Part shown: positions 1-64,000 of the stretch, in pieces
Layout of the letters: every line of letters begins with the position of its first letter
Numbering within the stretch: position 1 is the stretch's first letter
DNA from: Pseudarthrobacter chlorophenolicus A6
GTDB lineage: Bacteria; Actinomycetota; Actinomycetes; Actinomycetales; Micrococcaceae
Assembly: GCF_000022025.1 (NCBI RefSeq)
Contig: NC_011879.1
Location: forward strand, 310,001 to 374,000
Reading direction: 5' to 3'
Length of the DNA stretch: 64,000 bases
Program-made: the position numbers and the translations under genes
The notes under the pieces: model-generated
What the model saw: only the letters and a program-made list of their open reading frames with translations
The model's database searches: none
What the model was told of the DNA's origin: nothing

Positions 1-59
1 CCTTCGACGAGGAGCTTCTGCCACTCGCGGCGAGAGACGTTCAGCTTCCTGCTACGCAC
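1..59 (-). CDS. Partial unknown gene (5' end only)
   Basis: A GTG start at 59 follows the stop codon of the upstream gene by one base and opens a frame that runs to the window edge. The 19 visible residues begin VRSRKLNVSRREWQKL and are basic. There is no separate promoter, so it would be the distal gene of the 61-375 transcript. Nothing can be said about function. Confidence 0.4.
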   Translation of the reverse strand, partial: MRSRKLNVSRREWQKLLVE

Positions 60-60
60 G

Positions 61-375
61 TCAGGCCTCCACGGCGATGAGCTCGCGAACGTCGCAGTTG
101 AGCTCGGCGCCCCAGAGTTTCGGGATGAACCGCCGGATGTCGTCGGCCTCAGGACCTCCGTCCATGCACTCCCCGCTGTTGCGTCGCCGCAGGTAGTCAG
201 CGATGAGTTCCCGGTCTGCATCCTCCCCGTCGACGTCTGGGTCATAGCGGAAATCGCTGAGATGTTGGCGGGACACCAGGTACTCAAAGGCGCGCAGCAC
301 CTGCCGGTCGGTGTCGAAGGGCAGCGCTACTTCGACCTGGCCGACTGAGCGGCGGTTGATGTTGAGGATCTTCAT
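61..375 (-). CDS. Unknown acidic 104-aa protein
   Basis: Not recognised. The start at 375 is chosen because the ACACAT box (383-388) lies exactly 7 nt upstream, as in many other genes here. The ATG at 384 would overlap the box itself. The protein begins MKILNINRRS, has an acidic middle (YDPDVDGEDADRE) and shows no membrane segment or signal peptide. The mRNA is predicted to be leaderless. Confidence 0.7.
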   Translation of the reverse strand: MKILNINRRSVGQVEVALPFDTDRQVLRAFEYLVSRQHLSDFRYDPDVDGEDADRELIADYLRRRNSGECMDGGPEADDIRRFIPKLWGAELNCDVRELIAVEA

Positions 376-382
376 GTGCCCC

Positions 383-413
383 ATGTGTACGGCGGGGCTG
401 GTACGACTCCCCG
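383..413 (-). promoter_or_regulatory. Class A element promoter
   Basis: On the minus strand the -35-like CGGGGAG (413-407) and -10-like ACACAT (388-383) are separated by 18 nt, and ATG 375 follows after 7 nt. Confidence 0.7.
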
Positions 414-415
414 TG

Positions 416-901
416 TCAGGCCGACGCGAGCTGCTCGATCTCGTGTTTGAGTGCCTTGCGGGTGACGTCCAGTTCCGTGGCGTCGAAAAGACCGCCGTTG
501 CCGACCGTACCCAGCGACTTGCGGTATTCGGCTTCGACCATCTCCAGGGCCGCCGGCAGGTGCTTCTCGTATCGGTCCATCCCCCGGTCGCGGAATTCGT
601 ACATGTCCGGGTAGAGCCTTGCCTTTTCGACCTCCCTCAGTCCGGCCTGGTCTACGGCGCGCCAGGCCGTGATGCACAGCTGGGTGCGATCGAAGCTGCC
701 GCGGCCCATCAAACCGTCCGAAGCCTCTTCCTTCCACCGGTTGGAGGCCATTGTGTGGAAAGCGATCTGCTGGACGGCGGCCTCGAAGGTGTCATCTGGC
801 AGCCCTATCAGGTGGACGTGGTCGGGTTCGGCATGAGCGGTTGCGGCGAATTGTCCGCCGGAGGGGACACCGGGCTGAATGCGGGGCTGGGACGAGGTCA
901 T
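416..901 (-). CDS. GGQFA-tagged protein of unknown function
   Basis: A 161-residue protein whose first ~25 residues carry the tag PGVPSGGQFAATAHAEP, shared with the proteins at 47317, 48365 and 52856. The rest is a soluble, mostly helical sequence that I do not recognise. ATG 901 is preferred over ATG 907 because the first residues then match the tag context and the degenerate ACACAG box lies 6 nt upstream. It is monocistronic and independent of the gene at 923-1129. A role in conjugation or plasmid biology is only inferred from the company the tag keeps. Confidence 0.8.
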   Translation of the reverse strand: MTSSQPRIQPGVPSGGQFAATAHAEPDHVHLIGLPDDTFEAAVQQIAFHTMASNRWKEEASDGLMGRGSFDRTQLCITAWRAVDQAGLREVEKARLYPDMYEFRDRGMDRYEKHLPAALEMVEAEYRKSLGTVGNGGLFDATELDVTRKALKHEIEQLASA

Positions 902-907
902 ACTCAT

Positions 908-938
908 CTGTGTGCGGGCCTTTCAGGAGTTGATGAGC
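908..938 (-). promoter_or_regulatory. Degenerate class A promoter
   Basis: CCCGCACACAG on the minus strand lies 6 nt before ATG 901. The -10 core ends in G rather than T and no good CGGTGAG copy sits at the expected -35 position. Confidence 0.45.
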
Positions 939-1129
939 TGGTCACGGAGGGCAACGGCCCTTGCGGTGGGGCGGAACGGCGCCTCAGCGGCCCGGGAAGC
1001 CCTGCCGAGGCGGCCGGGGATGTGGCCCATGCACTTCTCGCAGCACGCCCGCCTCATGCGCTCACGGTGCTGGCGTCGGAGGGCCTTCTTGCGGGCGCCG
1101 ACGGCAGTGGAGCGGAGATTTCGCTTCAC
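923..1129 (-). CDS. Small basic Cys-containing protein
   Basis: A 68-residue, Arg-rich protein starting at GTG 1129, which overlaps the TGA of the preceding gene (GTGA) and has AAGGAGG just upstream. The core ACCEKC followed by MGHIPGRLGRA could be a half zinc site or a nucleic-acid-binding patch. Not recognised. It is translationally coupled to 1126-1437. Confidence 0.55.
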   Translation of the reverse strand: MKRNLRSTAVGARKKALRRQHRERMRRACCEKCMGHIPGRLGRASRAAEAPFRPTARAVALRDQLINS

Positions 1130-1437
1130 CGAGCCTCCTTCTCGAAACTGAACAGCTGCAGCGACGGCGCCTGGGAAGGGGCAGCTTCGGCGGGACGGGT
1201 GCAGGTGGATGCGAGTTCCTCGGGTGTCCACTGGGCCAGACGAATCCCGGACTCGATCAGCTCCTCGCGGAGGCTCTCATGCCAGCCGGATGGCATGTCG
1301 TGGGTGACCAGTTCGGCCTCGCCGGGTTCGAGGTACGTGTATTCCTGGGGGATCTCCCAGGATTCGCTTTCGGTGACAGCGTGGATCGGGATGCGGATCG
1401 TGACGTAGCCAAGCGGCTGGTCGGTGTTGCTGCTCAA
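1126..1437 (-). CDS. Unknown 103-aa acidic protein
   Basis: A TTG start at 1437 is chosen because GCAGGAGGAAG lies 9 nt upstream and the class A promoter is at 1486-1516, giving a short leader. The protein contains TIRIPIHAVTE and an acidic Glu-rich middle (SWEIPQEYTYLEPGEAELV). There is no membrane segment. It is probably cytoplasmic and co-transcribed with the basic protein at 923-1129. Function unknown. Confidence 0.6.
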   Translation of the reverse strand: MSSNTDQPLGYVTIRIPIHAVTESESWEIPQEYTYLEPGEAELVTHDMPSGWHESLREELIESGIRLAQWTPEELASTCTRPAEAAPSQAPSLQLFSFEKEAR

Positions 1438-1478
1438 GGGGGCTTCCTCCTGCTCGGGCCGGCGGGCGGCCGGCTGCT

Positions 1479-1862
1479 TCACTGCATGTGTGCGGCAGGA
1501 GCCAGCGCAGTGCCCGCCTCCAACTGCCGGACGTAGTGGTCCAGGAACACGGGAGGGAACGCTGCAGCGTCGGCAGTGACTGACCATTGCAGCCAGAAGG
1601 CGGCGGCCATTCGCGCCCAGCCCTCGGTCATTGGTTCGGGCCGGATCAGTTCACGCGGGTACCCCTGGCGGACGGAACGATCGCCCAGATACCGGCTGAT
1701 CTTGATCCGGTCGATCCGGGCCGTCCCCGGGGGTGTCGCCCAGAGGTGCTTGCCGTCGGTTTCGAAGGCGTGCCCGTTGAGTGTGAAGTGCACCGGTTCG
1801 GGCAGCGCCGGCCGGGTGCGGTGGTAGCCGCGGCGCCGCTCCTGCGCAATCGGACTACCCAT
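1479..1862 (-). CDS. Unknown 127-aa protein
   Basis: Starts at ATG 1862, overlapping the TAG stop of the small membrane protein gene upstream (ATGGGTAG). It has a basic N-terminus (QERRRGYHRTRP) and aromatic-rich segments such as AAAFWLQWSV near residues 85-100. No recognised domain or membrane helix. It is the distal gene of the operon beginning at 3578. Confidence 0.6.
   Translation of the reverse strand: MGSPIAQERRRGYHRTRPALPEPVHFTLNGHAFETDGKHLWATPPGTARIDRIKISRYLGDRSVRQGYPRELIRPEPMTEGWARMAAAFWLQWSVTADAAAFPPVFLDHYVRQLEAGTALAPAAHMQ
1486..1516 (-). promoter_or_regulatory. Class A element promoter, inside the 3' end of the upstream gene
   Basis: -35 CGGGCAC (1516-1510), 18-nt spacer and ACACAT (1491-1486) on the minus strand, within the last codons of the 1479-1862 gene. 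It would transcribe 1437-923 separately. Confidence 0.7.
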
Positions 1863-1992
1863 CGCGGCGGCCCCTTGCCGGCTTGACCCGCTCGGAGTGG
1901 CGGACGGCGGCGAAGACGGCCCCCACGATCAGGAGCAGCAGCATGGAACCGAGATGGTCCATGGCGAGGCAGAAATCCAGCAGTTCAAGCAT
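1855..1992 (-). CDS. Small single-pass membrane protein
   Basis: A 45-residue gene with both ends overlapping its neighbours: ATG 1992 sits inside the 3' end of the upstream gene (ATGCTTGA) and its TAG overlaps the next start. Residues 16-30 (SMLLLLIVGAVFAAV) form one transmembrane helix followed by a basic tail (RHSERVKPARGRR), predicting an N-out/C-in topology. The overlap pattern supports it as real. Function unknown. Confidence 0.6.
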   Translation of the reverse strand: MLELLDFCLAMDHLGSMLLLLIVGAVFAAVRHSERVKPARGRRDG

Positions 1993-2635
1993 CGGAGCGG
2001 ACCCGGCTGATCCCGTTGGCCGCGTCGTGTGCGTCGGCAGCCTTCAAAGCGGCCTCCGCCTCGGCGTATTCGATCTCGGTCCATTCGGACGGATGCCCGC
2101 GCAGGTCGTCATAGAAGTCGACCGTCGCTTGGGCGGCGGCGATGATTCTCGCCTCGTCCGCCTCGCCCTGGGCCGAAATGGTGGCAGGGTCGAAGACCTT
2201 CCCGTCGCGAGATGCTGCCTGGCAGGCGTCAAAGATCAGCTTTGCCCGGGCCTGAGTCATCCCCGTGGTTTTTTCGAAGAAGTCCTCCATGACGAATTCG
2301 TTCCGCAGCCGCTGCTTATTCCAGGGGTTGTCGTCCTTGGGGTCCTCGGTCGAGCCCCAGATGAATGTCTGCTCCGCGGTGGCCTCAGTAGCCTGGAGGA
2401 TCCGATGGATGGCGGCGTTCTCCCGCATGGTCATCATGCAGGGCGTGCAGATGTGCAGCTCGAGGCGCTCACCGCCGAACACAGGGTCGAAGGTTGTGGA
2501 ACCGTAGTGGCCGTGGGTGGTGAAGATGTTGGCGTCGTAGGGGACGTCTGGATCGCCGTCGACGCGCTCCAGCGGCCTCAGGCAGGCAGCGCAGGGCAGT
2601 GTGGTGTTCAGGACTGCAGGGGTACTGCCGGTCAT
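1985..2635 (-). CDS. Unknown 216-aa protein with paired cysteines
   Basis: The N-terminal half contains two CxxC pairs, PCAACLRP near residue 14 and ICTPCMMT near residue 62, bracketing a His-rich loop (TTHGHYGSTTF). This looks like a structural zinc-binding domain. The C-terminal half is Ala-rich and helical. The start overlaps the end of the metallophosphoesterase gene by 4 bp (ATGA), so the two are translationally coupled. I do not recognise the family. Confidence 0.65.
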   Translation of the reverse strand: MTGSTPAVLNTTLPCAACLRPLERVDGDPDVPYDANIFTTHGHYGSTTFDPVFGGERLELHICTPCMMTMRENAAIHRILQATEATAEQTFIWGSTEDPKDDNPWNKQRLRNEFVMEDFFEKTTGMTQARAKLIFDACQAASRDGKVFDPATISAQGEADEARIIAAAQATVDFYDDLRGHPSEWTEIEYAEAEAALKAADAHDAANGISRVRSDA

Positions 2636-3222
2636 CGTGCTCCGATCAATTCGTGGTCTACTGCTACACGTGCGTCGATGAACTGGCCGAGCTCATCGAA
2701 GGAGACAGGACGCTGCCAGGCGTCGAACCCGACGTTGATTTGACGGCCATTCACCTTCCAGGCTTTGTGGACGTGCCCGTGTAGCAGCCACAGGCCCTCG
2801 TCCCGGAGGCGCCACTGGTTGTAGCGGTCCTCCCGGTCGATGCCGTCCCCGGAATACGGGAAGTGGGAGAGCACGACGTTGCGGTCCCCGATGCGCCGGC
2901 TGGCAGCCATCTGCACGGAGGCGAAGACGTCGAGATATTTGCGGAAGTGCCGGTGGGCGTCCGAATAGAGCGGGTGGACCGGATCGTGGTTGCCGGCGAC
3001 CAGGTGCTTGGTGCCCGGCAGCTTCCTGAGCAGCTCCAGGGCCGGCTTGGGGTTGGAAGATGCCAGGTCACCGAGGATCCAGACGGAGTCCTTTTTGGTG
3101 ACGTTCTCCACCCACTGCTGGGCGAAAAAGTCGTCATGGTCCGCGGTGGATTGGAACCCGCGGTCCGCAGCAACAACGGCGTGTCCCACGTGAGGGTCAC
3201 TCGTGGCCAGGACGGTTGTCAT
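2632..3222 (-). CDS. Calcineurin-like metallophosphoesterase
   Basis: 196 residues with the metal-binding motifs of the calcineurin-like phosphoesterase fold in order: SDPHVGH at the N-terminus (D-x-H), LGDLA near residue 51, GNHDP near residue 77 and the terminal HGHVH near residue 149. A binuclear metal centre hydrolysing phosphodiesters or phosphomonoesters is expected. The substrate cannot be told; small members of this type act on nucleotides or nucleic-acid ends. It overlaps its neighbours by 4 bp on both sides, within the operon starting at 3578. Confidence 0.85.
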   Translation of the reverse strand: MTTVLATSDPHVGHAVVAADRGFQSTADHDDFFAQQWVENVTKKDSVWILGDLASSNPKPALELLRKLPGTKHLVAGNHDPVHPLYSDAHRHFRKYLDVFASVQMAASRRIGDRNVVLSHFPYSGDGIDREDRYNQWRLRDEGLWLLHGHVHKAWKVNGRQINVGFDAWQRPVSFDELGQFIDARVAVDHELIGAR

Positions 3223-3578
3223 TGCGGTCCCTCCATCTCCAGTGCTTTCCGCAGTTCCTCCGTGACCTGACTGAAGTCACAGGAGATCACGGCACCGTGC
3301 TCCAGCAGGTCCTCCATGGAGGCGAGGATCTCTTCAACTTTCTGCAGTCGGGCAGCCATGGCCGGGACGACGGTAAACGCGGCGGCTACGAACCGGGCGG
3401 TCCTTTCGTCTTCACCAAAGCTGACGTTGTTCCTGCCGTAGCGTTCACTGGCGAGGCCGGGGATCAGCCACTGCTTGCTGTCGTGGCGGCCCAAGTGATC
3501 GTCGATGACCTCGACATGGTGCGGGCCTGGAGTAGCGGCGGTGTGGAGGTCAACAATGGTCTGGAGGGAATCGCTCAT
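3219..3578 (-). CDS. Small Ea22-like protein
   Basis: 119 residues. An early TAATPGPHHVEV segment and a later ERTARFVAAAFTVVPAMAARLQKVEEIL helix match the general pattern of phage Ea22/Ead-like proteins (A-x-PGP-W ... FIAAA...P..L...E). That is a resemblance from memory, not a proven homology. The start at 3578 is exactly 7 nt after ACACAT, so the operon mRNA is predicted to be leaderless. It leads 3578-1479. The protein at 4640-5575 shares the early PGP motif. Confidence 0.65.
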   Translation of the reverse strand: MSDSLQTIVDLHTAATPGPHHVEVIDDHLGRHDSKQWLIPGLASERYGRNNVSFGEDERTARFVAAAFTVVPAMAARLQKVEEILASMEDLLEHGAVISCDFSQVTEELRKALEMEGPQ

Positions 3579-3585
3579 GGGCCTT

Positions 3586-3616
3586 ATGTGTGCGGCGCAT
3601 CATCCTGCTCTGCCCG
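3586..3616 (-). promoter_or_regulatory. Class A element promoter
   Basis: -35 CGGGCAG (3616-3610), 18 nt, ACACAT (3591-3586), then 7 nt to ATG 3578. This is one of the best matches in the window, with CGGCGGGCAG identical to the -35 region at 5613. Confidence 0.8.
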
Positions 3617-3680
3617 CCGTTCCCCCAGGGACCAGCCTCCGGTGCTACTTTTGACCAACATCACTGACGATGGAGGACAC

Positions 3681-3953
3681 ATGGGGTTTTTCACGCGCAG
3701 GCTCATTCCACGCAAAGTACGGCGGCTGGCTCACCCGGTACGGGCCGTGAAGCGGGCGGTCACACCGAAACCGGTCAAGAAGGCGCTGCGTGCCGTGAGT
3801 ACGGTGCGGAGCCCGATTCGTGCAGCAGGTTACGCAGCTGAGAGGGCTGTGTTCTCCAAGCCGAAGCCGGCCCCCAAGCCCACGTACCGTCACGGCCACT
3901 GCCCGACTGCACACCGGTCCTACGACGCGATGCGGAAGTGCCGGAAGGGCTGA
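3681..3953 (+). CDS. Small basic protein with Cys/His tail
   Basis: A 90-residue, strongly basic protein (GFFTRRLIPRKVRRLAHPV), with start ATG 3681 preceded by TGGAGG. Its C-terminus, HGHCPTAHRSYDAMRKCRKG, has two Cys and three His residues that could form a small metal site. It is a lone plus-strand gene between two minus-strand operons. The upstream GGTGCTACTTTTGACC has no class A motif. Possibly nucleic-acid binding. Confidence 0.6.
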   Translation: MGFFTRRLIPRKVRRLAHPVRAVKRAVTPKPVKKALRAVSTVRSPIRAAGYAAERAVFSKPKPAPKPTYRHGHCPTAHRSYDAMRKCRKG

Positions 3954-3973
3954 GCCCTTCGGGATTCCGCCAG

Positions 3974-4177
3974 CTATGCGGCCTTCGGGAGCGTGGATGG
4001 TTCCGGCGCGATGAAGGCCACCGGAGCGGTTTCGTCCACTGACGCTTCCTGCTCGGCGGCGATGAGTCCGGCGACTTCCTGGCGGCGGAGGATCTGGGCG
4101 CCGTGAACGAAAGCCCAGGCGATGTAGAGACCGATGAGCCAGGCAACGATGATTGTGGCGGGGAGAAGCGGGTTCAT
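3974..4177 (-). CDS. Small membrane protein
   Basis: 67 residues with one N-terminal transmembrane helix (residues 5-25, LPATIIVAWLIGLYIAWAF) and a cytoplasmic or extracytoplasmic acidic tail. It overlaps the upstream gene by 4 bp (ATGA) and is the last gene of the 5575-3974 operon. Function unknown. Confidence 0.65.
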   Translation of the reverse strand: MNPLLPATIIVAWLIGLYIAWAFVHGAQILRRQEVAGLIAAEQEASVDETAPVAFIAPEPSTLPKAA

Positions 4178-4419
4178 GGCGTGTCGCTTTCTGTTGTCGA
4201 GCTGTTGGGACGAGCATCAGTGCGGATTGTGCCCGGCTTGTTCTTTCCAGGGCGCATGAGAGCGGCGTAGTGCGGTGCCACACTGGCTTCGTAGTCGGCC
4301 CGCAGTTTGTTGAGCTTGGCTGTGTGGCGGCGGTCGATGACGATGATGGCAATGAAGTACCCGGCGACTGCTACTCCGGCGAGGACGGCAGCTAGTACCC
4401 GCAAGGCTTCCGGATTCAC
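4174..4419 (-). CDS. Small membrane protein
   Basis: 81 residues with one hydrophobic helix (residues 8-27, LAAVLAGVAVAGYFIAIIVI) followed by a basic amphipathic stretch (DRRHTAKLNKLRADYEAS). It shares 4-bp overlaps with both neighbours. Two adjacent single-pass proteins in one operon suggest a small membrane complex. Function unknown. Confidence 0.65.
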   Translation of the reverse strand: MNPEALRVLAAVLAGVAVAGYFIAIIVIDRRHTAKLNKLRADYEASVAPHYAALMRPGKNKPGTIRTDARPNSSTTESDTP

Positions 4420-4643
4420 ACTGGCCGCCTATCCCGCTTCTGCAATTCACGGGCCACGGCGATGATCAGCTCCTTGTAAGTCGCCGTTTCAACTTTCGTG
4501 ATGTACTTCTTGCGGCGCCGGCCGCGGGGTGTGGACACCCGAAGTACGGCGAGGCGGTTGAGTTTGCGTTCCTGAAACCGTCGGGCATTGTCCCGCAAGG
4601 GGTTGCCGCCAGAGGACGGGATGGTCTTCGCCCCGCGGCTCAT
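4416..4643 (-). CDS. Small basic protein
   Basis: 75 residues, very rich in Arg/Lys (STPRGRRRKKYITKVET), with no membrane segment; probably binds nucleic acid or acidic lipid. The start overlaps the stop of the upstream 311-aa gene by 4 bp. Not recognised. Confidence 0.6.
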   Translation of the reverse strand: MSRGAKTIPSSGGNPLRDNARRFQERKLNRLAVLRVSTPRGRRRKKYITKVETATYKELIIAVARELQKRDRRPV

Positions 4644-5575
4644 CGGTTCGCCTCCGCGACTGGCAGGGCAGAGCCGGAGAAGTAGCAGCGGGCAGGGTGA
4701 AGGATGTCCTTCTCGGCCTGCTCGCTGCCGAGATAGTTGTCTATGGCCGTTCCGTTGAGGGCGGCTTTGACGGCACCCGAGGCGAACGAAACGCTGCGCA
4801 GCATTTCCTCATGGCGGATATAGTCCTCATCCGTGGGACCGCACGTGTCGATCCCCTGGAGGAGCTCGTCGAGGTATTCGGTCACCTCGGTGACCCGGTG
4901 GACCGTGTCCGCGGCGTCCTCCAGCTTCCGGTGCGCGGTGGCACTGCCTTCGCCGTTGACGTCGGCGCGCTTCATCTCCTGCCGGGCGGTCGTGGTCGCG
5001 TGGGCGAGGTCGGCTTCGACCCCGCGGATCCGGGCAATGAGGGCAAGGACGGTGTCGGCGCTGGCGGCAGCGAGGTGCTGGGCGATGGGGCTGCGGACGT
5101 CGACGATGTTCCCGCGGTGGATCCCCTCGTGATCCCGTTTCGTGTCGTCGGGCAGTCCGCGGTGGCGTGCCACCTCATACACGACCAGGTCCCTGACCGG
5201 CTGCTTGACGTTCCGCTCATCGGTGACGGTGAGGCGGGAGTCGGTATTGGCGACTTCGTAATCCTCGTCAGCCCAGAGCCACTCACGCAGGTACCGTTCC
5301 TTGACGTCCTCGGCCAAGGTGCCGAAACAGTCTTCGAGCCCGCGTATGTATTCTCGGGCCTCGAACGAATCACGTTCCCGGTCGACGGGGCAGTGGCCGA
5401 GGACCTCGACCCGGCCCAGGCGCGGCACGATGCAGCTCAGCGAGGGCTCTTCGTAGTCGGTGTTGCCGCGCCAGAACCACGGGCCGGGGGCCATGGCGGC
5501 GGCGGCACGTGCGGTCGCTTCGAGAGCGTCAAGATCCAATGCGGTGGCGGCTGGCGCGGCAGCGGTATCAGTCAT
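4640..5575 (-). CDS. Ea22-like 311-aa protein
   Basis: Leads the 5575-3974 operon. Near residue 30 it has AAMAPGPWFWRG, and a later long helical segment (ADTVLALIARIRGVEADLAHA) resembles the phage Ea22/Ead family arrangement. A central region with TVTDERNVKQPVRDLVVYEVARHRG is unassigned. The C-terminus contains a run of acidic helices. Start 5575 is exactly 7 nt after ACACAT; the alternative ATG 5584 would lie within the box. A regulatory or accessory role is inferred only. Confidence 0.7.
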   Translation of the reverse strand: MTDTAAAPAATALDLDALEATARAAAAMAPGPWFWRGNTDYEEPSLSCIVPRLGRVEVLGHCPVDRERDSFEAREYIRGLEDCFGTLAEDVKERYLREWLWADEDYEVANTDSRLTVTDERNVKQPVRDLVVYEVARHRGLPDDTKRDHEGIHRGNIVDVRSPIAQHLAAASADTVLALIARIRGVEADLAHATTTARQEMKRADVNGEGSATAHRKLEDAADTVHRVTEVTEYLDELLQGIDTCGPTDEDYIRHEEMLRSVSFASGAVKAALNGTAIDNYLGSEQAEKDILHPARCYFSGSALPVAEANR

Positions 5576-5582
5576 GGCTGTC

Positions 5583-5613
5583 ATGTGTGCGGCAGCCGGC
5601 GGGTCACTGCCCG
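5583..5613 (-). promoter_or_regulatory. Class A element promoter
   Basis: -35 CGGGCAG (5613-5607), 18 nt, ACACAT (5588-5583), then 7 nt to ATG 5575. Confidence 0.8.
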
Positions 5614-5942
5614 CCGGCGCGGGCTTTTGCCCGGGCTTCCTGCCACTGGGCGTAGGTGGCGCCGTTCGGCATCACCGTGTCCGGAAGGGACCTCGCGTGG
5701 CGGCAGGCTTCCTCCAGTGTGAACCGGCAGCGGACCAGGAAGTCATCGTCGTAGCTGGAGGGCAATGGCTCCCATTCCCAGTCGGTGCCGTTCCAGCATT
5801 CGCCCATCCAGATCACGGCCCACGTGTCACCACCGCACCAGCGGACGTATACCCTGAAATGGCGGGTGTCCGGGTTGCTGCGGTCCGTGCCGGTGGGTGT
5901 GAAGACGAACTCGGTTGCATGGGAGAGCAGGTCGGACATCAT
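5604..5942 (-). CDS. Unknown 112-aa Trp-rich protein
   Basis: Starts at ATG 5942 with a 4-bp overlap to the upstream gene. The middle is aromatic (VRWCGGDTWAVIWMGECW). No known domain recognised. Cytoplasmic. It is the second gene of the 6451-5604 operon. Confidence 0.6.
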   Translation of the reverse strand: MMSDLLSHATEFVFTPTGTDRSNPDTRHFRVYVRWCGGDTWAVIWMGECWNGTDWEWEPLPSSYDDDFLVRCRFTLEEACRHARSLPDTVMPNGATYAQWQEARAKARAGGQ

Positions 5943-6451
5943 GATGCGTCCTGGTTCTTCAGCGGGGCTACGGTGACCTTCGCGCGCCAACCGAGGTAGG
6001 CCTGCAGATCGGTGTGCGGGTGCGGCAGATAACGGACGTCGCCGGGCCAGTTGCCTCGGGCCTCCTCGATCTCGGTCAGCGGTGTCCCGGCGGTGAGGCG
6101 GTCGTAGGCTTCCTGAGGGTAGGCGAGGGCGCTGACGAGTACGCCGGTGAAGTCCATGACGCCGCCGCGGGCGGAGTCCAGGATCATGTGCTGGAACTCA
6201 AAGGACGCGAGCATGCACCGGTGACGGTCCGCATCCTCGAAGCCGGGCGGGGCGTAGACCCTGGCCTCGAAGCGTGAAAGCCCACGATCGTGGTCGGCGT
6301 TGAAGTCAGCACCCTTCAGTGTCACGGCCTGGAATGACTCGGCCCAGCGGCCGCGCTGGACTGCCGAGCTGAGGTGGGGGACCGGTTCAAGCCGGATCCA
6401 GATGCGGTAGTCACCCGGGCCGGTAAGGCTGAGCATGGAGGGGCTTGTCAT
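5939..6451 (-). CDS. Unknown 170-aa protein
   Basis: Start ATG 6451 lies 7 nt after ACACAT. The sequence has a beta-rich N-terminus (GDYRIWIRLEPVPHL), followed by FEARVYAPPGFEDADRHR and a Trp-containing C-terminus. No membrane segment. Not recognised. It leads a two-gene operon with 5604-5942. Confidence 0.65.
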   Translation of the reverse strand: MTSPSMLSLTGPGDYRIWIRLEPVPHLSSAVQRGRWAESFQAVTLKGADFNADHDRGLSRFEARVYAPPGFEDADRHRCMLASFEFQHMILDSARGGVMDFTGVLVSALAYPQEAYDRLTAGTPLTEIEEARGNWPGDVRYLPHPHTDLQAYLGWRAKVTVAPLKNQDAS

Positions 6452-6458
6452 TGCCGTC

Positions 6459-6489
6459 ATGTGTGCGGAGGTGACGCGCCAGCTCACCG
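6459..6489 (-). promoter_or_regulatory. Class A element promoter
   Basis: -35 CGGTGAG (6489-6483), 18 nt, ACACAT (6464-6459), 7 nt to ATG 6451. Confidence 0.8.
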
Positions 6490-6490
6490 G

Positions 6491-7039
6491 TTACCTGCGG
6501 ATGGCGAGTTCCTTGTCTTCTTTGTCCACGAGGATGATCTGGCCGGCGGCTGAGGTGCCGTGGATCAGTGCCCCGTTGAAGATTGCAGGGTTGGTCTCAT
6601 TGGACGTCACCTGGAAGCCCTTGTTGGTCAGCTTCTGCAGCTCGCTGGCCTGGATGTCGGTGAGGTCCACCCTGTAGCGGTCCTTGGCCCAGGCAATGAA
6701 CTCACCGTTCTTGTCCGATGTCTTGGCGCCCTGGGCCAAGCCCACGAAGTTGGGGACTGAGTCTCCGGTGCCGGCTGTGAGATTCATGGCGCCTGACCCG
6801 AGGATGGGAAGGACGAGCAGCAGTCCAGCGGCCCAGAACGACCGTTTCGCCCAGGTCGCTGGAAGCCGGGATTTGTCCACCCGCCGGATCACGTAGATGA
6901 CGATCCCAGCGGCCAGTGCCAGGAACCAGCCCCCGCTGAGGAGGATGCCGATGAGGGAGTCATAGGCGGGGTTGTGGAACTGCGTCAGATTGGCGTAATC
7001 AAAGGACCCGGCGGGGTCTTGTGCGGTGGGCAGGCTCAT
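6491..7039 (-). CDS. Two-pass membrane protein with extracellular-type tail
   Basis: 182 residues. Two hydrophobic helices (about residues 28-50 and 66-85) are followed by a ~95-residue soluble domain containing AKDRYRVDLTDIQASEL and ILVDKEDKELAIRR. It lies next to the secreted protein and PBP genes, so a cell-envelope role in conjugation is plausible. The start ATG 7039 has TAGGAG upstream, and a TACGCAT box lies at 7073-7079. Function unknown. Confidence 0.65.
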   Translation of the reverse strand: MSLPTAQDPAGSFDYANLTQFHNPAYDSLIGILLSGGWFLALAAGIVIYVIRRVDKSRLPATWAKRSFWAAGLLLVLPILGSGAMNLTAGTGDSVPNFVGLAQGAKTSDKNGEFIAWAKDRYRVDLTDIQASELQKLTNKGFQVTSNETNPAIFNGALIHGTSAAGQIILVDKEDKELAIRR

Positions 7040-7072
7040 GGTCCGTTTTCTCCTAGTCGTTCACCGGCACAC

Positions 7073-7079
7073 ATGCGTA
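7073..7079 (-). promoter_or_regulatory. Class C box TCTACGCATGT
   Basis: The minus strand reads TTCTACGCATGT upstream of ATG 7039, with a ~27-nt leader containing a Shine-Dalgarno site. The same 11-mer pattern occurs before five other genes. Confidence 0.55.
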
Positions 7080-7103
7080 GAACCGGTGTTTTCCCTCGAC
7101 GGG

Positions 7104-8723
7104 CTACTTCTTCGTCGGGTCTGCTGGTGGTGTGGGTTCTGAAGGAACTTCCGGTGCGGTCTGGTCGAGGATGGCAGGGCGGTCCGCCGGGCAGCCGGGA
7201 AGGGCCGTTTCGGTGGGAGCGGGGGAGGGGGACGTAGTTGGGCTCGGAGAGGGTGTTCCGGTCGGTGAGGGCGAAGGGGAGGGTGTGGCTGTCGGGCTCG
7301 GAGCGGGGGCGGCGGCGCATTGTGCCTGCTTGGTTTCGAAGTCCTTGCGTGCCTGATTCTGGCGGGCGATGAATTCGGCTCTCTGTGCGGTCTTCTGCTC
7401 GCGATCCTCGACGGCGCGGTTGTACGTGTCCCAGGTAGCGCTGATCGCCGACCATGCCTTGTTGACCTCATCGACCCTGGCCGTGTAGGCGTTGTAGGCC
7501 TCCGCGTCCTTCTTGTACCTGGCGTAGTCGGTCCAATAGGTGACGACGTTGGCCTGCCAGGCTTTGGCGTCCGCTTCCAGTTTTGTGCGCGCCTGTTCGA
7601 GCAATACGGTGCTGGCCTTGGTGGCCGCCGTTTCGTCGAACGCAAGGGGCTTCATCCCGGTGAATGCCCAGCCGCAGCCCGGTCCGCCCGTGTCGCTGGC
7701 GGGGACCTGCAGGGTGGCCTCGGTCGTGGCCTTGGCCGCCGGGGCCTGGGGTTCTGCCGGTTCGGGGACCGCGGCCGGCATGGCCGGGGATACCGGGAAC
7801 GAGGGCCTGTCCATGGGCTCTGCGGTCCGGGTCACGAGACCCGGGGCGGGAATGGGGACGCGGATGAACGCTGCGCCGGTGGTGGGTGCAGGGGTTGGTG
7901 CCGGACCTGCGGCAGGGGCGGGAGACGCCGGCGCCGATGGTGTCGCGGTTTCCTGGCCGGTTGCGGGCAGAGGGACTTCCGGGATCGCGACCTTGGCTTC
8001 CTGCGTGAACTGACTGTATCCGGCGGCGGACCACGGGGATCGGGTGGCGTCAGCGGCGGTCGAACCCGGGTTTACGCACACCTTGGACAGTGGTCCGGTC
8101 AGAGCGTCATCGAAGGCTTTGGCCAGTGTTTGCAGTGGATCCGAAGGGGCTCCGGTGACGTACGTGATGACGTCGCCGCGGCGGAAGGACAGCACTGCCG
8201 CCCGGACACCGCCCCGGTTCGTGATGGCTTGCCTGGCATCCAGGCCGGGGCCATTGACGGACCAGAGGGTGAGCCCGGTTTCTGCGCCGGCGCAGATGTA
8301 GGCGTTCGCTGCCTGTCGTTGCATCGCTTCGGCGCCGATCCCTGCGGTGTACGCGAGGGTGGCCACCTGGAAGCGGGTGCCGCCGGAGGTGTAGGTGCGG
8401 GCCAGGGACACGGAGGGCGCCATGGCCGGCTGCGGGCACGAGTAGGGCAGGGGCGCGGTGACCAGCTGCTGCAGATCCCCTTGCTTGGCCCAGCCCGCCG
8501 GAGGGTTGTTCAGCGCTTCAGTCAGGACAGCGGTTGCAGGGGCCAGTTTCCAGTCAGCGGTGACAATGTGGGGAGCCGCCGGCGCTGGAGGGCCGGCCTC
8601 AACGGCGGGCGGCATGCCGATCATTACCAAGGCGGCCGTAGTGGCAGCGGCGATAGCTGTGATGATGCCCGTCCCGGTCAGGAGGGCCGGCACGGATTTC
8701 TGGGTGAATCGAAAGGGTCCCAA
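7104..8723 (-). CDS. Secreted or membrane-anchored Pro-rich protein with coiled coil
   Basis: 539 residues. An N-terminal signal-anchor helix (residues ~12-37) is followed by a ~200-residue globular domain with single Cys residues (SCPQPA, YICAGA, KVCVNP) that could form disulfides. Then come a Pro/Ala linker, GCGWAFTGMKPLAFDE, a long helical coiled-coil region (KASTVLLEQARTKLEADAKAWQ to KDFETKQAQC) and a Ser/Thr-Pro low-complexity tail. It starts 6 bp after the PBP gene and is probably co-transcribed with it. Likely a cell-surface or wall-spanning component; not recognised. Confidence 0.65.
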   Translation of the reverse strand: MGPFRFTQKSVPALLTGTGIITAIAAATTAALVMIGMPPAVEAGPPAPAAPHIVTADWKLAPATAVLTEALNNPPAGWAKQGDLQQLVTAPLPYSCPQPAMAPSVSLARTYTSGGTRFQVATLAYTAGIGAEAMQRQAANAYICAGAETGLTLWSVNGPGLDARQAITNRGGVRAAVLSFRRGDVITYVTGAPSDPLQTLAKAFDDALTGPLSKVCVNPGSTAADATRSPWSAAGYSQFTQEAKVAIPEVPLPATGQETATPSAPASPAPAAGPAPTPAPTTGAAFIRVPIPAPGLVTRTAEPMDRPSFPVSPAMPAAVPEPAEPQAPAAKATTEATLQVPASDTGGPGCGWAFTGMKPLAFDETAATKASTVLLEQARTKLEADAKAWQANVVTYWTDYARYKKDAEAYNAYTARVDEVNKAWSAISATWDTYNRAVEDREQKTAQRAEFIARQNQARKDFETKQAQCAAAPAPSPTATPSPSPSPTGTPSPSPTTSPSPAPTETALPGCPADRPAILDQTAPEVPSEPTPPADPTKK

Positions 8724-8729
8724 GGCGTC

Positions 8730-11045
8730 CTACTTCCGTTCCGGGAGTTTGATAGTCGTATCGCTGCCCTGGCTCAGGGTGAGGCTGACCTTTTCCCGGT
8801 AGGAGAAGGTGCTGCCGGCTGCCGGGGTCTGGCTGACCACGATGTCTTTGGCGAACAGCGGGTTGGGGTCACCGGTCTTTTCGGCGACGTCCGGAGCAAG
8901 GTCGTTCTCCAGCAGGAGAGTCGATGCTTCACTGACGGAGAGTCCGCGCACGTCCGGTACAGTCCGGGCGGTGCTGGAACTGGTGGCAGCGTCGTCAGCC
9001 TTGGGAAGCGGAATCGCGGGCAGCCCTGCCGTTAGCTTCGTCATGATGTCCTTCCAGACGGGGGCGGCCACCTCGCTGCCGGTGAGGTTGAAGTAGTCGC
9101 GGCCGTAGGCGTGGACCTTGTTCAGCGGGAACGCCTGCCCGCCGCGGGGATCGCCAAGCCAGACGGCCGTGGCGTACTGGGGAACGATTCCGACGATCCA
9201 GTTCGCGGCGAAGTCGTTGGTGGTTCCGGTCTTGGCGCCTGCTTCGCGGCCCGGCAGGCCGCCCATCTGGGCCAGAGTCCCGTCGGGGCCGACAAAAGGC
9301 ATCTTGAGGGCATCGGCGACGGTGTTGGCCACGGCGGGTGCAATGGCCTGGTGGCAATCGGGGTCCGGAGCTGCGATCTTGGTGCCGGTGTCAGCGCGGA
9401 CGCCGGAGGTCACGGCTACCGGCCTGCAGGCGACGCCGCCGCCGGCGAAGACTGCGTAGGCATTGGCCATCTCGATGGGGGAGACGTCATAGGCGCCTAG
9501 GGCCAGAGCAGCTTCCTGGCCTTGGATGGCCCTTTCGCCGGTCCTGGGCAGGGAGGTGATGCCAAGTTTGGCGGCCATGTCGGCTACCGGAAGAACGCCG
9601 GTGCGTTCGATCAGGCGGATGAAATAGATGTTCAGGGACAACTGGATAGCCCGGCGGGCATCGACAGTGCCCCACGAGATGTTGTTGTAGTTGATGAACC
9701 CGCCCACCGGGTTGTCCAGCGATGAGACATACGGGCTGTTGGCGTTGTACTTCGTTGTCGCGGGTATACCCTGCTCCAGGGCCGTGGCCAGGACTATTGG
9801 CTTCATTGACGAGCCGACCGGATAGGCACTCTTGGCGTACACAAGCTGGGTCTGTCCGGGGTCGGACCCCCAGTCGCGGTTCTGTGCGATCGCCGCGATC
9901 TGGCCGGTACCGGGTTTGATGACGGCGGTGCCGAGTGCTGCCCTGTTGTCATTGCCGAGCGCAGTCGTCACGGCGCCCTGGGCAGCGGTCATGGCGGCCG
10001 GATCCAGTGCCGTGGTGAGAATCATGCCGCCGCGGGAGAGTTTCTCGGCGCGGGCCTCGGCGGTGGCACCGAAGGCCGGATCGGTCAGGATCTCATCACG
10101 GACCAGTGAACAGTAGAACGGGTAGGTGGAGCTTGCGCACCCATTGGGCAGGGTTCCCCTGATGATGCCAAGTGGCTCTGCTGCTGCGGCAGCGCTCTCT
10201 TCTGCGGTAATCTTTCCCGTCGTCTCCAGCCTGCCAAGGGCAGTATTGCGACGGCCGATGGCACCTTCAGCGTTGGTGAAGGGGTCGTAGATGCCCGGAC
10301 CCTTGAGGATGCCCGCGAGGGTAGCTCCCTGGGCCCTGGTGAGGTTCTTGGCCGTCGTGTTGAAGTAGACCTTCGCGGCAGCCTCGATACCGTAAGCGCC
10401 GTTGCCGAAATAGACCGTGTTGGAGTACATCTCCAGGATCTGGTCTTTGCTGAGTTTCTCCTCCAGACCCGCGGCGTACTTGAGCTCCTGCAGTTTGGTG
10501 CCCAAATCCCGTGACGGGAGTGACGTTTCCCCGGACTGTGCGACCAGGAGATTCTTCACCAGTTGCTGGGTGATTCCTGAGGCGCCCTGGGGCTGGTTTG
10601 AGCGGACGTTGTTGACGATGGTGGCGCGCATTGTTCCGATGAAGTCGATGGGTCCGTTTTCGTAGAAGCGGGCATCCTCGGTGGCCAGCAGTGCCTCGGT
10701 GAACGTCGGGGAGATCTGGGCAAGCCTTACGTCGACCCGGTTTTCACTGAAGAATCTCGCAAATTCCTTGCCGTTCCGATCGAGCAGGACTGTGTGCTGC
10801 GGCAGGGCGACGTCGAGGGGGATTTCCGAAGGAAGGGACTCCCAATAGCCGATGGCCGTGCTGACCCCGAGGGAGGCGGCGGCGCCGACGGGCGCGGCCA
10901 GAAGCCCGGTCAGGGAGACCAGAAGAACGGCGCTGACGAACCCGGCGAGGCGGGACGGGAGGGACTGCTGTGGTGTGGGGTCGTCCTTCATAGCGGATCC
11001 GAGCAGCTGCTCGACACTGGCCAGCTCGTTGTGTTTGCGTCTCAA
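8730..11045 (-). CDS. Class A penicillin-binding protein with PASTA domain
   Basis: Bifunctional peptidoglycan synthase, about 771 residues from TTG 11045. A membrane anchor at ~33-60 precedes a glycosyltransferase domain (TEDARFYENG at ~122, GASGITQQLVKNLL at ~154). The transpeptidase domain has SSMK (412-415), SLN (470-472) and KTGT (605-608). One PASTA repeat follows (VPDVRGLSVSEASTLL ... QTPAAGS). All key motifs are intact. The TTG start overlaps the stop of an 18-aa leader ORF and has AGGAG upstream; ATG 10991 is an alternative. It probably builds wall at the transfer site, since it lies in an envelope gene block. A PBP on a mobile element is unusual. Confidence 0.9.
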   Translation of the reverse strand: MRRKHNELASVEQLLGSAMKDDPTPQQSLPSRLAGFVSAVLLVSLTGLLAAPVGAAASLGVSTAIGYWESLPSEIPLDVALPQHTVLLDRNGKEFARFFSENRVDVRLAQISPTFTEALLATEDARFYENGPIDFIGTMRATIVNNVRSNQPQGASGITQQLVKNLLVAQSGETSLPSRDLGTKLQELKYAAGLEEKLSKDQILEMYSNTVYFGNGAYGIEAAAKVYFNTTAKNLTRAQGATLAGILKGPGIYDPFTNAEGAIGRRNTALGRLETTGKITAEESAAAAAEPLGIIRGTLPNGCASSTYPFYCSLVRDEILTDPAFGATAEARAEKLSRGGMILTTALDPAAMTAAQGAVTTALGNDNRAALGTAVIKPGTGQIAAIAQNRDWGSDPGQTQLVYAKSAYPVGSSMKPIVLATALEQGIPATTKYNANSPYVSSLDNPVGGFINYNNISWGTVDARRAIQLSLNIYFIRLIERTGVLPVADMAAKLGITSLPRTGERAIQGQEAALALGAYDVSPIEMANAYAVFAGGGVACRPVAVTSGVRADTGTKIAAPDPDCHQAIAPAVANTVADALKMPFVGPDGTLAQMGGLPGREAGAKTGTTNDFAANWIVGIVPQYATAVWLGDPRGGQAFPLNKVHAYGRDYFNLTGSEVAAPVWKDIMTKLTAGLPAIPLPKADDAATSSSTARTVPDVRGLSVSEASTLLLENDLAPDVAEKTGDPNPLFAKDIVVSQTPAAGSTFSYREKVSLTLSQGSDTTIKLPERK

Positions 11046-11098
11046 AATGCAGTGCTCCTGGTAATGCTCGTGGGGCAGCCGGCGGCCGCGACAATCAT
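11042..11098 (-). CDS. Leader peptide upstream of PBP
   Basis: An 18-codon frame (MIVAAAGCPTSITRSTAF) begins ~13 nt after the ACACAT box. Its TGA overlaps the TTG start of the PBP gene. Such coupling, seen again at 45087-45113, suggests that ribosomes loading on a near-leaderless mRNA re-initiate at the main gene. Existence as a stable peptide is doubtful. Confidence 0.4.
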   Translation of the reverse strand: MIVAAAGCPTSITRSTAF

Positions 11099-11111
11099 GG
11101 CGATGACCGCC

Positions 11112-11142
11112 ATGTGTGCGGACAGGAGCAGAAGCCTGCCCG
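11112..11142 (-). promoter_or_regulatory. Class A element promoter of PBP operon
   Basis: -35 CGGGCAG (11142-11136), 18 nt, ACACAT (11117-11112). The -35 forms part of one arm of an inverted repeat. Confidence 0.75.
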
Positions 11143-11186
11143 TAAGCGGGCGGGCTGCCGGACTGTCTACGATTACTTACGGGCAG
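11136..11186. repeat. Inverted repeat over the PBP promoter -35
   Basis: CTGCCCGTAAG (11136-11146) and its exact complement CTTACGGGCAG (11176-11186), 29 nt apart. One arm contains the -35 element, so this could be an operator that competes with the polymerase, or a structured upstream element. Confidence 0.55.
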
Positions 11187-11210
11187 GAAGCGCCGCTTCG
11201 GGCCACGCAG

Positions 11211-11243
11211 AAGAGCCGACACGGACTCACCGTGTCGGCTCTT
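11211..11243. terminator. Bidirectional hairpin
   Basis: A perfect 14-bp stem AAGAGCCGACACGG / CCGTGTCGGCTCTT with a 5-nt loop lies after the PAS-like gene (stop at 11291, minus strand) and before the PBP promoter. The T-tracts are short. Confidence 0.7.
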
Positions 11244-11290
11244 CTATTGCGGATCCAACCGCTGCCAGTCGTGCTCAGCAGCGGTGGCGG

Positions 11291-12361
11291 TTACGCACGT
11301 GCGGGGGACATCCGGACAACGGAGTAGCGACCCGTGGCGCCGTGGTCGTCGGGGGCGCTGCTGGCGGCCACGTTGTAGGGGTTGTAGCTGCCGTCGGTGT
11401 GGAGCAGGCGGACGATCGCAGCGGTGGCCGGCCTGGACTCCTCGACGATGTCCCGGAAAGCCCGGTAGTCGTCTGGGTGGACGACGTGCGGCAGGTAACC
11501 GAACCGTGGTGACTGGATTCCGAACCTTTGCCAGGTGTTGGATGTCATGAACGTTTGCCAGCAGCTGGTGTCAACGGCCATCAGGACCTGGTCGGAGGCG
11601 AGGTCGAAGACAGCGCGCAGGAGGCTGCTGGACTGGAAGTCCCCGAACCCCGGCGTGATTGGGGACGGTGTGACCTCCTGGACTTCGCGGGTGATGGCAC
11701 GGAGCCACTTGCCTTGGAACGTCTCGTCGGGAAGCACACGGCCGGAAACTTCCAGGTGCTTGATTCCGGGGTTGTCCGTGTTGGACCGGGTGATGACCTT
11801 GTACGGGACCAGGTACCGCTGTGCGTTTCCGGATTTGATGGCCGCGTCAATGGTCACCTTCATCCGGGTCCTGTCCTCCGGTGAGATCAGTTCGCTGACC
11901 CATTGGTTCATGTCCCCGGTCGGGCTGTCCCCGGTCCGTTCGATCTCATAGATCCGGAAAAGGTCGTCATTCCAGGATGTTTCGATGTGGCCGTCGAAGG
12001 AGATCTTCCATTCGAGGACACCGATCGGGGGTCGCTCCGGCAGCTTGTCGCCGACCCTCTTGTAGATCGCAATGACTGCAAGGACAGTTTTTGTGGCGGG
12101 TCCGCGCAAAGGCATTGCCTGGACACGGTAATCAGTCCCGCGGAGGCCGACGACCTCATCGGTCCCCTGGCCCGTTTCCGCGACGAGGCGGATCCTGTCC
12201 ACCAGCAGCTCGCGACCGACCACATCAAGGTTCTTCCGCACACTGGCGCCCGAGTAGTTGACATCACCGATACTGAGAAGCCCCGGCTGGTCGCTGTTGA
12301 GGAAGTCAACCAGCACCCATCGGTTCTCCGTGTGGCTGCGCGTCTCCGTGCCTGCGTTCAT
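11291..12361 (-). CDS. PAS-like sensor protein
   Basis: 356 residues without membrane segments. Residues ~115-230 look PAS-like: WNDDLFRIYEIERTG, then ISPEDRTRMKVTIDAAIKSG and a beta-rich PYKVITR ... HLEVSGRVLPDE section, the usual pattern of PAS/PAC folds. A second, weaker copy seems present at the C-terminus (GYLPHVVHPDDYRAFRDIVEES ... RLLHTDGSYNPY). There is no attached kinase, cyclase or HTH, so output must be through a partner. It is transcribed from the gene-free region at 12362-12671 without a class A box. Confidence 0.6.
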   Translation of the reverse strand: MNAGTETRSHTENRWVLVDFLNSDQPGLLSIGDVNYSGASVRKNLDVVGRELLVDRIRLVAETGQGTDEVVGLRGTDYRVQAMPLRGPATKTVLAVIAIYKRVGDKLPERPPIGVLEWKISFDGHIETSWNDDLFRIYEIERTGDSPTGDMNQWVSELISPEDRTRMKVTIDAAIKSGNAQRYLVPYKVITRSNTDNPGIKHLEVSGRVLPDETFQGKWLRAITREVQEVTPSPITPGFGDFQSSSLLRAVFDLASDQVLMAVDTSCWQTFMTSNTWQRFGIQSPRFGYLPHVVHPDDYRAFRDIVEESRPATAAIVRLLHTDGSYNPYNVAASSAPDDHGATGRYSVVRMSPARA

Positions 12362-12671
12362 GTCTGAGCCCCATAAAACTCTGTGGGGACAGCCCTTCCG
12401 TCCCCAACCCTTGATACCCCCCAACAACCCCCCACAGGGCGTGTCCCAGTCAGGGACTGGGACAGTTTTTCACCACTCGACAGACTTTGTCACATGTGTC
12501 ACTTCGCACATTACACGGTGTCACGTGAGAAGAATCACCCTTTACCTTCCGGCTGGCTCCCAGTTTGCCTTGATCCGTTCTTGAGGCTATTGTGGGTGAC
12601 CTAAGCCCCACTGGCGGACGCCCGGCAGGCTGTACGAAGCACCATCTGATCAACTTCAGGAGTACAGCCTT
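12362..12671. other. Divergent intergenic region with hairpin and GTGTCAC repeats
   Basis: Separates the PAS-like gene (-) from the metallo-hydrolase gene (+). It contains a terminator-like hairpin (12442-12470), then TTTGTCACATGTGTCAC and GGTGTCACGTGAG, i.e. two GTGTCAC copies around a CACATGTG palindrome, which could be an operator. No RNA gene or additional coding frame was seen. Confidence 0.5.
12442..12470 (+). terminator. Intrinsic terminator/attenuator-like hairpin
   Basis: TGTCCCAGTC-AGG-GACTGGGACA followed by GTTTTT on the plus strand. No plus-strand gene ends here, so it may act as an attenuator in a leader, or be a remnant. Confidence 0.6.
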
Positions 12672-13448
12672 TTGTCACCCATTTCAGCGCGTCCCGAAAA
12701 GCCGTTCGACTTTTCCTCCCGGGTCAGCGAACCGTCACCCGGTGTTTTCTTCGTCGAAGGCCCTGCATCCAACTGGATCATCGTCAGTGATGACAGCGGA
12801 TTCATCCTCATCGACGGCGGGTATCCCGAAGACGCATCCCTTGTCCTGCGGTCCATCTGGCATGTCGGCTTCAAGCCCGGTGATGCCAAGGCGGTCCTCA
12901 TTACCCATGGGCACGTCGACCACCTGGGCTCGGCCGCACACTTCTCCGAGGCGTACGGGACACCCGTGCTGACGAGCCCGGCAGAGCTTGCCCACGTCCA
13001 GGGCAAAGAGAAGCACCAGGTCACCCTCGCCACGTGCATCCTCAATGCCTGGCGCCCGGGAGTGTTCTCCTGGCTGAAGCACGCCATCTCAGCCGGCGCC
13101 CTGTCCCCGAAGCCGGTGGCAGCCGCCGAGGCCTGGACTCCGGAGCGCCTCCGGGAATTGCCCGGACAGCCACAGCCGATCAGCGTCCCCGGCCACACCC
13201 CGGGCCACGCTGTCATCCTTCTCCCCAAGGCAGGCGCGATCGTCACAGGCGACGCCCTCATCACGGGTCATTCGCTGAGCCGGCACACCGGACCGCAGAT
13301 GCTCGATGCGATGTACCATACCGACGCCGACGAGGCCCTCGCTGCAACGCACGCCCTCGATAACGTGGAAGCTTCCCTCATCCTCCCCGGCCACGGTCCG
13401 GCGCTGAAGATGCCCCTCAGCGACGCCTTAGCCGCGCTGCGAAGCTAG
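12672..13448 (+). CDS. Metallo-beta-lactamase-fold hydrolase
   Basis: 258 residues from TTG 12672, with AGGAG ten bases upstream. The MBL metal motif is THGHVDH (H79, H81, D83, H84). Further ligands fit PGHTPGH (~178) and TGDALITG (~198), and PGHGP sits near the end. It matches the general MBL-fold hydrolase family rather than true beta-lactamases. Thioester, lactone or nucleic-acid substrates are all possible. It is followed by a small gene on the same strand and is probably cytoplasmic. Confidence 0.85.
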   Translation: MSPISARPEKPFDFSSRVSEPSPGVFFVEGPASNWIIVSDDSGFILIDGGYPEDASLVLRSIWHVGFKPGDAKAVLITHGHVDHLGSAAHFSEAYGTPVLTSPAELAHVQGKEKHQVTLATCILNAWRPGVFSWLKHAISAGALSPKPVAAAEAWTPERLRELPGQPQPISVPGHTPGHAVILLPKAGAIVTGDALITGHSLSRHTGPQMLDAMYHTDADEALAATHALDNVEASLILPGHGPALKMPLSDALAALRS

Positions 13449-13516
13449 CTTCACCACAACACTCTCCCTGACCTTTGGCGCTATGCCCGCGCCACCCCTT
13501 TTGGAAAGCCAGAAAC

Positions 13517-13822
13517 GTGCCAATCCTTGCCATATCTGTAACCACGATCGAGTGTGACGGACACCACGGGGCGCCTTGCCCGAACGACGCAGTTGTCGAA
13601 TACGAGCACTCCCAGAGCGTCGCAATCCGCCTTGCCCAAAATTCAGGCTGGACTGTCTGGATCGAGACGATGTGCCCCGAGTGCAGCAACGCCGGCGCCG
13701 ACCCGGCAGTACCGGCTGCCCCCACGAAGCTGCCCCTTGAAGCCACTGTCCCCAGCGGAGATGCCTCCACCTGGTGCCTGGAGATGAAGGCTCAGATCAA
13801 GAGGGTTCCGGTCGCCGCTTAG
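13517..13822 (+). CDS. Small Cys-rich protein
   Basis: About 101 residues from GTG 13517. Cysteines at ECDG, PCPND and MCPECS, and one near the C-terminus (TWCLEM), suggest a zinc-binding fold. Located 68 bp behind the metallo-hydrolase and probably in its operon. Not recognised. It converges with 13827-13988. Confidence 0.6.
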   Translation: MPILAISVTTIECDGHHGAPCPNDAVVEYEHSQSVAIRLAQNSGWTVWIETMCPECSNAGADPAVPAAPTKLPLEATVPSGDASTWCLEMKAQIKRVPVAA

Positions 13823-13826
13823 CCTG

Positions 13827-13988
13827 TCAGGCTGCCTGGTCCAGGATCAGGTCGGGATGGTCCTCTATGTCCTGGAGCCGCGCGATGACGAGCCTGTCCA
13901 TGGCTGTCAGTTCGGTGACGACGGACTCTCCATCCCCGGTGACGAACGCCCCGGAACCGAGCGGCTCCGGCGCGTTCGCTGCGCTCAC
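13827..13988 (-). CDS. Small acidic protein coupled to the HD hydrolase
   Basis: A 53-residue frame starting at GTG 13988, which overlaps the TGA of the upstream HD gene (GTGA). Composition is acidic (MDRLVIARLQDIEDHPDLIL), mostly helical. The 4-bp overlap is the same arrangement as in other genes of this element and supports translation. It is easily missed by gene callers. Function unknown; possibly a partner of the HD protein. Confidence 0.5.
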   Translation of the reverse strand: MSAANAPEPLGSGAFVTGDGESVVTELTAMDRLVIARLQDIEDHPDLILDQAA

Positions 13989-14770
13989 GCCGGGCCTCCA
14001 GGAGAGGCCTGCAGTGCCGCAAGACGATCTCCGAGGACGGAGAGCTTGTACTCGATCTCGGCGTAGCCGGCGTCGGAGACCAATGCCCGGATCGGTCCAT
14101 TGTTCGCGATGAGCTCGGCCTGGAAGATCGGGACCACAGGCCCATATTTTGCGGCCAAGTGACTGACCATTCCTTCGTGCCCCGGGACGGCGTTGTGGTG
14201 CAGGCCGCCGGCGTTATCCATGAAGTCGGTGAACTTGCCGATGAACGCTCCGGCGTTGCCCAGGATCTTCCCGGCAACATCGCTGGCGTACTTTTCGCGC
14301 TTTTCCGCCTTGCTGAGTTTTTCGCCGGACGCGACCGGATTAGTCAGCGCCCGGACGATGCCTGAGGCTTCCTGACTGAACTCCGTGGTGATCCAGCGGT
14401 ATGCCAGCTCGCGCTGGGCTGTGGTGTTGAGCCCGCTCCAGTCGCCCGGCACGAAGGCCGCCAGGATGCGGTCGAGGCAATCTTCGACGGTGTCATGAAG
14501 GATCACGCCTACCAGCACGGCCTCCGATTCAACACCCCACCGGAGCACGCGAAGGGCATTCCTCAACGGGTGTTCGATGTAGGACGTGCGGGGGAGGCCC
14601 TTCCGGTTCGCCCGGGTCTGGTGCAGGTGAAGGAATGAGGCTGCGGACAGTGCCGTGGACACCTTGACCCCGTCGATGGTGGGGATTCGCCCGATCTCTC
14701 CGAAGATGGCCAGGGTCAGGGCGGAAGGATCCATGTCCTTGAGGGGAACGGTGCCAAAAAGTGTCGTCAT
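13985..14770 (-). CDS. RelA/SpoT-type HD domain protein ((p)ppGpp hydrolase-like)
   Basis: 261 residues with the HD-fold signatures of SpoT/MESH1-type hydrolases in order: SYIEHPLRNALRVL, LHDTVED and KFTDFMDNAG. The hydrolase motifs look intact, and there is no synthetase or TGS domain. The expected reaction is hydrolysis of (p)ppGpp or a related nucleotide in the cytoplasm. Start ATG 14770 lies 7 nt after ACACAT. An element-borne alarmone hydrolase could blunt the host stringent response or defence alarmones; that is inference. Confidence 0.75.
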   Translation of the reverse strand: MTTLFGTVPLKDMDPSALTLAIFGEIGRIPTIDGVKVSTALSAASFLHLHQTRANRKGLPRTSYIEHPLRNALRVLRWGVESEAVLVGVILHDTVEDCLDRILAAFVPGDWSGLNTTAQRELAYRWITTEFSQEASGIVRALTNPVASGEKLSKAEKREKYASDVAGKILGNAGAFIGKFTDFMDNAGGLHHNAVPGHEGMVSHLAAKYGPVVPIFQAELIANNGPIRALVSDAGYAEIEYKLSVLGDRLAALQASPGGPA

Positions 14771-14777
14771 GCCCAGC

Positions 14778-14808
14778 ATGTGTACGGATGGCCACAGCTG
14801 CGTCATCA
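14778..14808 (-). promoter_or_regulatory. Class A element promoter
   Basis: -35 TGATGAC (14808-14802), 18 nt, ACACAT (14783-14778), 7 nt to ATG 14770. The same -35 variant occurs at 32829. Confidence 0.75.
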
Positions 14809-14851
14809 GAGGAAGCGGCAGGCCCCTCATGTCGCAACGGGAGGGGCCGGT

Positions 14852-15142
14852 TTACTTCCTTGTTGCCGCTTGCTCGGCGGCGATGCGGACCATGACCCGG
14901 GCCACGACTGAGACGCACAGCGGGCACTGGAGCCGCGCCGAGGTCGTGAATGGCTGCTCAGAGACGAGCATGACAGAGCCTCCGCACAGGGCCTTCGGGG
15001 AGAGCCGGTCCAGGGCGTAGTGCTGGACGAGCGTGCCCTTGCCGTACAGGCGCTCAACGGCCGGCCCACCGGGCTTGCCCATCTGGGCAATCACCTGGCG
15101 GCGGAAGCGGTGCCCCTCCAGGGCCCGGTCTTTGAGACCCAC
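14852..15142 (-). CDS. Unknown 96-aa protein with CxxC
   Basis: Starts at GTG 15142, one base after the stop of the Pth2-like gene. It contains KALCGGSVMLVSEQPF and QCPLCVSVV, a pattern compatible with a small zinc ribbon. Basic N-terminus. Probably co-transcribed with, and possibly functionally tied to, the Pth2-like protein. Confidence 0.6.
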   Translation of the reverse strand: MGLKDRALEGHRFRRQVIAQMGKPGGPAVERLYGKGTLVQHYALDRLSPKALCGGSVMLVSEQPFTTSARLQCPLCVSVVARVMVRIAAEQAATRK

Positions 15143-15143
15143 G

Positions 15144-15812
15144 TCAGGGCCTCTCGATGACGAACGCCGTCGCGGTGTTGGGCTCGATCTCGGTCAGTCC
15201 GGAATCGACGATCACCGGACCTGCGGCCAGTGCCTTCAGCTGCTCGAACTCGCTTTCAGAGGCATTGATCAAACCCGCGGACAGAAGGTGCAATGAGGCG
15301 ATGTCAGGATCCGGGTTGCCGCGGTTCAGGTGCCAGGCAAAGAGTGCGTGGGCGGCCTGCGCCGCGGCCTTGCCGGTGGACATGCCGAGGGCGTTGTTGA
15401 GGACGATGACCGGGTCGCCAGGCCGTTGGCGGGACTGCGGCGTGGGGTCATAAGCGGGGAGGTCCGTCCCGGACACCTGCAGTCGGGACAGCTTCTTGGG
15501 CATGTCCTCGTAGGTGGTCGGCGCGTAGGCCATGGCCCTTGCGGCTCCGATCCACGCTGCACCGTCGGCCGGAAGCTCAGGATCGCCGGCGATCTTGGCG
15601 AAGGTCTTCGCGTCCGCACGCCGGACGGACTTGGTGAACCGGCCGGACAGCCAGGTCTTCCAGCTGCCATCATCGGCGCCATGCTCCAGCCCGTTCGTAT
15701 AGGCGCAAACACTGGCGATCGCCACCGCAAGGATGCTGTCGGAATGACCGGCAGGGTCGTTCTTGTCCACGAGCAGCACGATCGGCTGCACGAGGCTGGG
15801 GGAGTCGGTCAT
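15144..15812 (-). CDS. Pth2-like peptidyl-tRNA hydrolase
   Basis: 222 residues. The C-terminal half matches the Pth2 fold: VIVLNNALGMSTGKAAAQAAHALFAW (here split for length: GMSTGKAAAQAAHA is the core), then IVDSGLTEIEPNTATAFVIE. In Pth2 the GK and the D-(A/S)-G-x-T-E residues bind and cleave peptidyl-tRNA. The N-terminal half (LLVDKNDPAGHSDSILAV ... WLSGRFTKSVRRADAKTF) looks like a degenerate first Pth2-like unit. Recycling of stalled peptidyl-tRNA is expected. It could support translation of leaderless messages or counter abortive-infection toxins; both are speculative. Confidence 0.7.
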   Translation of the reverse strand: MTDSPSLVQPIVLLVDKNDPAGHSDSILAVAIASVCAYTNGLEHGADDGSWKTWLSGRFTKSVRRADAKTFAKIAGDPELPADGAAWIGAARAMAYAPTTYEDMPKKLSRLQVSGTDLPAYDPTPQSRQRPGDPVIVLNNALGMSTGKAAAQAAHALFAWHLNRGNPDPDIASLHLLSAGLINASESEFEQLKALAAGPVIVDSGLTEIEPNTATAFVIERP

Positions 15813-15848
15813 CGGATTCCTTGGTCTAGGCGTGGCGGGTCCCGGACT

Positions 15849-15879
15849 ATGTGTGCGGAGTGGAAGCTGGTGCTCTCCG
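15849..15879 (-). promoter_or_regulatory. Class A element promoter
   Basis: -35 CGGAGAG (15879-15873), 18 nt, ACACAT (15854-15849). The predicted start is at 15841, giving a ~28-nt leader with AAGGA before ATG 15812. Confidence 0.75.
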
Positions 15880-15884
15880 CAATG

Positions 15885-16370
15885 CTAGGCGACAGCTTTA
15901 CGCCGGGCTGAGACTGCCGGGATACCTGTCCTGGTCACCGGCACTCCGAGACGCTCATAGGCACGGGCGACGTCGGCGCGTGCCTCGTAGGCATGGATGA
16001 CCGAGTAGTCCGTCTTCAGCTCTTCCATCAGGGTGGCCTTGGTCAGAGCGTCCGGCCTGTGGTCGCTGACCGGCCGGAGCAGAATCCTGTCTACGGTGAT
16101 GCCGTGCAGGTCCAGCCAGGACTCAATGTGGGGCCGGTAGTGGTCCCGGGCTTCGGCGACGACAATCACCTTCCGGCCCATCCTGCGTTCGAGCTTCAGC
16201 AGTTGGACCACCTGTTTCACCGGCGGACACAGGACGGCTTCCGTTTGGAAGCGGTCGGCTCCAGGTGCATCGCAGGCAGGGTGGTGTCCGGCGACCAGAT
16301 AGTTGATCGAGGACGTGTCATTGAGGGTGCCGCTGAAGGCGAAGACGACAGCTTCGGGAGTGGAGTGCAT
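15885..16370 (-). CDS. HAD/polynucleotide phosphatase-like protein lacking catalytic Asp
   Basis: 161 residues that follow the T4 polynucleotide kinase 3'-phosphatase layout: an N-terminal strand with FAFSGTL, then KVIVVAEARDHYRPHIESWL, LLRPVSDHRPDALTKATL and a final VIHAYEARADVARAYERLG. The family's DxDGT loop is replaced by A11-F12-S13-G14-T15, and the DDR motif of the last strand by YEAR. Both catalytic aspartates are lost, so phosphatase activity is unlikely and binding or decoy function more likely. Start ATG 16370 is 7 nt after ACACAT. Confidence 0.65.
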   Translation of the reverse strand: MHSTPEAVVFAFSGTLNDTSSINYLVAGHHPACDAPGADRFQTEAVLCPPVKQVVQLLKLERRMGRKVIVVAEARDHYRPHIESWLDLHGITVDRILLRPVSDHRPDALTKATLMEELKTDYSVIHAYEARADVARAYERLGVPVTRTGIPAVSARRKAVA

Positions 16371-16377
16371 GCACCCC

Positions 16378-16408
16378 ATGTGTACGGCGTCGCCGGGGTC
16401 TTACTCCG
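16378..16408 (-). promoter_or_regulatory. Class A element promoter
   Basis: -35 CGGAGTA (16408-16402), 18 nt, ACACAT (16383-16378), 7 nt to ATG 16370. Confidence 0.75.
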
Positions 16409-17081
16409 CTGACGGGTTGAACTGCTTGTAGGTGCCCGGCTGGACCTTGTTTGCTTCCAGGTGCCGTGCGGCGCGTGCCTCGTCCCAGGGCTCGCCGCTG
16501 GTCATCTTGTCTGCCCGGGTGATCCAGGAGACCCCGGAAACCTGCACGAACGGATCTTCGATACCGGAGAACAGGCGACGGCGGTGGATCGCCCAGCGCA
16601 AGGCGGCGGACGCGGTCTTGAAGAATTCGGCTCCCTGCTCTGGAGGGAGGGTCGCCGCCGTGACCAGATTCGCTTCACACCAGGTCAGGGTGGCATCCCA
16701 ACCCTGGGCGGCGACGGAGATCAGCTGGGCGGCGTTCTCGTTGAGTGGCTTTTCGAGGGCTGCCAGGCCGAGGTCGGCGCGGATGTCCTCGATGGAGACG
16801 TGAACAACGTCGCTGGCATCAACCCAGGTGCCGAAGGGGCTCCGGTCAGGATGGACGGTCTGGCCTTCGACGATGGATAGGTTCCGCCATGGATCCTGGG
16901 GATCAAGGGAACGCACGACGTCGGAGAGGAAGCCGGAGAACCAGGCGGCAAACCAGTGCGGCTTACGGGAGACGAGCTCGACCATCTGAGCTTCAATCTG
17001 AATGCGGGCTTCAGTCTCAAGTAGGGGTTCACAAAGAGCAACGACCCACCGGGCGACCCACCCGCTGTCTAGTTGGCTCAT
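16401..17081 (-). CDS. Unknown 226-aa protein
   Basis: Start ATG 17081 has AGGGA upstream; ATG 17105 in the same frame is the alternative. The protein is helical with several Trp residues (PHWFAAWFSGFLSDVVRSL) and ends HLEANKVQPGTYKQFNP. No motif recognised and no membrane helix. It is divergent from the ParA-like operon; the shared 113-bp region also has a degenerate class A box (GCCGCACACGT, 17153-17158 core). Confidence 0.6.
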   Translation of the reverse strand: MSQLDSGWVARWVVALCEPLLETEARIQIEAQMVELVSRKPHWFAAWFSGFLSDVVRSLDPQDPWRNLSIVEGQTVHPDRSPFGTWVDASDVVHVSIEDIRADLGLAALEKPLNENAAQLISVAAQGWDATLTWCEANLVTAATLPPEQGAEFFKTASAALRWAIHRRRLFSGIEDPFVQVSGVSWITRADKMTSGEPWDEARAARHLEANKVQPGTYKQFNPSAE

Positions 17082-17160
17082 AGTTATATTCCCTGGCTCG
17101 GACATTTTGCGCACGATAGTCAAATGTACTGGGAAAAATGAAGCTTCGTCCAACGTGTGC

Positions 17161-17184
17161 GGCCCGTCGGCAAAGTTAACGCAT
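17161..17184 (+). promoter_or_regulatory. Class B element promoter of the ParA-like operon
   Basis: GGCCCGT (17161-17167), 11 nt, AACGCAT (core to 17184) followed by AG. The GTG start at 17195 comes 10 nt after the box, so the leader is only a few nt. Confidence 0.65.
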
Positions 17185-17194
17185 AGAGCTGTTT

Positions 17195-19279
17195 GTGAAC
17201 ACATCAGACAGCGCATCAATCACCCGTGGCCGCATCGGGCTGATTGAGCTGCCGGCCCTCGCCGAGACATTGACGCAGTGCGGCTTGCAAGTGGTGACAG
17301 GACCCGACTTCCGGGCTGCCGCCACCTCCATCATCGCCGAGTCAAAAACCGCAGGGGCTTTCCCGATCGTGGTTGCAGACGTTCCGGCTCCCGGTCTCCG
17401 GGCATGGGTGGGACACCTCCAGACCAAGACTCCGGTCAAGGTCGCCGTCGTGCGCAACACGGAGAACCCCGTTGTGATCGCCGATTCGGTTGCCGAGATC
17501 CTCCTGCCGACCACCATCAACACCATCCTGGCTTCCGTGGGGATCGACCCGCTGGAGGGCCCGGCCGGACTGCAGGCCTTCCCGCCCGCAGCAGCTGAGC
17601 CGGTGGGCATTGACCTGCCCGATATTGACTTCTTCGAGGAGGAGCCAGGGCAGCCGGCCGCACCCGCGCCGGCCGTGGCAACACCTGCTATCCCTGCTGC
17701 CTTCTCGGGTCCCGCCGCAGCCCCGGCCGCCGCGGAGGAGGACCCGTTCGCTGAACCCGCGCCGGCAGCTCAGCCGGCACCCACCCAGGTCTTTGACGAC
17801 TGGGATGCCCCGGCAGAAGTGGAAGCCCCCGCCCAGGCCGCTGCTCCGGCAGCCCCCGTGGCTGAGGAGTGGGACACCGCATCCGCCGTTCAGACGTATG
17901 AACCCGCCGAAGCACCGGTGGCGGCACCGGCTCCTGCGCAGCCTGCCCCTGTCCAGGACGAGTGGGACACCCCCGTCCAGGCGCCTCCCGCTTCCCGCCG
18001 TGCGGCCCGCGTCGCGCAGCAGGAACAGGAGTGGACAGGGCCGGCCGCGGCCGCCCCGGCACCGGTCCTCATGGCAGCACCGGTTCAGGTGGTCGCCCCG
18101 CAGCCGGTGGATGACTGGGACACCCCGCAGTACCAGGCGCCGGTCGCGGCTCCGGTGATGGCGCCCCCGGCCGAGGAATTCGGCGACTGGGACACCCCTG
18201 AGCTGCCGGTTGTCCCCGTCCAGGTCGCACCTCCCCTCCCGGCAGAGAACTACTTCAGCCCTGAGGCTCCCCAGCCCATGCAGTCCTACGTGCCTGCTCC
18301 CGCCGGCACCCCGGCCTGGCATGGCGTGCGGTCGCCGGCAGCCCCGGCGGCCCATGACTCCGCCGGAATCTTCGATGACTTCGAGGCGTCCAAGCTCATC
18401 GGCACGGGCCGGACCGCGGCCGGTCTGGGCGCGTTCGTCATCAACTTCTCCGGCAAGGGAGGCGTGGGCAAGTCGACCACCTCCCTGCAGCTGGCCTGCG
18501 TCGCGGCAGAAGCGGGGCTGCGGGTCGTGCTCATCGACGGCAACTCCGGACAGGGCGACCTGCGCACCTATTTGCGCCTGAACCGCACCAACCTGCCCAC
18601 CATGTACGACGCGGCAATAGGCAGCATCAAGGACGCCATCCTCACCCCGGCAACCATCAACGCCAACCGCGAAGAGGTCCTGGGCGAGATTAAGTTCGCG
18701 TTCATCGGCGCCCCGCCGGATGACATCAACGACCCTTCGGTCGTCACCGATTCGCTCTACCGGGACGTCATCCACTTCGCCCGCCGCAACGCCGACCTGG
18801 TGATCATGGATACCCAGATCGTCGAGTCCTCGGACCGGACCGGGGTCGTCAACACGCTGCTGCTGCCGGCACTCGTCCACGACGCCTGGGGCATCGGTGT
18901 TGCCGACATGTCCACCGTCGGGGTCAACAACCTGAACAACCGGCTGCGGAAGTTCATCAACGAAGGCGTCCCGACCGACCGGCTCATGGTCATCATCAAC
19001 CAGGTCCTGACGGCCCAGATGGAGATGGCCAACAAGGCCCCCGGCTACTTCCGCAACCTCGGCACCTTCATGGGCGCCGTGGAAATGGACGAAAACGTCA
19101 AGCACGACATGAACGCCGGCCGAATCAACACCGACAACGCCCAGCTCAAAGCCACCATGTCCAAGGCCTTGCTGCGCATTACCGGCAACGAAGTATTCCG
19201 CCAGGCAGCGGAGTACAAGCCCGAGCCGGCCAGGAAGCAGGGCATGTTCGCCCGTATGCTCGGAAAGAAGGCAGCATGA
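17195..19279 (+). CDS. ParA/TadZ-like ATPase with WDTP-repeat linker
   Basis: 694 residues. An N-terminal receiver-like domain (1-~125) is followed by a ~280-residue Pro/Ala-rich acidic linker and a C-terminal MinD/ParA ATPase. The ATPase has a deviant Walker A at ~418 (FSGKGGVGKSTTS), VVLIDGNSGQGDLRTYL, and LVIMDTQIVESSDR. The layout fits TadZ/CpaE-type positioning ATPases. The linker holds five or six short motifs of the form (D/E)WD(T/A)P: DDWDAP, EEWDTA, DEWDTP, DDWDTP and GDWDTP. GTG 17195 starts just after a class B box. Likely role: partition of the element or positioning of the transfer machine. It heads an operon with 19276, 20361 and 20755. Confidence 0.8.
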   Translation: MNTSDSASITRGRIGLIELPALAETLTQCGLQVVTGPDFRAAATSIIAESKTAGAFPIVVADVPAPGLRAWVGHLQTKTPVKVAVVRNTENPVVIADSVAEILLPTTINTILASVGIDPLEGPAGLQAFPPAAAEPVGIDLPDIDFFEEEPGQPAAPAPAVATPAIPAAFSGPAAAPAAAEEDPFAEPAPAAQPAPTQVFDDWDAPAEVEAPAQAAAPAAPVAEEWDTASAVQTYEPAEAPVAAPAPAQPAPVQDEWDTPVQAPPASRRAARVAQQEQEWTGPAAAAPAPVLMAAPVQVVAPQPVDDWDTPQYQAPVAAPVMAPPAEEFGDWDTPELPVVPVQVAPPLPAENYFSPEAPQPMQSYVPAPAGTPAWHGVRSPAAPAAHDSAGIFDDFEASKLIGTGRTAAGLGAFVINFSGKGGVGKSTTSLQLACVAAEAGLRVVLIDGNSGQGDLRTYLRLNRTNLPTMYDAAIGSIKDAILTPATINANREEVLGEIKFAFIGAPPDDINDPSVVTDSLYRDVIHFARRNADLVIMDTQIVESSDRTGVVNTLLLPALVHDAWGIGVADMSTVGVNNLNNRLRKFINEGVPTDRLMVIINQVLTAQMEMANKAPGYFRNLGTFMGAVEMDENVKHDMNAGRINTDNAQLKATMSKALLRITGNEVFRQAAEYKPEPARKQGMFARMLGKKAA

Positions 19280-20364
19280 GCCTGAACCTCGCTTCCGAAA
19301 CGGCCGCCGCCCTGATGGCCGATGCTGCGCGTGCAGCCGATGACTCCAACCGCAAACACCCGAGCCTTCAGGTGCTCTGCGCCCGCCTGGAGCGGATCAT
19401 GCACGGCCACGCTGCCCAGGCACTCCTGACCGCCGGCGACCTGCCCGAACGGGCCGGGGTCGTCACGCTCCCGGCCTGGAGCTGGGATCACCCACTCATC
19501 GACGTCGGACGCAAGGACAAGGCACACGGCACCGGGGAGCGCATGCTCATGCCTGTTCGCAACAACTGGGACACCCCGATGGTCGTCCTCGTCGCCGATG
19601 AATCCGTCCCGGTCAGCTACAGCACCCGCGGCATGGGCCACGCCACCGCCGGGCAGTCCAAGCTGGTCCGCCGCCCCGGGCTGGCCCCGGTCACCGCCGT
19701 GGACAGCATGCCGTCCCTGGCTGAGCCGGTATTCGTCGGCGCCGGGACTACTTCCCGGATCGGCGCGCAGCTCAACAAGCTCGTCGTCGACGGCAAAGCC
19801 GCCCACTGGGAGGTCGTACAGGGCCTGGAACCAAAACTGCGGACCGCCGTCTACCAGGCGCACGCCTCCGTCAGCTACGAAATCGGCAACAGCACCGGCG
19901 TCGTGGAGCCGATGCTGGACGAACTCGGTCTCGAACAGATCGTCGACACCATGATGTACGGGGAACTTCAGGACGAGGACGAGACAGCGGAGAGGGTCAA
20001 GGACAAGCCGTCGGCCATCTTCCGCCTCATTGAGTTGTGCCTCGGCCCGGAATGCTTCCTGCGGGTAGACCCCCTCAAGTACATGACCAAGCACATGCGC
20101 CGGGACGCCGAAGCACAGATCCGGCGGAAAATCGGCGACCCCCACATCGGACCCAAGGTCCGCGAGATCGCCCGCCGCCACCCCCGGGCAGAGATCGCCG
20201 ACATTGTCGCCGCCTACCGGGAGGTGTACCCCAAGGACCGGCTTTCCCTGCCGCGCGCCCGGGCCGCCCTGTCAGTGAGCCCGTCGGCGTCCGCCCGCAG
20301 CACCCTGCTCGTCCCGGACAGCTTCAACAGCCAGGCGATTTACGAGGGGAGCCAGGCGGCATGA
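19276..20364 (+). CDS. Unknown 362-aa protein of the ParA-like operon
   Basis: Starts with a 4-bp overlap to the ParA-like gene. It is soluble. The N-terminal half contains SWDHPLIDVGRKDKAHG and NNWDTPMVVLVADESVPV; the WDTP string also appears in the ParA linker next door. The C-terminal third is basic and helical (KYMTKHMRRDAEAQIRRKIG), perhaps DNA-binding. By position it could be the ParB-like or adaptor partner, but no ParB domain is visible. Confidence 0.65.
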   Translation: MSLNLASETAAALMADAARAADDSNRKHPSLQVLCARLERIMHGHAAQALLTAGDLPERAGVVTLPAWSWDHPLIDVGRKDKAHGTGERMLMPVRNNWDTPMVVLVADESVPVSYSTRGMGHATAGQSKLVRRPGLAPVTAVDSMPSLAEPVFVGAGTTSRIGAQLNKLVVDGKAAHWEVVQGLEPKLRTAVYQAHASVSYEIGNSTGVVEPMLDELGLEQIVDTMMYGELQDEDETAERVKDKPSAIFRLIELCLGPECFLRVDPLKYMTKHMRRDAEAQIRRKIGDPHIGPKVREIARRHPRAEIADIVAAYREVYPKDRLSLPRARAALSVSPSASARSTLLVPDSFNSQAIYEGSQAA

Positions 20365-20813
20365 CACCGCCCACGCCGACCCTGGAAACCGCGAACCTCG
20401 CACGCCGGACCGCCGCACGTTTCCGGGCCGAATGGCTGATGCTGATCCACGACCGGATGGTCTCTCCGGTAGACGTTTTGACGGAGGCTGCGCGGCCTGA
20501 AGCGCGTGCCCTGTTGAAGTTGTCGCTGCGCCAATTGCTGATCGCTCAGCCGGGTTGGGGAAGGACACGGGCAGACACCATTATCGACAAGATTTTGTCA
20601 GTCGCAGACGCTAAGATTGAGCGTCGGCAAGTGACCATTGGATGGCTTCTTGATCCGCGTGCCGGCGGCCGCAGATTTGCCGCCTGGCTGGATGCATTTG
20701 AGCCCCGTTCCGCACTGGGAGGAGGGGGGTTTCCGTACGCGAGAAGGAGCCCCCATGTCAGTGTCAGTGCTGGAGTCCCCGACGCTGCCCCAAACAGGGG
20801 TGGCCATGTCTGA
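20361..20813 (+). CDS. Actinobacterial integration host factor-like protein (mIHF)
   Basis: 150 residues. The core LKLSLRQLLIAQPGWGRTRA followed by DTIIDKILSV and RRQVTIGWLLDPRAGGRRF matches the helix-two-turn-helix mIHF fold of Actinobacteria, which binds and bends DNA. It overlaps the upstream gene by 4 bp and its 3' end overlaps the sigma gene by 59 bp. It may organise the element's DNA, its origin or its promoters. The last ~30 residues beyond the mIHF core are unassigned. Confidence 0.8.
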   Translation: MTPPTPTLETANLARRTAARFRAEWLMLIHDRMVSPVDVLTEAARPEARALLKLSLRQLLIAQPGWGRTRADTIIDKILSVADAKIERRQVTIGWLLDPRAGGRRFAAWLDAFEPRSALGGGGFPYARRSPHVSVSAGVPDAAPNRGGHV

Positions 20814-21642
20814 GAACACCCACGACGCCATCCGTTCCATCGCCGGCGCAACCGGCCGTGTCCGCGACAACCTCGTCCACGATTTCATGCGCGCCCGCAT
20901 GGGCTTGTTCAAGCAGATCGCCTGGGGCCTGTGCCGCCGCTTCGGCCACGCACCGGACCAGCACGTGGAGGACTTCGCCTCCATCGTCTCCATGACGGCC
21001 CTGAAGATGCTCACCGAGGAACTCGAGAACGACGAGCTGCTCGAGCGCATCGAGAACTGGGAAGGGATGCTCCGCGTCCAGGCCCGCGCCGCCGTCCGGG
21101 ATTACATCGACAAGGAAGGCGCGCCCATGGCGGAGATGACCTCCGCGCTGCGGCGCAAGCGCGTCCTCGACGCAACCCGGGACGAGATCCGCAAGGAAAT
21201 GGGCCGCGAACCCTCCGACCAGGAGATCGTGGACACCCACAACGCCAAGATGTGGGAGAAGCGCTCCAACCCGGTCAAGCAGGGTGTCATCGCGTCCGTG
21301 GAGGACCTCCGCGTCAGCCGGGCACAGGATGACATCGCCGACCATGACTACTCCGAGCCGATCGACACGGACTTCGTCCTGCACCCGGTCGAAGGCCCTC
21401 GGTTCATCCAGCTGATCGTGGAACGCACGAGCGCCTACAACGAGCGGCTGGGGAAGGCCGCTGAGTTGTGGCTCTCCGGCCTCTACAGCGAGGACCACGA
21501 GCCGAGGATCGCCACCGTCGATGAGATCGCCGAGGCCCTGGACGTCAGCCGCTCCACGGCCCGCGCGTACGTCCGCAAGATCAAGGAGTACGCGGTCCTG
21601 GTCGCCCAGGATGAGTTCGCGATCACCGAGGACGACGTCTAA
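20755..21642 (+). CDS. Sigma-70-family factor
   Basis: 295 residues from ATG 20755, preceded by a strong AGAAGGAG. Region 2-like sequence (VEDFASIVSMTALKMLTEEL ... NWEGMLRVQARAAVRDYID) is followed by a region 3 signature, RDEIRKEMGREPSDQEIVD, and a C-terminal HTH (VDEIAEALDVSRSTARAYVRKI) like region 4. It is therefore larger than ECF sigmas and resembles group 3/phage-type factors. It is the last gene of the ParA-like operon and ends at a terminator. It is the prime candidate to recognise the class A/B promoters of this element. Confidence 0.75.
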   Translation: MSVSVLESPTLPQTGVAMSENTHDAIRSIAGATGRVRDNLVHDFMRARMGLFKQIAWGLCRRFGHAPDQHVEDFASIVSMTALKMLTEELENDELLERIENWEGMLRVQARAAVRDYIDKEGAPMAEMTSALRRKRVLDATRDEIRKEMGREPSDQEIVDTHNAKMWEKRSNPVKQGVIASVEDLRVSRAQDDIADHDYSEPIDTDFVLHPVEGPRFIQLIVERTSAYNERLGKAAELWLSGLYSEDHEPRIATVDEIAEALDVSRSTARAYVRKIKEYAVLVAQDEFAITEDDV

Positions 21643-21654
21643 GCCGGAACCCAG

Positions 21655-21686
21655 AAGGGCGGCAGCCATACCCGGCTGCCGCCCTT
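21655..21686 (+). terminator. Intrinsic terminator after the sigma gene
   Basis: Stem AAGGGCGGCAGCC / GGCTGCCGCCCTT with a 6-nt loop and a TT tail, 12 bp after the stop. Confidence 0.8.
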
Positions 21687-21711
21687 TTCCAGCTGCCGGC
21701 AGCAAAAGTGA

Positions 21712-21735
21712 CACCCGTGCTCCGGTGAACCGCAT
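21712..21735 (+). promoter_or_regulatory. Class B element promoter
   Basis: AAGTGA-CACCCGT (from 21706), 11 nt, ACCGCAT, then AGGGGTTCACC to ATG 21747. The GTGACACCCGT string recurs before ssb (57727). Confidence 0.7.
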
Positions 21736-21746
21736 AGGGGTTCACC

Positions 21747-24700
21747 ATGGAAGAGATCTCAAACCAAACCGATCAGGACACCGGCGTGCAGGCAGACGGG
21801 GGCGCGACGCAGCCCTCCGGTCCGGCCGCAGCCGACACCAATGACCTCACCAGCCTCAACGTGCTGGATCCCAACTTCACCGGCCTGCCACCGTGGGAGG
21901 CGTCGGACTACGCCTCCAGCATCACCGGCTCCGGTGCCTTCAAGCTGATGGACTCCGGCGTCGCGCCGCTGGTCGCGGCCGCCCGCGGCTACACCCGCAT
22001 CGACAAGACCAACTACACCGAGATGGCCCGCAAGATGCAGGTGGTCGGCAACTCCGGCCAGGGCAAGCGGTTCAAGCGGACCCTCTCGGCGCCCGGCAAA
22101 GACGGCATGGTCATGCCGTGGTACTCCCTGGCCGGCATCATGAAGGCCAAGCGCGAGGGTGAGCGCCCCGTTCCCCACACCTACCAGGTCCGCCCCGAGT
22201 TCCCGGAGAACAACGAGGCCGGAAAGCCGCTGAAATACGAGTTCGTTTCCAACGTCGGCACCCCGCTGGACCTGCACCCGGCCATCCCGACCGACTGGAT
22301 CGACACCACCCCGGTTGTCATGTTCGCCGAAGGGATGCTCAAGGGCGACTCTGCCCTGTCCGCCTACCTGGTCCACAACGGCATCACCTACTCGGAGCTC
22401 CGCTCTGAAGGGGTCGAGAACCCGGTCGCGAAGCTGCGCGAGCTCCTCGAACGCATCCCCCACGATGAGCGCGTCCTGATCGTTTCCATCGGCGGCGTCT
22501 ACAACGCCTCCGGCAACGCGGTGGACTGGCGCGAAATCACCCTGAAGGACCGCATCGGCTGGATCGCGTTCGACGCCGACATTGCGATCAACCCCGCAGT
22601 GCACGCCGCCGCGAACAAGCTCTCGACACAGCTGTTCGAGAAGTCCAAGATGGCCGAGGTCCTGTACCTGAACCCTCAGGTCACCACCGGTGATGACGGG
22701 TCCACCACCAAGGACGGTGTGGATGACTTCCTGGCCAAGCGGGGCAACTGGGCCGCCCTGATCAACCAGCTCGACGACGTCATGCCTGATGCTCCGGCCA
22801 AAAACGCCGAAGACAAGGCCGGCAACTGGCGTGTCGGCAAGACAGGGCAGTTCGTCGAGGAGTGCGTGGCGCTGAACACCGGCGCCGGCGGCACCATCGG
22901 TGAATACCGGTGGGAGAAGCGCGTCGAAATCGGCGGCCGCGTCGTGGCCCTGGAAGCCCGCCGCCAGCCCACCGACCAGGAACTGAAGACCGGCATCTTC
23001 AACCCGAACGTCAAGTACGAGGACATCGACGACGCCCAGGTCGAAATCGAAGTGTCCTGGCACCTGAACGGCCGCGACTTCACCGCCACCGTCACCGGCC
23101 CCGAATCCATCCTGGGCTACCGGCCCGAGGAATGGGACCGGAAGAAAGCCTCCGTGCCCCGCGAACTGCTGCTGCACCCGGAATGGCCCCCGCGCGGAGC
23201 CAAGGGCGAATCCTGGCTGTCGGCGATCAAGGCCAACCGGCCCGAGGATGTGGCGTTCAAGACCCGCTGGATGCAGATGGGCTGGGTCCCCGTCCAGGAC
23301 GGCGACCCGGTATTCCTCATCGGCGACCAGATTGTCGGGGACGTCGAAGCCAACACCTCCGTCCTGCCCGGGATCAGCTCCCGGGAGATCGACGTCATCC
23401 AGAAATACGGCGTCGGAGAGAACATCAGCGGCGACTTCGATGACGATGACTTCCGTGCTGAAGCCAGGAAGAACTTCCGGGCCATCATGGACACCTACAT
23501 CCACTCCAAGGCCTGGACTGACCTGTCCACCGCCACGGTGGTCCTGGCCGGCGCGCTGCGCCCGGTCATCCCGATCCGCCCCAAGGCGACCATCTACGTG
23601 TGGGGACCCAAGGGCAAGGGCAAGTCCTGGACTGCCGAGTGCATGATGCACTTCTGGGCCCGGCACCGCGGTGACTGGCACGAAGAGCTGCCGGGTTCGG
23701 CCAAGGACACGGCCGCGGCCATGGAGAACGCCGTCGCGCGCACCCCCATCTGGGTGATCGATGACCTGGCACCCTCCGCGGTCCGCCGCCAGGCGGAGCA
23801 GGAAGACGCCAAACTGGCCGACATCACCCGCGCCATCTTCAACAACGCCACGAAGCTGCGCATGAACGCTGACATGACGGTGAAGAAGTCCAACAAGCCG
23901 ATGACCCAGCTGATCATGACCGCCGAGAACGAACTCAGCACCCCCTCGGCGAAGGAACGGCTCATCCCGCTCTACGTCGGCAAGGGCAAGCTGAACCCGG
24001 AGAAGGCGCCCACGGACGCCCTGAACGACATTGCCCGGGACAAGGGCACGCCGGCCCGCTTCACGGCCCAGGTCATCAAGTACATCCGCTACGCTGCAGC
24101 GACCCACCCGGGCGGCTGGGCCGCGTACGTGACCTCCATGGAGGCTGCCCGCGCCCGCCTGAAGGAACAGATCAGCGGCCTGATGAAGAAGATGGGTGCG
24201 GCCTCCGGGTCCCTGGAACGCACCTCGACCCTCGCAGCGGACGTCATGCTGACGTTCTACCTGCTGGAGAACCTGGCCCGTGAACTGGACATGGGTGCCG
24301 ACTTTGCCAAGCAGTTCCGCGTCAACGCCGAGATGTCCATGTCCGTGATCCAGCTGGTCACCAACGCCCACGCCGAAAACCAGCAGGCCGCCCCCGGCAT
24401 CTCCCTGGTCAAGGCACTGGCAGCCCTGCTCGCCTCCGGCCACGCCCACGTGATCTCAGGGGACGACCCGGCACGGCCCCCGATCGAAGGCACTGAGCAG
24501 AACGAAGCCATGGTCAACAGCCGGCTCGGCTGGGTGGTCGGCGGCGGCGATGGCAGCCTGCGGCCGGCAGGAACGAACATCGGCACCGTCGTTACCGTGA
24601 TGGACAACAACCGGGAGCCGCAGAAGGTCGTGCTGTTCTCCTCGGAGACGGCCTTCAGCGCCGCGCAGAAGGCATACCCCTCCCTGATCCAGTTCGGGCA

Positions 24701-24899
24701 GGGGCCGACGGCAGCCTGGTCCAGCGTGTGGGATGAGAACCTGAACCCGCCCTACATCACCCGGATCAAGAACGGCCGCGGAACGCTGCTGGCGCCCTGG
24801 CGGAAGGGCAAGATCACCGGCATCCCCATCGCTGTCTCGCGACTGATCGACGGCGGCCTGTCCATCGAAGACCTGCCCGAGGCAAGCAACGAGGACTGA
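21747..24899 (+). CDS. Primase/helicase-like replication protein
   Basis: 1050 residues. Residues ~175-340 resemble the TOPRIM-like DUF3854 region found in mobile-element primases (FAEGMLKGDSALSAYLV, GWIAFDADIAINPAVHAA, KDGVDDFLAKRG). The C-terminal half carries a DUF927/SF3-type P-loop ATPase: YVWGPKGKGKSWTA at ~617 (Walker A) and IWVIDDLAPSA at ~668 (Walker B). It probably unwinds and primes the element's DNA. The gene sits directly beside the 0.7 kb candidate origin and has a class B promoter. Exact family membership is uncertain. Confidence 0.75.
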   Translation: MEEISNQTDQDTGVQADGGATQPSGPAAADTNDLTSLNVLDPNFTGLPPWEASDYASSITGSGAFKLMDSGVAPLVAAARGYTRIDKTNYTEMARKMQVVGNSGQGKRFKRTLSAPGKDGMVMPWYSLAGIMKAKREGERPVPHTYQVRPEFPENNEAGKPLKYEFVSNVGTPLDLHPAIPTDWIDTTPVVMFAEGMLKGDSALSAYLVHNGITYSELRSEGVENPVAKLRELLERIPHDERVLIVSIGGVYNASGNAVDWREITLKDRIGWIAFDADIAINPAVHAAANKLSTQLFEKSKMAEVLYLNPQVTTGDDGSTTKDGVDDFLAKRGNWAALINQLDDVMPDAPAKNAEDKAGNWRVGKTGQFVEECVALNTGAGGTIGEYRWEKRVEIGGRVVALEARRQPTDQELKTGIFNPNVKYEDIDDAQVEIEVSWHLNGRDFTATVTGPESILGYRPEEWDRKKASVPRELLLHPEWPPRGAKGESWLSAIKANRPEDVAFKTRWMQMGWVPVQDGDPVFLIGDQIVGDVEANTSVLPGISSREIDVIQKYGVGENISGDFDDDDFRAEARKNFRAIMDTYIHSKAWTDLSTATVVLAGALRPVIPIRPKATIYVWGPKGKGKSWTAECMMHFWARHRGDWHEELPGSAKDTAAAMENAVARTPIWVIDDLAPSAVRRQAEQEDAKLADITRAIFNNATKLRMNADMTVKKSNKPMTQLIMTAENELSTPSAKERLIPLYVGKGKLNPEKAPTDALNDIARDKGTPARFTAQVIKYIRYAAATHPGGWAAYVTSMEAARARLKEQISGLMKKMGAASGSLERTSTLAADVMLTFYLLENLARELDMGADFAKQFRVNAEMSMSVIQLVTNAHAENQQAAPGISLVKALAALLASGHAHVISGDDPARPPIEGTEQNEAMVNSRLGWVVGGGDGSLRPAGTNIGTVVTVMDNNREPQKVVLFSSETAFSAAQKAYPSLIQFGQGPTAAWSSVWDENLNPPYITRIKNGRGTLLAPWRKGKITGIPIAVSRLIDGGLSIEDLPEASNED

Positions 24900-24917
24900 C
24901 ACCTTCCCAAGCAGGAC

Positions 24918-24945
24918 AAAAGCCCCGTCGAATGGCGGGGCTTTT
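24918..24945 (+). terminator. Intrinsic terminator
   Basis: AAAAGCCCCG, 8-nt loop, CGGGGCTTTT, 18 bp after the replication gene stop. Confidence 0.85.
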
Positions 24946-25577
24946 GCTTTGCCCAAGGGCCGATAAGTCTGGCGGTGCGGCATCCGGGAAGTAAATCAAT
25001 GTCCTTCAGGACCTCGAGGTGAAGAATTGTGGAACCTGTGCAGAGATGGCCCAACAAGCAAAAAGGCCCCCGTTTGGGAGCCATGTGATAACCATCGTCT
25101 CTGGAGGCCGGAATATCGTTCCTCAGGTTATCACATGAGTTAAAGCGGACGTCTCTCACCAATTCAATCGCTCGACCGTATCCGGTCGTTCAAACGTTCG
25201 GGAACCGACCGCCGGTAGGGTGGCGAAACGGCCCTGCATCCCAACGCTGGTGCGGATTTTGCATCGCCCGGGACCCTCACTCGACCAAAACGACCTGGGA
25301 GGGGACACCTATATGGAAGGGGAAGTGTATTAACTAAGAGGAGGGGGCCCTCTAGGAAGAGAGAACAGGGGGCCCCTTATATATATCTCTATTTCTGGTC
25401 GTTTAAGTAGAGTAGTAGTAGTAGGGGCCCTATATTCCCCGGTATTCCGCGGATTTTCCCACTCGACCAGGTGGTCGTTTTGTGGTCGTTCGGTGGGAGT
25501 GGCCGGCAGGGTCGGAATTTCTTCTGCAACACCCGGTTTCATGTCGAATAGCGACACCCGTGGGCGGGTGTAACGCA
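24946..25577. other. Candidate replication origin / repeat-rich intergenic region
   Basis: A gene-free stretch between the replication protein and the nuclease. It holds a 12-bp inverted repeat (25082-25137), several TGGTCGTT/CGACCA copies (25172-25190, 25281-25295, 25396-25404, 25463-25490), three GGGGCCC palindromes (about 25344, 25370, 25424) and an AT-rich tract (TTATATATATCTC, about 25376-25415). This is the composition of an iteron-type origin with an unwinding element. oriT is an alternative. The frames present on either strand look like chance. Confidence 0.6.
25082..25137. repeat. 12-bp inverted repeat
   Basis: CATGTGATAACC (25082-25093) and GGTTATCACATG (25126-25137), perfect arms with a 32-nt spacer. 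The arms contain TTATCACA, one base short of a DnaA-box-like sequence. Possibly a binding site or cruciform in the origin. Confidence 0.65.
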
Positions 25578-25578
25578 T
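25555..25578 (+). promoter_or_regulatory. Class B element promoter
   Basis: CACCCGT (25555-25561), 11 nt, AACGCAT, then AG and 7 nt to ATG 25588. The CACCCG / CGGGTG arms around it form a short inverted repeat. Confidence 0.65.
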
Positions 25579-25587
25579 AGAAATTCC

Positions 25588-27435
25588 ATGAACCAGACCA
25601 CCCCGCTGCTCCACGACAAGCTCGCCTGGGACGGTAAGAAGCTCGTCGTTACCGACGACGCCGTGATCAACAAGATCCGGCGCAAGGCGCTTTCCCCGTC
25701 CACCTCCAAGTCGATGCAGTCATGCGCCGCGCGCTGGGTGGGGGAGCGGCTGTTGCGCAGCGAGGACGAGGACCCGTTCGCTCCCGCACCGCTGGGGACC
25801 AGCGCCCACTCCGTCATGGAGGACATGTACGACGAGGACGTCTACGAACGCCACGAGCGCAGCCTGGCCCTGGCCGAGGCGCTGACCGTCAGGGACGCGG
25901 ACATCATGTGGCCGGACATCGAGAGCGAACCGGACAGTGTGCGGGCGATGGTCCGGCTCAACCGCCGGCGCTGGATCGAAGAGGTCAAAATCGCTTACGA
26001 AGGCATCTTCGTCATCGAGGACCCGAAGACCATCGAGGTCCACTCCCGCGAAATGCAGATCGACGGGCTGACCATCAACGGCGTGCCGACCAACGGCTTC
26101 ATCGACCGGGTCCGGTACGGGGTCAACAAACGCGGCAAAGAGGGCCTCATTCCGGAGGACTACAAAACCGGGAAGGTAGGCAACACCCGGTTCGGTGACG
26201 ACCACGGGGACCAGCTGCGCATCTACGCGGCAGCCCTGAAAGAGAAGACCGGGGAAACGCCGGTAGCCGCCACGGTGCTCTACACGAAGTTCGGCAAGGC
26301 CCGGGACGTGGACCTGAGCCCGGCCGCCATGTCCAAGACGCTGAAGACCTACGAGCTGTCCTGGAAGCGGCACAACCGGTACATGGAGACCCACGAGTTC
26401 CCGACCAAGGTCTCGGCCCTGTGCGGCTGGTGCCCGCTGATCAACGCCTGCCCCGTAGCCAAGGAGGAAGGCAAGAAGGTCTCCGAGAAGGTCGCCGACC
26501 AGATGTTCTCCTCCACTGACCTCGGCATCCCTGCCCTGCGTCCCGGTGCCTCAGTCGCCGCCATGGCCTCCACCGAGGACACCATCGTCGAACACCACGG
26601 CCAGGACATCACCTTCTTCATGCCGGATCCGTTCAGCTACGGAATCCCCGATGAGCAGCTCGAAGCCGTGGAGAGGGCATCAGAGCTTGCCGCACACATG
26701 TATGCCAGCGGGGAGAACCCGATCACATCTCTGGACAAGGACCATGGAATGGCAAAAATCACGGAAGACAAGGTCTGGGTGCCGTACACCGTCGAAGGTG
26801 AACTGAACCCGAACTCCTACGCTGCGATGGGTGTCTTCGGCACCGCGGAACTCGCTGTCGAAGCACTCCACCGGGCCGGACTGGCCATCAACGGCTCGAA
26901 CGTCAAGGCGCTGGCCGCCACGTTCCAGCACATCGTCGCCGAGGCACAGGAAAGCTGGACTGGTTCCACGTCTGCCTCCGACGGTGCCAACTCCCGGATG
27001 CGCGGTGCCCTCCGCACTGTTCTGGCCACGTTGCCGATGCCGTTCGGCGAGGACGAAGCCGCCTGGGATGGATGGGTCGTTGCGGCCGTCCGCCGCTGCA
27101 AGTCCATCACCGCCGTCGCGCTGGCGCTGTTCGCCGACGAGCGTCCCGAAACCCCGTGGACCGCCCTGGCCGGTGTCGCCGCGGAAGCTGCTCCCGCCGC
27201 GTCTGCCCCGGCACCGAAGGAGGCAGCCAAGGCTGCCCTCAAGGCACCTGTGAAGGCAGAACCGGCTGCTGATGAAGCCGCTGCCGACACCGCGGAAGCC
27301 GCCGTCGAAGCTCCCGCACCGGCATCCGAGCCCAAGCGCGTCATCCGCAAGGCCGCGTCCAAGCCCGCACCCGCGGACGACCTCGACTTCGTGCCGGACG
27401 ACTTCGCCGCCGACGCAGACGTCTTCGTCGGCTAA
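25588..27435 (+). CDS. RecB/Cas4-type PD-(D/E)XK nuclease with Fe-S cysteines
   Basis: 615 residues. The N-terminal ~300 form a RecB-family nuclease: LSPSTSKSMQSCAARW at the start, GTSAHSVMEDMY, then GFIDRVRYG and IPEDYKTGKVG carrying the D and E-x-K residues, followed by DQLRIYAAAL. One Cys near residue 47 plus C-GWC-PLINAC at ~280 would hold a 4Fe-4S cluster as in AddB/Cas4. The C-terminal ~200 residues have an unknown domain and an Ala/Pro/Lys tail. It likely processes DNA ends in element replication or recombination, with the protein at 27475. Confidence 0.8.
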   Translation: MNQTTPLLHDKLAWDGKKLVVTDDAVINKIRRKALSPSTSKSMQSCAARWVGERLLRSEDEDPFAPAPLGTSAHSVMEDMYDEDVYERHERSLALAEALTVRDADIMWPDIESEPDSVRAMVRLNRRRWIEEVKIAYEGIFVIEDPKTIEVHSREMQIDGLTINGVPTNGFIDRVRYGVNKRGKEGLIPEDYKTGKVGNTRFGDDHGDQLRIYAAALKEKTGETPVAATVLYTKFGKARDVDLSPAAMSKTLKTYELSWKRHNRYMETHEFPTKVSALCGWCPLINACPVAKEEGKKVSEKVADQMFSSTDLGIPALRPGASVAAMASTEDTIVEHHGQDITFFMPDPFSYGIPDEQLEAVERASELAAHMYASGENPITSLDKDHGMAKITEDKVWVPYTVEGELNPNSYAAMGVFGTAELAVEALHRAGLAINGSNVKALAATFQHIVAEAQESWTGSTSASDGANSRMRGALRTVLATLPMPFGEDEAAWDGWVVAAVRRCKSITAVALALFADERPETPWTALAGVAAEAAPAASAPAPKEAAKAALKAPVKAEPAADEAAADTAEAAVEAPAPASEPKRVIRKAASKPAPADDLDFVPDDFAADADVFVG

Positions 27436-27474
27436 CCCACCACCCTCCGCCCTAAACCACGAAAGCAGGACACC

Positions 27475-28002
27475 ATGCCCCTGGACACCAAAGAACGCAA
27501 TGACATCATCCTCGGCGCCGTCTCCATGACCGGCCCGATTGCCGAAGGCCAGACCCGGAGCGAATGGGATTCGCAGCTGAAGGAGAACGCCAAGTCGCTC
27601 GCCCTGATGCTGAACGACAACTCCGACGTCGCCCGCACCATCAACATGCTCTCCGAATGCAAGAACTTCGTCGGCACCATCCTGGGTGTCCAGAAGGAAG
27701 CCTCCTCGACGCGTGGTTTCGTGGCCATCAAGACGACCGAGTCGAAGTTCGCCCCGGACGGCATCGAGACTGTCCGCACCGAGCGCACCGATTCTTCCGC
27801 CGAGGTCAAGGCGTTCGCCTCCCGCCTGCGCACCGAACTCACCGGCCACCGCGTGCTCATGTGGGTCGAGATGCAGGAGATCAAGAACAGCGCCGGCCAG
27901 AAGGTCCGCATCCTCCAGCACGTCCAGGACCTGGGTCCGGACCCCGACTTCGACCCCGAAGAGGGCAAGCGCATCACCATCGAAAAGATGACCAAGAAGT
28001 AG
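27475..28002 (+). CDS. Unknown 175-aa protein, possible ssDNA-binding OB fold
   Basis: Follows the nuclease gene by 39 bp. The beta-rich centre (NFVGTILGVQKEAS, GFVAIKTTESKF, HRVLMWVEMQEIKN, VRILQHVQDLG) would suit an OB fold, and it may be the nuclease partner or a recombination mediator. The C-terminus is acidic then Lys-rich. Family not recognised; OB fold is a guess. Confidence 0.55.
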   Translation: MPLDTKERNDIILGAVSMTGPIAEGQTRSEWDSQLKENAKSLALMLNDNSDVARTINMLSECKNFVGTILGVQKEASSTRGFVAIKTTESKFAPDGIETVRTERTDSSAEVKAFASRLRTELTGHRVLMWVEMQEIKNSAGQKVRILQHVQDLGPDPDFDPEEGKRITIEKMTKK

Positions 28003-28026
28003 CGCCCGTACTCTTCCACAGCCCCA

Positions 28027-28063
28027 AAGCCCTTGTCTCCGGAAACGGCGGCAGGGGCTTTGT
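28027..28063 (+). terminator. Hairpin after 28002
   Basis: AAAGCCCTTG / CAGGGGCTTT with a ~16-nt loop containing a CCGGAAACGG mini-stem. No T-tract. Confidence 0.45.
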
Positions 28064-28089
28064 GGCGGGACGGCCGCCGCCGGATTGTC

Positions 28090-28096
28090 TACGCAT
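28090..28096 (+). promoter_or_regulatory. Class C box TCTACGCATGT
   Basis: GTCTACGCATGT, ~80 nt before the GTG start at 28177. An in-frame leader ORF could start at the ATG inside the box but overlaps the gene out of frame. Confidence 0.5.
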
Positions 28097-28176
28097 GTTC
28101 CTCATTGACCGCATCTGTACCCGCGGGACCGGCATTCCGATGCTCGGGGCCGCACGCAAGAAGGAGCACGAACACC

Positions 28177-28800
28177 GTGACCACCACGCCTTACGAGACC
28201 GACCGCTACCAGCCGTCCGGCTACTCGGACTCCGATGAGAGCTACCTGAACCCTGGTGCGGCCATCGACGCCGAGCTCAGCGGCGAGCAGGAAGCCGACG
28301 AGCTGGACACCATCGACACCGTCGACGAGGACGACAGTACAGACGAAGGCGGCGCCGGCTCCAAGGCCAAGGCTTCCACCAAGCCGTCCCGTGGCCTGTT
28401 CCGCCGCGTCGCCGCGAAGACCATCGAAGTCCAGGGCGCATCGGACACTGTCCGGGCCCTCGCCGCAGCCCAGGTGGGCGGTTCCGAGGATGTCGTGGAA
28501 CTGGTCGCCTCGATCATGTCAGCCGGCCGCAGCTCCACGTCGCCGCTGACCGACATCGAGACGATCCAGGCTGCCATCAGGGACGAGCCCTGGTCTGTGG
28601 GTATCACCGCCACCGCGCTGGGCCGGGCCCGGCTCAAGAGCATCTGGACCCTCCTGCACACCCTCGGCGCCGTCGGAACCCCCGCCCCGCCGGCGTCCGA
28701 CGCCAAGGCAGGCCTCGCAGTCGCGAAGGCTGTCAACGGGCTCTCCGAAGACAACCAGCTGGAGCTCGTCGCTTCCGCTGAGCTGCTCAAGCGCTCCTAA
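28177..28800 (+). CDS. Unknown 207-aa acidic protein of the transfer operon
   Basis: GTG 28177 with AAGGAG nine bases upstream. The first ~60 residues are very acidic and disordered (DELDTIDTVDEDDSTDEGG), the rest helical (DTVRALAAAQVGGSEDVVEL, LSEDNQLELVASAELLK). No transmembrane helix. It leads the run 28177-32389 with VirB8- and VirB4-like genes, so a cytoplasmic accessory of the secretion system is likely. Not recognised. Confidence 0.65.
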   Translation: MTTTPYETDRYQPSGYSDSDESYLNPGAAIDAELSGEQEADELDTIDTVDEDDSTDEGGAGSKAKASTKPSRGLFRRVAAKTIEVQGASDTVRALAAAQVGGSEDVVELVASIMSAGRSSTSPLTDIETIQAAIRDEPWSVGITATALGRARLKSIWTLLHTLGAVGTPAPPASDAKAGLAVAKAVNGLSEDNQLELVASAELLKRS

Positions 28801-28820
28801 CCACTTTTCTACGAAGGACG

Positions 28821-29885
28821 ATGATGGCCCGCAACGCCAAACGCAACAACCAGACGGACGACTTCTGGGCCCATGAGGCCGAGGAGCTGCCCCGCGCCGA
28901 CGTTGGAATGGTGACCACCTACGCCAAACGGCAAAAGTTCTTCAAGGCCTGGGTCATTACCAGCCTCGTGCTGCTTCCGATCGCGTTGCTGGCCATCATC
29001 TCCTTCATGCCGAAGTTCCTCGAAAAGCCCTACGTCGCACCGCCTGTGAACAACCAGCTGGACTCGCCGACGAAGCCTGTCGCCATGCAGACCGTCAAGG
29101 ACTGGCTGGCCAAGGCCCCCTCTCCGCTGCCCGGTGGCCAGATCCTCTCCTGGGACGGGGTGCAGATCCAAGCCGAGCCAAAGTCAGAGACTGACCCGAA
29201 CACCAACCAGGTCAAAGAAACCCAGGGTCTGCAGCTGCACACCATGACGCTGGTCAGCCCCTCCGGGTCGTTCTTCACCACGCAGGTCCAGGTCGGCTAC
29301 TCGCCGGTCCGCGGTGCCAAGGTCATTGGTGAGCCGACCCTGATCCCGCGCGCCCCCGACGACAAGCAGACCTGGCCGAACCTGAAAGCGTGGCCGAACC
29401 TGGTCAACGTCTCCAAGACCGAAGGCATCGAGCAGGCCGTCAACGCCTGGGCCAAAGCCTTCACCTCAGGGGACCCCGACGCGCTCCGGCTCAACGTCGG
29501 CGACACCGGCGCCAACCGCTCCTACATCCCACTCGTCCAGGTCACCGCCTCCGATGTCCGGGTCGGCGACGTCGCCTCACAGAAGCCGGCCAAGGACGCA
29601 CCCTCCGATAAGAAGCCCTCCCAGGTCGTCGCACAGGTTTCCTTCGCCGTTTCCTGGCAGAGCAGCCCGATCGGCCGCGGCGAAACCCCGTCCCGCGTCA
29701 CCTACGACGTCCTCATTGAACAGGCCGACACCCCGTCCCCAAAGGTCGTGGCCTGGGGCGGCGCCGGCACCGGCGAGTCGCTGACTCCGTTCATGAACGC
29801 CGTTGAAGGCCGCAAAATCACCGTCGGCGGCATCGAGAAGGCTGTCCCCACCGAGAACGCCGCAGCAGCAGCTGCAGGAAAGTAG
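28821..29885 (+). CDS. TcpC/VirB8-like conjugal transfer protein
   Basis: 354 residues: a ~40-residue cytoplasmic N-terminus, one transmembrane helix (~42-64, FFKAWVITSLVLLPIALLAI), and an extracytoplasmic region with two NTF2-like halves (AVNAWAKAFTSGDPDALRL is the typical motif). This matches the TcpC/VirB8 architecture of Gram-positive T4SS. It lies 2 bp before the VirB4-like gene. It would form part of the wall-facing channel scaffold. Confidence 0.75.
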   Translation: MMARNAKRNNQTDDFWAHEAEELPRADVGMVTTYAKRQKFFKAWVITSLVLLPIALLAIISFMPKFLEKPYVAPPVNNQLDSPTKPVAMQTVKDWLAKAPSPLPGGQILSWDGVQIQAEPKSETDPNTNQVKETQGLQLHTMTLVSPSGSFFTTQVQVGYSPVRGAKVIGEPTLIPRAPDDKQTWPNLKAWPNLVNVSKTEGIEQAVNAWAKAFTSGDPDALRLNVGDTGANRSYIPLVQVTASDVRVGDVASQKPAKDAPSDKKPSQVVAQVSFAVSWQSSPIGRGETPSRVTYDVLIEQADTPSPKVVAWGGAGTGESLTPFMNAVEGRKITVGGIEKAVPTENAAAAAAGK

Positions 29886-29887
29886 AC

Positions 29888-32389
29888 ATGGCACGTAACT
29901 CCAAAGCCCCCGCGGCACAGCCCCTGACGGACGTCTCCGTCCCGACCATGATGCGCACGCTGCTCCCGGGCGGCAGGATGCTCGGCGTGGACGGGTCCCT
30001 GTGGCTGGCGAGGAAGGTTCCGCTGGAACCGGTCGTGGACGCCAGATCCCTGGACGAGCGGATCAACGTGTTCACGCCGCTGATGGCCGCCTACGACGAG
30101 CTGGCAGCCATGTCCCACCCCTCCTCAAACCGACGGGCCCTGGCCCGCAAGGATTACCGCCAGACCAAGCTTCTGATGGTGAACCTCAAGAAGCTGTACA
30201 ACCCGGAATCAGGGCACCCGATCGCGGGTTTCCTGAAGGAGTCCTTCCCGCAGCAGACCACCGAGAAGCGTCTGCTGATCCTGGCCGTGAAGCTCTCCGG
30301 AAAACTGGGCGGCAACGGCGGCCTCCGCCAGGCCATCGACTCCTTCACAGAAACGCTGGTTGTCGGCGGCACACCGCTGTCGGACTACGACACCGACCTG
30401 GAAAGGGTCGACGCTGCCCTGGCCCGCTGCGGCTTCTCCGTCCCCAGTTCAAAGGAGATCTCCCTGGCGAACTCCTGGTGGAACCAGGGCCACTTCCCCG
30501 ACACGGTGGACCTTCCCCACTCGGACCACCTGCACATCTTCGCGGACGCAAAAGCGGTCCGCATGGCCGACGCCGCCGGCAGGGAGGACTGCCACAGCTG
30601 GCCTGTCATCCCCAACCACCGCACACTCACCATGGCGACGCTGGAAGGCTTCGACTTCGATTTCGTCTCACCCACCAGCACCGAAGCCCACTGGGCCACC
30701 GGGCTGATCGAGGACGACGCGGTCGCGGTCTCCATCAGCGCCCAGATTGAGCCGGCAAAGGTTACCCGCGCCGAGCTGCGCCGCCAGCGCAAGCGCTACC
30801 TGGACGACATCAACGAGCGTCTGAAGCAGAACAAGATGGAACTCTCCGAGCAGGAGGAAATGGTCCGGACCCTGGAATCCGTCGAGGAGGTCTACGCTTC
30901 CCGGGATGGGTCCCCGACCCTGGTTGACGCCTCAGTGCTGATTGCCTTCGACGGGGAAGTGGAAGACATCACCCAGGCAGGCGGCGGTTCGGCCGCCAAC
31001 CTGCGGGTCATGAACTTCCGCCAGCGGCAGGCATTGGCTGAGATGATGCTCTGCTCGCACATCAGGGCCAACCCCAACCTGCACGACATGCCTACCCAGA
31101 ACGTCGCCGCCTCCGGCATCCAGTCCCTCTCCACGGTAGGGGACAAGACCGGGGCGCTGATCGGGTTCACCGAACGTGACCGGCAGCCGGCGTACGTGTC
31201 CCCGACGGCGGCGTCCACCGCGGACGGTCTTCCGCTGATGCTCGTCGCCGGTGGTACCGGCTCGGGCAAAACCCAGGCACTGCTCTGGCTGGCGACCCAG
31301 ATGAACCAGATCCCCGGGCCCAAGTCCCCCCGTTCCCCGCAGGTGATCGTGGACCCCAAGATGGATTCAGACCACTCACCGACTGTTCTGGCCGCCGGCG
31401 GGCAGGTCATCTCCCTGGATGACCTTCAGCACGCGGACGGCGTCTTTGACCCGATCCGCTTCGCCCGCAGCCCCGAGGTGGGTGTCGACATGGCCGCGTC
31501 CATGCTCGGTTCCATCAACCCGTGGGGTGACAAGAAGGGCGAGTATGAAGTCGCTATCTTCGTAGCCCTGCGTTACGGGGTTGCGAACGGGGCCAAGTGT
31601 GTCGGCCAGGCGCTCCAGATCGCCCTGGCTCACGGCAAGGCACCGCACGACATGGTCAAGCAGGTTCTGGAACTGGCCGAAGCTTCCCCCATGTTCCGGG
31701 CCTGCGTGGGAATGAATCCCGAGTCTCAGGCCCTGAATATCTTCGACGGCATTACCCTGATCAAGGTCGGCAACTCCCACCTGGACCTGCCCGAGCCCGG
31801 AGCCATCGAAGGCGCACCGCTTATGCAGCGCGTCTGCCTGGCACTGGTCCGCATGATGGTATTCGGGTCGGCCATGGCCCTGACTGGCCGCGGCGGCGTC
31901 ATCCACCTGGACGAGGCATGGGTATTCCTTGGCGCAGGCAAGGCGGAGGTCGAGCGCCTCGGCCGCCTTGCCCGTTCCCAGGGCGTGCTCCCCGTGCTGT
32001 ACACGCAGCGGGTGTCCGATGCCCTCAAGGCTGAGCTGACGGGCTACATCTCACGTGGGTTCATCCTGCCGATCGAGGACAGGGACGAGTCCGAAGCGGC
32101 CTGCCGCCTCTTCAACCTCGAGCCCACACAGCAGCGTCTGGCCAGGATCCGGGCCAAGGCCATCGTCGGTGAAGGCGAATCTCAGGCCCCGAACCGGAAT
32201 TCGATGCGGGCCCTGCGCGACCCGAACACCAACAGGGTAATCCGCGGCGCCATCGGCATCTACGCGGACCTGACAGGCCGGGCCGTCCCGGTCGAGGTCG
32301 TCTTGCCGCCGAACTTCCTGACCATGGCCTCCACCAACCCGGAGGACATCCGGCGCCGGCAGGAAGCAGCTCAGGCAGTCCTCGTCTAA
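29888..32389 (+). CDS. VirB4/TraC-like T4SS ATPase
   Basis: 833 residues. Walker A LVAGGTGSGKTQALLWLA at ~453; the downstream IVDPKMDSDH segment, Walker B GGVIHLDEAWVFL at ~672, and the motif GVLPVLYTQRVSDAL are typical of VirB4/HerA-type transfer ATPases. It has the large N-terminal VirB4 domain but no transmembrane helix. It powers assembly or substrate transport at the inner membrane. A coupling protein (VirD4) is not visible in the window. Confidence 0.85.
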   Translation: MARNSKAPAAQPLTDVSVPTMMRTLLPGGRMLGVDGSLWLARKVPLEPVVDARSLDERINVFTPLMAAYDELAAMSHPSSNRRALARKDYRQTKLLMVNLKKLYNPESGHPIAGFLKESFPQQTTEKRLLILAVKLSGKLGGNGGLRQAIDSFTETLVVGGTPLSDYDTDLERVDAALARCGFSVPSSKEISLANSWWNQGHFPDTVDLPHSDHLHIFADAKAVRMADAAGREDCHSWPVIPNHRTLTMATLEGFDFDFVSPTSTEAHWATGLIEDDAVAVSISAQIEPAKVTRAELRRQRKRYLDDINERLKQNKMELSEQEEMVRTLESVEEVYASRDGSPTLVDASVLIAFDGEVEDITQAGGGSAANLRVMNFRQRQALAEMMLCSHIRANPNLHDMPTQNVAASGIQSLSTVGDKTGALIGFTERDRQPAYVSPTAASTADGLPLMLVAGGTGSGKTQALLWLATQMNQIPGPKSPRSPQVIVDPKMDSDHSPTVLAAGGQVISLDDLQHADGVFDPIRFARSPEVGVDMAASMLGSINPWGDKKGEYEVAIFVALRYGVANGAKCVGQALQIALAHGKAPHDMVKQVLELAEASPMFRACVGMNPESQALNIFDGITLIKVGNSHLDLPEPGAIEGAPLMQRVCLALVRMMVFGSAMALTGRGGVIHLDEAWVFLGAGKAEVERLGRLARSQGVLPVLYTQRVSDALKAELTGYISRGFILPIEDRDESEAACRLFNLEPTQQRLARIRAKAIVGEGESQAPNRNSMRALRDPNTNRVIRGAIGIYADLTGRAVPVEVVLPPNFLTMASTNPEDIRRRQEAAQAVLV

Positions 32390-32400
32390 GCCAGACACAT

Positions 32401-32432
32401 CGCCCCGGCATCCGAACCAGGATTCCGGGGCG
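32401..32432 (+). terminator. Hairpin after the VirB4-like gene
   Basis: CGCCCCGG, 16-nt loop, CCGGGGCG, followed by TTGTG. Confidence 0.55.
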
Positions 32433-32454
32433 TTGTGCTGCTAATTTGAATCCC

Positions 32455-32742
32455 ATGGACTCGGTCTTCCTGGAAGTCACCGACGACCTCTACCCGGGTC
32501 TGCGGTCGCGATGGATCCCCGCGTCCCAGATTTTGTCTTTGGGTGTCGGCAGCTACCAGGATGGGTGGGTTGTCAGGGTGGACGTAGCGGACAAGAGCCT
32601 TCCAGCATCTTCTCTCCTGAACACCGAGGCAGAGGCTAACGCAGCCCGACTTCACTTGGCCGAGCTCCTTCAGGGAACCGGCACGAGCTCGATTAGGGTC
32701 GTCCGCTGGCAAGGGTCAGACTTTGCCGGAGTGTGGCAGTAA
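32455..32742 (+). CDS. Unknown 95-aa protein
   Basis: ATG 32455 lies 7 nt after TAATTT, a more ordinary -10, and has no Shine-Dalgarno site, so it may also be leaderless. The protein (MDSVFLEVTDDLYPGLRSRW ... WVVRVDVADKSLPAS) looks like a small alpha/beta fold. Not recognised. Confidence 0.55.
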   Translation: MDSVFLEVTDDLYPGLRSRWIPASQILSLGVGSYQDGWVVRVDVADKSLPASSLLNTEAEANAARLHLAELLQGTGTSSIRVVRWQGSDFAGVWQ

Positions 32743-32828
32743 GACTGCTTTGAAGACTCGTCGCATCTGAGCATTTGGGCCTGATTTCCGGCCGTTCTCA
32801 TTAAGTGATGGACGTTACACGCCGATCT

Positions 32829-32859
32829 TGATGACGTTTGTCAGATCAGCCGCACACAT
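32829..32859 (+). promoter_or_regulatory. Class A element promoter
   Basis: -35 TGATGAC (32829-32835), 18 nt, ACACAT (32854-32859), 7 nt to GTG 32867. Confidence 0.8.
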
Positions 32860-32866
32860 AGTTTTC

Positions 32867-34030
32867 GTGCAACTGACTTCCCTCTCCACTGACTCCGAAT
32901 GCCACGACATCCTGCAGCGTCACGCTGACGGTTTGATCGATGGCACCGAGGCCCGACGGCTCATCGCCGAGTCCCTCCACCGCTCCGGCATCGCCTCTGC
33001 CGTCGCCCGCGAAAAGACCGTCATCGGCGTGCAGCTGATGCAGGACCTGGCGACCGAGATGGAAGAGCTACTCTTCCAGAAGGTGATGCAGACCGAGCCC
33101 GGCGGGTTCGACCTGGACCTGGGTCTGGAGGCTTCGGCGACCGGTTGGGCACGACAGTTGCTGCGCGCCGGCCGGCTCTCGATGATCCGCAACATCCAGA
33201 CCCGCACGACGTCGAAGATGACCCTCGTGGACCCGTCACCGATGCGTCAGTGGCAGGAAAGCGGATGGGTCGCCGGCCCGTACACCGCCTTCCACACCGC
33301 CACGACCAGTGACCGGATCGACCCGCAGAACCTGAGCCAGACTATGGAAGACGCCGCCGACTGGCTGCGCTCCAAAACCCGGCACCTGCGCGACAGCTCC
33401 AAACTCGCCGCCCAGGCAGCCACCATCATGCACGCCTACGGGGTCCCGGCCCTGGTCCGCCCCCGCATCCAGGAACGCAAGCGCCTCAAAGCAATGATCG
33501 ACGCGGAACCGGGCCTGGCCCACCGCTCCATCGCTGCGATGCGAGCCCTCATCGAAGGCGAACCGTACGAGGTCATCGACTCCGGGCTCATGGCCCTCTG
33601 GGACGACTACAGCTTCGAGCAGATCGACAACATCACCCGTGCAGCCCCCCGCGTCGCCGGGGTCCTGGTCGACTCCGTCCTGGCCGACCGCGCCCGCCCC
33701 TCCCGAACTGTACTGCGCTCCTTCCGCGCCTCCGTCAGGGCAATGGGCAAGGGCCGCGGCTGGGCACGCCTCGCCGAGGAGGTCTGCGAAGCGTTCATCG
33801 CGCTGGAGTTCGAAGCGTACTCATCTTTTGACACGACAGGGGCCGACTACCGCGAAGAACGGGTCGCCGGCCGCCGCATTGCCTGCCTGAAGGCCCCCGA
33901 CGTCTTCGCCCGCGCCCTGGCCTTCAAGGGACAGCGGCTCGGACTGAACGAGGCTGACCTGTATGACCAGCTGGACCGGCTGATCCGGTCCCTGACCGAC
34001 CTGGAAGTCAAGGTGCCCGAAGCCGCATGA
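32867..34030 (+). CDS. Unknown 387-aa protein
   Basis: GTG 32867 is chosen because it sits 7 nt after ACACAT; an earlier in-frame start (32828) would lie upstream of the promoter. The protein is soluble, helical and Arg-rich (ATGWARQLLRAGRLSMIRNI; RPRIQERKRLKAM). No motif recognised. Its stop overlaps the next membrane protein gene by 4 bp. Possibly a DNA-associated factor. Confidence 0.65.
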   Translation: MQLTSLSTDSECHDILQRHADGLIDGTEARRLIAESLHRSGIASAVAREKTVIGVQLMQDLATEMEELLFQKVMQTEPGGFDLDLGLEASATGWARQLLRAGRLSMIRNIQTRTTSKMTLVDPSPMRQWQESGWVAGPYTAFHTATTSDRIDPQNLSQTMEDAADWLRSKTRHLRDSSKLAAQAATIMHAYGVPALVRPRIQERKRLKAMIDAEPGLAHRSIAAMRALIEGEPYEVIDSGLMALWDDYSFEQIDNITRAAPRVAGVLVDSVLADRARPSRTVLRSFRASVRAMGKGRGWARLAEEVCEAFIALEFEAYSSFDTTGADYREERVAGRRIACLKAPDVFARALAFKGQRLGLNEADLYDQLDRLIRSLTDLEVKVPEAA

Positions 34031-34470
34031 ACATCTCCGAGAAGATCAAATCCCGTTTCTCCCGTAAGGGGCTCATCGCCCCGGCCCGCTGGACCGGCTT
34101 CACGGCGTTCAGCATCGCCCACATCATCACTGTGGCCCTGGCGCTCAATCTCCTGCCCCTGGACATCATCTGGTGGGCGGTACCCCTCCTGATTGTCCTG
34201 CCGGGCATCATCAGCATGACCCTGCTGCCTGGCGGCTGGAAGCGCTGGTACCGCTGGGCCGCACTCCTTGGCCTGGTCCTGATGGTGCTCGAATCGTCCT
34301 CCAACCCGTTCGTCGTCATCCTCTTTGGCGAAACTTGGATGCTGCACCGCGCCTGGATCACCGAGCGCACCATCCCGGTCAGGAACCTGTTCCGCCGCGG
34401 CAAGGCACAGGAGCCCGTCTCCGCTCCCGCCCCGAAGCCCAAGGGCTCCCGCCGCCCCAAGACCGCGTAA
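34027..34470 (+). CDS. Multi-pass membrane protein
   Basis: 147 residues with about three to four hydrophobic helices (~24-45, 47-70, 78-105) and a basic, Pro-rich cytoplasmic tail ending in KPKGSRRPKTA. It is coupled to the 387-aa gene. Function unknown. Confidence 0.65.
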   Translation: MNISEKIKSRFSRKGLIAPARWTGFTAFSIAHIITVALALNLLPLDIIWWAVPLLIVLPGIISMTLLPGGWKRWYRWAALLGLVLMVLESSSNPFVVILFGETWMLHRAWITERTIPVRNLFRRGKAQEPVSAPAPKPKGSRRPKTA

Positions 34471-34514
34471 GGCCCGCACACCCTTACGCTGCCCCGCCGG
34501 TTCACAACCGGCAC

Positions 34515-34549
34515 GGACCCGTCCACCGCCCCAAGGGGTGGGCGGGTCC
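34515..34549 (+). terminator. Hairpin after 34470
   Basis: GGACCCGTCCACC / GGTGGGCGGGTCC, 13-bp stem with one G-T pair, 9-nt loop, no T-tract. Confidence 0.5.
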
Positions 34550-34564
34550 CACCATCTCCGAAGA

Positions 34565-34588
34565 CGCCCGCCACCGGGCAGGAAGCAT
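34565..34588 (+). promoter_or_regulatory. Class B-like promoter
   Basis: CGCCCGC, then GAAGCATAG ending its core at 34588, followed by 10 nt to ATG 34599. The -10 core is the weakest of class B. Confidence 0.5.
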
Positions 34589-34598
34589 AGAGGCTGCC

Positions 34599-36848
34599 AT
34601 GATGCAGAAGACCCTCACCGAAACCGTTCGCCTCAGCACTGGAATCCCGACCGCCGATGCCCGGCCCGGCCAGGTCGCCCTCCTGGACGACATTGAAGCC
34701 GCAATCCGCGCCACCGGACACGTCTGTGGTGTGGCACCGACTGGCGTTGGGAAGAGCTTTTCGCTGCTCGCTCCGGCTATGGTGGCCGCCGCCAAGTACG
34801 ACCAGCGGACCATCATCAGCACCGAATCCCTGGCCCTGCTGAGCCAGATCCTGCTCAAGGATGCACCCGTCGCCGCCGCGGCCTGCGAGAAGGTCACCGG
34901 CACCCGGCCCAAGGTCGCCGTCCTGAAAGGCTTCTCCAACTACGTCTGCAGCCAGTCCGCCCGTGACGCTGCCGAACAGCTCACCGACACCGTCGGCCAG
35001 CGCCCGTCCCTGCCCTCGCTCCGGTCCAAGCTCAAGCGACTGGCCAACCAGAAGAACGTATTCCTGGACGGCCGCCCGTTTGACGCTGCAAATGGCGTGC
35101 CCCTGCTGCTGTGGGCTCTGTCCCTCGCCGCGGACCAGGCCGGAGACAAACAGTCCTACGAGGGCGTCACCACCCCTGAACTGTGGGACGCCGTTTCTGT
35201 CGGCCCCTCCGAATGCATCGGCGACACCTGCCCCATCTTTGACCTGTGCAAGCCACGCGCCGCACGGGCGAAGGCCGCAGAGGCCGACATCGTGGTGACC
35301 AACCACTCCATGCTGGCTGTCCAGGCCGCCAAGGGCGTCCCGGTCATCATCGGCAACAAGACCCTCGGCGAATTCCACATCATCATGATCGATGAGGCCC
35401 ACGCCCTGCCGGCCAACGTTCGCTCCGCAGGCGCCAGCGAAGTCTCGGCCGCGGCTGTCATGTCCCTGACCAAGTCCGTGTCCCGGACCCTGGACGAATC
35501 GGACCCTGCCGTCGGCCGGCTCATCAAGGAGGGCAACGCCCTGGCCATCGAGCTGGAGGACGAGCTCGCCGAGATGGCCAAGTACACGAAACCCGGCGAA
35601 GTGTGCAAAATCAAGGAGACAGCTGACCCGGTTGAGACCACAGGGGACATGATGATCGGTTGGGCCCGCAGCGTCAAAAACGCCCTCGACGGGGTGTCCA
35701 AGTCAAAGAACATCCAATCGAAACTCAAGGCCAAGAGGCTGGCCGGCCGTCTCGATGCCTTCATCGGGGCTGTCGGCCAGGTCAAGCTGCACCGGATCGG
35801 CACCGCCCGCTGGATCGAGCAGAAGACGCCGCCGGCCAACGCCAAGGTCCAGACGCCCTACTGGTGTGCCAACGCCTCCCCGGTGAACATCTCCGGGCTG
35901 CTGCAGGCCAATCTGTGGACCGCCCCGGTGATGGTGGACGAGGAAGACGAAATGGTTCAGGCCATGAAGGAAGCCGGCGAGCCGATCGAGGAGGAGACCG
36001 AGACCTACCCGATGACGGTCATCGCCGTCTCCGCGACCCTGCCGTCCCGGTTCGGCTACCAGGTCGGCCTGACCGCCGAGAATGTCGCCTATCCGTCCCC
36101 GTTCGACAAGGCCTACGATGACTCGCTGCTGTACATCCCAAAGCTGACCCCTGAGGAGATCCCGGAAATGTTCCCGGGCTGGCGGCCGGGCACCAAGGGA
36201 AAGTTCAACGGGGCCCTGCACCAGGCCTGGGCGACGAAGAAGAACGTCGAGCTTGTGGAGGCCAACATGGGATCGGCCCTGATCCTGTCCGCGAACTCTA
36301 CCGCCGGCAAGGCGTATGCGGCGGCGCTGCGCCGCGCCGCGAAGGGCCGCTGGAACGTCTACTCCCAGTGGGACGGACTTTCCACCCAGCAGCTCACCAA
36401 CCTGTGGCGGGACGACGTGAAATCCGTGCTGGTCGGCACCAAGTCGTTCATGACCGGCGTGGATGCCAAGGGACGCACCTGCTCACTGGTAACCATCGAC
36501 CGGATCCCGCGCGCAGCCGGCAACCCGGTGGACGACGCCCGCGTCGAAGCGATCATGGACGCCCTGCAGATCGGCAAATGGGCCGCGGATACCTACGTGT
36601 ACGTCTCCGACGCCGCACTGCTCCTCGAGCAGGCCCTCGGCCGGCTGATCCGGTCCGTGTCCGACTTCGGGATGGCAGCCATCCTGGATCCGCGGATGCT
36701 CAAGACCGGTCCGGTGTCCTACCCGGAACCGACCCGGAAGGTCTACAAGGACGCCGCGGGAAGGTTCAGCAAGGTCACCACGAGCCAGTCCGCCGCTGAG
36801 GAATACCTTCACAAGATCAGCGCCCAGGCCTTCGCCCTCGCATCCTGA
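34599..36848 (+). CDS. DinG/XPD-like Fe-S superfamily 2 helicase
   Basis: 749 residues. Walker A GVAPTGVGKSFSLL at ~43; Cys residues around YVCSQSA, SECIGDTC and FDLC could hold the XPD-type 4Fe-4S cluster; DEAH box MIDEAHALP at ~263; C-terminal motif VI LEQALGRLIRS. This is the layout of DinG-family 5'-3' DNA helicases. An accessory role in replication or R-loop/fork clearing is plausible; DinG-type helicases also occur in defence and plasmid loci. Confidence 0.8.
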   Translation: MMQKTLTETVRLSTGIPTADARPGQVALLDDIEAAIRATGHVCGVAPTGVGKSFSLLAPAMVAAAKYDQRTIISTESLALLSQILLKDAPVAAAACEKVTGTRPKVAVLKGFSNYVCSQSARDAAEQLTDTVGQRPSLPSLRSKLKRLANQKNVFLDGRPFDAANGVPLLLWALSLAADQAGDKQSYEGVTTPELWDAVSVGPSECIGDTCPIFDLCKPRAARAKAAEADIVVTNHSMLAVQAAKGVPVIIGNKTLGEFHIIMIDEAHALPANVRSAGASEVSAAAVMSLTKSVSRTLDESDPAVGRLIKEGNALAIELEDELAEMAKYTKPGEVCKIKETADPVETTGDMMIGWARSVKNALDGVSKSKNIQSKLKAKRLAGRLDAFIGAVGQVKLHRIGTARWIEQKTPPANAKVQTPYWCANASPVNISGLLQANLWTAPVMVDEEDEMVQAMKEAGEPIEEETETYPMTVIAVSATLPSRFGYQVGLTAENVAYPSPFDKAYDDSLLYIPKLTPEEIPEMFPGWRPGTKGKFNGALHQAWATKKNVELVEANMGSALILSANSTAGKAYAAALRRAAKGRWNVYSQWDGLSTQQLTNLWRDDVKSVLVGTKSFMTGVDAKGRTCSLVTIDRIPRAAGNPVDDARVEAIMDALQIGKWAADTYVYVSDAALLLEQALGRLIRSVSDFGMAAILDPRMLKTGPVSYPEPTRKVYKDAAGRFSKVTTSQSAAEEYLHKISAQAFALAS

Positions 36849-36873
36849 CACTTTTCAGATTTGCCGTACACAG
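36843..36873 (+). promoter_or_regulatory. Class A-like promoter
   Basis: TCCTGAC (36843-36849), 18 nt, ACACAG (36868-36873) within GCCGTACACAG. The gene start is ~57 nt further, after its own ribosome site. Confidence 0.5.
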
Positions 36874-36930
36874 ATTCGTTACCGGCACACCCAACCGAGC
36901 AAGAACCACCAGCCCCGAAAGGCAGACACT

Positions 36931-37248
36931 ATGTCCCCCGTCATCACCTCCATCGCACCAAAGTCCGTCGTTGTCTTTGGCAAGGAAAAAGGATGCGTCC
37001 AGTGCAACGCCATGGACCGCGCTATCGCCAAGACCGACATCAAGGTCACCAAGGTGGACGGCACCACGGACGAGAACCGCGAGTACTGCATGAGCCTCGG
37101 GCACACCCAGGCACCCACCGTCGTGGTCTACCAGGACGGTGTCGTCATCGACTCCTGGTCAGGATTCAACCCGGGCAAGATCGACGAGCTCAAGAACGAC
37201 CCGCTGGTTGAGCGCACAGCCCCGGTCCGCGAACTGATCGCAGCCTGA
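36931..37248 (+). CDS. NrdH/glutaredoxin-like thiol protein
   Basis: 105 residues with a thioredoxin-fold core: VVVFGKEKGCVQCNAMDR (active site C-V-Q-C), then the cis-Pro loop TQAPTVVVYQDG. This is NrdH-redoxin-like. It would reduce ribonucleotide reductase or another disulfide enzyme and so support dNTP supply for element replication. The C-terminal 15 residues are extra. Confidence 0.8.
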   Translation: MSPVITSIAPKSVVVFGKEKGCVQCNAMDRAIAKTDIKVTKVDGTTDENREYCMSLGHTQAPTVVVYQDGVVIDSWSGFNPGKIDELKNDPLVERTAPVRELIAA

Positions 37249-37260
37249 CCACATTGCCCT

Positions 37261-37292
37261 GAAGCCCGCCGTCCACCCAGACGGCGGGCTTC
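37261..37292 (+). terminator. Intrinsic terminator-like hairpin
   Basis: GAAGCCCGCCGTC, 6-nt loop, GACGGCGGGCTTC; perfect 13-bp stem. Confidence 0.7.
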
Positions 37293-37330
37293 TGCGTTAC
37301 CTGCACTACGCCTGTATTTGAGAGGAACCC

Positions 37331-37579
37331 ATGCGCAACCCCGTTGGAACTCCCACCGCCGCCAGGCTCCTGGGCCTGCGACAGAATGACGCTGCACGGA
37401 ACAGCCGCCCGCTGCCGTCAGCAGGGGCCACCCACTTCTGGAATCCGTCCCGGGGCGGCGGATCGGTCATCGTCGGAGCCGACGGAACATTCCTCTTCAG
37501 GGGCTCTTCAGCCACTTGGGACCGGCACCTCGAGGACTATGTCGCAGGATGCCGCACAGAGCCCGGGGACAACGTGTGA
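37331..37579 (+). CDS. Unknown 82-aa protein
   Basis: ATG 37331 with GAGAGGAA upstream. GGGSVIVGADGTFLFRG looks like a beta-hairpin; no cysteines except one, no membrane helix. Not recognised. Confidence 0.55.
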   Translation: MRNPVGTPTAARLLGLRQNDAARNSRPLPSAGATHFWNPSRGGGSVIVGADGTFLFRGSSATWDRHLEDYVAGCRTEPGDNV

Positions 37580-37636
37580 TCCCTGTCTCAAGATCTGCCA
37601 AAGATTGCGGCCAGGGCCTGCCATGACACCGGATTC

Positions 37637-37643
37637 TACGCAT
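37637..37643 (+). promoter_or_regulatory. Class C box TCTACGCATGT
   Basis: TTCTACGCATGT overlapping the start of the HA-repeat gene. If transcription begins 7 nt downstream, GTG 37654 rather than ATG 37642 would be used. Confidence 0.5.
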
Positions 37644-38550
37644 GTTTTCGGATGTGAACATACTGACGATTCCCGGCGCAGCGGCACCCGCGTCGGCCCT
37701 TTCCACAGACGCCAGCGCCGCCGCTGACCCGTGGACCGCCAAGGCAGCCACCGTCGCCGACTTCGTTGCCCGGTCCGGCCGTCTACCCGTCGCCGGTCCC
37801 GACCTGGTGGAGGACGAACTGGCAGGCTGGCTCGCTGTCCAACGCAGAGCAGCCCAGCAGAACCGGATCACGGACGAGCACCGCCGCTACCTCGACTCGA
37901 ACATCCCGGGATGGCGCCAGACCAGGCAGGAACGCTGGGACTCCCAACTGGCCTTGCTGGCGGAAGCCTCAGCCAACAACACCCCTGTCCGCGGCCAGTT
38001 GAAGGTATGGCTGAAATCCCAGCGCAGGGCTGCGGTGGCAGGCAACCTGGCCGTCGAACGAAAATCCGCTCTGGACGCCAGGGCCCCCGGATGGGACCGG
38101 CCAGCGGCCGACGCTGAAACTCTTTGGCTGGGCCGGGCTGAGGATCTCGCGAATTACGTCGACTTCGCGGGCCGGCTTCCCTCCAGCGCCGGGGGCACCG
38201 CAGAATCTGCCGGGCTGTACCGGTGGATGAACTACCAACGGAGCCTGGCCAAGGCCGGGAAAATCACGACGAAACGGCGCAAGTGGCTCGACAAGAATGT
38301 CCCGGGCTGGTTGCCCGCGCCGGACGGCCGCGAAGTGCAGTGGTCCGCCCACGCGACAGCCCTCCAGACATTCCTGACGTCAACGGGCCGGTGGCCACGG
38401 GTGGCAGTTTCCGCCGAGCGCACCCTCGCCCGGTGGCTGGGCACGCAGCGGGCCGCTGCCAGGGCTGGACGGCTTACCGCCGCCCGACGGGAGAAGCTCG
38501 ACACCGTTGCCGTGGGCTGGCTGCCGGCCGGGCGGGGACCGGTGGCATGA
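37642..38550 (+). CDS. Helicase-associated (HA) domain repeat protein, four-repeat type
   Basis: 302 residues made of about four HA-type units, each with a W-(L/M)-x-x-Q-R motif and ending in (V/I/A)PGW: WLAVQRRAAQQNRI ... SNIPGW, WLKSQRRAAVAG ... ARAPGW, WMNYQRSLAKAG ... KNVPGW, WLGTQRAAARAG ... VAVGW. The helicase-associated domain normally sits at the C-terminus of actinobacterial helicases and is thought to bind nucleic acid. Here it stands alone. It overlaps the next HA gene by 4 bp. The true start may be GTG 37654. Confidence 0.7.
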   Translation: MFSDVNILTIPGAAAPASALSTDASAAADPWTAKAATVADFVARSGRLPVAGPDLVEDELAGWLAVQRRAAQQNRITDEHRRYLDSNIPGWRQTRQERWDSQLALLAEASANNTPVRGQLKVWLKSQRRAAVAGNLAVERKSALDARAPGWDRPAADAETLWLGRAEDLANYVDFAGRLPSSAGGTAESAGLYRWMNYQRSLAKAGKITTKRRKWLDKNVPGWLPAPDGREVQWSAHATALQTFLTSTGRWPRVAVSAERTLARWLGTQRAAARAGRLTAARREKLDTVAVGWLPAGRGPVA

Positions 38551-39023
38551 TGCTTGACGAGAAGAAGACCATCGAGAGTGTCGCCAGGTTCTTCGCAGAG
38601 CACGGACGCTGGCCCTCAGCCGCTTCCTCCTCCAGCTACGAAAGCGCCGCAGGCATCTGGCTGAACCTGCAGCGGGTCGCGGACACCGCAGGCACCATTG
38701 ACCCGTTCCGTGCGTCCTTCCTGGACCAGCATCTGCCCGGCTGGAGGGCGTGTTCGGAAGACATCTGGCAGGAACGGGCCCGGGACGCGTCGGACTTCAT
38801 CCTCGCCCACGGCCGGCTCCCGGCGTTCAACGCCGAAGCAAAGGGCGAGCAGCTCATCGCCATCTGGCTGGCCAATCAGCGCGCCCTGAAGCAGGGGGAC
38901 CAGCTTCCCTTCGCCCGGCTCACCTGGCTCGACGCGCACTGTCCTGGCTGGCTCGGAGAACTGCCGGCGAAGACAATCCGGGTCACCAGGCCCGTGTTTG
39001 GGCTTAAACGGCACCCGTCGTAA
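38547..39023 (+). CDS. HA domain protein, two-repeat type
   Basis: 158 residues with two HA-like units (IWLNLQRVADTAGTID ... HLPGW; IWLANQRALKQGDQLP ... HCPGW), clearly related to the preceding protein. It overlaps that gene by 4 bp and precedes the adenine methyltransferase by 22 bp. Free-standing HA proteins beside a methyltransferase suggest a DNA-targeting complex; this is inference. Confidence 0.7.
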   Translation: MMLDEKKTIESVARFFAEHGRWPSAASSSSYESAAGIWLNLQRVADTAGTIDPFRASFLDQHLPGWRACSEDIWQERARDASDFILAHGRLPAFNAEAKGEQLIAIWLANQRALKQGDQLPFARLTWLDAHCPGWLGELPAKTIRVTRPVFGLKRHPS

Positions 39024-39035
39024 AAGTGGCCGCAT
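39012..39035 (+). promoter_or_regulatory. Class B element promoter
   Basis: CACCCGT (39012-39018), 11 nt, CCGCAT, AG and 8 nt to ATG 39046. The -35 part overlaps the last codons of the HA gene. Confidence 0.65.
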
Positions 39036-39045
39036 AGAGGCTGTC

Positions 39046-40170
39046 ATGAACCTACTTCTCTGCGACCTGGCAGAACGCGCACTGGCCGACTCACAGCTCC
39101 ACGGCACCGTCAAGATGGCCTACCTGGACCCGCCTTACAACACCGGACGGAAGTTCAACCAGTACAGCGATTCGTCGCCCCTGAAAGACTGGCTGGCCAT
39201 GCTGGAGCGCACTCTCACCGGCGTCCGGGACACCCTCACCGAGGACGGCAGCATCTTCGTCCACCTCGATGACCAGTACATCCACCGCGTCCGCTGCATC
39301 ATGGACGACGTCTTCGGTGACCGCAACTACGTCGGGACGATGATCTGGGAGAAGAAGAACCGCGGGTCCTTCCTGCACGCACACCTGGCCGACGTCACCG
39401 ACCACATCCTCATCTACGCCAAAGACAAGTCCAAGATGGCGCCGCTGGTCCACTCCTCCACCGAGGTAGGCAAGAGGATCCCCATCCACAACAAGGGCAA
39501 CAAGCCGTCCGTGCTCGAATTCCCCGCCGGCTGCATGACGTTCAACTTCCCGGACCAGACCATCGCGGCTGGCCCGATGAACACTCCAACCATCGTCTCG
39601 GATCTGCTTGACGACCTGATCGTGGAGAACGGCACCAACAAGAACTCCTTCCGGATGACGGGCCCGTTCCGCTACGGCCAGGAAGCCATCAATAAGATGG
39701 CCGAAACGCCGGGTGCCTTCATCTGCCCGCGTCAGATGCTTCGCCCGTCCTACCTCTCCCAGGAATCCAAGGGCAAGGTCCTGACCAATCTGCAGTCCTT
39801 CCGCGTCAACGGTTCGCCGACCAATGAGGATGCACGCGCCGAGTCCGAAGCGATCTTCGGCACGGAGATGGGCTCGGCGTTCGACACACCGAAGCCTGAG
39901 GCTCTCCTGGAGCGTCTCATTGCCGCCGCCACCGAACCCGGCGACACTGTCCTGGACTGCTTCGCTGGCTCCGGCACTACCCTCGCTGTCGCCCAGAAAC
40001 TGGGACGGAACTGGATCGGAGTCGAACTGAACGCGGAAACGATCGCCGACTACATCGCCCCGCGGATCGACGGCATTCTCTCCGGGACCGACCCCCTTCC
40101 CCTGTCCGGCTACACCTCGTCTAGAGCGGGCTACGCCATCGAGATCAGCGCAGCCGAGGTGGCCGCATGA
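39046..40170 (+). CDS. Type III-like N6-adenine DNA methyltransferase (orphan)
   Basis: 374 residues of the beta class: the catalytic motif YLDPPYNTG at ~25 comes first and the S-adenosylmethionine motif DCFAGSGTTLAVA at ~303 comes late, as in Mod subunits. ERTLTGVRDTLTEDGSIFVHLDD is the typical intervening segment. There is no restriction (Res) subunit in the neighbourhood. ATG 39046 follows a class B box. Role: protects the element from host restriction or marks its DNA. Confidence 0.85.
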   Translation: MNLLLCDLAERALADSQLHGTVKMAYLDPPYNTGRKFNQYSDSSPLKDWLAMLERTLTGVRDTLTEDGSIFVHLDDQYIHRVRCIMDDVFGDRNYVGTMIWEKKNRGSFLHAHLADVTDHILIYAKDKSKMAPLVHSSTEVGKRIPIHNKGNKPSVLEFPAGCMTFNFPDQTIAAGPMNTPTIVSDLLDDLIVENGTNKNSFRMTGPFRYGQEAINKMAETPGAFICPRQMLRPSYLSQESKGKVLTNLQSFRVNGSPTNEDARAESEAIFGTEMGSAFDTPKPEALLERLIAAATEPGDTVLDCFAGSGTTLAVAQKLGRNWIGVELNAETIADYIAPRIDGILSGTDPLPLSGYTSSRAGYAIEISAAEVAA

Positions 40171-40194
40171 GAAGTGGGAGCCTTACACGGCGTG

Positions 40195-40225
40195 CGGTAA
40201 CAGTGTCAGGGCAGTCCGCACACAT
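40195..40225 (+). promoter_or_regulatory. Class A element promoter
   Basis: -35 CGGTAAC (40195-40201), 18 nt, ACACAT (40220-40225), 7 nt to GTG 40233. Confidence 0.75.
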
Positions 40226-40232
40226 GGGGGAG

Positions 40233-41234
40233 GTGAGCAAAAATGACAAGCGGCAGCGCACCGGAACCCACCAGCCCAAGAGCCCGGCTCCCGGCCGGTC
40301 ACTGGCCGAACGCTTCCCGGCCTACGCGGCCGAATGGGACACCGCCGGAAATGGAACACTGCGCCCGGGCGACGTTTCCTACGGCTCGGACGTAGTCGCC
40401 TCCTGGGTGTGCCCGGCCGGACACGGCACGTACATGTTGAAGGTGAACCACCGCACCTCCAGAAATCGCGGCTGCTCCAAGTGCGGCAAGGCACGGCTGG
40501 ACGCGCCCAAGAAGGGCAAAACCCTCGCCGAAGCGTTCCCCGAGATCGCCGCCGAATGGGACTACGAGAAAAACTACCCGCTCACCCCGGCGGACGTCGC
40601 GCCGCGCTCCAACAAGAAGGCCTATTTCATCTGCCCCGTCGGTCACGGTTCGACAGAGTCCTACATCAGCAACCGCACTGCGGGCAACGGATGCCCCGAC
40701 TGCGGCAAGAAGCGCAACGCCGCGAAAACATCCTCCCGCGCCGTGGCCCGCGGCAACCTTGCAGACGCCAACCCTGCCCTGGCCGCAGAATGGAACACGG
40801 AGATGAATACCCTCACCCCCTCGGACGTCAGTCACGGCACACCGAAAGTCGTGTGGTGGAACTGCCCCGAAGGGCACGACCCGTACCAGGCCCAGGTCTG
40901 CCGCCGCCACCGGGGCCAGGGCTGCCCGGCCTGCGCGAACATCAGCCGAGCAAAGGCGATCAGCTATAAAGGGCCGAAGCCAGGCACTTCTTTGGCTGAC
41001 ACGCGCCCCGATCTGCTCCCGGAATGGGACACGGAACGCAACACCCTGACGCCGGCAGACGTCTCGGCCGGCAGCCAGAAGGTCGTCCACTGGATCTGCC
41101 GCGACGGTCACCGTTATGAACGCAGCGTCGTCCAGCGCGCGGCCGTCAACATCTGCCCTGTTGAACGCAAAGAGCGATCAGAAGCCAGGAAGGCAGGCGG
41201 ACAGCCCTCAGCGATCGTGGGTCTGGCTGCCTAG
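40233..41234 (+). CDS. Zinc-ribbon (DUF4379-like) repeat protein
   Basis: 333 residues from GTG 40233. Four ~70-residue repeats of the treble-clef/zinc-ribbon type (PF14311-like): each has SLA..(F/N/R)P..AAEWD(T/Y)..., LTP.DVS.GS.K..W.C..GH, and a closing GC..C. The fourth unit has lost its last Cys pair (ICPVE). Such repeats probably bind nucleic acid. They are often seen with nuclease domains, none of which is present here. Its 3' end is convergent with the SDR gene and shares a CTAG. Confidence 0.75.
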   Translation: MSKNDKRQRTGTHQPKSPAPGRSLAERFPAYAAEWDTAGNGTLRPGDVSYGSDVVASWVCPAGHGTYMLKVNHRTSRNRGCSKCGKARLDAPKKGKTLAEAFPEIAAEWDYEKNYPLTPADVAPRSNKKAYFICPVGHGSTESYISNRTAGNGCPDCGKKRNAAKTSSRAVARGNLADANPALAAEWNTEMNTLTPSDVSHGTPKVVWWNCPEGHDPYQAQVCRRHRGQGCPACANISRAKAISYKGPKPGTSLADTRPDLLPEWDTERNTLTPADVSAGSQKVVHWICRDGHRYERSVVQRAAVNICPVERKERSEARKAGGQPSAIVGLAA

Positions 41235-41962
41235 TGCCCCATGCTTGCGCCGCCGTCGACGGGGATGACGGCACCTGAGATGTATGCCGCCTCGTCGCTG
41301 GCGAGCCACCGGACCACGTTGGCGATCTCAGACGGCTCCGCGAACCGGGCGGCCGGGATCTCTCCCAGGTACTTCGTCTTAATGTCCTCGGAGACGTGGT
41401 TGAAGATGTCCGTGAGCACCACGCCGGGCATGACGACGTTCGCTGTGATGCCGCGGCCGCCCAGCTCGCGGGTGATGGACCGGGCGATACCGATCATGCC
41501 GGCCTTGGAAGCTGAATAGTTGACCTGGCCGGGAACGCCGCGGACACCGGAGGGCGAAGAGATCATCACAATCCGGCCCTTGCGCAGCTTCATCATGCCC
41601 TTGGTCGCGCGCTGGATGACCCGGAACGCGCCGGTCAGGTTTGCGTCCAGGACAGAGGTGAAGTCATCCTCGGACATGCGCATCAGGAGGGTGTCCTTGG
41701 TGATGCCAGCGTTCGGCACCAGGACCTCGACCGGACCATGAGCAGCCTCAACGGTCTTGAACGCCTCTTCGATGGATGACTGGTCGGTGACATCTGCCTT
41801 CACACCCAGGACGCCCTCGGGAAGGTCCGTCTCGCTTCGGTAGGTCACTGCGACCTTGTCGCCGTTTGCCAGGAACGACTTGGCGATCGCCAGGCCGATA
41901 CCCCGGTTGCCTCCCGTGATGAGGACGCTGCGGCCGGTCCTGCGTTCTGCGGTAGCTGTCAT
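41231..41962 (-). CDS. FabG-like short-chain dehydrogenase/reductase
   Basis: 243 residues. The nucleotide motif TGGNRGIG near residue 17, NAG (VPNAGITKD, ~90), catalytic Ser in ISSPSG (~139), and Y-x-x-x-K in NYSASKAG (~152-158) are all intact, ending with SGAVIPVDGGASMGH. It closely follows 3-oxoacyl-ACP reductase (FabG/MabA) features. ATG 41962 has GGAGGG upstream. It is a lone minus-strand metabolic gene in this block, so it may be cargo or a lipid-modifying enzyme. Confidence 0.9.
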   Translation of the reverse strand: MTATAERRTGRSVLITGGNRGIGLAIAKSFLANGDKVAVTYRSETDLPEGVLGVKADVTDQSSIEEAFKTVEAAHGPVEVLVPNAGITKDTLLMRMSEDDFTSVLDANLTGAFRVIQRATKGMMKLRKGRIVMISSPSGVRGVPGQVNYSASKAGMIGIARSITRELGGRGITANVVMPGVVLTDIFNHVSEDIKTKYLGEIPAARFAEPSEIANVVRWLASDEAAYISGAVIPVDGGASMGH

Positions 41963-42033
41963 TTCTTTTCCCTCCAGTGTCATGGACCGTGACAGCTTAC
42001 CTGTCGGAGGTATAGGCCTGCCCAGATGTCCTC

Positions 42034-42040
42034 TACGCAT
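42034..42040 (+). promoter_or_regulatory. Class C box TCTACGCATGT
   Basis: CTCTACGCATGT, 40 nt before ATG 42081. The ATG inside the box is in frame with the small gene, so an N-terminally longer form is possible. Confidence 0.5.
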
Positions 42041-42080
42041 GTCTCAAGGTAGAACGCCCCGGACAACAGGAAGAACCGCC

Positions 42081-42245
42081 ATGACCTCCACCATCACCAT
42101 CGACCAGCTCCGCAACCGTGAAATCGGTGCCGCCGAACTGCTCGCCACTGCAGGAGAAAACGACGATCGCAGCCGGAATATCGTCACCGCTCCCGGCGCA
42201 CCGCTTTCGGTTTTCGGACGCAAATTGGCGGGCCACGGGGGCTGA
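42081..42245 (+). CDS. Small unknown protein (54 aa)
   Basis: Starts at ATG 42081 with CAGGAAG upstream and ends before a terminator hairpin. The sequence begins MTSTITIDQLRNREIG. No motif. Divergent from the FabG-like gene. Confidence 0.5.
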   Translation: MTSTITIDQLRNREIGAAELLATAGENDDRSRNIVTAPGAPLSVFGRKLAGHGG

Positions 42246-42263
42246 ATACAACAATTCGACGAG

Positions 42264-42292
42264 GCCGCCTTCTATAAATGATGGCGGCTTTT
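42264..42292 (+). terminator. Intrinsic terminator
   Basis: GCCGCC, 13-nt AT-rich loop, GGCGGCTTTTG. Confidence 0.65.
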
Positions 42293-42327
42293 GTCTGCCC
42301 GAAATTCTTCTCCAAACAGGTGAAAAA

Positions 42328-42358
42328 CGGGCACCTGCAAGGGGTGTTCCGCACACAT
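42328..42358 (+). promoter_or_regulatory. Class A element promoter
   Basis: -35 CGGGCAC (42328-42334), 18 nt, ACACAT (42353-42358). A ~35-nt leader with AGGAG precedes ATG 42401. Confidence 0.75.
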
Positions 42359-42400
42359 AGAAGGCAAGGAAACCACCCGCAAAACCAGCAGGAGATTGTC

Positions 42401-42685
42401 ATGGATGTATGGATCGAAACGACCCAGGGAACACTGGTAAAAGCTTCCGCGACGACCCATATCACCATGCGCGAGATGAAGGATTCCGGGAATTGGGAAG
42501 TCAGCGTTTCAGCGTCGGCGGCTCCGGCCCCTGTCGCGAGTGGACTGGCTGACAAGGCAGCGGCCCGAACGGTGCGGAACACGCTGGCACTGAGCATGTC
42601 CACCGCCAAGGACGCCAGCACGCCGCAGGTGGTCGCCTACGACGATCAGGAGCGTTCCGTCACCACCTACAACCTCGCCGCCTAG
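42401..42685 (+). CDS. Unknown 94-aa protein
   Basis: ATG 42401 with GCAGGAG upstream. A short beta-rich protein (VWIETTQGTLVKAS ... NWEVSVSASAA) with an Ala-rich middle. No motif, no membrane helix. Lies before the SNF2 helicase, which has its own promoter. Confidence 0.55.
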   Translation: MDVWIETTQGTLVKASATTHITMREMKDSGNWEVSVSASAAPAPVASGLADKAAARTVRNTLALSMSTAKDASTPQVVAYDDQERSVTTYNLAA

Positions 42686-42728
42686 GTGAGGGTGCCCGCC
42701 GGAACTGCGCCGATCGCCTGTCCCTGAA

Positions 42729-42752
42729 GGCCCGTCAGCCTGCCTGACGCAT
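42729..42752 (+). promoter_or_regulatory. Class B element promoter
   Basis: GGCCCGT (42729-42735), 11 nt, ACGCAT, then AGGAAAAGCC to ATG 42763. Confidence 0.65.
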
Positions 42753-42762
42753 AGGAAAAGCC

Positions 42763-45051
42763 ATGGCCCTAACAGCTGTCCTCACCGGGACCTACCGCAA
42801 CCCTGAACTCCGCTTCAAATTCGGCTGGGGTGCAACCCTGCCCAACGGCAAGTCTGCCCAGGACTGGGTCAAGAAGCTGCCAGGCCGACGGTGGGACAAC
42901 TCAGAGAAGACCTGGTACATCACGGGCACCGGAACGCACCCGGACCGTTTCTTCGAGGCAGCAAAAATCGAGGTGGACTACTCCGAGACCACGGGAGACC
43001 TGGCCGGTCTGGATTCGTTGGAGTCCCTTTGGCGTCCGCTGGTTCAGCGATCCGAACGTTATCCGCACATGGTATTCGTCCGACCCCGGCTGGCCGGCTT
43101 TGAGCGAATGAGCGCCATCCTTGGCCCTGGAGCCATCTGGGACAAGGCTCGCCAGAGGTTCAATGTCATGCTCTCGGACCTCGTCACCGATGAAGGCGAA
43201 GCCAAGAAGGGGCTGAGGCTCGACCCACTCACCTATGAGGCCGCCGTCCAGTCACGGCAGCTTGAAAGTATCCCTGAGCCCGTCCGCGCGGCCGCCAGGG
43301 AACTGGCCAGCTCCACGGGAGTCCTCGGCGATGAGCAGAAGGAACTCTCGCCCCGTGCCAAGGAACTCATCGACGTTGTCGCCTCCCACACCGGATACCT
43401 GCCCAAGTGGTTCGGGCTCGCCCTGTACCCCTTCCAAGTCGCGGGAGCCTACGCCATTGCCGGCGGACACCGCGCATTGGCAGATGCGCCTGGGTTGGGC
43501 AAAACCCGGCAAGCCCTGGCGGCGGCCGCCATCAAGCGCTCCCGCCGCACTGTCATCGTCGTGCCGCCTCTGGTGGTGGAGAACTGGTGCCGTGAGGCCT
43601 ACGCCGCGCTGGGGCCCGGACTGAAGAAGATCCAGCCGCCCGAGGAGGCAACCCCGAAGCCGGCAACGACGAAACGGAAATCGAAGGGCAAGCCCAAGGC
43701 GCCACCTAAGAAGCCAGACTTCCCCCCGTACATTGTCCCCATCCGGGCCGGAAAGAAGGTGCCCGCGTTCCCGGAGGCCGGGGTTGTCGTTGTCGCAGAC
43801 TCTTTGCTCGGCTCTCGTCCGGAGCTCGTAGACCAGCTGGTGGCCTGGGACCCGAGGGCTGCCTTGTTCGATGAGGTGCACCGGTCCCGGACCTGGGCAG
43901 GCCAGCGCGCCACAGCCAATCGGAACTTGGCCTGCTCCATCGACGCCCTCCGCCTGCCCATGACCGGTACCCCGTTCCTGCAAAACCCCGCCGAAGGCGT
44001 CAACATGCTCGCCATCGCCGGTCTCCTGGACCCGGTGTTCGGTGGCGCCTCCAAGTTCATGGAGACGTACACGACGCAGAACCACTTCGGCGCCTTCCTG
44101 CCCAACCGCAAGATGCTCCCGCAGCTCGAGGAAATCCTCACACACAGCTGCTGGGTCCGGCGAAACAAGAAGGACGTCCTCAAGCAGCTGCCGCCCAAGC
44201 TGCGCACCACCCGCTACGTGGAGATCGACCCCAAAGGCTTCAAGGCCGCCCACGACACCTTGTACGAGAAGGTCACCGAGTGGATCGAGGAGCAGCGCGA
44301 CGCCGGTGAGATCATCTCCAAGGAGACCATCAAGGAGTTCGCCCGTTCCAGGGTGGACCTCATTACCCCGCTGCGCGCCGCGGCCGGCATCGCCAAAATC
44401 CCAGCCGCCATCGAGATCATCTCCGACTGGATGGAAGCCACCACCGAGGTTCGCAACGGCAAGAAGGTCTACACACGACCCTTGACGGTGTGGGTGCACC
44501 ACCAACCAGTCATGCAGGCCCTCATCGAAGCTGTCGAGAAGGCCGGTATCGCCGACGCCGGATTCATCGACGGGGGAGTGGCCCAGCACAAGCGCCAGGC
44601 CGTCGCGGACAAGCTGCAGAACGGTGAGATCGGTGTCATCTTCTGTTCCATCGGGGCCGCAGGCTTCGGCATCACCCTGACCGCCAGCTCCGACACCATC
44701 TTCATCGAGACTGACTGGACCCCGGCGAACATCAGCCAGGCAGAAGATCGGAACAACCGCATCGGCCAGCTGAACACCTGCATGGTCACTACGTTGCTGG
44801 CCACCAATACCCTCGATGCCCACATGCGCGCCATCCTCCGGAACAAAGCCAAGGACCTGGATGTCATGATGCCCGGCGCCGACAACAACGTCACCAGGAT
44901 GACCTCGGTGCTGAACGAGGAGACCAACGCCTACGAGGTCCTCACGGAAGAGGACCTGGAGCTGGAGAAGAACTTCAAGTCCCTGGGCGACATCGTCGAG
45001 AACATCGTCCAGGACATCCTGTTCATCCGCGGCTACGAGCTGGCCGCATGA
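42763..45051 (+). CDS. SNF2-family helicase with HARP-like N-terminus
   Basis: 762 residues. The N-terminal ~85 residues (FKFGWGATLPNGKSAQDWVK ... TWYITG) resemble the HARP annealing domain of SMARCAL1-like proteins. The ATPase core has DAPGLGKTRQALAA (~242, motif I), LFDEVHRSR (~367, DEVH), PMTGTPFLQNP (motif III) and, at the end, QAEDRNNRIGQ (motif VI). A Lys/Pro-rich insert lies at ~295-320. Likely DNA translocase or fork remodeller of the element, or part of a defence module with the methyltransferase and HA proteins. Confidence 0.85.
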   Translation: MALTAVLTGTYRNPELRFKFGWGATLPNGKSAQDWVKKLPGRRWDNSEKTWYITGTGTHPDRFFEAAKIEVDYSETTGDLAGLDSLESLWRPLVQRSERYPHMVFVRPRLAGFERMSAILGPGAIWDKARQRFNVMLSDLVTDEGEAKKGLRLDPLTYEAAVQSRQLESIPEPVRAAARELASSTGVLGDEQKELSPRAKELIDVVASHTGYLPKWFGLALYPFQVAGAYAIAGGHRALADAPGLGKTRQALAAAAIKRSRRTVIVVPPLVVENWCREAYAALGPGLKKIQPPEEATPKPATTKRKSKGKPKAPPKKPDFPPYIVPIRAGKKVPAFPEAGVVVVADSLLGSRPELVDQLVAWDPRAALFDEVHRSRTWAGQRATANRNLACSIDALRLPMTGTPFLQNPAEGVNMLAIAGLLDPVFGGASKFMETYTTQNHFGAFLPNRKMLPQLEEILTHSCWVRRNKKDVLKQLPPKLRTTRYVEIDPKGFKAAHDTLYEKVTEWIEEQRDAGEIISKETIKEFARSRVDLITPLRAAAGIAKIPAAIEIISDWMEATTEVRNGKKVYTRPLTVWVHHQPVMQALIEAVEKAGIADAGFIDGGVAQHKRQAVADKLQNGEIGVIFCSIGAAGFGITLTASSDTIFIETDWTPANISQAEDRNNRIGQLNTCMVTTLLATNTLDAHMRAILRNKAKDLDVMMPGADNNVTRMTSVLNEETNAYEVLTEEDLELEKNFKSLGDIVENIVQDILFIRGYELAA

Positions 45052-45079
45052 TGAGGGGCGCGCGGATTGCCGTACACAT
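45049..45079 (+). promoter_or_regulatory. Class A element promoter
   Basis: -35 TGATGAG (45049-45055, overlapping the SNF2 stop), 18 nt, ACACAT (45074-45079), 7 nt to leader ATG 45087. Confidence 0.75.
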
Positions 45080-45086
45080 GTTGACC

Positions 45087-45113
45087 ATGAGCTTCACCAC
45101 GGGTCCCTGCTGA
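45087..45113 (+). CDS. Eight-codon leader peptide
   Basis: ATG 45087 sits exactly 7 nt after ACACAT and encodes MSFTTGPC followed by TGA, which shares its A with the ATG of the next gene (TGATG). This suggests leaderless initiation on the mini-ORF and re-initiation at 45113. Confidence 0.5.
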   Translation: MSFTTGPC

Positions 45114-45763
45114 TGGCGGGACTGAAGACGAAACCCGAGTACGAAGGCCTGGCCGAAGCGGTCAGCCTGGGAATCGCTGTGCTCAAAAAGTCCAAGCAGA
45201 ACACGTGGGCTGAGCTCGTTGACGGGATGAACTCGGGCAACCTGCTGGTCGTCAAAGCCTTCAAGGCCCTCGACCTGACGGACGCGCAGCTGGAGACGGT
45301 GAACGCCTGGCAGTCGGTGTTGAACCTCGTCAAGATCAACCCCGCGGTCATCCCTGTCATCTGCCCTGTCTGCGAGTACTACGTTCTGACCGCCGACACG
45401 GCACCATCGCGTTGCATGGTCACGGCCGGATGTGAAGGCAAACCCTTCAAGGTCGCAGCTGCCACCGGGATCACCGCCGCGAAGGCCGCCGCCGCCCCGG
45501 CGGCCGCCGAAACGCAACCCGAACCAGAAGAAGCACCGGCAAAGGCAGCGCCCGCGAAAAGGGCGGCGAAGAAGACAGGCGCAGCCTCCGATCCGATGAT
45601 CGAGCACATGCCGGACGACTTTCCCGAACCGGATCCCGTGGCAGAGGCCCAGCCGCCCGCCGGCCCCTCACCTGAGGAACCGCCCGCGCCGGCGAAGAGC
45701 CCCGACGCAGCGCCGGCCCTTGACCTGGTGGTAGTGGCCGATGACGAAGACCCCTTCGCCTGA
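45113..45763 (+). CDS. Unknown zinc-finger-like protein with acidic tail
   Basis: 216 residues. The helical N-terminus (1-85) leads to ICPVCEYYVL ... SRCMVTAGCEGK, a four-Cys zinc-ribbon candidate (~85-112). The C-terminal 100 residues are a low-complexity Ala/Pro/Glu linker with an acidic end (VVVADDEDPFA), similar to protein-binding tips of SSB. Translation appears coupled to an eight-codon leader. Confidence 0.65.
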   Translation: MAGLKTKPEYEGLAEAVSLGIAVLKKSKQNTWAELVDGMNSGNLLVVKAFKALDLTDAQLETVNAWQSVLNLVKINPAVIPVICPVCEYYVLTADTAPSRCMVTAGCEGKPFKVAAATGITAAKAAAAPAAAETQPEPEEAPAKAAPAKRAAKKTGAASDPMIEHMPDDFPEPDPVAEAQPPAGPSPEEPPAPAKSPDAAPALDLVVVADDEDPFA

Positions 45764-45786
45764 CCTGCGCCGTGACAGGAGCCAGC

Positions 45787-45870
45787 ATGAGGATTTACAG
45801 ACGGATTCGATGGTGGTGGTCTACGACCGTCCACACGCGGATCTGCATGAAGTGCATGACAAGCCCCTAG
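45787..45870 (+). CDS. Possible 27-aa basic micro-protein
   Basis: ATG 45787 has ACAGGAGC upstream and encodes a basic peptide with RRIRWWWSTTVHTRICMKC; the CMKC could bind metal. It ends in a palindrome that may be a terminator. Too short for certainty. Confidence 0.35.
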   Translation: MRIYRRIRWWWSTTVHTRICMKCMTSP

Positions 45871-45875
45871 GGGCT
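45862..45875. terminator. AGCCCCTAGGGGCT palindrome
   Basis: A perfect 14-bp palindrome between convergent genes (plus 45113-45870 and minus 45879-46631). Without a loop it is as likely a protein site as a terminator. Confidence 0.4.
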
Positions 45876-45878
45876 CGC

Positions 45879-46631
45879 TCAGTGGGCTGAAGCTGGCTCG
45901 CGAGCACCGGAAAGGGCCCTCGCCACCGTCGTTTTGGACACCCCCAGCTGTTGCGCAATCGCCCTCTGGCTGAGGTTCCCTGAGGCCAGTTCCCGGATCT
46001 TTTGCGGGTCGACTTCAGGGCGCATTTTTGGGGTGGACCGCAGGTGGTCCTTTAGGTGGTCCACCCCCGGTCCATTTGCTGGTCCACCAAGTGGTCCTTT
46101 TCGTGGTCCACCTGAAGTGGTCCAGTGGTCCTTTCCGTGGTCCATGCGGTCGGCGTGGACCAGCTGGTCACGCGCCCGCTTCCTCCGCTGAGCCACCGAT
46201 CCGTAGGCTGGCGCCACCACCAGGTTGACCGTCGTCTCCGTTGCGAAGAACAGGCTGACGGGCATGATGGCGGCCAGGAAGGCTCCGAAGATAACCGTCG
46301 AATCCAGGTCCCGGGCCACTCCGGAAGGTGCCAGAACGTGGGCCCCGTTGGCGAGGACGGACACGAGTGTGAAGAAGGCGACGGCCATCCAGGACAGGGT
46401 CGTTGATTCCCCTCTTGCCCTTTGAACACTGGCCGCAACGGCGTAAACGAGGATGGTGGAGTCCACGACGATCGGGACGAGCCAGCGCAGGTACTCCGGG
46501 ATGCCGGCCCATGCGGCGGCCTGAATCAGGCCGAGGAATGAGAGGGTGAAGCTCGCCAACGCCAAGACACCGACCAGTGCCAGCGACAGCATCACCATCG
46601 TCCGGCTGTCGGGCTCGATACGTGATGTCAT
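45879..46631 (-). CDS. DUF2637-type membrane protein fused to a HTH
   Basis: 250 residues. Four hydrophobic helices (~10-140) contain the PEYLRWLVPIVVDSTILVYA signature of DUF2637 membrane proteins of actinobacterial plasmids. A hydrophilic linker then reads DHGKDHW ... GPRKGPLGGPANGPG, and a C-terminal resolvase-type HTH follows (LSQRAIAQQLGVSKTTVARAL). The linker is encoded by a GGACCA repeat array, and a second array lies upstream of the gene. A membrane-bound DNA-binding protein that tethers the element or autoregulates is a good hypothesis. Confidence 0.8.
   Translation of the reverse strand: MTSRIEPDSRTMVMLSLALVGVLALASFTLSFLGLIQAAAWAGIPEYLRWLVPIVVDSTILVYAVAASVQRARGESTTLSWMAVAFFTLVSVLANGAHVLAPSGVARDLDSTVIFGAFLAAIMPVSLFFATETTVNLVVAPAYGSVAQRRKRARDQLVHADRMDHGKDHWTTSGGPRKGPLGGPANGPGVDHLKDHLRSTPKMRPEVDPQKIRELASGNLSQRAIAQQLGVSKTTVARALSGAREPASAH
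46034..46143 (-). repeat. GGACCA array inside the DUF2637-HTH gene
   Basis: On the minus strand at least nine GGACC copies (plus-strand GGTCC starts at 46046, 46058, 46069, 46081, 46093, 46105, 46119, 46127, 46139), mostly 11-12 bp apart, within coding sequence. A reverse copy lies at 46034. Confidence 0.7.
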
Positions 46632-46653
46632 TCGTCCGCTTCCTCCCTTTGCC

Positions 46654-46681
46654 GGTGGTCCGTGTGGACCGCTCGGAGTTC
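46654..46681. promoter_or_regulatory. GGTCC/GGACC sites before the DUF2637-HTH gene
   Basis: GGTGGTCC and GTGTGGACC occur as a near inverted pair just upstream of the start codon (46631), suggesting autoregulation. Confidence 0.45.
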
Positions 46682-46731
46682 AGTCTAGGACCGGTCCCCG
46701 ACAATTAGCCCGGCGCGAAAAGACCAGGGGT

Positions 46732-46806
46732 GGACCAGCAAAAGGACCACTATGGACCACCCCGATGGACCATCAAAAGGACCACCGATGGACCAGGGGT
46801 GGACCA
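46732..46806 (+). repeat. Upstream GGACCA iteron array
   Basis: Seven exact GGACCA copies at 46732, 46744, 46754, 46767, 46779, 46790 and 46801, spaced 10-13 bp (one helical turn), all on the plus strand. The last abuts the class A promoter of the lipoprotein gene. Confidence 0.8.
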
Positions 46807-46808
46807 CC

Positions 46809-46839
46809 CGGGGAAAGTCCAGGTTCCGTCCGCACACAT
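46809..46839 (+). promoter_or_regulatory. Class A element promoter
   Basis: -35 CGGGGAA (46809-46815), 18 nt, ACACAT (46834-46839), 7 nt to ATG 46847. Confidence 0.75.
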
Positions 46840-46846
46840 CAGGCCC

Positions 46847-47236
46847 ATGAGCAACGCCAGGAAGACCCTCTCTGCAGTGGCAGCAGCTGCCGCCATCCTC
46901 ACTGCCGCCACCGGCTGCTCGGCCGGCATAGAGCCAGTCGGCGGTGTTGTCAGCAAGGAGGACCGCGAAGCCTACGAAACGGCCCACTTCCTCACGCCTG
47001 AAGGGAAAGCTTCGGCGGACCAGGAGCTCGCGAAGATCACCGGGAAAGCGGCAGAAGATCGATCGTCGGCGGCTTACGTGAACGATGTCTTGCTGCGCCC
47101 GGCGGATTGGCCGGAGCTGGCCCACGGGAAGCTCTGCGAATACACGGCTGCTCTCATCGGGGACGCTGACCGGGACGGGACAGCTGTCCCCGAGAAGGCT
47201 CGTGCCGCAGCAAATCGGATCCTGGCGGACTGCTGA
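46847..47236 (+). CDS. Putative lipoprotein
   Basis: 129 residues. A signal peptide (MSNARKTLSAVAAAAAILT) ends in a lipobox-like AATGC at ~24, followed by a soluble domain with two Cys (KLCEYTAAL, RILADC) that could pair. The protein is expected to be anchored outside the membrane. A surface or entry-exclusion role would fit a conjugative element but is a guess. ATG 46847 lies 7 nt after ACACAT. Confidence 0.7.
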   Translation: MSNARKTLSAVAAAAAILTAATGCSAGIEPVGGVVSKEDREAYETAHFLTPEGKASADQELAKITGKAAEDRSSAAYVNDVLLRPADWPELAHGKLCEYTAALIGDADRDGTAVPEKARAAANRILADC

Positions 47237-47278
47237 TTTGCAGCAAGGAAATGTGATTCCGGACATTTTTTCCTGAAA

Positions 47279-47309
47279 CCTGCGCGTTTGGCGAAGTTGC
47301 CGCACACAC
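47279..47309 (+). promoter_or_regulatory. Class A promoter variant
   Basis: GCCGCACACAC with core 47304-47309 exactly 7 nt before ATG 47317. The -35 is weak (CCTGCGC). Confidence 0.6.
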
Positions 47310-47316
47310 ACGAGGC

Positions 47317-48354
47317 ATGAGCAACGACATCGCATCCTCAGCCGGCACGAACCGCGTCCCGAAGGGCATCCCCACGGGAGGCCAGTTCGCTGCGACCACG
47401 CACGCCGAGCCCACCCTGAGCCTCGCCGCAGAGCGGCTTTCGGAACTGGTCGACGTTGAGGACTTCGTCGACATTGCCTACACCTCGGCAGCGCATTGGC
47501 AGCGCCGCTACAACCAGCAGGACAAGTCGATCATTGTCGATACCGACGACATCGCCCAGGAAACCATGCTCCGCACCCTCGAGGCGCTGGACAGGGGCCG
47601 GAAGATCACCGACTTCCGCCAGATGGTCACCTCCACGGCTGCCAACGTGACGGTGCGCGCCACCGAAACGACCTTCCGCGCCGAAGACCGCAAGGCCTAC
47701 CGCATTTTCGAGGCGCAGCGTACCGAGATCGAAGCCAAGACCGGCCGCCAGATGACCCAGCGCGAAAAGGATGAGCTGGCACAGAAGGTCCTCGACGAGT
47801 GGCACGACCCGCGCCACAAGCCGTCCAAGGACTTCCGTATCGCGCGCACCTTTGACCGTTCCCTCGACGCCCCGCACGGAGCAGACGGTGGCGTGGAGTC
47901 GACCCTCGGAGCAACTCTCGTGAACCCCGAACAGAGCGGCCACTACATCCAGCCCGGCTCCTACATGGACCGTGCCCACAACGCCATGGAGGAAACCGGC
48001 GCAGCCCACAAGGCCGAGATGAAGCGCCTGGCGTGGAACGCCATCGCCGAGGGCACCCAGGTGCCGATGTCCAACCCGGGCAGCCTGTCCCAGCGCCAGG
48101 TCACCAAGCACCGCGGCGTCATCAACAACCTCGAGGGCGGCATCATGGGCGCCTGCCGCGACTGGTCCACCAACGGAGAACCGAACGACGCCACCGAAGC
48201 GCTGTTCGCCCCGTTCGGCGAGCTGGAATTCGAGGACCAGGAGAGCGTCGTCACCATGCTCGAAGGCTTCGAAGCCCGCGGTGAAGGCGTCGCCCAGACC
48301 ATGTGGGAGTCCGCCATGGCCATTGCCAACAACAAGCACAGCAAGACCGCCTAG
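47317..48354 (+). CDS. GGQFA-tagged sigma-factor-like protein
   Basis: 345 residues. The tag PKGIPTGGQFAATTHAEP occupies ~11-28. Then a sigma region 2-like part (VDTDDIAQETMLRTLEAL, FRQMVTSTAANVTVRATE) and a region 3-like AQRTEIEAKTGRQMTQREKD with SLDAPHGADGGVE match the sigma-70 pattern. A later helical segment (LSQRQVTKHRGVINNLEGG) might replace region 4, which is not obvious. It could be a second sigma factor or an anti-sigma-like mimic. Start 47317 is 7 nt from its own class A box, which suggests autoregulation. Confidence 0.65.
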   Translation: MSNDIASSAGTNRVPKGIPTGGQFAATTHAEPTLSLAAERLSELVDVEDFVDIAYTSAAHWQRRYNQQDKSIIVDTDDIAQETMLRTLEALDRGRKITDFRQMVTSTAANVTVRATETTFRAEDRKAYRIFEAQRTEIEAKTGRQMTQREKDELAQKVLDEWHDPRHKPSKDFRIARTFDRSLDAPHGADGGVESTLGATLVNPEQSGHYIQPGSYMDRAHNAMEETGAAHKAEMKRLAWNAIAEGTQVPMSNPGSLSQRQVTKHRGVINNLEGGIMGACRDWSTNGEPNDATEALFAPFGELEFEDQESVVTMLEGFEARGEGVAQTMWESAMAIANNKHSKTA

Positions 48355-48364
48355 GAGGCATGAA

Positions 48365-48784
48365 GTGCCCACGAACCGAGTTCCCAAAGGAGTCCGAGGC
48401 GGCGGCCAGTTCGCCGCTTCGGCCCACATGGAGCCAGACCTCAGCATCACGAACGCGGACTTCCCGTCCGTAGGAGACGCTGACGTCGACCAGCTCCGTG
48501 CCCTGGCCGAGAGCAACGACCCGCTGGTCCGCGCGGAGGTGACCTCCAGCATCCGCGTACCGGATGACGTCCTGGAACGCCTCGCCGAGCCCGACCAGCC
48601 TCCGGCGGTGCGACTCGCGGCAGTGAACACCGGGTACGCGGGCACAGCCGACCGGGCCGCCGAGGACCCTCACCCGCTGGTCCGGGCAGCTGCCCTGACG
48701 GGATGGGACCTGTCAGACGCACACCGTGAACGACTCGCACACGATCCGAAAGTTCAGCGTGTCATGGGACTCATCTCCCACTGA
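48365..48784 (+). CDS. GGQFA-tagged HEAT-like repeat protein
   Basis: 139 residues from GTG 48365, which has TAGGAGGC upstream. The tag PKGVRGGGQFAASAHMEP is at ~6-23. The remainder shows repeated helix pairs (NDPLVRAEVTSSI, PPAVRLAAVNTG, HPLVRAAALTGW) like HEAT/ALV repeats, a protein-interaction fold. It follows the sigma-like gene by 10 bp, so it may be its partner. Confidence 0.65.
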   Translation: MPTNRVPKGVRGGGQFAASAHMEPDLSITNADFPSVGDADVDQLRALAESNDPLVRAEVTSSIRVPDDVLERLAEPDQPPAVRLAAVNTGYAGTADRAAEDPHPLVRAAALTGWDLSDAHRERLAHDPKVQRVMGLISH

Positions 48785-48804
48785 ACGGCCATCACCCAGA
48801 GATC

Positions 48805-48811
48805 TACGCAT
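48805..48811 (+). promoter_or_regulatory. Class C box TCTACGCATGT
   Basis: ATCTACGCATGT, 73 bp before ATG 48884. A 25-codon ORF from the ATG inside the box ends with TGA overlapping the ATG of 48884 (ATGA). Confidence 0.5.
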
Positions 48812-48883
48812 GTCAATGAGTAGAAGCAACCCAGCAGAACTAAGCCGCAAACGCCCCGGCGTCTGCATCAAGAAAGGCAAGAA

Positions 48884-49219
48884 ATGAACGCTGTTCCCAT
48901 GGCCGTCCCGATGGCCGGCGAAGTCAACCTCAAGGGCGGTTGGGACAGGGTATGGCAGGCCGTACTCGAAGGGTTCCCCGGTCTTCCCCAGCTGCTGACC
49001 ATTATCGGCGTGGTGCTTGTCGCCTTCGCGCTGCTCAAGTGGGCCTGGGACCGGCGCCGCGGCGGCGGCATGGGCCAGGGCTCTCAGCCGCTGTGGGGCG
49101 CCCTGATCCCCGGCGCCATCCTGTGCGCTCCGGGCATCCTTTTCCCGCTGCTTCTGGGACTCCTCGACTGGGTGGCCAACATCTGCATCCAGCTGGCGAA
49201 AACCGCAACAGGACAGTAG
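48884..49219 (+). CDS. Small T4SS membrane protein (VirB2-like candidate)
   Basis: 111 residues with two transmembrane helices (~37-55 and ~80-105) separated by a short basic loop (WAWDRRRGGGMGQGSQ). Position directly before PrgI-like and VirB6-like genes supports a pilin- or channel-type small subunit, but sequence alone does not prove it. Confidence 0.6.
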   Translation: MNAVPMAVPMAGEVNLKGGWDRVWQAVLEGFPGLPQLLTIIGVVLVAFALLKWAWDRRRGGGMGQGSQPLWGALIPGAILCAPGILFPLLLGLLDWVANICIQLAKTATGQ

Positions 49220-49234
49220 CCGCCAAAGATCAAC

Positions 49235-49266
49235 CGTAAGCCGGGGCTTCCGAGCCCCGGCTTACG
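49235..49266. terminator. Strong hairpin between transfer genes
   Basis: CGTAAGCCGGGGCT, TCCG loop, AGCCCCGGCTTACG: perfect 14-bp stem. It lacks a T-tract, so it may attenuate or stabilise mRNA rather than fully terminate. Confidence 0.65.
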
Positions 49267-49283
49267 TCTGAAGGGACAATTTC

Positions 49284-49736
49284 ATGGCCACCATCAACTC
49301 CCTGTACCTGCTGACCCCCATGACGGGCCGCACGTCAGGTGCCGACAGGACCACGGTCATCGGCACGGTCGAAATGAAATGGCGCACCTTCTGGATTGCG
49401 GTCATCGCCATGGTTCCCGCGGGCATCCTGACCGCGTTCTTCTTCCCCATGCTCCAGTCCTGGGCGATGCTCTGGATCCCACTGGTTGAAGGCGCCGCCT
49501 TCCTCCTCATCGAGCGCCGGTCCAAGGACGGCCTGCGGCTCCGCACCTATCAGGCCATGTTCGATAAGAAGCGTTCAGCAGTGAACACCTTCTACCTGTG
49601 CGGCATGCCGGTTGACGTCACCGGTGAAACGTTCGGCACCATTCGCCAGATCACAGTCCCCGTCCATCGCGACGCAGATGACTCCCGGCCCGCACAGCCC
49701 ACCTACTTCGAAGATTTTGAGGCATCCTCCCGATGA
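49284..49736 (+). CDS. PrgI/VirB3-like conjugal transfer protein
   Basis: 150 residues with two adjacent hydrophobic helices (~34-55, 58-75: FWIAVIAMVPAGILTAFFF; WAMLWIPLVEGAAFLLI) and a C-terminal soluble part (RTYQAMFDKKRSAVNTFYLCG). The layout matches PrgI/TcpE/VirB3-type small components that sit beside VirB4. It overlaps the next gene by 4 bp. Confidence 0.7.
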   Translation: MATINSLYLLTPMTGRTSGADRTTVIGTVEMKWRTFWIAVIAMVPAGILTAFFFPMLQSWAMLWIPLVEGAAFLLIERRSKDGLRLRTYQAMFDKKRSAVNTFYLCGMPVDVTGETFGTIRQITVPVHRDADDSRPAQPTYFEDFEASSR

Positions 49737-52717
49737 AGAAGTCCCTGTTCGCCCGTCTGACCGGGGCCCTCATCGTGATGGCCGCCTTGACCGTGGGCAT
49801 GGCACCGGCAGCCAGTGCCGCCGCTGCACCAGCCCACTCCCAGGTCGCCATCAGCACGCCGGCCGCCGCCCCGGCCATGGTCTCAGCCGCCTCTACCTGC
49901 ACCGGCTCCAGTACAGAGGGAAAGTACGCCTCAAGCTCCCCGCAGCTCCCGGTCAACCGCTGGGCCGATGCCACGGCCAATATGCACTCGCGCCTGGATA
50001 ACCAGTTCATGGCCGACACTGCGCAGCTTCTGCAGCGCCACGCCCTCGTCACCGCGGGCATGTCCAGCGGAAACTTCATGTGGTCCCTGGGCACCGGAGC
50101 CTCTGCGTTCGCCATCAACTTCTGCATGCTCGATTCCATGGGCGGGGCAGCCGACCAGGTAGGCGCAACCATCGGAGGCGCCGTTCTTAGCTCCGGACTG
50201 CTGGCCGCTATCGTCGTTATCGCTGTCGCCATCCTCCTGTTCCAGGCCCGCCGACGCGGCGGAGCCGCATGGAAGACAATCGTCGCCAAGGGCGCCATTG
50301 TCGGCCTGCTCGGCATTATGGTGGCCGGTTCGATGAACTCCACCGGCGGCGGGAAGGACGGAAGCACGGCGGAGTACAAGCCCGGCCTCATGTCTCCCGG
50401 CTGGATCGTGACGACCCTGAACAAGACGGTCTCGTCGCTTGCTTCCGCACCCGCCTCTGCACTGGCCATGCCTACCACGCAGACCGGGATTTATGACACG
50501 ACGGATCCGCTGTCCTGCGCCAACTACATCCAGTCCCTCAAGGCCGGCTACCAAAGCACGTACGGGGCCGGAGCCGACAAGCTCTCCTCCGGCGTTCCGA
50601 TGATCATGTCGACCCTCTGGGAAGGCACGGGCCTGAAGACCTGGCGCAGCGCTCAGTTCGGCACCAACGGCCTGGACTCAGAGGCCTACTGCCACCTTCT
50701 GGACTGGAACTCCGGTGTCGGCGTCATGGGCTCATCCCTGGACGCGGACCGCTCCGCAGCCGCCTCCACCGTCCGCGCGACAATGGGCCGGTACTGGGAT
50801 AAGGGCTACAACGAATCCTTCTACAACTCCAAGGCCTGGCAGCCGACAGACACCGTCAGCAGGGACCGCTCCCTGGTTGGCTTCGCAACCTGCAAGCTCA
50901 GCGCCGATGGCAACCCCACCGACAAAGGCAGCTGGTCCATCCGCGAGCCGTTCGCCTCTGGTGACACCGAGAAGAAGGTCAGCCAGGATGACTGCAAGAA
51001 CTGGTTCACGCAGGAAGGCGACGCGCCAGGGGCCATGGACTGGACCTCCAACGGTGACGACGTCCAGAAGCGCACCCAGAACCTGGACCTGCGCGACTTC
51101 ATCCTGACCCTTCACGGCAACTACAACTACCAGGGCCTGACCTCGGTCTTCGCCTACAACCTCTCCGCCCTCGCCATGCTCCTGGTCTTCGGTGCGGTTG
51201 CCGTCTCGATCATCGTTGCCAAGATTGCGATGGTCATCATGATCATCACCGCTTTCTTCCTGGTCATCATGTGTCTGCTGCCGAGCGCCGGCACAGACAA
51301 GCTGGCAGGCTTCATGAAGATGTTGCTCGGAATGAACATCTTCGTCTTCGGGATCCAGATGATCTTCGCTCTGATTGCTGTGCTCTCCAAGATGCTTCAA
51401 GGCCTGGGCGCCACCTTCCTGGGCGGCGACGGTTCCCTGTTCGCCACCCTCTGGACCGGGCTTTCTCCGCTGCTTGCGGTCTACCTGCTCCACATGATGT
51501 TCACCAAGGTCATGAAGGTCCCCTCCCCGTTCAAGCTCTCCGCAGGCCTGGCCTGGGGAACGTCGGCGGCGGCCGTGGGCGGGGCGGCAGCAGCCGGTGT
51601 TGGTTCCCTCCTGGACCGCACAGCCGGACGCCACGGTGCCCGCGCCATGGGAGCGGCGAAGCGCGCCGGCAGCCGCGGCCTGAACGGGGCAATGTCGGCA
51701 GCCTCGGGTGGACGCCTCGGAAAGAGCGCAGTAGCACGCCGCGGTGCGGCAGCTCCTGTCGGAGCCGCTGCAGGCGCTGCTGCCGGCGCCCGGGGAGCTC
51801 TGGCGGCTGGTTCCGTGCCTGGTGCCCTCGCCGGGGCCAAGCGCCGCGGCGGCCTGGACATGAAGAGCGCCTTCGGTGCAGGTGCCGCCGGTGGTGCTGT
51901 GGCCGCCGCGGGCAAGCGCAAGGGCCAGGTATCGGAGAACGTCGAAGAGCGGACCTCACCCGAGGCAGTGGCTGAGCAGCTCCAGTCCGGCGAGCACAAC
52001 ACTGACGGCAGGCTGGACCACCTTGACCTGGTCAACACGAACGTCGCGAACTCGCAGCTCACACGCGGTCCAATGTCCGCCAGCGACCGGAAGGCACTCA
52101 AGGGCGCCCAGAAGATCGAAAGGGTTGCGGCAACCCAGTGGGAGAAGCAGCGCCGCGCGGAGCTCGGGTTGGCGCCGGCGCCCACGACCATGGGTGGCAA
52201 GGCCAAGGCCGCCCTGGCGGATACCTGGTCCAGCACGCAGCAGCAGTTCCGTGAGAAGCCGTTGCGGACGTCGGCCAAGGTTCTGGCTACCGGCGCAGCA
52301 GTCGTGTTCACAGCACCGGCCCTGCCGCTCGCTCCGATCCTGGCCCCCGTGGCGGTTGCCGGTGCAGCCTTCGCCGGCAAGACCGCCGCTCGTTCGCTGG
52401 CCGCCAAGGCACCCGCTGCAAAACGGGCCAAGATGGACAGCACCACGATGGCCTACCGCGAGGCGATGCGTCACCAGATGAAGCAGAAGGCACCCAAGGC
52501 TCCGAAGGAGAGCAAGGAGCGCAAGGGAAGCCAGCAGACGGACGCGCAGACTTCCACGACTGTCGTGGATCAGCAGGAGATGGGGAGGTCGTCCCGAAAC
52601 GTCGGTCCCCGCCCGGATGCACCACCTTCAGTCGGTCCAAGGTCCGAAGGGCAGGAGCTGGGACGGTCTGCTCCGGTAACCGAACCGATCCCCGTGGTCA
52701 GCGGGCCCAGGGCTTAG
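49733..52717 (+). CDS. TrbL/VirB6-like channel protein
   Basis: 994 residues. A cleavable signal (LTVGMAPAASAAAA) precedes a polytopic region: helices at ~150-200 (LAAIVVIAVAILLF, AIVGLLGIMVAGSM) and a cluster at ~470-620 with AMVIMIITAFFLVIM. A long cytoplasmic Ala/Gly/Arg-rich tail follows (~650-994) with basic repeats and a Lys-rich end. The size and topology match the large TrbL/VirB6-type inner-membrane channel of Gram-positive T4SS. A large extracytoplasmic loop (~250-450) contains Cys residues. Confidence 0.75.
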   Translation: MKKSLFARLTGALIVMAALTVGMAPAASAAAAPAHSQVAISTPAAAPAMVSAASTCTGSSTEGKYASSSPQLPVNRWADATANMHSRLDNQFMADTAQLLQRHALVTAGMSSGNFMWSLGTGASAFAINFCMLDSMGGAADQVGATIGGAVLSSGLLAAIVVIAVAILLFQARRRGGAAWKTIVAKGAIVGLLGIMVAGSMNSTGGGKDGSTAEYKPGLMSPGWIVTTLNKTVSSLASAPASALAMPTTQTGIYDTTDPLSCANYIQSLKAGYQSTYGAGADKLSSGVPMIMSTLWEGTGLKTWRSAQFGTNGLDSEAYCHLLDWNSGVGVMGSSLDADRSAAASTVRATMGRYWDKGYNESFYNSKAWQPTDTVSRDRSLVGFATCKLSADGNPTDKGSWSIREPFASGDTEKKVSQDDCKNWFTQEGDAPGAMDWTSNGDDVQKRTQNLDLRDFILTLHGNYNYQGLTSVFAYNLSALAMLLVFGAVAVSIIVAKIAMVIMIITAFFLVIMCLLPSAGTDKLAGFMKMLLGMNIFVFGIQMIFALIAVLSKMLQGLGATFLGGDGSLFATLWTGLSPLLAVYLLHMMFTKVMKVPSPFKLSAGLAWGTSAAAVGGAAAAGVGSLLDRTAGRHGARAMGAAKRAGSRGLNGAMSAASGGRLGKSAVARRGAAAPVGAAAGAAAGARGALAAGSVPGALAGAKRRGGLDMKSAFGAGAAGGAVAAAGKRKGQVSENVEERTSPEAVAEQLQSGEHNTDGRLDHLDLVNTNVANSQLTRGPMSASDRKALKGAQKIERVAATQWEKQRRAELGLAPAPTTMGGKAKAALADTWSSTQQQFREKPLRTSAKVLATGAAVVFTAPALPLAPILAPVAVAGAAFAGKTAARSLAAKAPAAKRAKMDSTTMAYREAMRHQMKQKAPKAPKESKERKGSQQTDAQTSTTVVDQQEMGRSSRNVGPRPDAPPSVGPRSEGQELGRSAPVTEPIPVVSGPRA

Positions 52718-52718
52718 A

Positions 52719-52749
52719 CGCGCGATAATGCCTCCAGCCGGACACACAT
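52719..52749 (+). promoter_or_regulatory. Class A-like promoter in an inverted repeat loop
   Basis: GGACACACAT (core 52744-52749) lies between AATGCCTCCA (52727-52736) and TGGAGGCATT (52754-52763). The -35 match is weak. Confidence 0.45.
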
Positions 52750-52763
52750 GGGTTGGAGGCATT
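52727..52763. repeat. Inverted repeat flanking a -10 box
   Basis: AATGCCTCCA / TGGAGGCATT, perfect 10-bp arms with a 17-nt spacer holding the ACACAT box. Either a terminator for 49733-52717 or an operator. Confidence 0.6.
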
Positions 52764-52855
52764 ACCGTCCTGGAACGGACTCATCCAGTAGTATCAACGC
52801 CGAGCACCCGCGAGGCGTCATCAGTATCAGGAAGCATCAAAGGGAGCTTACGACC

Positions 52856-53566
52856 ATGACAGCAGACGGCATCAACCGGGCCCCCGCGGGAATCCCCAGC
52901 GGAGGCCAGTTTGTGGCCACAAACCACGCGGAGGCCCCCATCCGACTCTTCGATCGAACCGACGGATCCTTCCTCAACCCGGCCCCGTCCGCGACCGCGG
53001 AACACTGCATTCAGTTCTGGTCCAACGTCGAAATCCCGGACGAGATCATCGACCAGGTGGTCGATGCGTACGCCACGTTCCGGCAGAAGGAAATTGACCA
53101 GGACATGGAGCAGCACATGACTGCCTGGCGGACTCACTGGGAAGAACAGAATCCCGTGCCAAAACGGAACCTGGAGGAGTACCAGGAACGGTTCAAGCGC
53201 GAGTACGAACAGCACCGTCAGTCCGTCCTCCCAGGCGTCGTCGCGAAGCGACCAGAGCGGTTGGGCCAGTACGACACCCGGCAGCTCATCCGGGCCACTA
53301 AGATGCTGATCCACCGTCCCAACCCGGCAAGGTTCCCGCCGGAGGAGGAACAGAAGGTCCTCGACGAGCCGGTGGAGCTGTACAACGAGACGCTGACGGT
53401 GCGGCAGATCGACCAGAAGTACAGCCTCTACGACGTCCGCTACGCGATGGACAAGGTGTTCCGCAACGATAACGCCCTGTTGGAGGCCTTGCAGAGCCAG
53501 TCAGAGCAGCTGTCCGGCATCCACGAGCAGCTCGTCCACCAGCGCTCTGATTTCAACAACTACTGA
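52856..53566 (+). CDS. GGQFA-tagged protein of unknown function
   Basis: 236 residues from ATG 52856 (AGGGAG upstream). The tag PAGIPSGGQFVATNHAEAP is at ~9-27. The remainder is charged and helical (EEYQERFKREYEQHRQSVLP; VRQIDQKYSLYDVRYAMDKVF). No membrane segment. It ends at a strong terminator. Not recognised beyond the tag. Confidence 0.7.
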   Translation: MTADGINRAPAGIPSGGQFVATNHAEAPIRLFDRTDGSFLNPAPSATAEHCIQFWSNVEIPDEIIDQVVDAYATFRQKEIDQDMEQHMTAWRTHWEEQNPVPKRNLEEYQERFKREYEQHRQSVLPGVVAKRPERLGQYDTRQLIRATKMLIHRPNPARFPPEEEQKVLDEPVELYNETLTVRQIDQKYSLYDVRYAMDKVFRNDNALLEALQSQSEQLSGIHEQLVHQRSDFNNY

Positions 53567-53575
53567 GCGCCCAAG

Positions 53576-53607
53576 AAAAAGGACCCCTCCGAGGAGGGGT
53601 CCTTTTT
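53576..53607. terminator. Strong bidirectional intrinsic terminator
   Basis: AAAAAGGACCCCTC, 4-nt loop, GAGGGGTCCTTTTT between convergent genes; ideal on both strands. Confidence 0.9.
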
Positions 53608-53614
53608 GTATGTC

Positions 53615-54271
53615 CTATTTGCTGGGCGGGGCGAGCTGGTCGACGAGCCAGCTCCCGTCCGGCTGTACCTGGACACGTCCGTCAAAGAGGGCACCGCCGT
53701 TCTTGAAGTAAGCGTGGAACGTCTTGGCGCCGGCCGATTCTTCAGCCAGGGAGACGCTGTCGAAGGTGTCTGAGGGGACAGCCCGGATGTCGGTGACCTC
53801 GAGCCCGGAGTAGAGGTCGGGGCTGACCAGTGGCTTCAGGCGCTTGAGCCACTCTTCCTTGCCGCCTGCGGTGTCGGCCCAGGCAGCGGCGAACTTGCTG
53901 GCGAAAGGCTTCCAGTCCTTCGCGGTGACCGACTGGGGTCCTGTGCCGATGACGCGTGGTGTTGCTGTTGGGGCTGGCGAGCCGCCTGTGGCTGTCTGCG
54001 CCCCTGCCGAGGCCACGGGGGAAGACGTGGGCGCCGGGGCGGATCCGGGGCCGGCAGCCGGGCTTGCAGGGGCTGTGGGGGCAGCCGTCTCAAGAGCAGC
54101 CGTGGCCTGGACGGTGGGTTTGACCTCGGCCGGGGGTTCTGTCTTCTGTCCGCTCTGCAGGAAGGCGAACACAGCCACCGAGATCGCGACGATGAGAACC
54201 AGTCCGATGACCACTGCGTTGTCTTTGAGGAACTGCACTGCGGGGTGGAGAGGTGTCGGGCCTGCGGCCAT
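53615..54271 (-). CDS. Membrane-anchored conjugal transfer accessory protein
   Basis: 218 residues: one N-terminal helix (~18-40, NAVVIGLVLIVAISVAVFAFL), a ~70-residue Ala/Pro/Thr spacer and a C-terminal ~110-residue NTF2-like domain (WKPFASKFAAAWADTAGGKEEW ... HAYFKNGGALFDGRVQVQPDG). That fold is shared by TcpC/VirB8 proteins, so it may be a second VirB8-like scaffold. It is the last gene of the 57038-53615 operon. Confidence 0.6.
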   Translation of the reverse strand: MAAGPTPLHPAVQFLKDNAVVIGLVLIVAISVAVFAFLQSGQKTEPPAEVKPTVQATAALETAAPTAPASPAAGPGSAPAPTSSPVASAGAQTATGGSPAPTATPRVIGTGPQSVTAKDWKPFASKFAAAWADTAGGKEEWLKRLKPLVSPDLYSGLEVTDIRAVPSDTFDSVSLAEESAGAKTFHAYFKNGGALFDGRVQVQPDGSWLVDQLAPPSK

Positions 54272-54300
54272 CGGTCGATCCTTTACTGTCGGTACGGGTA

Positions 54301-56208
54301 CTACTTCTCAATGTCGGCGACGTGGATGAAGCCGGTGACATCCTTGATGGGGATGTTGCGTTTGTCGTAGGCCAGCGGCTCGAAGTTGTACTCTTCGATG
54401 TCGATGGTGCCCTTGTCAGGGTAGACGGCGCTGACAATGGCGACGTGGCCCGCATCGCCCGTGATGTTTGTTGGGCTCGACCAGTTCGCCGTCCACCAGG
54501 CGACGGAACCCACCTTCGGGGTGGTGTCCATCTTGTATTTGGAGCCGACAGTGTCCTTCCACTGCACTGCGTTGCCGAAAAGGCCAACCCCGATCTTAGC
54601 CGGGGTGAAAGGGTACTCCTGGCCTTCCTTCCAGCCCATCTGGACGTTCAGGCGCCAGGCGACGAACGACACGCACTGGCGCTTGTACAGCGACCACGGG
54701 TCGGCTTCGTCAGTGAAAACGCCGACCGGGTCACGGTAGGGGTAGTCGTCACCCTGCCCGGCTACACCGGTGCCGACCCCTCCGATCCCGCCGCTCTGGC
54801 AGCTGGACTGCGCCGCGGGCACCGAGGCGTCCAGGCCTGGTTCCTTGGTTGTGGTCGTGCCGTAGCTGCCCTTGGTGGGTTTCAGCTCGTCGACGAGCTT
54901 CTTTGCAGCGGTCTCGTCGTCGGCATAGGCGCTCGGAAACGCTGAGATCTGGACCTTCTGCGCGGCAACGGTGACGGGCAGGTCCTGCCAGCCGCTGATC
55001 GTCATCAGGCGTTCAAGGAACATGTCCGCGGACTTGCTCGGGCTCATTGCGTCTTCGACCGTGCCCCAGGAGAATTCGGCTCCGTTGACCTGCTGCTGGA
55101 AGAGGCCTACGGAGTAGGACTTCCTCCCCGCGCCCAGGTCGAAGCCACCCTCCGGGCCACCGAAGGAGAGCTCCTTGGAGCCGGGGACGCTGGAGTTCCA
55201 GTACATTTGCAGCCCGGACTCCTGCAGGGCGGTTGCGAGGGCGATGATGGCAGCCTTCTCCGGCATGCCCTTGGCGGCGACCTGGTCGATGATCGCCTGC
55301 GCGTATTCCTTCTTCTTCGCGTTCAGGTCGGCACTGGAGGGTTCACCGACGGTGACGGTGGAAGAGCCGCACTTGTCGGCAGCCCCGATCGCCCAGTTGC
55401 TGGCCCGGGTGAAGACGGCATCGGCAGCTCCGGGGTTTCCGCTAAGCGGCAGCGTTGCGATCGCCGCAACGTACTGCTTTTTCAGCTCATCGCGCGCCTG
55501 TTTGGATTCCTCGAGGTCCGACGCCTTCAGGACGTTCTCGCCTTTGGCGCCGCGGCTGTCCATGTAGCCGGCATCGAGGGCCGGGTTAGGCAGGGCGTCG
55601 ACGGTGCCCTGGTTGGCCTTGGCGAGTTTCCGACCGAGGTACAGCGCGGCCTTGTCGAAGTCTTCCGCGTCAGCGTCACTGATTTCACCGGCAGTCTTGT
55701 CTATGTCGAGACCGAACGGGCCTTTGCCACCTGCGGCCCTGCTCTTGGCTGTCTGCTGAATTGCTGCGAGGATTTCCCAGCGCACGCCGGTCTGTGAGGC
55801 GGCGTCCCTGACTCGCTTCAGGTCTGCGGGTTTGTCGCCGAAGGATTTCAGGGCTGCTGTTTCGGCAACTACGGCGTGGCCGGCCGGGACAGCGGTGTTG
55901 GACTGGGCTGCACCGAAAACTACCTGTGCCAGCAAGGCGATGGTGAGGATGGGCGCTGCGATGGCAGCGGCGATGACCCTCCGGCCGGTCTTGGTCTTGA
56001 CGGCACCCTTGACGGCGCCGAGGGCTGCACCTGTGGCACCGCCGGTTACGGCTCCCTGGGCGATGTTCGCGGCAACGGTGCCGGCGTCTGCTTTAGCCTG
56101 GCCAAGCGCGTCCGGCGCGCCGCCTGGGGTCGCGGACGGTGACGTTCCCGCTCCATCAGGAAGGGCCGGGCCGCTTTCGGGAGGATTGATGCTCATATCT
56201 TGGAACAT
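54301..56208 (-). CDS. Membrane-anchored CHAP-domain peptidoglycan hydrolase (VirB1-like)
   Basis: 635 residues. A transmembrane helix at ~80-100 is followed by an unassigned helical domain, then a lysozyme/lytic-transglycosylase-like central region (IIALATALQESGLQMYWN ... YSVGLFQQQ), and a C-terminal CHAP amidase/endopeptidase domain with catalytic Cys in KRQCVSFVAWRLN and His in GHVAIVSAV. Two wall-cleaving domains fit a VirB1/TcpG-like enzyme that opens the cell wall for conjugation. ATG 56208 is used; the second Met at residue 5 is also possible. Confidence 0.8.
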   Translation of the reverse strand: MFQDMSINPPESGPALPDGAGTSPSATPGGAPDALGQAKADAGTVAANIAQGAVTGGATGAALGAVKGAVKTKTGRRVIAAAIAAPILTIALLAQVVFGAAQSNTAVPAGHAVVAETAALKSFGDKPADLKRVRDAASQTGVRWEILAAIQQTAKSRAAGGKGPFGLDIDKTAGEISDADAEDFDKAALYLGRKLAKANQGTVDALPNPALDAGYMDSRGAKGENVLKASDLEESKQARDELKKQYVAAIATLPLSGNPGAADAVFTRASNWAIGAADKCGSSTVTVGEPSSADLNAKKKEYAQAIIDQVAAKGMPEKAAIIALATALQESGLQMYWNSSVPGSKELSFGGPEGGFDLGAGRKSYSVGLFQQQVNGAEFSWGTVEDAMSPSKSADMFLERLMTISGWQDLPVTVAAQKVQISAFPSAYADDETAAKKLVDELKPTKGSYGTTTTKEPGLDASVPAAQSSCQSGGIGGVGTGVAGQGDDYPYRDPVGVFTDEADPWSLYKRQCVSFVAWRLNVQMGWKEGQEYPFTPAKIGVGLFGNAVQWKDTVGSKYKMDTTPKVGSVAWWTANWSSPTNITGDAGHVAIVSAVYPDKGTIDIEEYNFEPLAYDKRNIPIKDVTGFIHVADIEK

Positions 56209-56233
56209 GCGCAGATTTTGGGGGCAGGCCTCA

Positions 56234-56578
56234 TCACCGACTGATGAGTGTGCGCATCTGCGGTAGCTTCCGGATTTTGTCCCAGCCCTGCGCCTGGTAG
56301 GTCAGGATCTCCTCGGCCCAGGTGATCCGCAGGCCGTCCGCGGCAGCGAGGGCGTCGAACTGGTCGGCCCAGTGGAACCCTGCCGGCTGATCAGGTGCCC
56401 GGGCTGCCGGCTCCAGGCCGGCCACCTGGCTGAGGGTGTATTCATCATTGATGCAGGACAGGACGTTCCACATCCCGTCCCCAAGGAAGATCGCATGGGG
56501 CTCCTGTCCCTGGATGGACCACAGTTCGCCCACCGCGGGGGACGGTGCGGTGCTCTCAACGCTGGGCAAAGCGTTCAC
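56234..56578 (-). CDS. Unknown 114-aa protein
   Basis: GTG 56578 lies inside the 3' end of the HNH gene. Its sequence (LWSIQGQEPHAIFLGDGMW ... FDALAAADGLRITWAEEILTY) is soluble with no motif. Part of the transfer operon between the HNH and CHAP genes. Confidence 0.55.
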   Translation of the reverse strand: MNALPSVESTAPSPAVGELWSIQGQEPHAIFLGDGMWNVLSCINDEYTLSQVAGLEPAARAPDQPAGFHWADQFDALAAADGLRITWAEEILTYQAQGWDKIRKLPQMRTLISR

Positions 56579-57038
56579 CTGCCTTCACGTTCACACCCTG
56601 GGGAAAGTATTTTCTGCGCCTTGCCTCCATGCGCATCGTCGCCCAGACGGTCGGGATCTTGGCGCCCTTGGAGGTGTTGTGCCGTGCGCAGGCGGCGACG
56701 AAGTTGGCCATGGACGTTGACCCGCCCTTGGACCACGGATAGTGGTGGTCGCCGTGGTGTGCCTTGGCCTTGCAGCGCATAAAGAGCACGCCGTCCATCT
56801 CACATTGCCCGCCGGCGCGGCCGAAGCCTTCGTTCTTCTGGACGGCGGAGAACAGCCGGGAAGGGTCAGTCGGCACCGGCCGGTTCTGGGCGATGGCCCG
56901 CCCGACGTACACGAGCACGAGGAAACCTGCGATGACAAGGAACGGCACCGGGTTCGTGGTTATCAGGGAAGTCATGTTGGTGATCAGGCCCTGAATGAAT
57001 CCGGTGAGCGTCTCAGTGAATGTGGTGGGGGAGGTCAT
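56556..57038 (-). CDS. Membrane-anchored HNH endonuclease
   Basis: 160 residues. One transmembrane helix (~31-49, PVPFLVIAGFLVLVYVG) is followed by an HNH module at ~78-125: GQCEMDG, RCKAKAHHGDHHYPWSKGGS, NFVAACARHNTSKGAK. It has the DHH(x)PWSKGG / N / HN residues of HNH nucleases and two structural Cys. An HNH nuclease tethered at the membrane within a T4SS operon is unusual. It may nick or process DNA at entry or exit. ATG 57038 is used; an in-frame longer form would start in the class C box. Confidence 0.75.
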   Translation of the reverse strand: MTSPTTFTETLTGFIQGLITNMTSLITTNPVPFLVIAGFLVLVYVGRAIAQNRPVPTDPSRLFSAVQKNEGFGRAGGQCEMDGVLFMRCKAKAHHGDHHYPWSKGGSTSMANFVAACARHNTSKGAKIPTVWATMRMEARRRKYFPQGVNVKAGERFAQR

Positions 57039-57075
57039 GGCGCTTTCTCGGGTCGGTTCACTATCCGTTCGAAAC

Positions 57076-57082
57076 ATGCGTA
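57076..57082 (-). promoter_or_regulatory. Class C box TCTACGCATGT
   Basis: GTCTACGCATGT on the minus strand, 37 bp before ATG 57038; the ATG in the box is in frame with the HNH gene. Confidence 0.5.
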
Positions 57083-57097
57083 GACAGGGAAAAGGCA

Positions 57098-57137
57098 AGA
57101 GCCCCGCCCTACCCGGTGAAGGGTGGGACGGGGCTCT
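57098..57137 (-). terminator. Terminator of ssb
   Basis: AGAGCCCCG / CGGGGCTCT with an inner CC-CCC/GGG-GG stem, followed on the minus strand by TGCCTTTTC. Confidence 0.7.
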
Positions 57138-57148
57138 CTGGCGACGGC

Positions 57149-57682
57149 TTAGAAGTCGTCGTCACCGCCGCCGGCAGGGACGGCGACCTTCGGCTTGGAG
57201 GCAGCGGCAGCGCGGGGTGCCGGAGCCTTCTTGGCGGCAGCGGAGGTCTCGCCACCTTCCTTCTTCGCGACCTTGTGGACGTCCACGGTGGCGAAGCGGA
57301 CCGGGGCGGAGATGTCGCTGGCGGTGAAGCCGACCATCGTGATCTCCTTCTCTTCGAGCTCCTTGTTGGCGTTCTCGAGGTACACGGACTTCGGGTACGT
57401 GTTGACGCGGCCCAGGACGATCAGGCGGTCGCCCTTCTTGAAGGACTTTGCAGCGTTCTCAGCGGTCGTGCCGAAAGCGGTGAAGGGGATGAAGTGCGTC
57501 TTCTCGTCATCGCTGCCGCGTTCGCCTTCGTTGACCGCGAGGCGGAAGTTGAGGCGGGGGATACCCGATGCGGTGTTGGTGTTCAGCTCCAGGTCGTGGG
57601 ACAGGTTGCCGGTGAAGGGGATGTTGTACAAGGCGTTGCCTTTCGTAAGGCCCATAAGGGCTGCGGTAGAAACCCGGAACAT
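57149..57682 (-). CDS. ssb: Single-stranded DNA-binding protein
   Basis: 177 residues. OB-fold region at ~15-125 (TGNLSHDLELNTNTASG, RLNFRLAVNEGERG, THFIPFTAFGTTAENAAKSF, GDRLIVLGRVNTY, EITMVGFTASDIS), then a Lys/Ala/Pro linker and an acidic tip (GGGDDDF) used to recruit replication proteins. It binds ssDNA at the element's fork and likely in transfer. A class B promoter lies upstream, and a class A promoter feeds an overlapping out-of-frame leader ORF. The tip DDDF differs from the usual DDxPF. Confidence 0.85.
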   Translation of the reverse strand: MFRVSTAALMGLTKGNALYNIPFTGNLSHDLELNTNTASGIPRLNFRLAVNEGERGSDDEKTHFIPFTAFGTTAENAAKSFKKGDRLIVLGRVNTYPKSVYLENANKELEEKEITMVGFTASDISAPVRFATVDVHKVAKKEGGETSAAAKKAPAPRAAAASKPKVAVPAGGGDDDF

Positions 57683-57783
57683 CTCCGGCTTTCTGGTAGT
57701 CCTATGCGGTTTGCCGGCTGACGGGTGTCACTTCCGTGCTGTTCCGCATTCAGTTGGATCAGGCCCAAAACGGGCTTCTCCAT
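57583..57783 (-). CDS. Possible leader ORF overlapping ssb
   Basis: ATG 57783 lies about 9 nt after the ACACAT of the class A promoter (57793-57798). The 66-codon frame runs through the class B promoter and overlaps the start of ssb in another frame. If translated it would control ssb. Its product is probably unimportant. Confidence 0.25.
   Translation of the reverse strand: MEKPVLGLIQLNAEQHGSDTRQPANRIGLPESRRCSGFLPQPLWALRKATPCTTSPSPATCPTTWS
57704..57727 (-). promoter_or_regulatory. Class B element promoter of ssb
   Basis: AAGTGA-CACCCGT, 11 nt, ACCGCAT on the minus strand, almost identical to the promoter at 21712; ~22 nt to ATG 57682. Confidence 0.7.
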
Positions 57784-57792
57784 CTGGTTTCT

Positions 57793-57823
57793 ATGTGTGC
57801 GGCGGTACAGGAAAACGTCACCG
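57793..57823 (-). promoter_or_regulatory. Class A element promoter
   Basis: -35 CGGTGAC (57823-57817), 18 nt, ACACAT (57798-57793), upstream of ssb. Confidence 0.75.
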
Positions 57824-57831
57824 CAGACGAG

Positions 57832-58116
57832 CTATTTCACTGGCGCCAGGCCGGTGCCCAACTGGCCGTCGTGGATCAGCCCCATGATGGTGCCGCGGAC
57901 GTGAACGATGACTTCGTCGTGGCGGGCGTCGGTGGCCCGGGCGAGCATGCCGGTGAGCATCCGGGAGACGTCGAGCAGGCCGATGAGGAGCTCTTTGGGG
58001 TCCGTGGTGTCCAGCAGGGCGTCGACCGAGTCGAAATCCTGGGTGGCGAATCTTTCAAGCACTGCCAGAGCCGCGAGGGTGGTGTCGGTCTGGGGCTTGT
58101 CGTTGGCGGGGCTCAC
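57832..58116 (-). CDS. Unknown 94-aa helical protein
   Basis: GTG 58116 with AAGGAG eight bases upstream. An acidic all-helical protein (LAALAVLERFATQDFDSVDALL ... here the key part is GLLDVSRMLTGMLARA). Not recognised. Between dnaE-like and ssb genes, so perhaps a replication accessory. Confidence 0.6.
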   Translation of the reverse strand: MSPANDKPQTDTTLAALAVLERFATQDFDSVDALLDTTDPKELLIGLLDVSRMLTGMLARATDARHDEVIVHVRGTIMGLIHDGQLGTGLAPVK

Positions 58117-58186
58117 GAGGGGGCTCCTTCTGCCGCGCACAGCGGCGGGTCGATCTTTTGGCGGCAGGCCCGCCTGTTCTTCCCCC

Positions 58187-58217
58187 ATGTGTGCGGATTC
58201 CGGAGCCCCGCTCACCG
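58187..58217 (-). promoter_or_regulatory. Class A element promoter
   Basis: -35 CGGTGAG (58217-58211), 18 nt, ACACAT (58192-58187), ~70-nt leader to GTG 58116. Confidence 0.75.
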
Positions 58218-58219
58218 GC

Positions 58220-61200
58220 CTAGGCGGCGCGCGTGGACTGTGAGTCTGCGGCCGCGTGCCCGGCCTCGGCCAGCAGGTACCAGGTGTAGTCGGGGTTGGG
58301 ACCGGCGACCTTCTTCCAGCGCGGATCCTCGTCTCCGGCTTCCCGTGCGATCTCCAGCATCTGCAGCCCGCTCAGTGACGGCGAGGTCACCAGGACGGTG
58401 ATCATGTCGCCGCCCACAGCCATGACCCGGTAGATGGATCCGGCCTGGACTGTCTTGGTTGGAAACTGGGCTGTCATGTGGGTCTTCATGACCTGCTCGT
58501 CTCCGGCAATGACGTCGCTGTTCACGCCGTGGCCGAACTCATCGGTTTCGACCGCGCACCAGGAAGCGGTGGCCTTCTTGGCTGGCTGTTTGCCCTGCTC
58601 CGGGTGCAGCTGCACGACGTTGTCGGGGACGCTGTCATCGGCGGCGGCCGGTTCAGCTGACGCGTCCTTGTCCTTGCCGCCCTTTGGTTTGTCCGGGGTG
58701 GGGTTGCTGGCGCGCAGTTCGCGGTACTTCGCAGCGAAGTCGATCACGGCGGGAGGTTCGTTGATTTCGGGGGCGGTTGCCGAGGCGATCGGCCAGACTT
58801 CAAAAATGGAGAGCTCCTTGGTGGTGATGGTGTCCTGGGCCTCGGACTCGTCGTCGCCGACCGAGGTGGTGCGGACGTTGACCTTGCCCGAAACAGCGAC
58901 AACGTCACCGACCTTGGGGACAGCGCCGCGGCGGCGCAGGTTGGACAGGGTGCGATCCCACATGACGCCCTGGATGGTGACCTTGGAGGACTCCAGCGCG
59001 AAGTTGGCCCGGCGCCCGCCGGAGTAGCCCTTCTCTTCCCACATGGAGATGACCCCCACCGTGAGCACAGCTTCGCCGTTCTCGTCGGCGATCCTGTGCA
59101 GCGGGGTGGCCTTGCCGCCGGCCGGGCCCTCCCAGGCGAGGATTTCGTCCTTGAGGGATTGCAAGGGGTGGGTGCCGAGGCTGACGCCAAGGCGCTGGCG
59201 CTGCCGGGTGGATTCCTCCACGTCGGACCATTCGGCATCGATGGGCAGCAGCTCGGTCTTGTGGGCCGCGCGCAGCGTCATGAGCAGCCCGAGCCGCGGC
59301 CCGAACGAGTCCAGCGCACCCGCCTCGATCAGGCCCTGGATGGCGCCCACCGGCAGCTTGGTCGGTTCGGCACCGTTCTTGCCCGGCACTGTGACGCGGG
59401 TGAGGACGTCGTGCAGGTTCTTGAACGGGCCGTTCTTCTGCCGCTCGGCGACAATGTAGTGTCCGGCGACGCCGACCTCTTTGACCTCGGCGAGACCCAT
59501 CTGAACGGACCCGTTCACCGGAGCTGTGCGGGCCAGGGACAGGTTGATGTCCGGGGCGAGCACTGTGATGCCGTCGGTCTTCAGGGACCAGAAGGCGTTC
59601 ATGCGCTTGTCGTCCTTGTCGGCGATGGCCAGGATCGCGGCGGCGTATTCCACCGGCCAGTTGGCCTTCAGGTAGGCGGTGACGAACGCCAGCTGGGCGT
59701 ACGCGGCCGAGTGGGAGGCGTTGAACAGGTAGGACGCCGAGCCCTTCATGAGCTCGAACATGTGGGCGGCCGTTTTCGGGGAGAACTTCGGGGAGATCAT
59801 GGCCCCGTCCTCGTCGAAGAACTCCTGCTCCGCGCCGGCGGCCAGCATTTCGCCGACCTCGGCCATCTTCTTGGCGTCCTTCTTGCCGACGGCCTTACGC
59901 AGCACGGAGCGCTGAGAGGCATCGAAGCCGGAGATGACGGTGCCGAGGCGCATGAGGGATTCCTGGAACACGAACACGCCGTACGTGTCGCCGAGGACCT
60001 TGGCGATCCATTCCTGTTCGGTTTTGTCGGCAGTGAACTGGTTGTAGTCGACCTCTTCGAGCCCGTTTTTACGCGCGGCGTAGCGGTCCGGGACCTTGGC
60101 TGCCAGCGGCCCGGGGCGGAACAGCGCGACGATGGCGGAAATGTCAGTGAGCGATTCGGGGACGACGTCCTGGGCGATTTTGACCATGCCCGCGGATTCC
60201 ATCTGGAACACGCCTCCGGTGTTTCCGGCGGCGATCAGTGCGAACGCGGCATCGACCTTCGGGTCGCCCTGGGTGTCCGGGTGCGGGACGTCATCCATGG
60301 TCAGCTTCTCGCCGGTGGTCATCTCGATGTTTTCCAGCGCGGTGGCGACAATGTCGAGGTTCATCAGGCCCAGGATGTCCATCTTCAGGAAGCCGTAGTC
60401 CTCAACCTCCGGACCGTCCCAGCAGATGACACGGGGCGCGGCGGGGTCGGCGTCGGCTGCGTGGGAAGCCCAGCGCAGCGGAACCAGGTCATCGAGGGGC
60501 TCGGGGGAGACCACGAAGCCGCAGGCGTGGATGGATTCGTTCTTGATGACGCCTTCGAAGGAGCGGGCCATTTCGAGGATGTCCAATGCGTCCTGACCGG
60601 CCTCCTCCACCAGGTCGCGGAACGCCTGTCCGGCCTGGTCTTTCGGGTCGGCGAGCTGATCGAAGTCGTAGGCCTTCTCACCCGAGGCCGGGACAAGGTC
60701 GGACATCTTGTTGCCCAGTCGCATGATCTGGGTTGCCCGCTCGGTCGCGGCCTTCTCGGCCTCGCGCAGCAGGGAGGCACCCTTTCCGCGGTCTCCGGCG
60801 GCGAAGAACTCCTTGGCCTGGGCCTTGATTTCCTCGCTGGGTCCGGACGGCTTCAGGATGCGCGCGGCGTCCTTGATGGCAGCCTTGGACAGTGCCACGC
60901 CGAACGTGCCGATGCGGGCCACGTTGCCCTTGCCCCAGCGGTAGCCGAGGTAGGCGAACACTTCGTCGCGGCGGCCCTTTTCGAAGTCGACGTCAATGTC
61001 AGGCATGCCGGCACGGCCGGGCTCCAGGAAGCGCTCGAACAGCAGGTTGTTGTACAGCGGGTCCAGGCCGACGATGGTCAGGCAGTATGAGACGGCCGAG
61101 CCTGCAGCGGAGCCGCGGCCGGGGCCGACGAGGATAGGCTTCTTCCGCGGCGCGTCCGGGTTGTCGAACTCGATGGGGGCATCGGAGCGGCACCAGTTGA

Positions 61201-62425
61201 TGACATCCCACATGATGAGGAAGTAGTCCGGGAACCCCATGTCCTTGATGATGTCCAGCTCCGTCTTGAGCCGGTCCTTGACCTCCTGGGACAGCGGGGA
61301 GCCATAGCGGGCGATGGCGCCTTCCTTGACCAGCTGCTTCAGGTACACGTTGGAGTCTGTGAAGCCCTCGGGCAGCGGGTACTTGGGCAGACGCTGGTGG
61401 GGCGTCGGGATGACCTGGTCGTCGCAGCGGTCGGCAATGACCTGGGTCATGGCGCAGGCGTCGGCCCAGGACTTGCTGCCTGGCTTGATGTCGAGCATCT
61501 CCGCCTCGGACTTCACGTAGTAGCCGCTGCCGTTGAACTTGAAGCGGGCCGGGTCGTCCAGGCCCTTCTTGCTGCCCACGGCGAGGAAGCCTTCGTGGTG
61601 GTGGGCGTCGCCCTCTTCCTCGTAGTGGCAGTCGTTCGTGACGACCATGGGGATTTCGTACTCGCGCGACAGCTGGCCGATGGGCTTCAGGACCGACTGC
61701 TCGGCTTCGATGCTGTGGTACATGATTTCGAGGTAGACGTTTTCCTTGCCGACGCAGTCGATCAGGGTGTCCAGGTTCTTCCGCGCTTCCGCGGCGAACT
61801 CGGCCGATTTGGCCAGGCTGGCCTGAGCTTCGGCGTCAAGCTTGGAGGCCTCGTCTTCCTCGTTGGCTTCCCGGGCCGCCAGCGCTCCGGCCGCGGCCTG
61901 CTCGCTGGCCGTTTTGGTCGCGGCAGCGCGGGAGAGAGGCCCGGCAACAGGCCCGGCGAGGCAGCCGGAGAGGATGATCAGGCCTTCGCCGTGCTCTTTG
62001 AGCAGCTTGTAGTCGATGCGGGGCTTGTACCAGTAGGACTCTTCGGCCTTGTTGTGCAGGGCCAGGAGGTTCTTCCACCCCTGCTCGTTGCGGGCGAGGA
62101 GCGTCAGGTGCTCGTAGCGCTTTTCCTTGGTGTCGCCCTTGCCGTCGTCGGCGTCGGCGGTGGTGTCGTCGTTGCGGTCCACGATCTCGGAGTTCCGCTC
62201 GAAGCGGTCGCCGATCGACATGTAGATCTCGATGCCGATGATCGGCTTGATCCCCGCGGCCTTGCAGGCTTTCGTGAACCTCCAGGCGCCCGCCAGGGAG
62301 CCGTGGTCAGTGATGGCCATGGCGGTCTGCCCAAGCTCAGCGGCACGTTTGGCCACAGACTTGATCCTCGCCAGGCCATCCAGGCTGCTGTGCTCGGTGT
62401 GGTTGTGGAGGTGGACGAACGCCAT
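58220..62425 (-). CDS. dnaE: DNA polymerase III alpha subunit
   Basis: 1401 residues. PHP domain at the start (HLHNHTEHSSLDGLARI, ITDHGSLAG), polymerase active-site MPDIDVDFEKGRRDEVF at ~475 preceded by GPGRGSAAGS, later IHACGFVVS, NTGGVFQMES, FVFQESLM and FNASHSAAYA, then a C-terminal OB/tau-binding region (VAVSGKVNVRT). All landmarks are intact, so it should be an active replicative polymerase. It is ~200 residues longer than usual, with Ala/Glu-rich inserts inside PHP (~75-100, ~165-215). Start ATG 62425 has AGAGG upstream, and a small gene precedes it. It suggests self-sufficient element replication. Confidence 0.9.
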   Translation of the reverse strand: MAFVHLHNHTEHSSLDGLARIKSVAKRAAELGQTAMAITDHGSLAGAWRFTKACKAAGIKPIIGIEIYMSIGDRFERNSEIVDRNDDTTADADDGKGDTKEKRYEHLTLLARNEQGWKNLLALHNKAEESYWYKPRIDYKLLKEHGEGLIILSGCLAGPVAGPLSRAAATKTASEQAAAGALAAREANEEDEASKLDAEAQASLAKSAEFAAEARKNLDTLIDCVGKENVYLEIMYHSIEAEQSVLKPIGQLSREYEIPMVVTNDCHYEEEGDAHHHEGFLAVGSKKGLDDPARFKFNGSGYYVKSEAEMLDIKPGSKSWADACAMTQVIADRCDDQVIPTPHQRLPKYPLPEGFTDSNVYLKQLVKEGAIARYGSPLSQEVKDRLKTELDIIKDMGFPDYFLIMWDVINWCRSDAPIEFDNPDAPRKKPILVGPGRGSAAGSAVSYCLTIVGLDPLYNNLLFERFLEPGRAGMPDIDVDFEKGRRDEVFAYLGYRWGKGNVARIGTFGVALSKAAIKDAARILKPSGPSEEIKAQAKEFFAAGDRGKGASLLREAEKAATERATQIMRLGNKMSDLVPASGEKAYDFDQLADPKDQAGQAFRDLVEEAGQDALDILEMARSFEGVIKNESIHACGFVVSPEPLDDLVPLRWASHAADADPAAPRVICWDGPEVEDYGFLKMDILGLMNLDIVATALENIEMTTGEKLTMDDVPHPDTQGDPKVDAAFALIAAGNTGGVFQMESAGMVKIAQDVVPESLTDISAIVALFRPGPLAAKVPDRYAARKNGLEEVDYNQFTADKTEQEWIAKVLGDTYGVFVFQESLMRLGTVISGFDASQRSVLRKAVGKKDAKKMAEVGEMLAAGAEQEFFDEDGAMISPKFSPKTAAHMFELMKGSASYLFNASHSAAYAQLAFVTAYLKANWPVEYAAAILAIADKDDKRMNAFWSLKTDGITVLAPDINLSLARTAPVNGSVQMGLAEVKEVGVAGHYIVAERQKNGPFKNLHDVLTRVTVPGKNGAEPTKLPVGAIQGLIEAGALDSFGPRLGLLMTLRAAHKTELLPIDAEWSDVEESTRQRQRLGVSLGTHPLQSLKDEILAWEGPAGGKATPLHRIADENGEAVLTVGVISMWEEKGYSGGRRANFALESSKVTIQGVMWDRTLSNLRRRGAVPKVGDVVAVSGKVNVRTTSVGDDESEAQDTITTKELSIFEVWPIASATAPEINEPPAVIDFAAKYRELRASNPTPDKPKGGKDKDASAEPAAADDSVPDNVVQLHPEQGKQPAKKATASWCAVETDEFGHGVNSDVIAGDEQVMKTHMTAQFPTKTVQAGSIYRVMAVGGDMITVLVTSPSLSGLQMLEIAREAGDEDPRWKKVAGPNPDYTWYLLAEAGHAAADSQSTRAA

Positions 62426-62506
62426 GGGTGCCTCTGAATTCTGTCTCGCTGGAAGTGGGCCGGCGGGCCCGTGGTGATGCAGGACGGGAATGCCGTCCGG
62501 GGTGTC

Positions 62507-62677
62507 CTATGCGGGGAGCTGGCCGACGGCCATCGCCGCGTAGTGTTCCTCGAGCTCGTCCAGGAATTCCGGGGAGAAGAACTTGTAATCCAGCTCCGGG
62601 GGCTCTGGTGAATCGGAGGCAGGCACGACGCCGTATGAGATGCAGGATGCTGATGCTGGGGAGTGTGAGGTCGCCAT
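62507..62677 (-). CDS. Small acidic protein upstream of dnaE
   Basis: 56 residues, start 7 nt after ACACAT. An unstructured N-terminus and an acidic helix (ELDYKFFSPEFLDELEEHY). Probably co-transcribed with dnaE 82 bp downstream. It might be a regulatory or polymerase-binding peptide; unknown. Confidence 0.6.
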   Translation of the reverse strand: MATSHSPASASCISYGVVPASDSPEPPELDYKFFSPEFLDELEEHYAAMAVGQLPA

Positions 62678-62684
62678 GGCCGGT

Positions 62685-62715
62685 ATGTGTACGGCATGGC
62701 TGGGGATGCTCACCG
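62685..62715 (-). promoter_or_regulatory. Class A element promoter of the dnaE operon
   Basis: -35 CGGTGAG (62715-62709), 18 nt, ACACAT (62690-62685), 7 nt to ATG 62677. Confidence 0.8.
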
Positions 62716-62755
62716 CGAACCCGTGCCGTCCCCAGGGACGACACGGGAAGGGCTT

Positions 62756-64000
62756 CTAGCGGGCGATGAGATTCCGGCGCGGCTGTACCTCGTCCAGGAC
62801 CCGCTGGAACGCCTCCGGGAAGTGGGCCCGGAGCCAGGCGGTCTGGAACGTCCGCACGGCGTACGCGTGCGCGTGGGAGGCGCTGAAAAGGAAGGGCACC
62901 GCCTCCATGATCAGGTCGAAGACCTGCTCTGCCGTCCCTGCGCTGAACACCATGGAGTATGGGTCCCCGGCGCGGCCGCGCTTCTCCTGCACCGCGCCCG
63001 CCAGGAACTTCTCCCGCAGGCCCGACCAGTCCCGCGGCTTCTTGGCCAGGAACCGCCAGGCTCCTTCGGCATCGACGTCGCTAAACCCGCCGACGGTGGA
63101 GAACAGGTCCATCACCTGCTCCTGGAAGACCAGCTCGCCGTGCGTTGGCGCCAGGATGCGGCAGAGGTATGCCTGCTCGGACTCCTCGGAGGTCAGGTGT
63201 TCGAGGTGGTAGTAGCGCAGGCGGGGCCGGTTGATCCGGGCGGTCAGGTACCGGTTGCGTCGTTCTTCCTTGCCGGACAGGGCGGTGAGCACAGCCATGT
63301 CCGTGAGGTTCCGCGGCCGGGCAAGCTTGGCTGCTGCCACTGCTTCCTCGGCGCCCAGGCCGAACACCCCGTCGGTGTCTCCGGCAGTGATGAGGTCCCA
63401 CGCCGCTGGCGTCGACCTTGCGTAGAGATCGTCGCCAACCGGGAGCAAGAGTCCGAGGTGGACTGGTGAGCCCCGGTCCAGCCGTGCCAGCGCCGCCGCT
63501 TGAGCAACGACATCGAGCGTGGCGGAGCCGAGCAGGTTCAGCACCAGGTACCCCTCGTTCAGGAGGGTTTGGGCTTCCCAGTTGGCAACCGGCAGCTCAT
63601 GTTCGTGGCCTGCCCGGCGGTCCGGCAGGACTGGAAGCTGATCGGTGAGATCCCGGGCTGCGATCACGACGGCGCAGGGGTGGATGTTCCTGTTGAGGAA
63701 CCGGCCATCCACGAGGGCTGCCTTCTCCTCACTGACCAGGCCCCGCCTGGTCCATGTGTCCGCCTTGACCCGTGAGTGGGTAGCGGCTCGTGCCACCCGG
63801 TCAGGCCAGCGCTTGGAGAGATAACCGTGGGCGTCCTGCATGCGGGAGGCCTGGATGTCGATGTCGAGGCCCGGGATTTCGGTGCGGCCGGGGCGGAGGA
63901 AGCGCTCGTACCGCAACCCGTAGGTCAGCGGATTGATGTCGGTGATGCCGAGGCAGTAGAGGACGAGGCTGCTGGAGCTGTTGCCCCGGGCGCCGGTCAG
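62756..64000 (-). CDS. Second, divergent DnaE-like polymerase (5' end outside window)
   Basis: At least 414 C-terminal residues of a DnaE homologue that enters from beyond 64000. The order of landmarks follows DnaE: GARGNSSSSLVLYCLGITD (normally GPGRGSAAGS), RYERFLRPGR, PGLDIDIQASR (DxD kept), NIHPCAVVIA, DTDGVFGLG, ELVFQEQVMDLF, SASHAHAYAV. It stops soon after the SHAxAY motif, so it lacks the C-terminal helix-hairpin, clamp-binding and OB parts. It differs strongly from the 58220 polymerase and may be an accessory or translesion-type (DnaE2-like) or inactive paralogue. Confidence 0.8.
   Translation of the reverse strand: MTGARGNSSSSLVLYCLGITDINPLTYGLRYERFLRPGRTEIPGLDIDIQASRMQDAHGYLSKRWPDRVARAATHSRVKADTWTRRGLVSEEKAALVDGRFLNRNIHPCAVVIAARDLTDQLPVLPDRRAGHEHELPVANWEAQTLLNEGYLVLNLLGSATLDVVAQAAALARLDRGSPVHLGLLLPVGDDLYARSTPAAWDLITAGDTDGVFGLGAEEAVAAAKLARPRNLTDMAVLTALSGKEERRNRYLTARINRPRLRYYHLEHLTSEESEQAYLCRILAPTHGELVFQEQVMDLFSTVGGFSDVDAEGAWRFLAKKPRDWSGLREKFLAGAVQEKRGRAGDPYSMVFSAGTAEQVFDLIMEAVPFLFSASHAHAYAVRTFQTAWLRAHFPEAFQRVLDEVQPRRNLIAR

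What the first reader, a model, noticed from the sequence alone, without database searches (positions are those of the whole stretch)
383..62715. Element-wide promoter regulon: CGGTGAG-N18-ACACAT-N7-ATG
About 20 genes or operons on both strands carry a CCG(C/T)ACACAT box. In most of them a CGGTGAG/CGGGCAG/TGATGAC-type element lies exactly 18 nt upstream. Best examples: 3586, 5583, 6459, 11112, 14778, 32829, 45049, 57793, 58187, 62685. The fixed geometry on both strands cannot be codon bias. It does not look like the housekeeping TTGACA/TATAAT pattern, so a dedicated sigma factor is likely.
Basis: seen in the sequence. Interest (0 to 1): 0.88.

Follow-up and report, generated by a model that had tools for sequence, protein, structure and literature searches.

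The report
Plasmid-wide promoter with its own sigma
A family of giant plasmids in soil bacteria related to Arthrobacter puts well over a hundred of its genes behind one nearly identical promoter that the host chromosome almost lacks, and each plasmid appears to bring its own sigma factor to read it, in one branch fused to a DNA motor of the kind that opens promoters in our own cells.

Summary
The window lies on a 426,858-bp contig (taken to be a plasmid) of a Micrococcaceae genome. CCG(C/T)ACACAT occurs 160 times there, against 1 in 360 kb of its chromosome. The upstream element sits at one fixed distance (GG(G/T)GA(G/C)-N14-box: 62 sites, at most 1 at any other spacing of 4-30). Three named 375-440 kb plasmids carry 135-142 boxes each. 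The sites are intergenic, oriented and conserved at orthologous genes, and predict transcription starts: about half have a start codon 7/8 nt after the box, and in the rest base 8 is usually still a purine. A dedicated sigma is well supported. The contig has one sigma70 gene, 3.2 kb past the window, behind its own copy of the promoter. Relatives' sigmas group with it and share a His/Asn in region 3.0 (E. coli position ~457) that is mostly Val elsewhere. Unexpectedly, in this branch the sigma is fused to an XPB-type SF2 helicase and an HA domain. No transcription data exist here, and some box-bearing islands lie in genomes where I found no such sigma. Ten searches of open-access papers found no report of this promoter or fusion.

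The parts
383..413 (-). promoter CGGGGAG-N14-CCGTACACAT, ATG at +7, gene 61-375. (The proposed reader, the helicase-sigma-HA gene, lies outside the window at contig C1:377249-380221 (+), with its own promoter copy at C1:377210-377240.)
   Evidence: for the sigma gene
1486..1516 (-). promoter CGGGCAC-N14-CCGCACACAT before gene 1126-1482
3586..3616 (-). promoter CGGGCAG-N14-CCGCACACAT, ATG at +7, gene 3219-3578
5583..5613 (-). promoter CGGGCAG-N14-CCGCACACAT, ATG at +7, gene 4640-5575
6459..6489 (-). promoter CGGTGAG-N14-CCGCACACAT, ATG at +7, frame 5939-6451
11112..11142 (-). promoter CGGGCAG-N14-CCGCACACAT, 120 nt before called gene 8730-10991 (transglycosylase/transpeptidase, PASTA)
14778..14808 (-). 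promoter TGATGAC-N14-CCGTACACAT, ATG at +7, gene 13985-14770
15849..15879 (-). promoter CGGAGAG-N14-CCGCACACAT, 36 nt before gene 15144-15812
16378..16408 (-). promoter CGGAGTA-N14-CCGTACACAT, ATG at +7, gene 15885-16370
26669..26699 (+). promoter-like site TGGAGAG-N14-CCGCACACAT inside the same-strand PD-(D/E)XK nuclease gene 25588-27435
32829..32859 (+). promoter TGATGAC-N14-CCGCACACAT, GTG at +7, gene 32867-34030
36843..36873 (+). weak site, box CCGTACACAG, 57 nt before gene 36931-37248
   Evidence: matrix score 10.6; doubtful
40195..40225 (+). promoter CGGTAAC-N14-CCGCACACAT, GTG at +7, frame 40233-41234 (inside the called gene 40167-41234 if its earlier start is used)
42328..42358 (+). 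promoter CGGGCAC-N14-CCGCACACAT before 42401-42685; next gene is the SNF2-type helicase gene 42763-45051
45049..45079 (+). promoter TGATGAG-N14-CCGTACACAT, ATG at +7 of an 8-codon frame, then gene 45113-45763
46809..46839 (+). promoter CGGGGAA-N14-CCGCACACAT, ATG at +7, frame 46847-47236
57793..57823 (-). promoter CGGTGAC-N14-CCGCACACAT, 137 nt before gene 57149-57655 (SSB)
58187..58217 (-). promoter CGGTGAG-N14-CCGCACACAT, 70 nt before gene 57832-58116
62685..62715 (-). promoter CGGTGAG-N14-CCGTACACAT, ATG at +7 of a 56-codon frame (62507-62677), upstream of the polymerase gene 58220-62425
58220..62425 (-). DNA polymerase III alpha gene, in the 148-gene set shared with W01-W03; likely regulon member

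Best explanation
The sites are one promoter class, (C/T)GG(G/T)GA(G/C)-N14-CCG(C/T)ACACAT-N7-(+1 purine), used across a ~427-kb plasmid and its relatives and read by core RNA polymerase (presumably the host's) carrying a plasmid-encoded sigma70-family factor (here contig C1:377249-380221, 3.2 kb past the window). Region 4.2 would read the upstream element, the altered region 3.0 the nearly invariant CCG (an extended -10), and region 2 the (C/T)ACACAT. Transcription would start at the 8th base after the box, so about half the transcripts are leaderless and begin at or next to the start codon. The sigma gene sits behind the same promoter, giving positive autoregulation and expressing plasmid genes together while ignoring the chromosome. 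In this plasmid branch the sigma is tethered to an XPB-type ATPase, which I infer helps open the promoter or helps control the sigma. Shown by sequence: the promoter class, its geometry, its conservation, its plasmid restriction, the presence of the sigma and its promoter. Inferred: that it is transcribed, that this sigma reads it, and any role of the ATPase.
For: Fixed geometry, almost only on the plasmids. Promoter-specific signatures on four plasmids, 575 of 576 boxes paired with a called gene: 278 have a start codon at +7/+8; in the 165 sites with a 20-120 nt leader, base 8 is a purine in 150 and base 7 a pyrimidine in 115, and a Shine-Dalgarno match of 4 or more is found in 113 of 165 against 552 of 1059 genes without a nearby box and 26% of random places. 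Phylogenetic footprint: boxed genes keep the box in orthologues, 83 of 95, 73 of 98, 36 of 52; in the closest pair the -35 columns are 88% identical, the spacer 44%. Sigma link: one PF04542 match on this contig and one on pYJN5-1; all six genomes or plasmids seen with more than 100 sites (G000, G115, W01-W04) have a sigma of this group; its gene has the box 7 or 8 nt before the start in 5 of 6, and in the sixth (W02) the nearest same-strand box is about 2.1 kb upstream, ahead of a closely packed run of genes. The sigmas group together in a quick tree. Position ~457 is H/N in 16 of 16 plasmid sigmas against 0 of 21 RpoD and chromosomal-type fusions, and in 15 of 15 against 0 of 115 other sigma70 hits (ten proteins are in both counts). 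In G035, whose contigs carry boxes, 3 of 4 near-full-length extra RpoD-like sigmas have H/N there too.
Against: No expression data. Of nine genomes with a moderate number of boxes, eight gave only one match, RpoD, in a search with the sigma-HA part at E<=1e-20; five of these eight were looked at and carry stretches with 4-14 boxes. They may be decaying plasmid pieces (box kept in 12 of 24 homologues in six such genomes, too few to decide), may hold a sigma I did not recognise (one search lists 5-24 sigma region-2 genes per genome, one of them, G038:C93, about 4 kb from a box), or may be read by a host factor. Six of 105 scored chromosomal-type fusions also have His at ~457. Three of the named plasmids hold one or two further sigma70-like genes. 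The -35 helix of region 4.2 is almost identical to RpoD, so the -35 change is not explained there. The helicase is not tied to the box: W02 and W03 have no homologue of the helicase part among called genes, and six chromosomal helicase-sigma fusions lie in neighbourhoods with 0-2 boxes. Plasmid-encoded RNA polymerase subunits were not searched for.
Confidence: 0.8

Rival explanations
1. The box is a promoter, but its specificity comes from another plasmid- or host-encoded DNA-binding factor (activator or nucleoid protein) that binds CCGYACACAT and recruits ordinary RpoD polymerase; the plasmid sigma does something else.
For: The box is more invariant and more rigidly spaced than ordinary sigma70 promoters; region 4.2 is RpoD-like; boxes persist in genomes where the sigma search found only RpoD; 148 genes are shared by the four plasmids compared and were not screened for other DNA-binding proteins, so the sigma is not the only conserved candidate.
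Against: The box occupies the -10 position with a purine start at a fixed distance; the sigma is a member of the shared set with the matching function; its extended -10 reader carries a class-specific change seen again in extra sigmas of a box-bearing genome.
Confidence: 0.13
2. An operator or partition-type site for a plasmid protein, placed near gene starts, with no promoter role of its own.
For: Many copies of an almost invariant site on one replicon resemble scattered binding sites for a plasmid protein.
Against: Two boxes in sigma70-like geometry, oriented toward genes with 0 of 166 sites inside opposite-strand genes, start codon at +7/8 in 278 of 575, and mostly a purine at +8 where no start codon exists.
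Confidence: 0.04
3. A translation-level or codon-bias artefact (start-codon context, repeated leader peptide or repeat family).
For: The box abuts the start codon in about half the sites.
Against: Many sites have leaders of 20 nt or more with Shine-Dalgarno enrichment; the spacer and flanks have diverged while the boxes are conserved; nearly absent from the chromosome.
Confidence: 0.01

Closest known systems
SigN (ZpdN) of Bacillus subtilis plasmid pBS32 (PMC6751061; abstract and passages seen)
   Same: Plasmid-encoded sigma70-family factor with a regulon reported as predominantly restricted to its own plasmid, and a self-activated promoter.
   Different: There the sigma is LexA-repressed and DNA-damage induced, with its promoters in one table; here 135-160 exact boxes per plasmid over 375-440 kb, a different promoter, leaderless starts, an RpoD/SigB-like sigma, and in one branch a helicase fusion. 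LexA or damage control was not examined here.
Actinobacterial primary and group 2 sigma factors (RpoD/HrdB/SigA, SigB)
   Same: Among solved structures the fusion's best matches are HrdB/SigA chains, over its sigma part (1.9e-87); regions 2, 3 and 4 present; region 4.2 helix and region 2.3 nearly identical to host RpoD.
   Different: The ten box bases contain no TANNNT; region 2.4/3.0 positions ~447 and ~457 altered; separate group in a quick tree; some copies fused to a helicase and HA domain.
XPB/RAD25 (ERCC3) translocases, including archaeal XPB
   Same: The N-terminal 480 aa match archaeal XPB chains best among solved structures (6p4f 1.3e-32), hit PF16203 above its cut-off, and the ATPase motifs are kept in the protein and in 39 related fusions. 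XPB is described as the ATP-driven translocase that promotes promoter opening in TFIIH (starts of abstracts of PMC13024598 and PMC9557730).
   Different: Here the ATPase is covalently joined to a bacterial sigma; no TFIIH or nuclease partner was looked for, and no activity is known.
Chromosomal-type helicase-sigma fusions of Micrococcaceae
   Same: Same helicase-then-sigma order at about 47-57% identity in the listed hits, with no HA domain listed.
   Different: No box promoter cluster in the six neighbourhoods examined (0-2 boxes) and mostly Val at position ~457 (90 of 105 scored).

Membership tests
sigma70 family, primary-like (not ECF) | Sigma70 regions 2, 3 and 4 present above curated cut-offs | tested here: met
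   PF04542, PF04539, PF04545 all above cut-off; region 1.2 aligns with RpoD though PF00140 was not listed for this protein
sigma70 family, primary-like (not ECF) | Directs RNA polymerase to a promoter | not testable with these tools
   no transcription data
housekeeping RpoD promoter class | -10 element TANNNT ending about 6 nt before the start | tested here: not met
   host chromosome shows TANNNT ending 6 nt before the start in 19 of 289 called genes; the ten bases CCG(C/T)ACACAT contain no TANNNT (seen directly)
plasmid-dedicated sigma (SigN/pBS32-like) | Encoded on the plasmid whose promoters it would read, regulon restricted to it | tested here: met
   in silico only: 160 of 165 exact boxes on the contig that carries the sigma
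plasmid-dedicated sigma (SigN/pBS32-like) | Autoactivation | tested here: inconclusive
   box 7 or 8 nt before the sigma start in 5 of 6 cases; activity not shown
plasmid-dedicated sigma (SigN/pBS32-like) | LexA repression and DNA-damage induction | not tested
   no LexA-site search was made
XPB/RAD25 SF2 translocase | SF2 motifs I, II and VI intact and XPB-type C-terminal domain | tested here: met
   PF16203 above cut-off; GxGKT, DECH and QRLGR visible in the protein and invariant or nearly so in 39 related fusions
XPB/RAD25 SF2 translocase | Damage-recognition, RED and thumb elements of XPB | not tested
   not examined
phage or phage-plasmid | The promoter appears in collections of viral sequence | tested here: not met
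   0 exact matches of the promoter with ATG among viral contigs; but the CHAP-domain protein of the window matches PHROG virion, tape-measure and endolysin families, and capsid or terminase genes were not searched for systematically

The most novel reading that the evidence does not exclude
In the branch that includes this plasmid, the sigma carries its own XPB-type motor that spends ATP to open these unusual -10 elements: a one-polypeptide bacterial counterpart of TFIIH-driven promoter opening, in which a sigma70-class (not sigma54) promoter depends on ATP hydrolysis, running a genome-scale plasmid regulon insulated from the host.
Probability: 0.2. Interest if true: 0.93.

Novelty: new variant of a known kind. 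Interest (0 to 1): 0.8.

Why it matters
If right, these plasmids run a transcription programme that looks orthogonal to the host: one promoter, one sigma, over a hundred sites, conserved across a family of ~400-kb plasmids. That gives a clean natural case of how a large mobile element insulates its expression from the host, a ready test of how region 3.0 reads an extended -10 element, and, in the helicase-fused branch, a test of whether a sigma70-type promoter can be opened by an attached ATPase. The promoter also lets gene starts and operons be annotated on plasmids now listed mostly as hypothetical proteins.

Tried and rejected
Phage reading: viral contigs gave no match to the promoter and the phage collection no match over 80% of the fusion. 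Against this, the CHAP protein of the window matches PHROG virion, tape-measure and endolysin families; I did not search for capsid or terminase genes, so the point is left there. Strict coupling of box and helicase fusion: rejected, because W02 and W03 use a sigma without helicase part, W04 has a 370-aa sigma, and chromosomal-type fusions lack box clusters in six neighbourhoods. Strict coupling of box and sigma genome by genome: not upheld in eight of nine moderate genomes; the box-retention test was inconclusive: 12 of 24 in six genomes without a plasmid-type sigma (one of them, G123, has a chromosomal-type fusion; without it 8 of 19), 13 of 17 in G035. A RpoD-like consensus promoter just upstream of the sigma gene: none found. 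Which hexamer is the -10: unresolved; by the host ruler (TANNNT ending 6 nt before the start) the slot is CACAT(G/A), by a spacing of 17 from GTGAGN it is ACACAT. Structure prediction (P0002 as stand-in, mean pLDDT 66.5, pTM 0.41): better-scored helicase and sigma stretches joined by a low-confidence stretch (463-501); relative placement not determined, so no fold search was run. Gene calls for C1 and W01-W03 come from a simple home-made caller. The lack of Shine-Dalgarno sites in leaderless genes (5 of 278) is partly forced by the box itself and is not used. The 'two-box' column counts some sites twice and is not used. The tree is a quick one with several long branches; two helicase-fusion rows of uncertain origin fall inside the plasmid group.
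Full report
1. Where the window lies. The window is C1:310001-374000 of a three-contig genome: C1 426,858 bp, C2 158,475 bp, C3 4,395,537 bp. Named relatives of C1 are plasmids of Micrococcaceae: pYJN5-1 of Paenarthrobacter sp. YJN-5 (W01), pPA-B-2242 of Pseudarthrobacter sp. BIM B-2242 (W02), and unnamed plasmids of Arthrobacter caoxuetaonis (W03) and Arthrobacter sp. zg-Y1110 (W04), all circular and 375-440 kb. That C1 is itself a plasmid is an inference from these relatives. By reciprocal best hits C1 shares 321, 307 and 200 called genes with W01, W02 and W03, and 148 with all three.

2. The observation. CCG(C/T)ACACAT: 165 in the genome against 3 for the reversed pattern; 160 on C1, 1 in 360 kb of chromosome, 0 in 40 kb of C2; 139, 142 and 135 on W01 (440,000 of 440,465 bases), W02 and W03, and 31 in 50 kb of W04. 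The two-box pattern GGNGA-N15-CCGYACACAT with up to one mismatch gives 125, 130, 119 and 124 on the whole of W01-W04, and 0 for the reversed pattern on each. The upstream element GG(G/T)GA(G/C) lies 14 nt before the box in 62, 52, 56 and 69 cases on C1, W01, W02 and W03; every other spacing from 4 to 30 gives at most 2 on any of them, and the chromosome sample gives none. When sites are picked by the upstream element and a box with up to two mismatches, the box is still nearly invariant. A matrix trained on W01-W03 alone finds 166 sites on C1 at threshold 12, none in the reversed contig and 2 in 360 kb of chromosome; 158 of 166 lie mostly outside called genes, 8 inside same-strand genes and 0 inside opposite-strand genes, on a contig that is 81% called coding. 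Of called operon-head genes 114 of 300 have a site within 150 nt, of internal genes 23 of 177, so the class covers a large part of the plasmid but not all of it.

3. It behaves as a promoter. Of 576 exact boxes on four plasmids 575 could be paired with a called gene. In 278 a start codon lies exactly 7 (256) or 8 (22) nt after the box. In the 165 with a leader of 20-120 nt, base 8 is A/G in 150 and base 7 is C/T in 115; in the 118 with a more distant gene, base 8 is A/G in 112; 14 fit none of these groups. So the start of transcription is predicted at base 8 whether or not a start codon is there. Shine-Dalgarno matches of 4 or more occur in 113 of 165 leadered genes, 552 of 1059 genes without a box nearby and 26% of random positions. 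A check on the host: its called genes show TANNNT ending 6 nt before the start in 19 of 289 cases, the ordinary leaderless arrangement, and no hexamer at a fixed distance exceeds 5 of 289, whereas on the four plasmids the commonest box hexamer reaches 54-59 of 378-468 genes. The plasmids also have some TANNNT starts among genes without a box (28 of 1260 at 6 nt), so host-type promoters are probably used there too.

4. It is conserved. Genes with a box on C1 keep it at the orthologue in 83 of 95 cases on W01, 73 of 98 on W02 and 36 of 52 on W03; of genes without a box on C1 the orthologue has one in 7 of 226, 15 of 209 and 19 of 148. In the W01 pairs the core -35 columns are 88% identical, the spacer 44% and the upstream flank 34%. 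The motif also drifts by branch: W03 and the W04 sample have A after the box in 92% and 87% of sites where the others have mostly G, and T at the fourth box base runs from 0-1% (W04, W03) to 32% (W02).

5. The sigma. C1 has one of the genome's 12 sigma70 region-2 matches, at C1:377249-380221, 3.2 kb right of the window. The protein is 990 aa: ResIII/DEAD and Helicase_C with an ERCC3/RAD25 C-terminal match (aa 32-417), sigma70 regions 2, 3 and 4 (aa 571-794; the best NCBIfam RpoD/SigB models start at about 475-505) and an HA domain (852-913). The helicase part is closest in sequence to archaeal XPB among solved structures (6p4f, 1.3e-32), the sigma part to HrdB/SigA. pYJN5-1 has the same fusion at 74% identity and no second region-2 match. 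W02 has sigma plus HA without the helicase part, W03 a plain sigma, W04 a 370-aa sigma; these three plasmids hold one or two further sigma70-like genes. The sigma gene has the box 7 or 8 nt before its start on C1, W01, W03, W04 and in G115; in W02 the nearest same-strand box is about 2.1 kb upstream, ahead of a closely packed run of genes.

6. Linking sigma and box. Among 295 genomes of the family only G000 (148 sites, control 2) and G115 (135, control 1) have more than 21 two-box sites, and these are the two with a fusion of 75% identity or more. Eight other genomes have fusions at 45-61% identity, one of them broken by a stop, and 0-10 sites. The six genomes or plasmids seen with more than 100 sites (G000, G115, W01-W04) all have a sigma of one group; in a quick tree the 13 plasmid-type fusions form one side of a branch (99) and join the three standalone plasmid sigmas plus two long-branched fusion rows (97) apart from RpoD. 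Aligned on host RpoD, position ~457 (E. coli numbering) is His in 14 and Asn in 2 of 16 plasmid sigmas (the two Asn proteins, G115 and P0005, have identical sigma parts) and neither in 21 others; in the protein hits it is H/N in 15 of 15 plasmid-type, 6 of 105 scored chromosomal-type fusions (110 given) and 0 of 115 other sigma70s. From general knowledge, not from a call, this helix contacts the extended -10 region, which here is the nearly invariant CCG. G035, probably Arthrobacter sp. H14 by a contig length, has boxes on several contigs and four near-full-length extra RpoD-like sigmas (plus two weak broken matches), three of the four with H/N at this position. I noticed this signature after the fact, so it is support rather than a planned test.

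7. Evidence against. In nine genomes with a moderate number of boxes a search with the sigma-HA part found only RpoD in eight. Five of the eight were looked at; the stretches share genes with the plasmids and hold 4-14 boxes, and one of them, G252, keeps a short piece resembling a plasmid sigma. They may be remnants or may use another factor; one search lists 5-24 region-2 genes per genome, including one on a contig with a box (G038:C93, about 4 kb away). Box retention is 12 of 24 homologues in six genomes without a plasmid-type sigma (G123 included) against 38 of 52 to 83 of 95 between plasmids and 13 of 17 in G035: in the expected direction but too few. Region 4.2 is nearly RpoD-like, and the box is stricter than usual for sigma70. 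No expression data were available, and plasmid-encoded polymerase subunits were not searched for.

8. How far it reaches. The exact promoter with ATG at +7 matched 42 stretches in a collection of 84,980 species genomes: 34 in genera I place in Micrococcaceae (13 of them from one Arthrobacter terrae genome), the other 8 scattered over other taxa, about what chance would give. It matched no viral contig. The plasmid-type fusion with HA has ten listed relatives at 72-82% identity; the other 110 listed hits (of 2404 at E<=1e-60; the list stops at 120) are fusions without a listed HA domain at about 47-57%.

9. Literature. Ten searches of open-access papers listed no description of this promoter, of these plasmids' regulation or of a helicase-sigma fusion; subscription papers are mostly not held. 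The closest precedent is SigN of pBS32 (PMC6751061; abstract and passages). PMC11719660 was searched for passages only, and those shown do not concern the plasmid. XPB as the ATP-driven translocase for promoter opening is taken from starts of abstracts in the listing.

10. Verdict. A real promoter regulon, plasmid-wide, with a plasmid-encoded sigma as its most likely reader (0.8). The kind (a plasmid with its own sigma) is known from SigN; the scale, the promoter, the leaderless design, the family-wide conservation and the XPB-sigma fusion make it a new variant. Whether the ATPase opens promoters is open (0.2).

Noticed in passing
C1, 41 proteins; in the window e.g. 47317-48354 (+) and 52856-53566 (+): Forty-one called proteins on C1 (29 on W01, 22 on W02, 18 on W03) match a shared N-terminal tag, typically RQPxGIPxGGQFA(A/P)xxHxEP. 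Its purpose is unknown; it could mark proteins for a common fate such as export or transfer.
   Followed up: partly
L022-L027, L029; P0011-P0120: A helicase-sigma70 fusion without HA domain, often on megabase contigs, occurs in many Arthrobacter and Pseudarthrobacter. Its targets are unknown and the box promoter is nearly absent around the six copies examined.
   Followed up: partly
L213, L214, L215 (G035): Three extra RpoD-like sigmas in one box-bearing draft genome carry the same H/N at position ~457 as the plasmid sigmas.
   Followed up: partly
L141-L143 (G037), L144-L147 (G171), L153-L155 (G038), L156-L158 (G105): Islands or contigs with 5-14 boxes and plasmid-like genes in genomes where the sigma search found only RpoD.
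   Followed up: partly
window 26669-26699 (+): A strong promoter-like site inside a PD-(D/E)XK nuclease gene; pYJN5-1 has a closely similar site (W01:1625-1654), so an internal start may be conserved.
   Followed up: no
window 58220-62425 (-) and 62756 to beyond the window end (-): A DNA polymerase III alpha gene and next to it a second gene whose start looks like a PHP/DnaE protein (not tested); in pYJN5-1 the annotated dnaE is one 5.46-kb gene.
   Followed up: no
P0116 and P0122: A 51% helicase-sigma fusion and a 77% W03-type standalone sigma both list a longest contig of 745,514 bases, so one replicon may hold both forms.
   Followed up: no
window 54301-56196 (-): A CHAP-domain protein whose upstream part matches PHROG virion-structural, tape-measure and endolysin families.
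   Followed up: no
G009:C15:454451-456997: A fusion relative whose sigma part is interrupted by a stop; left as it is.
   Followed up: no
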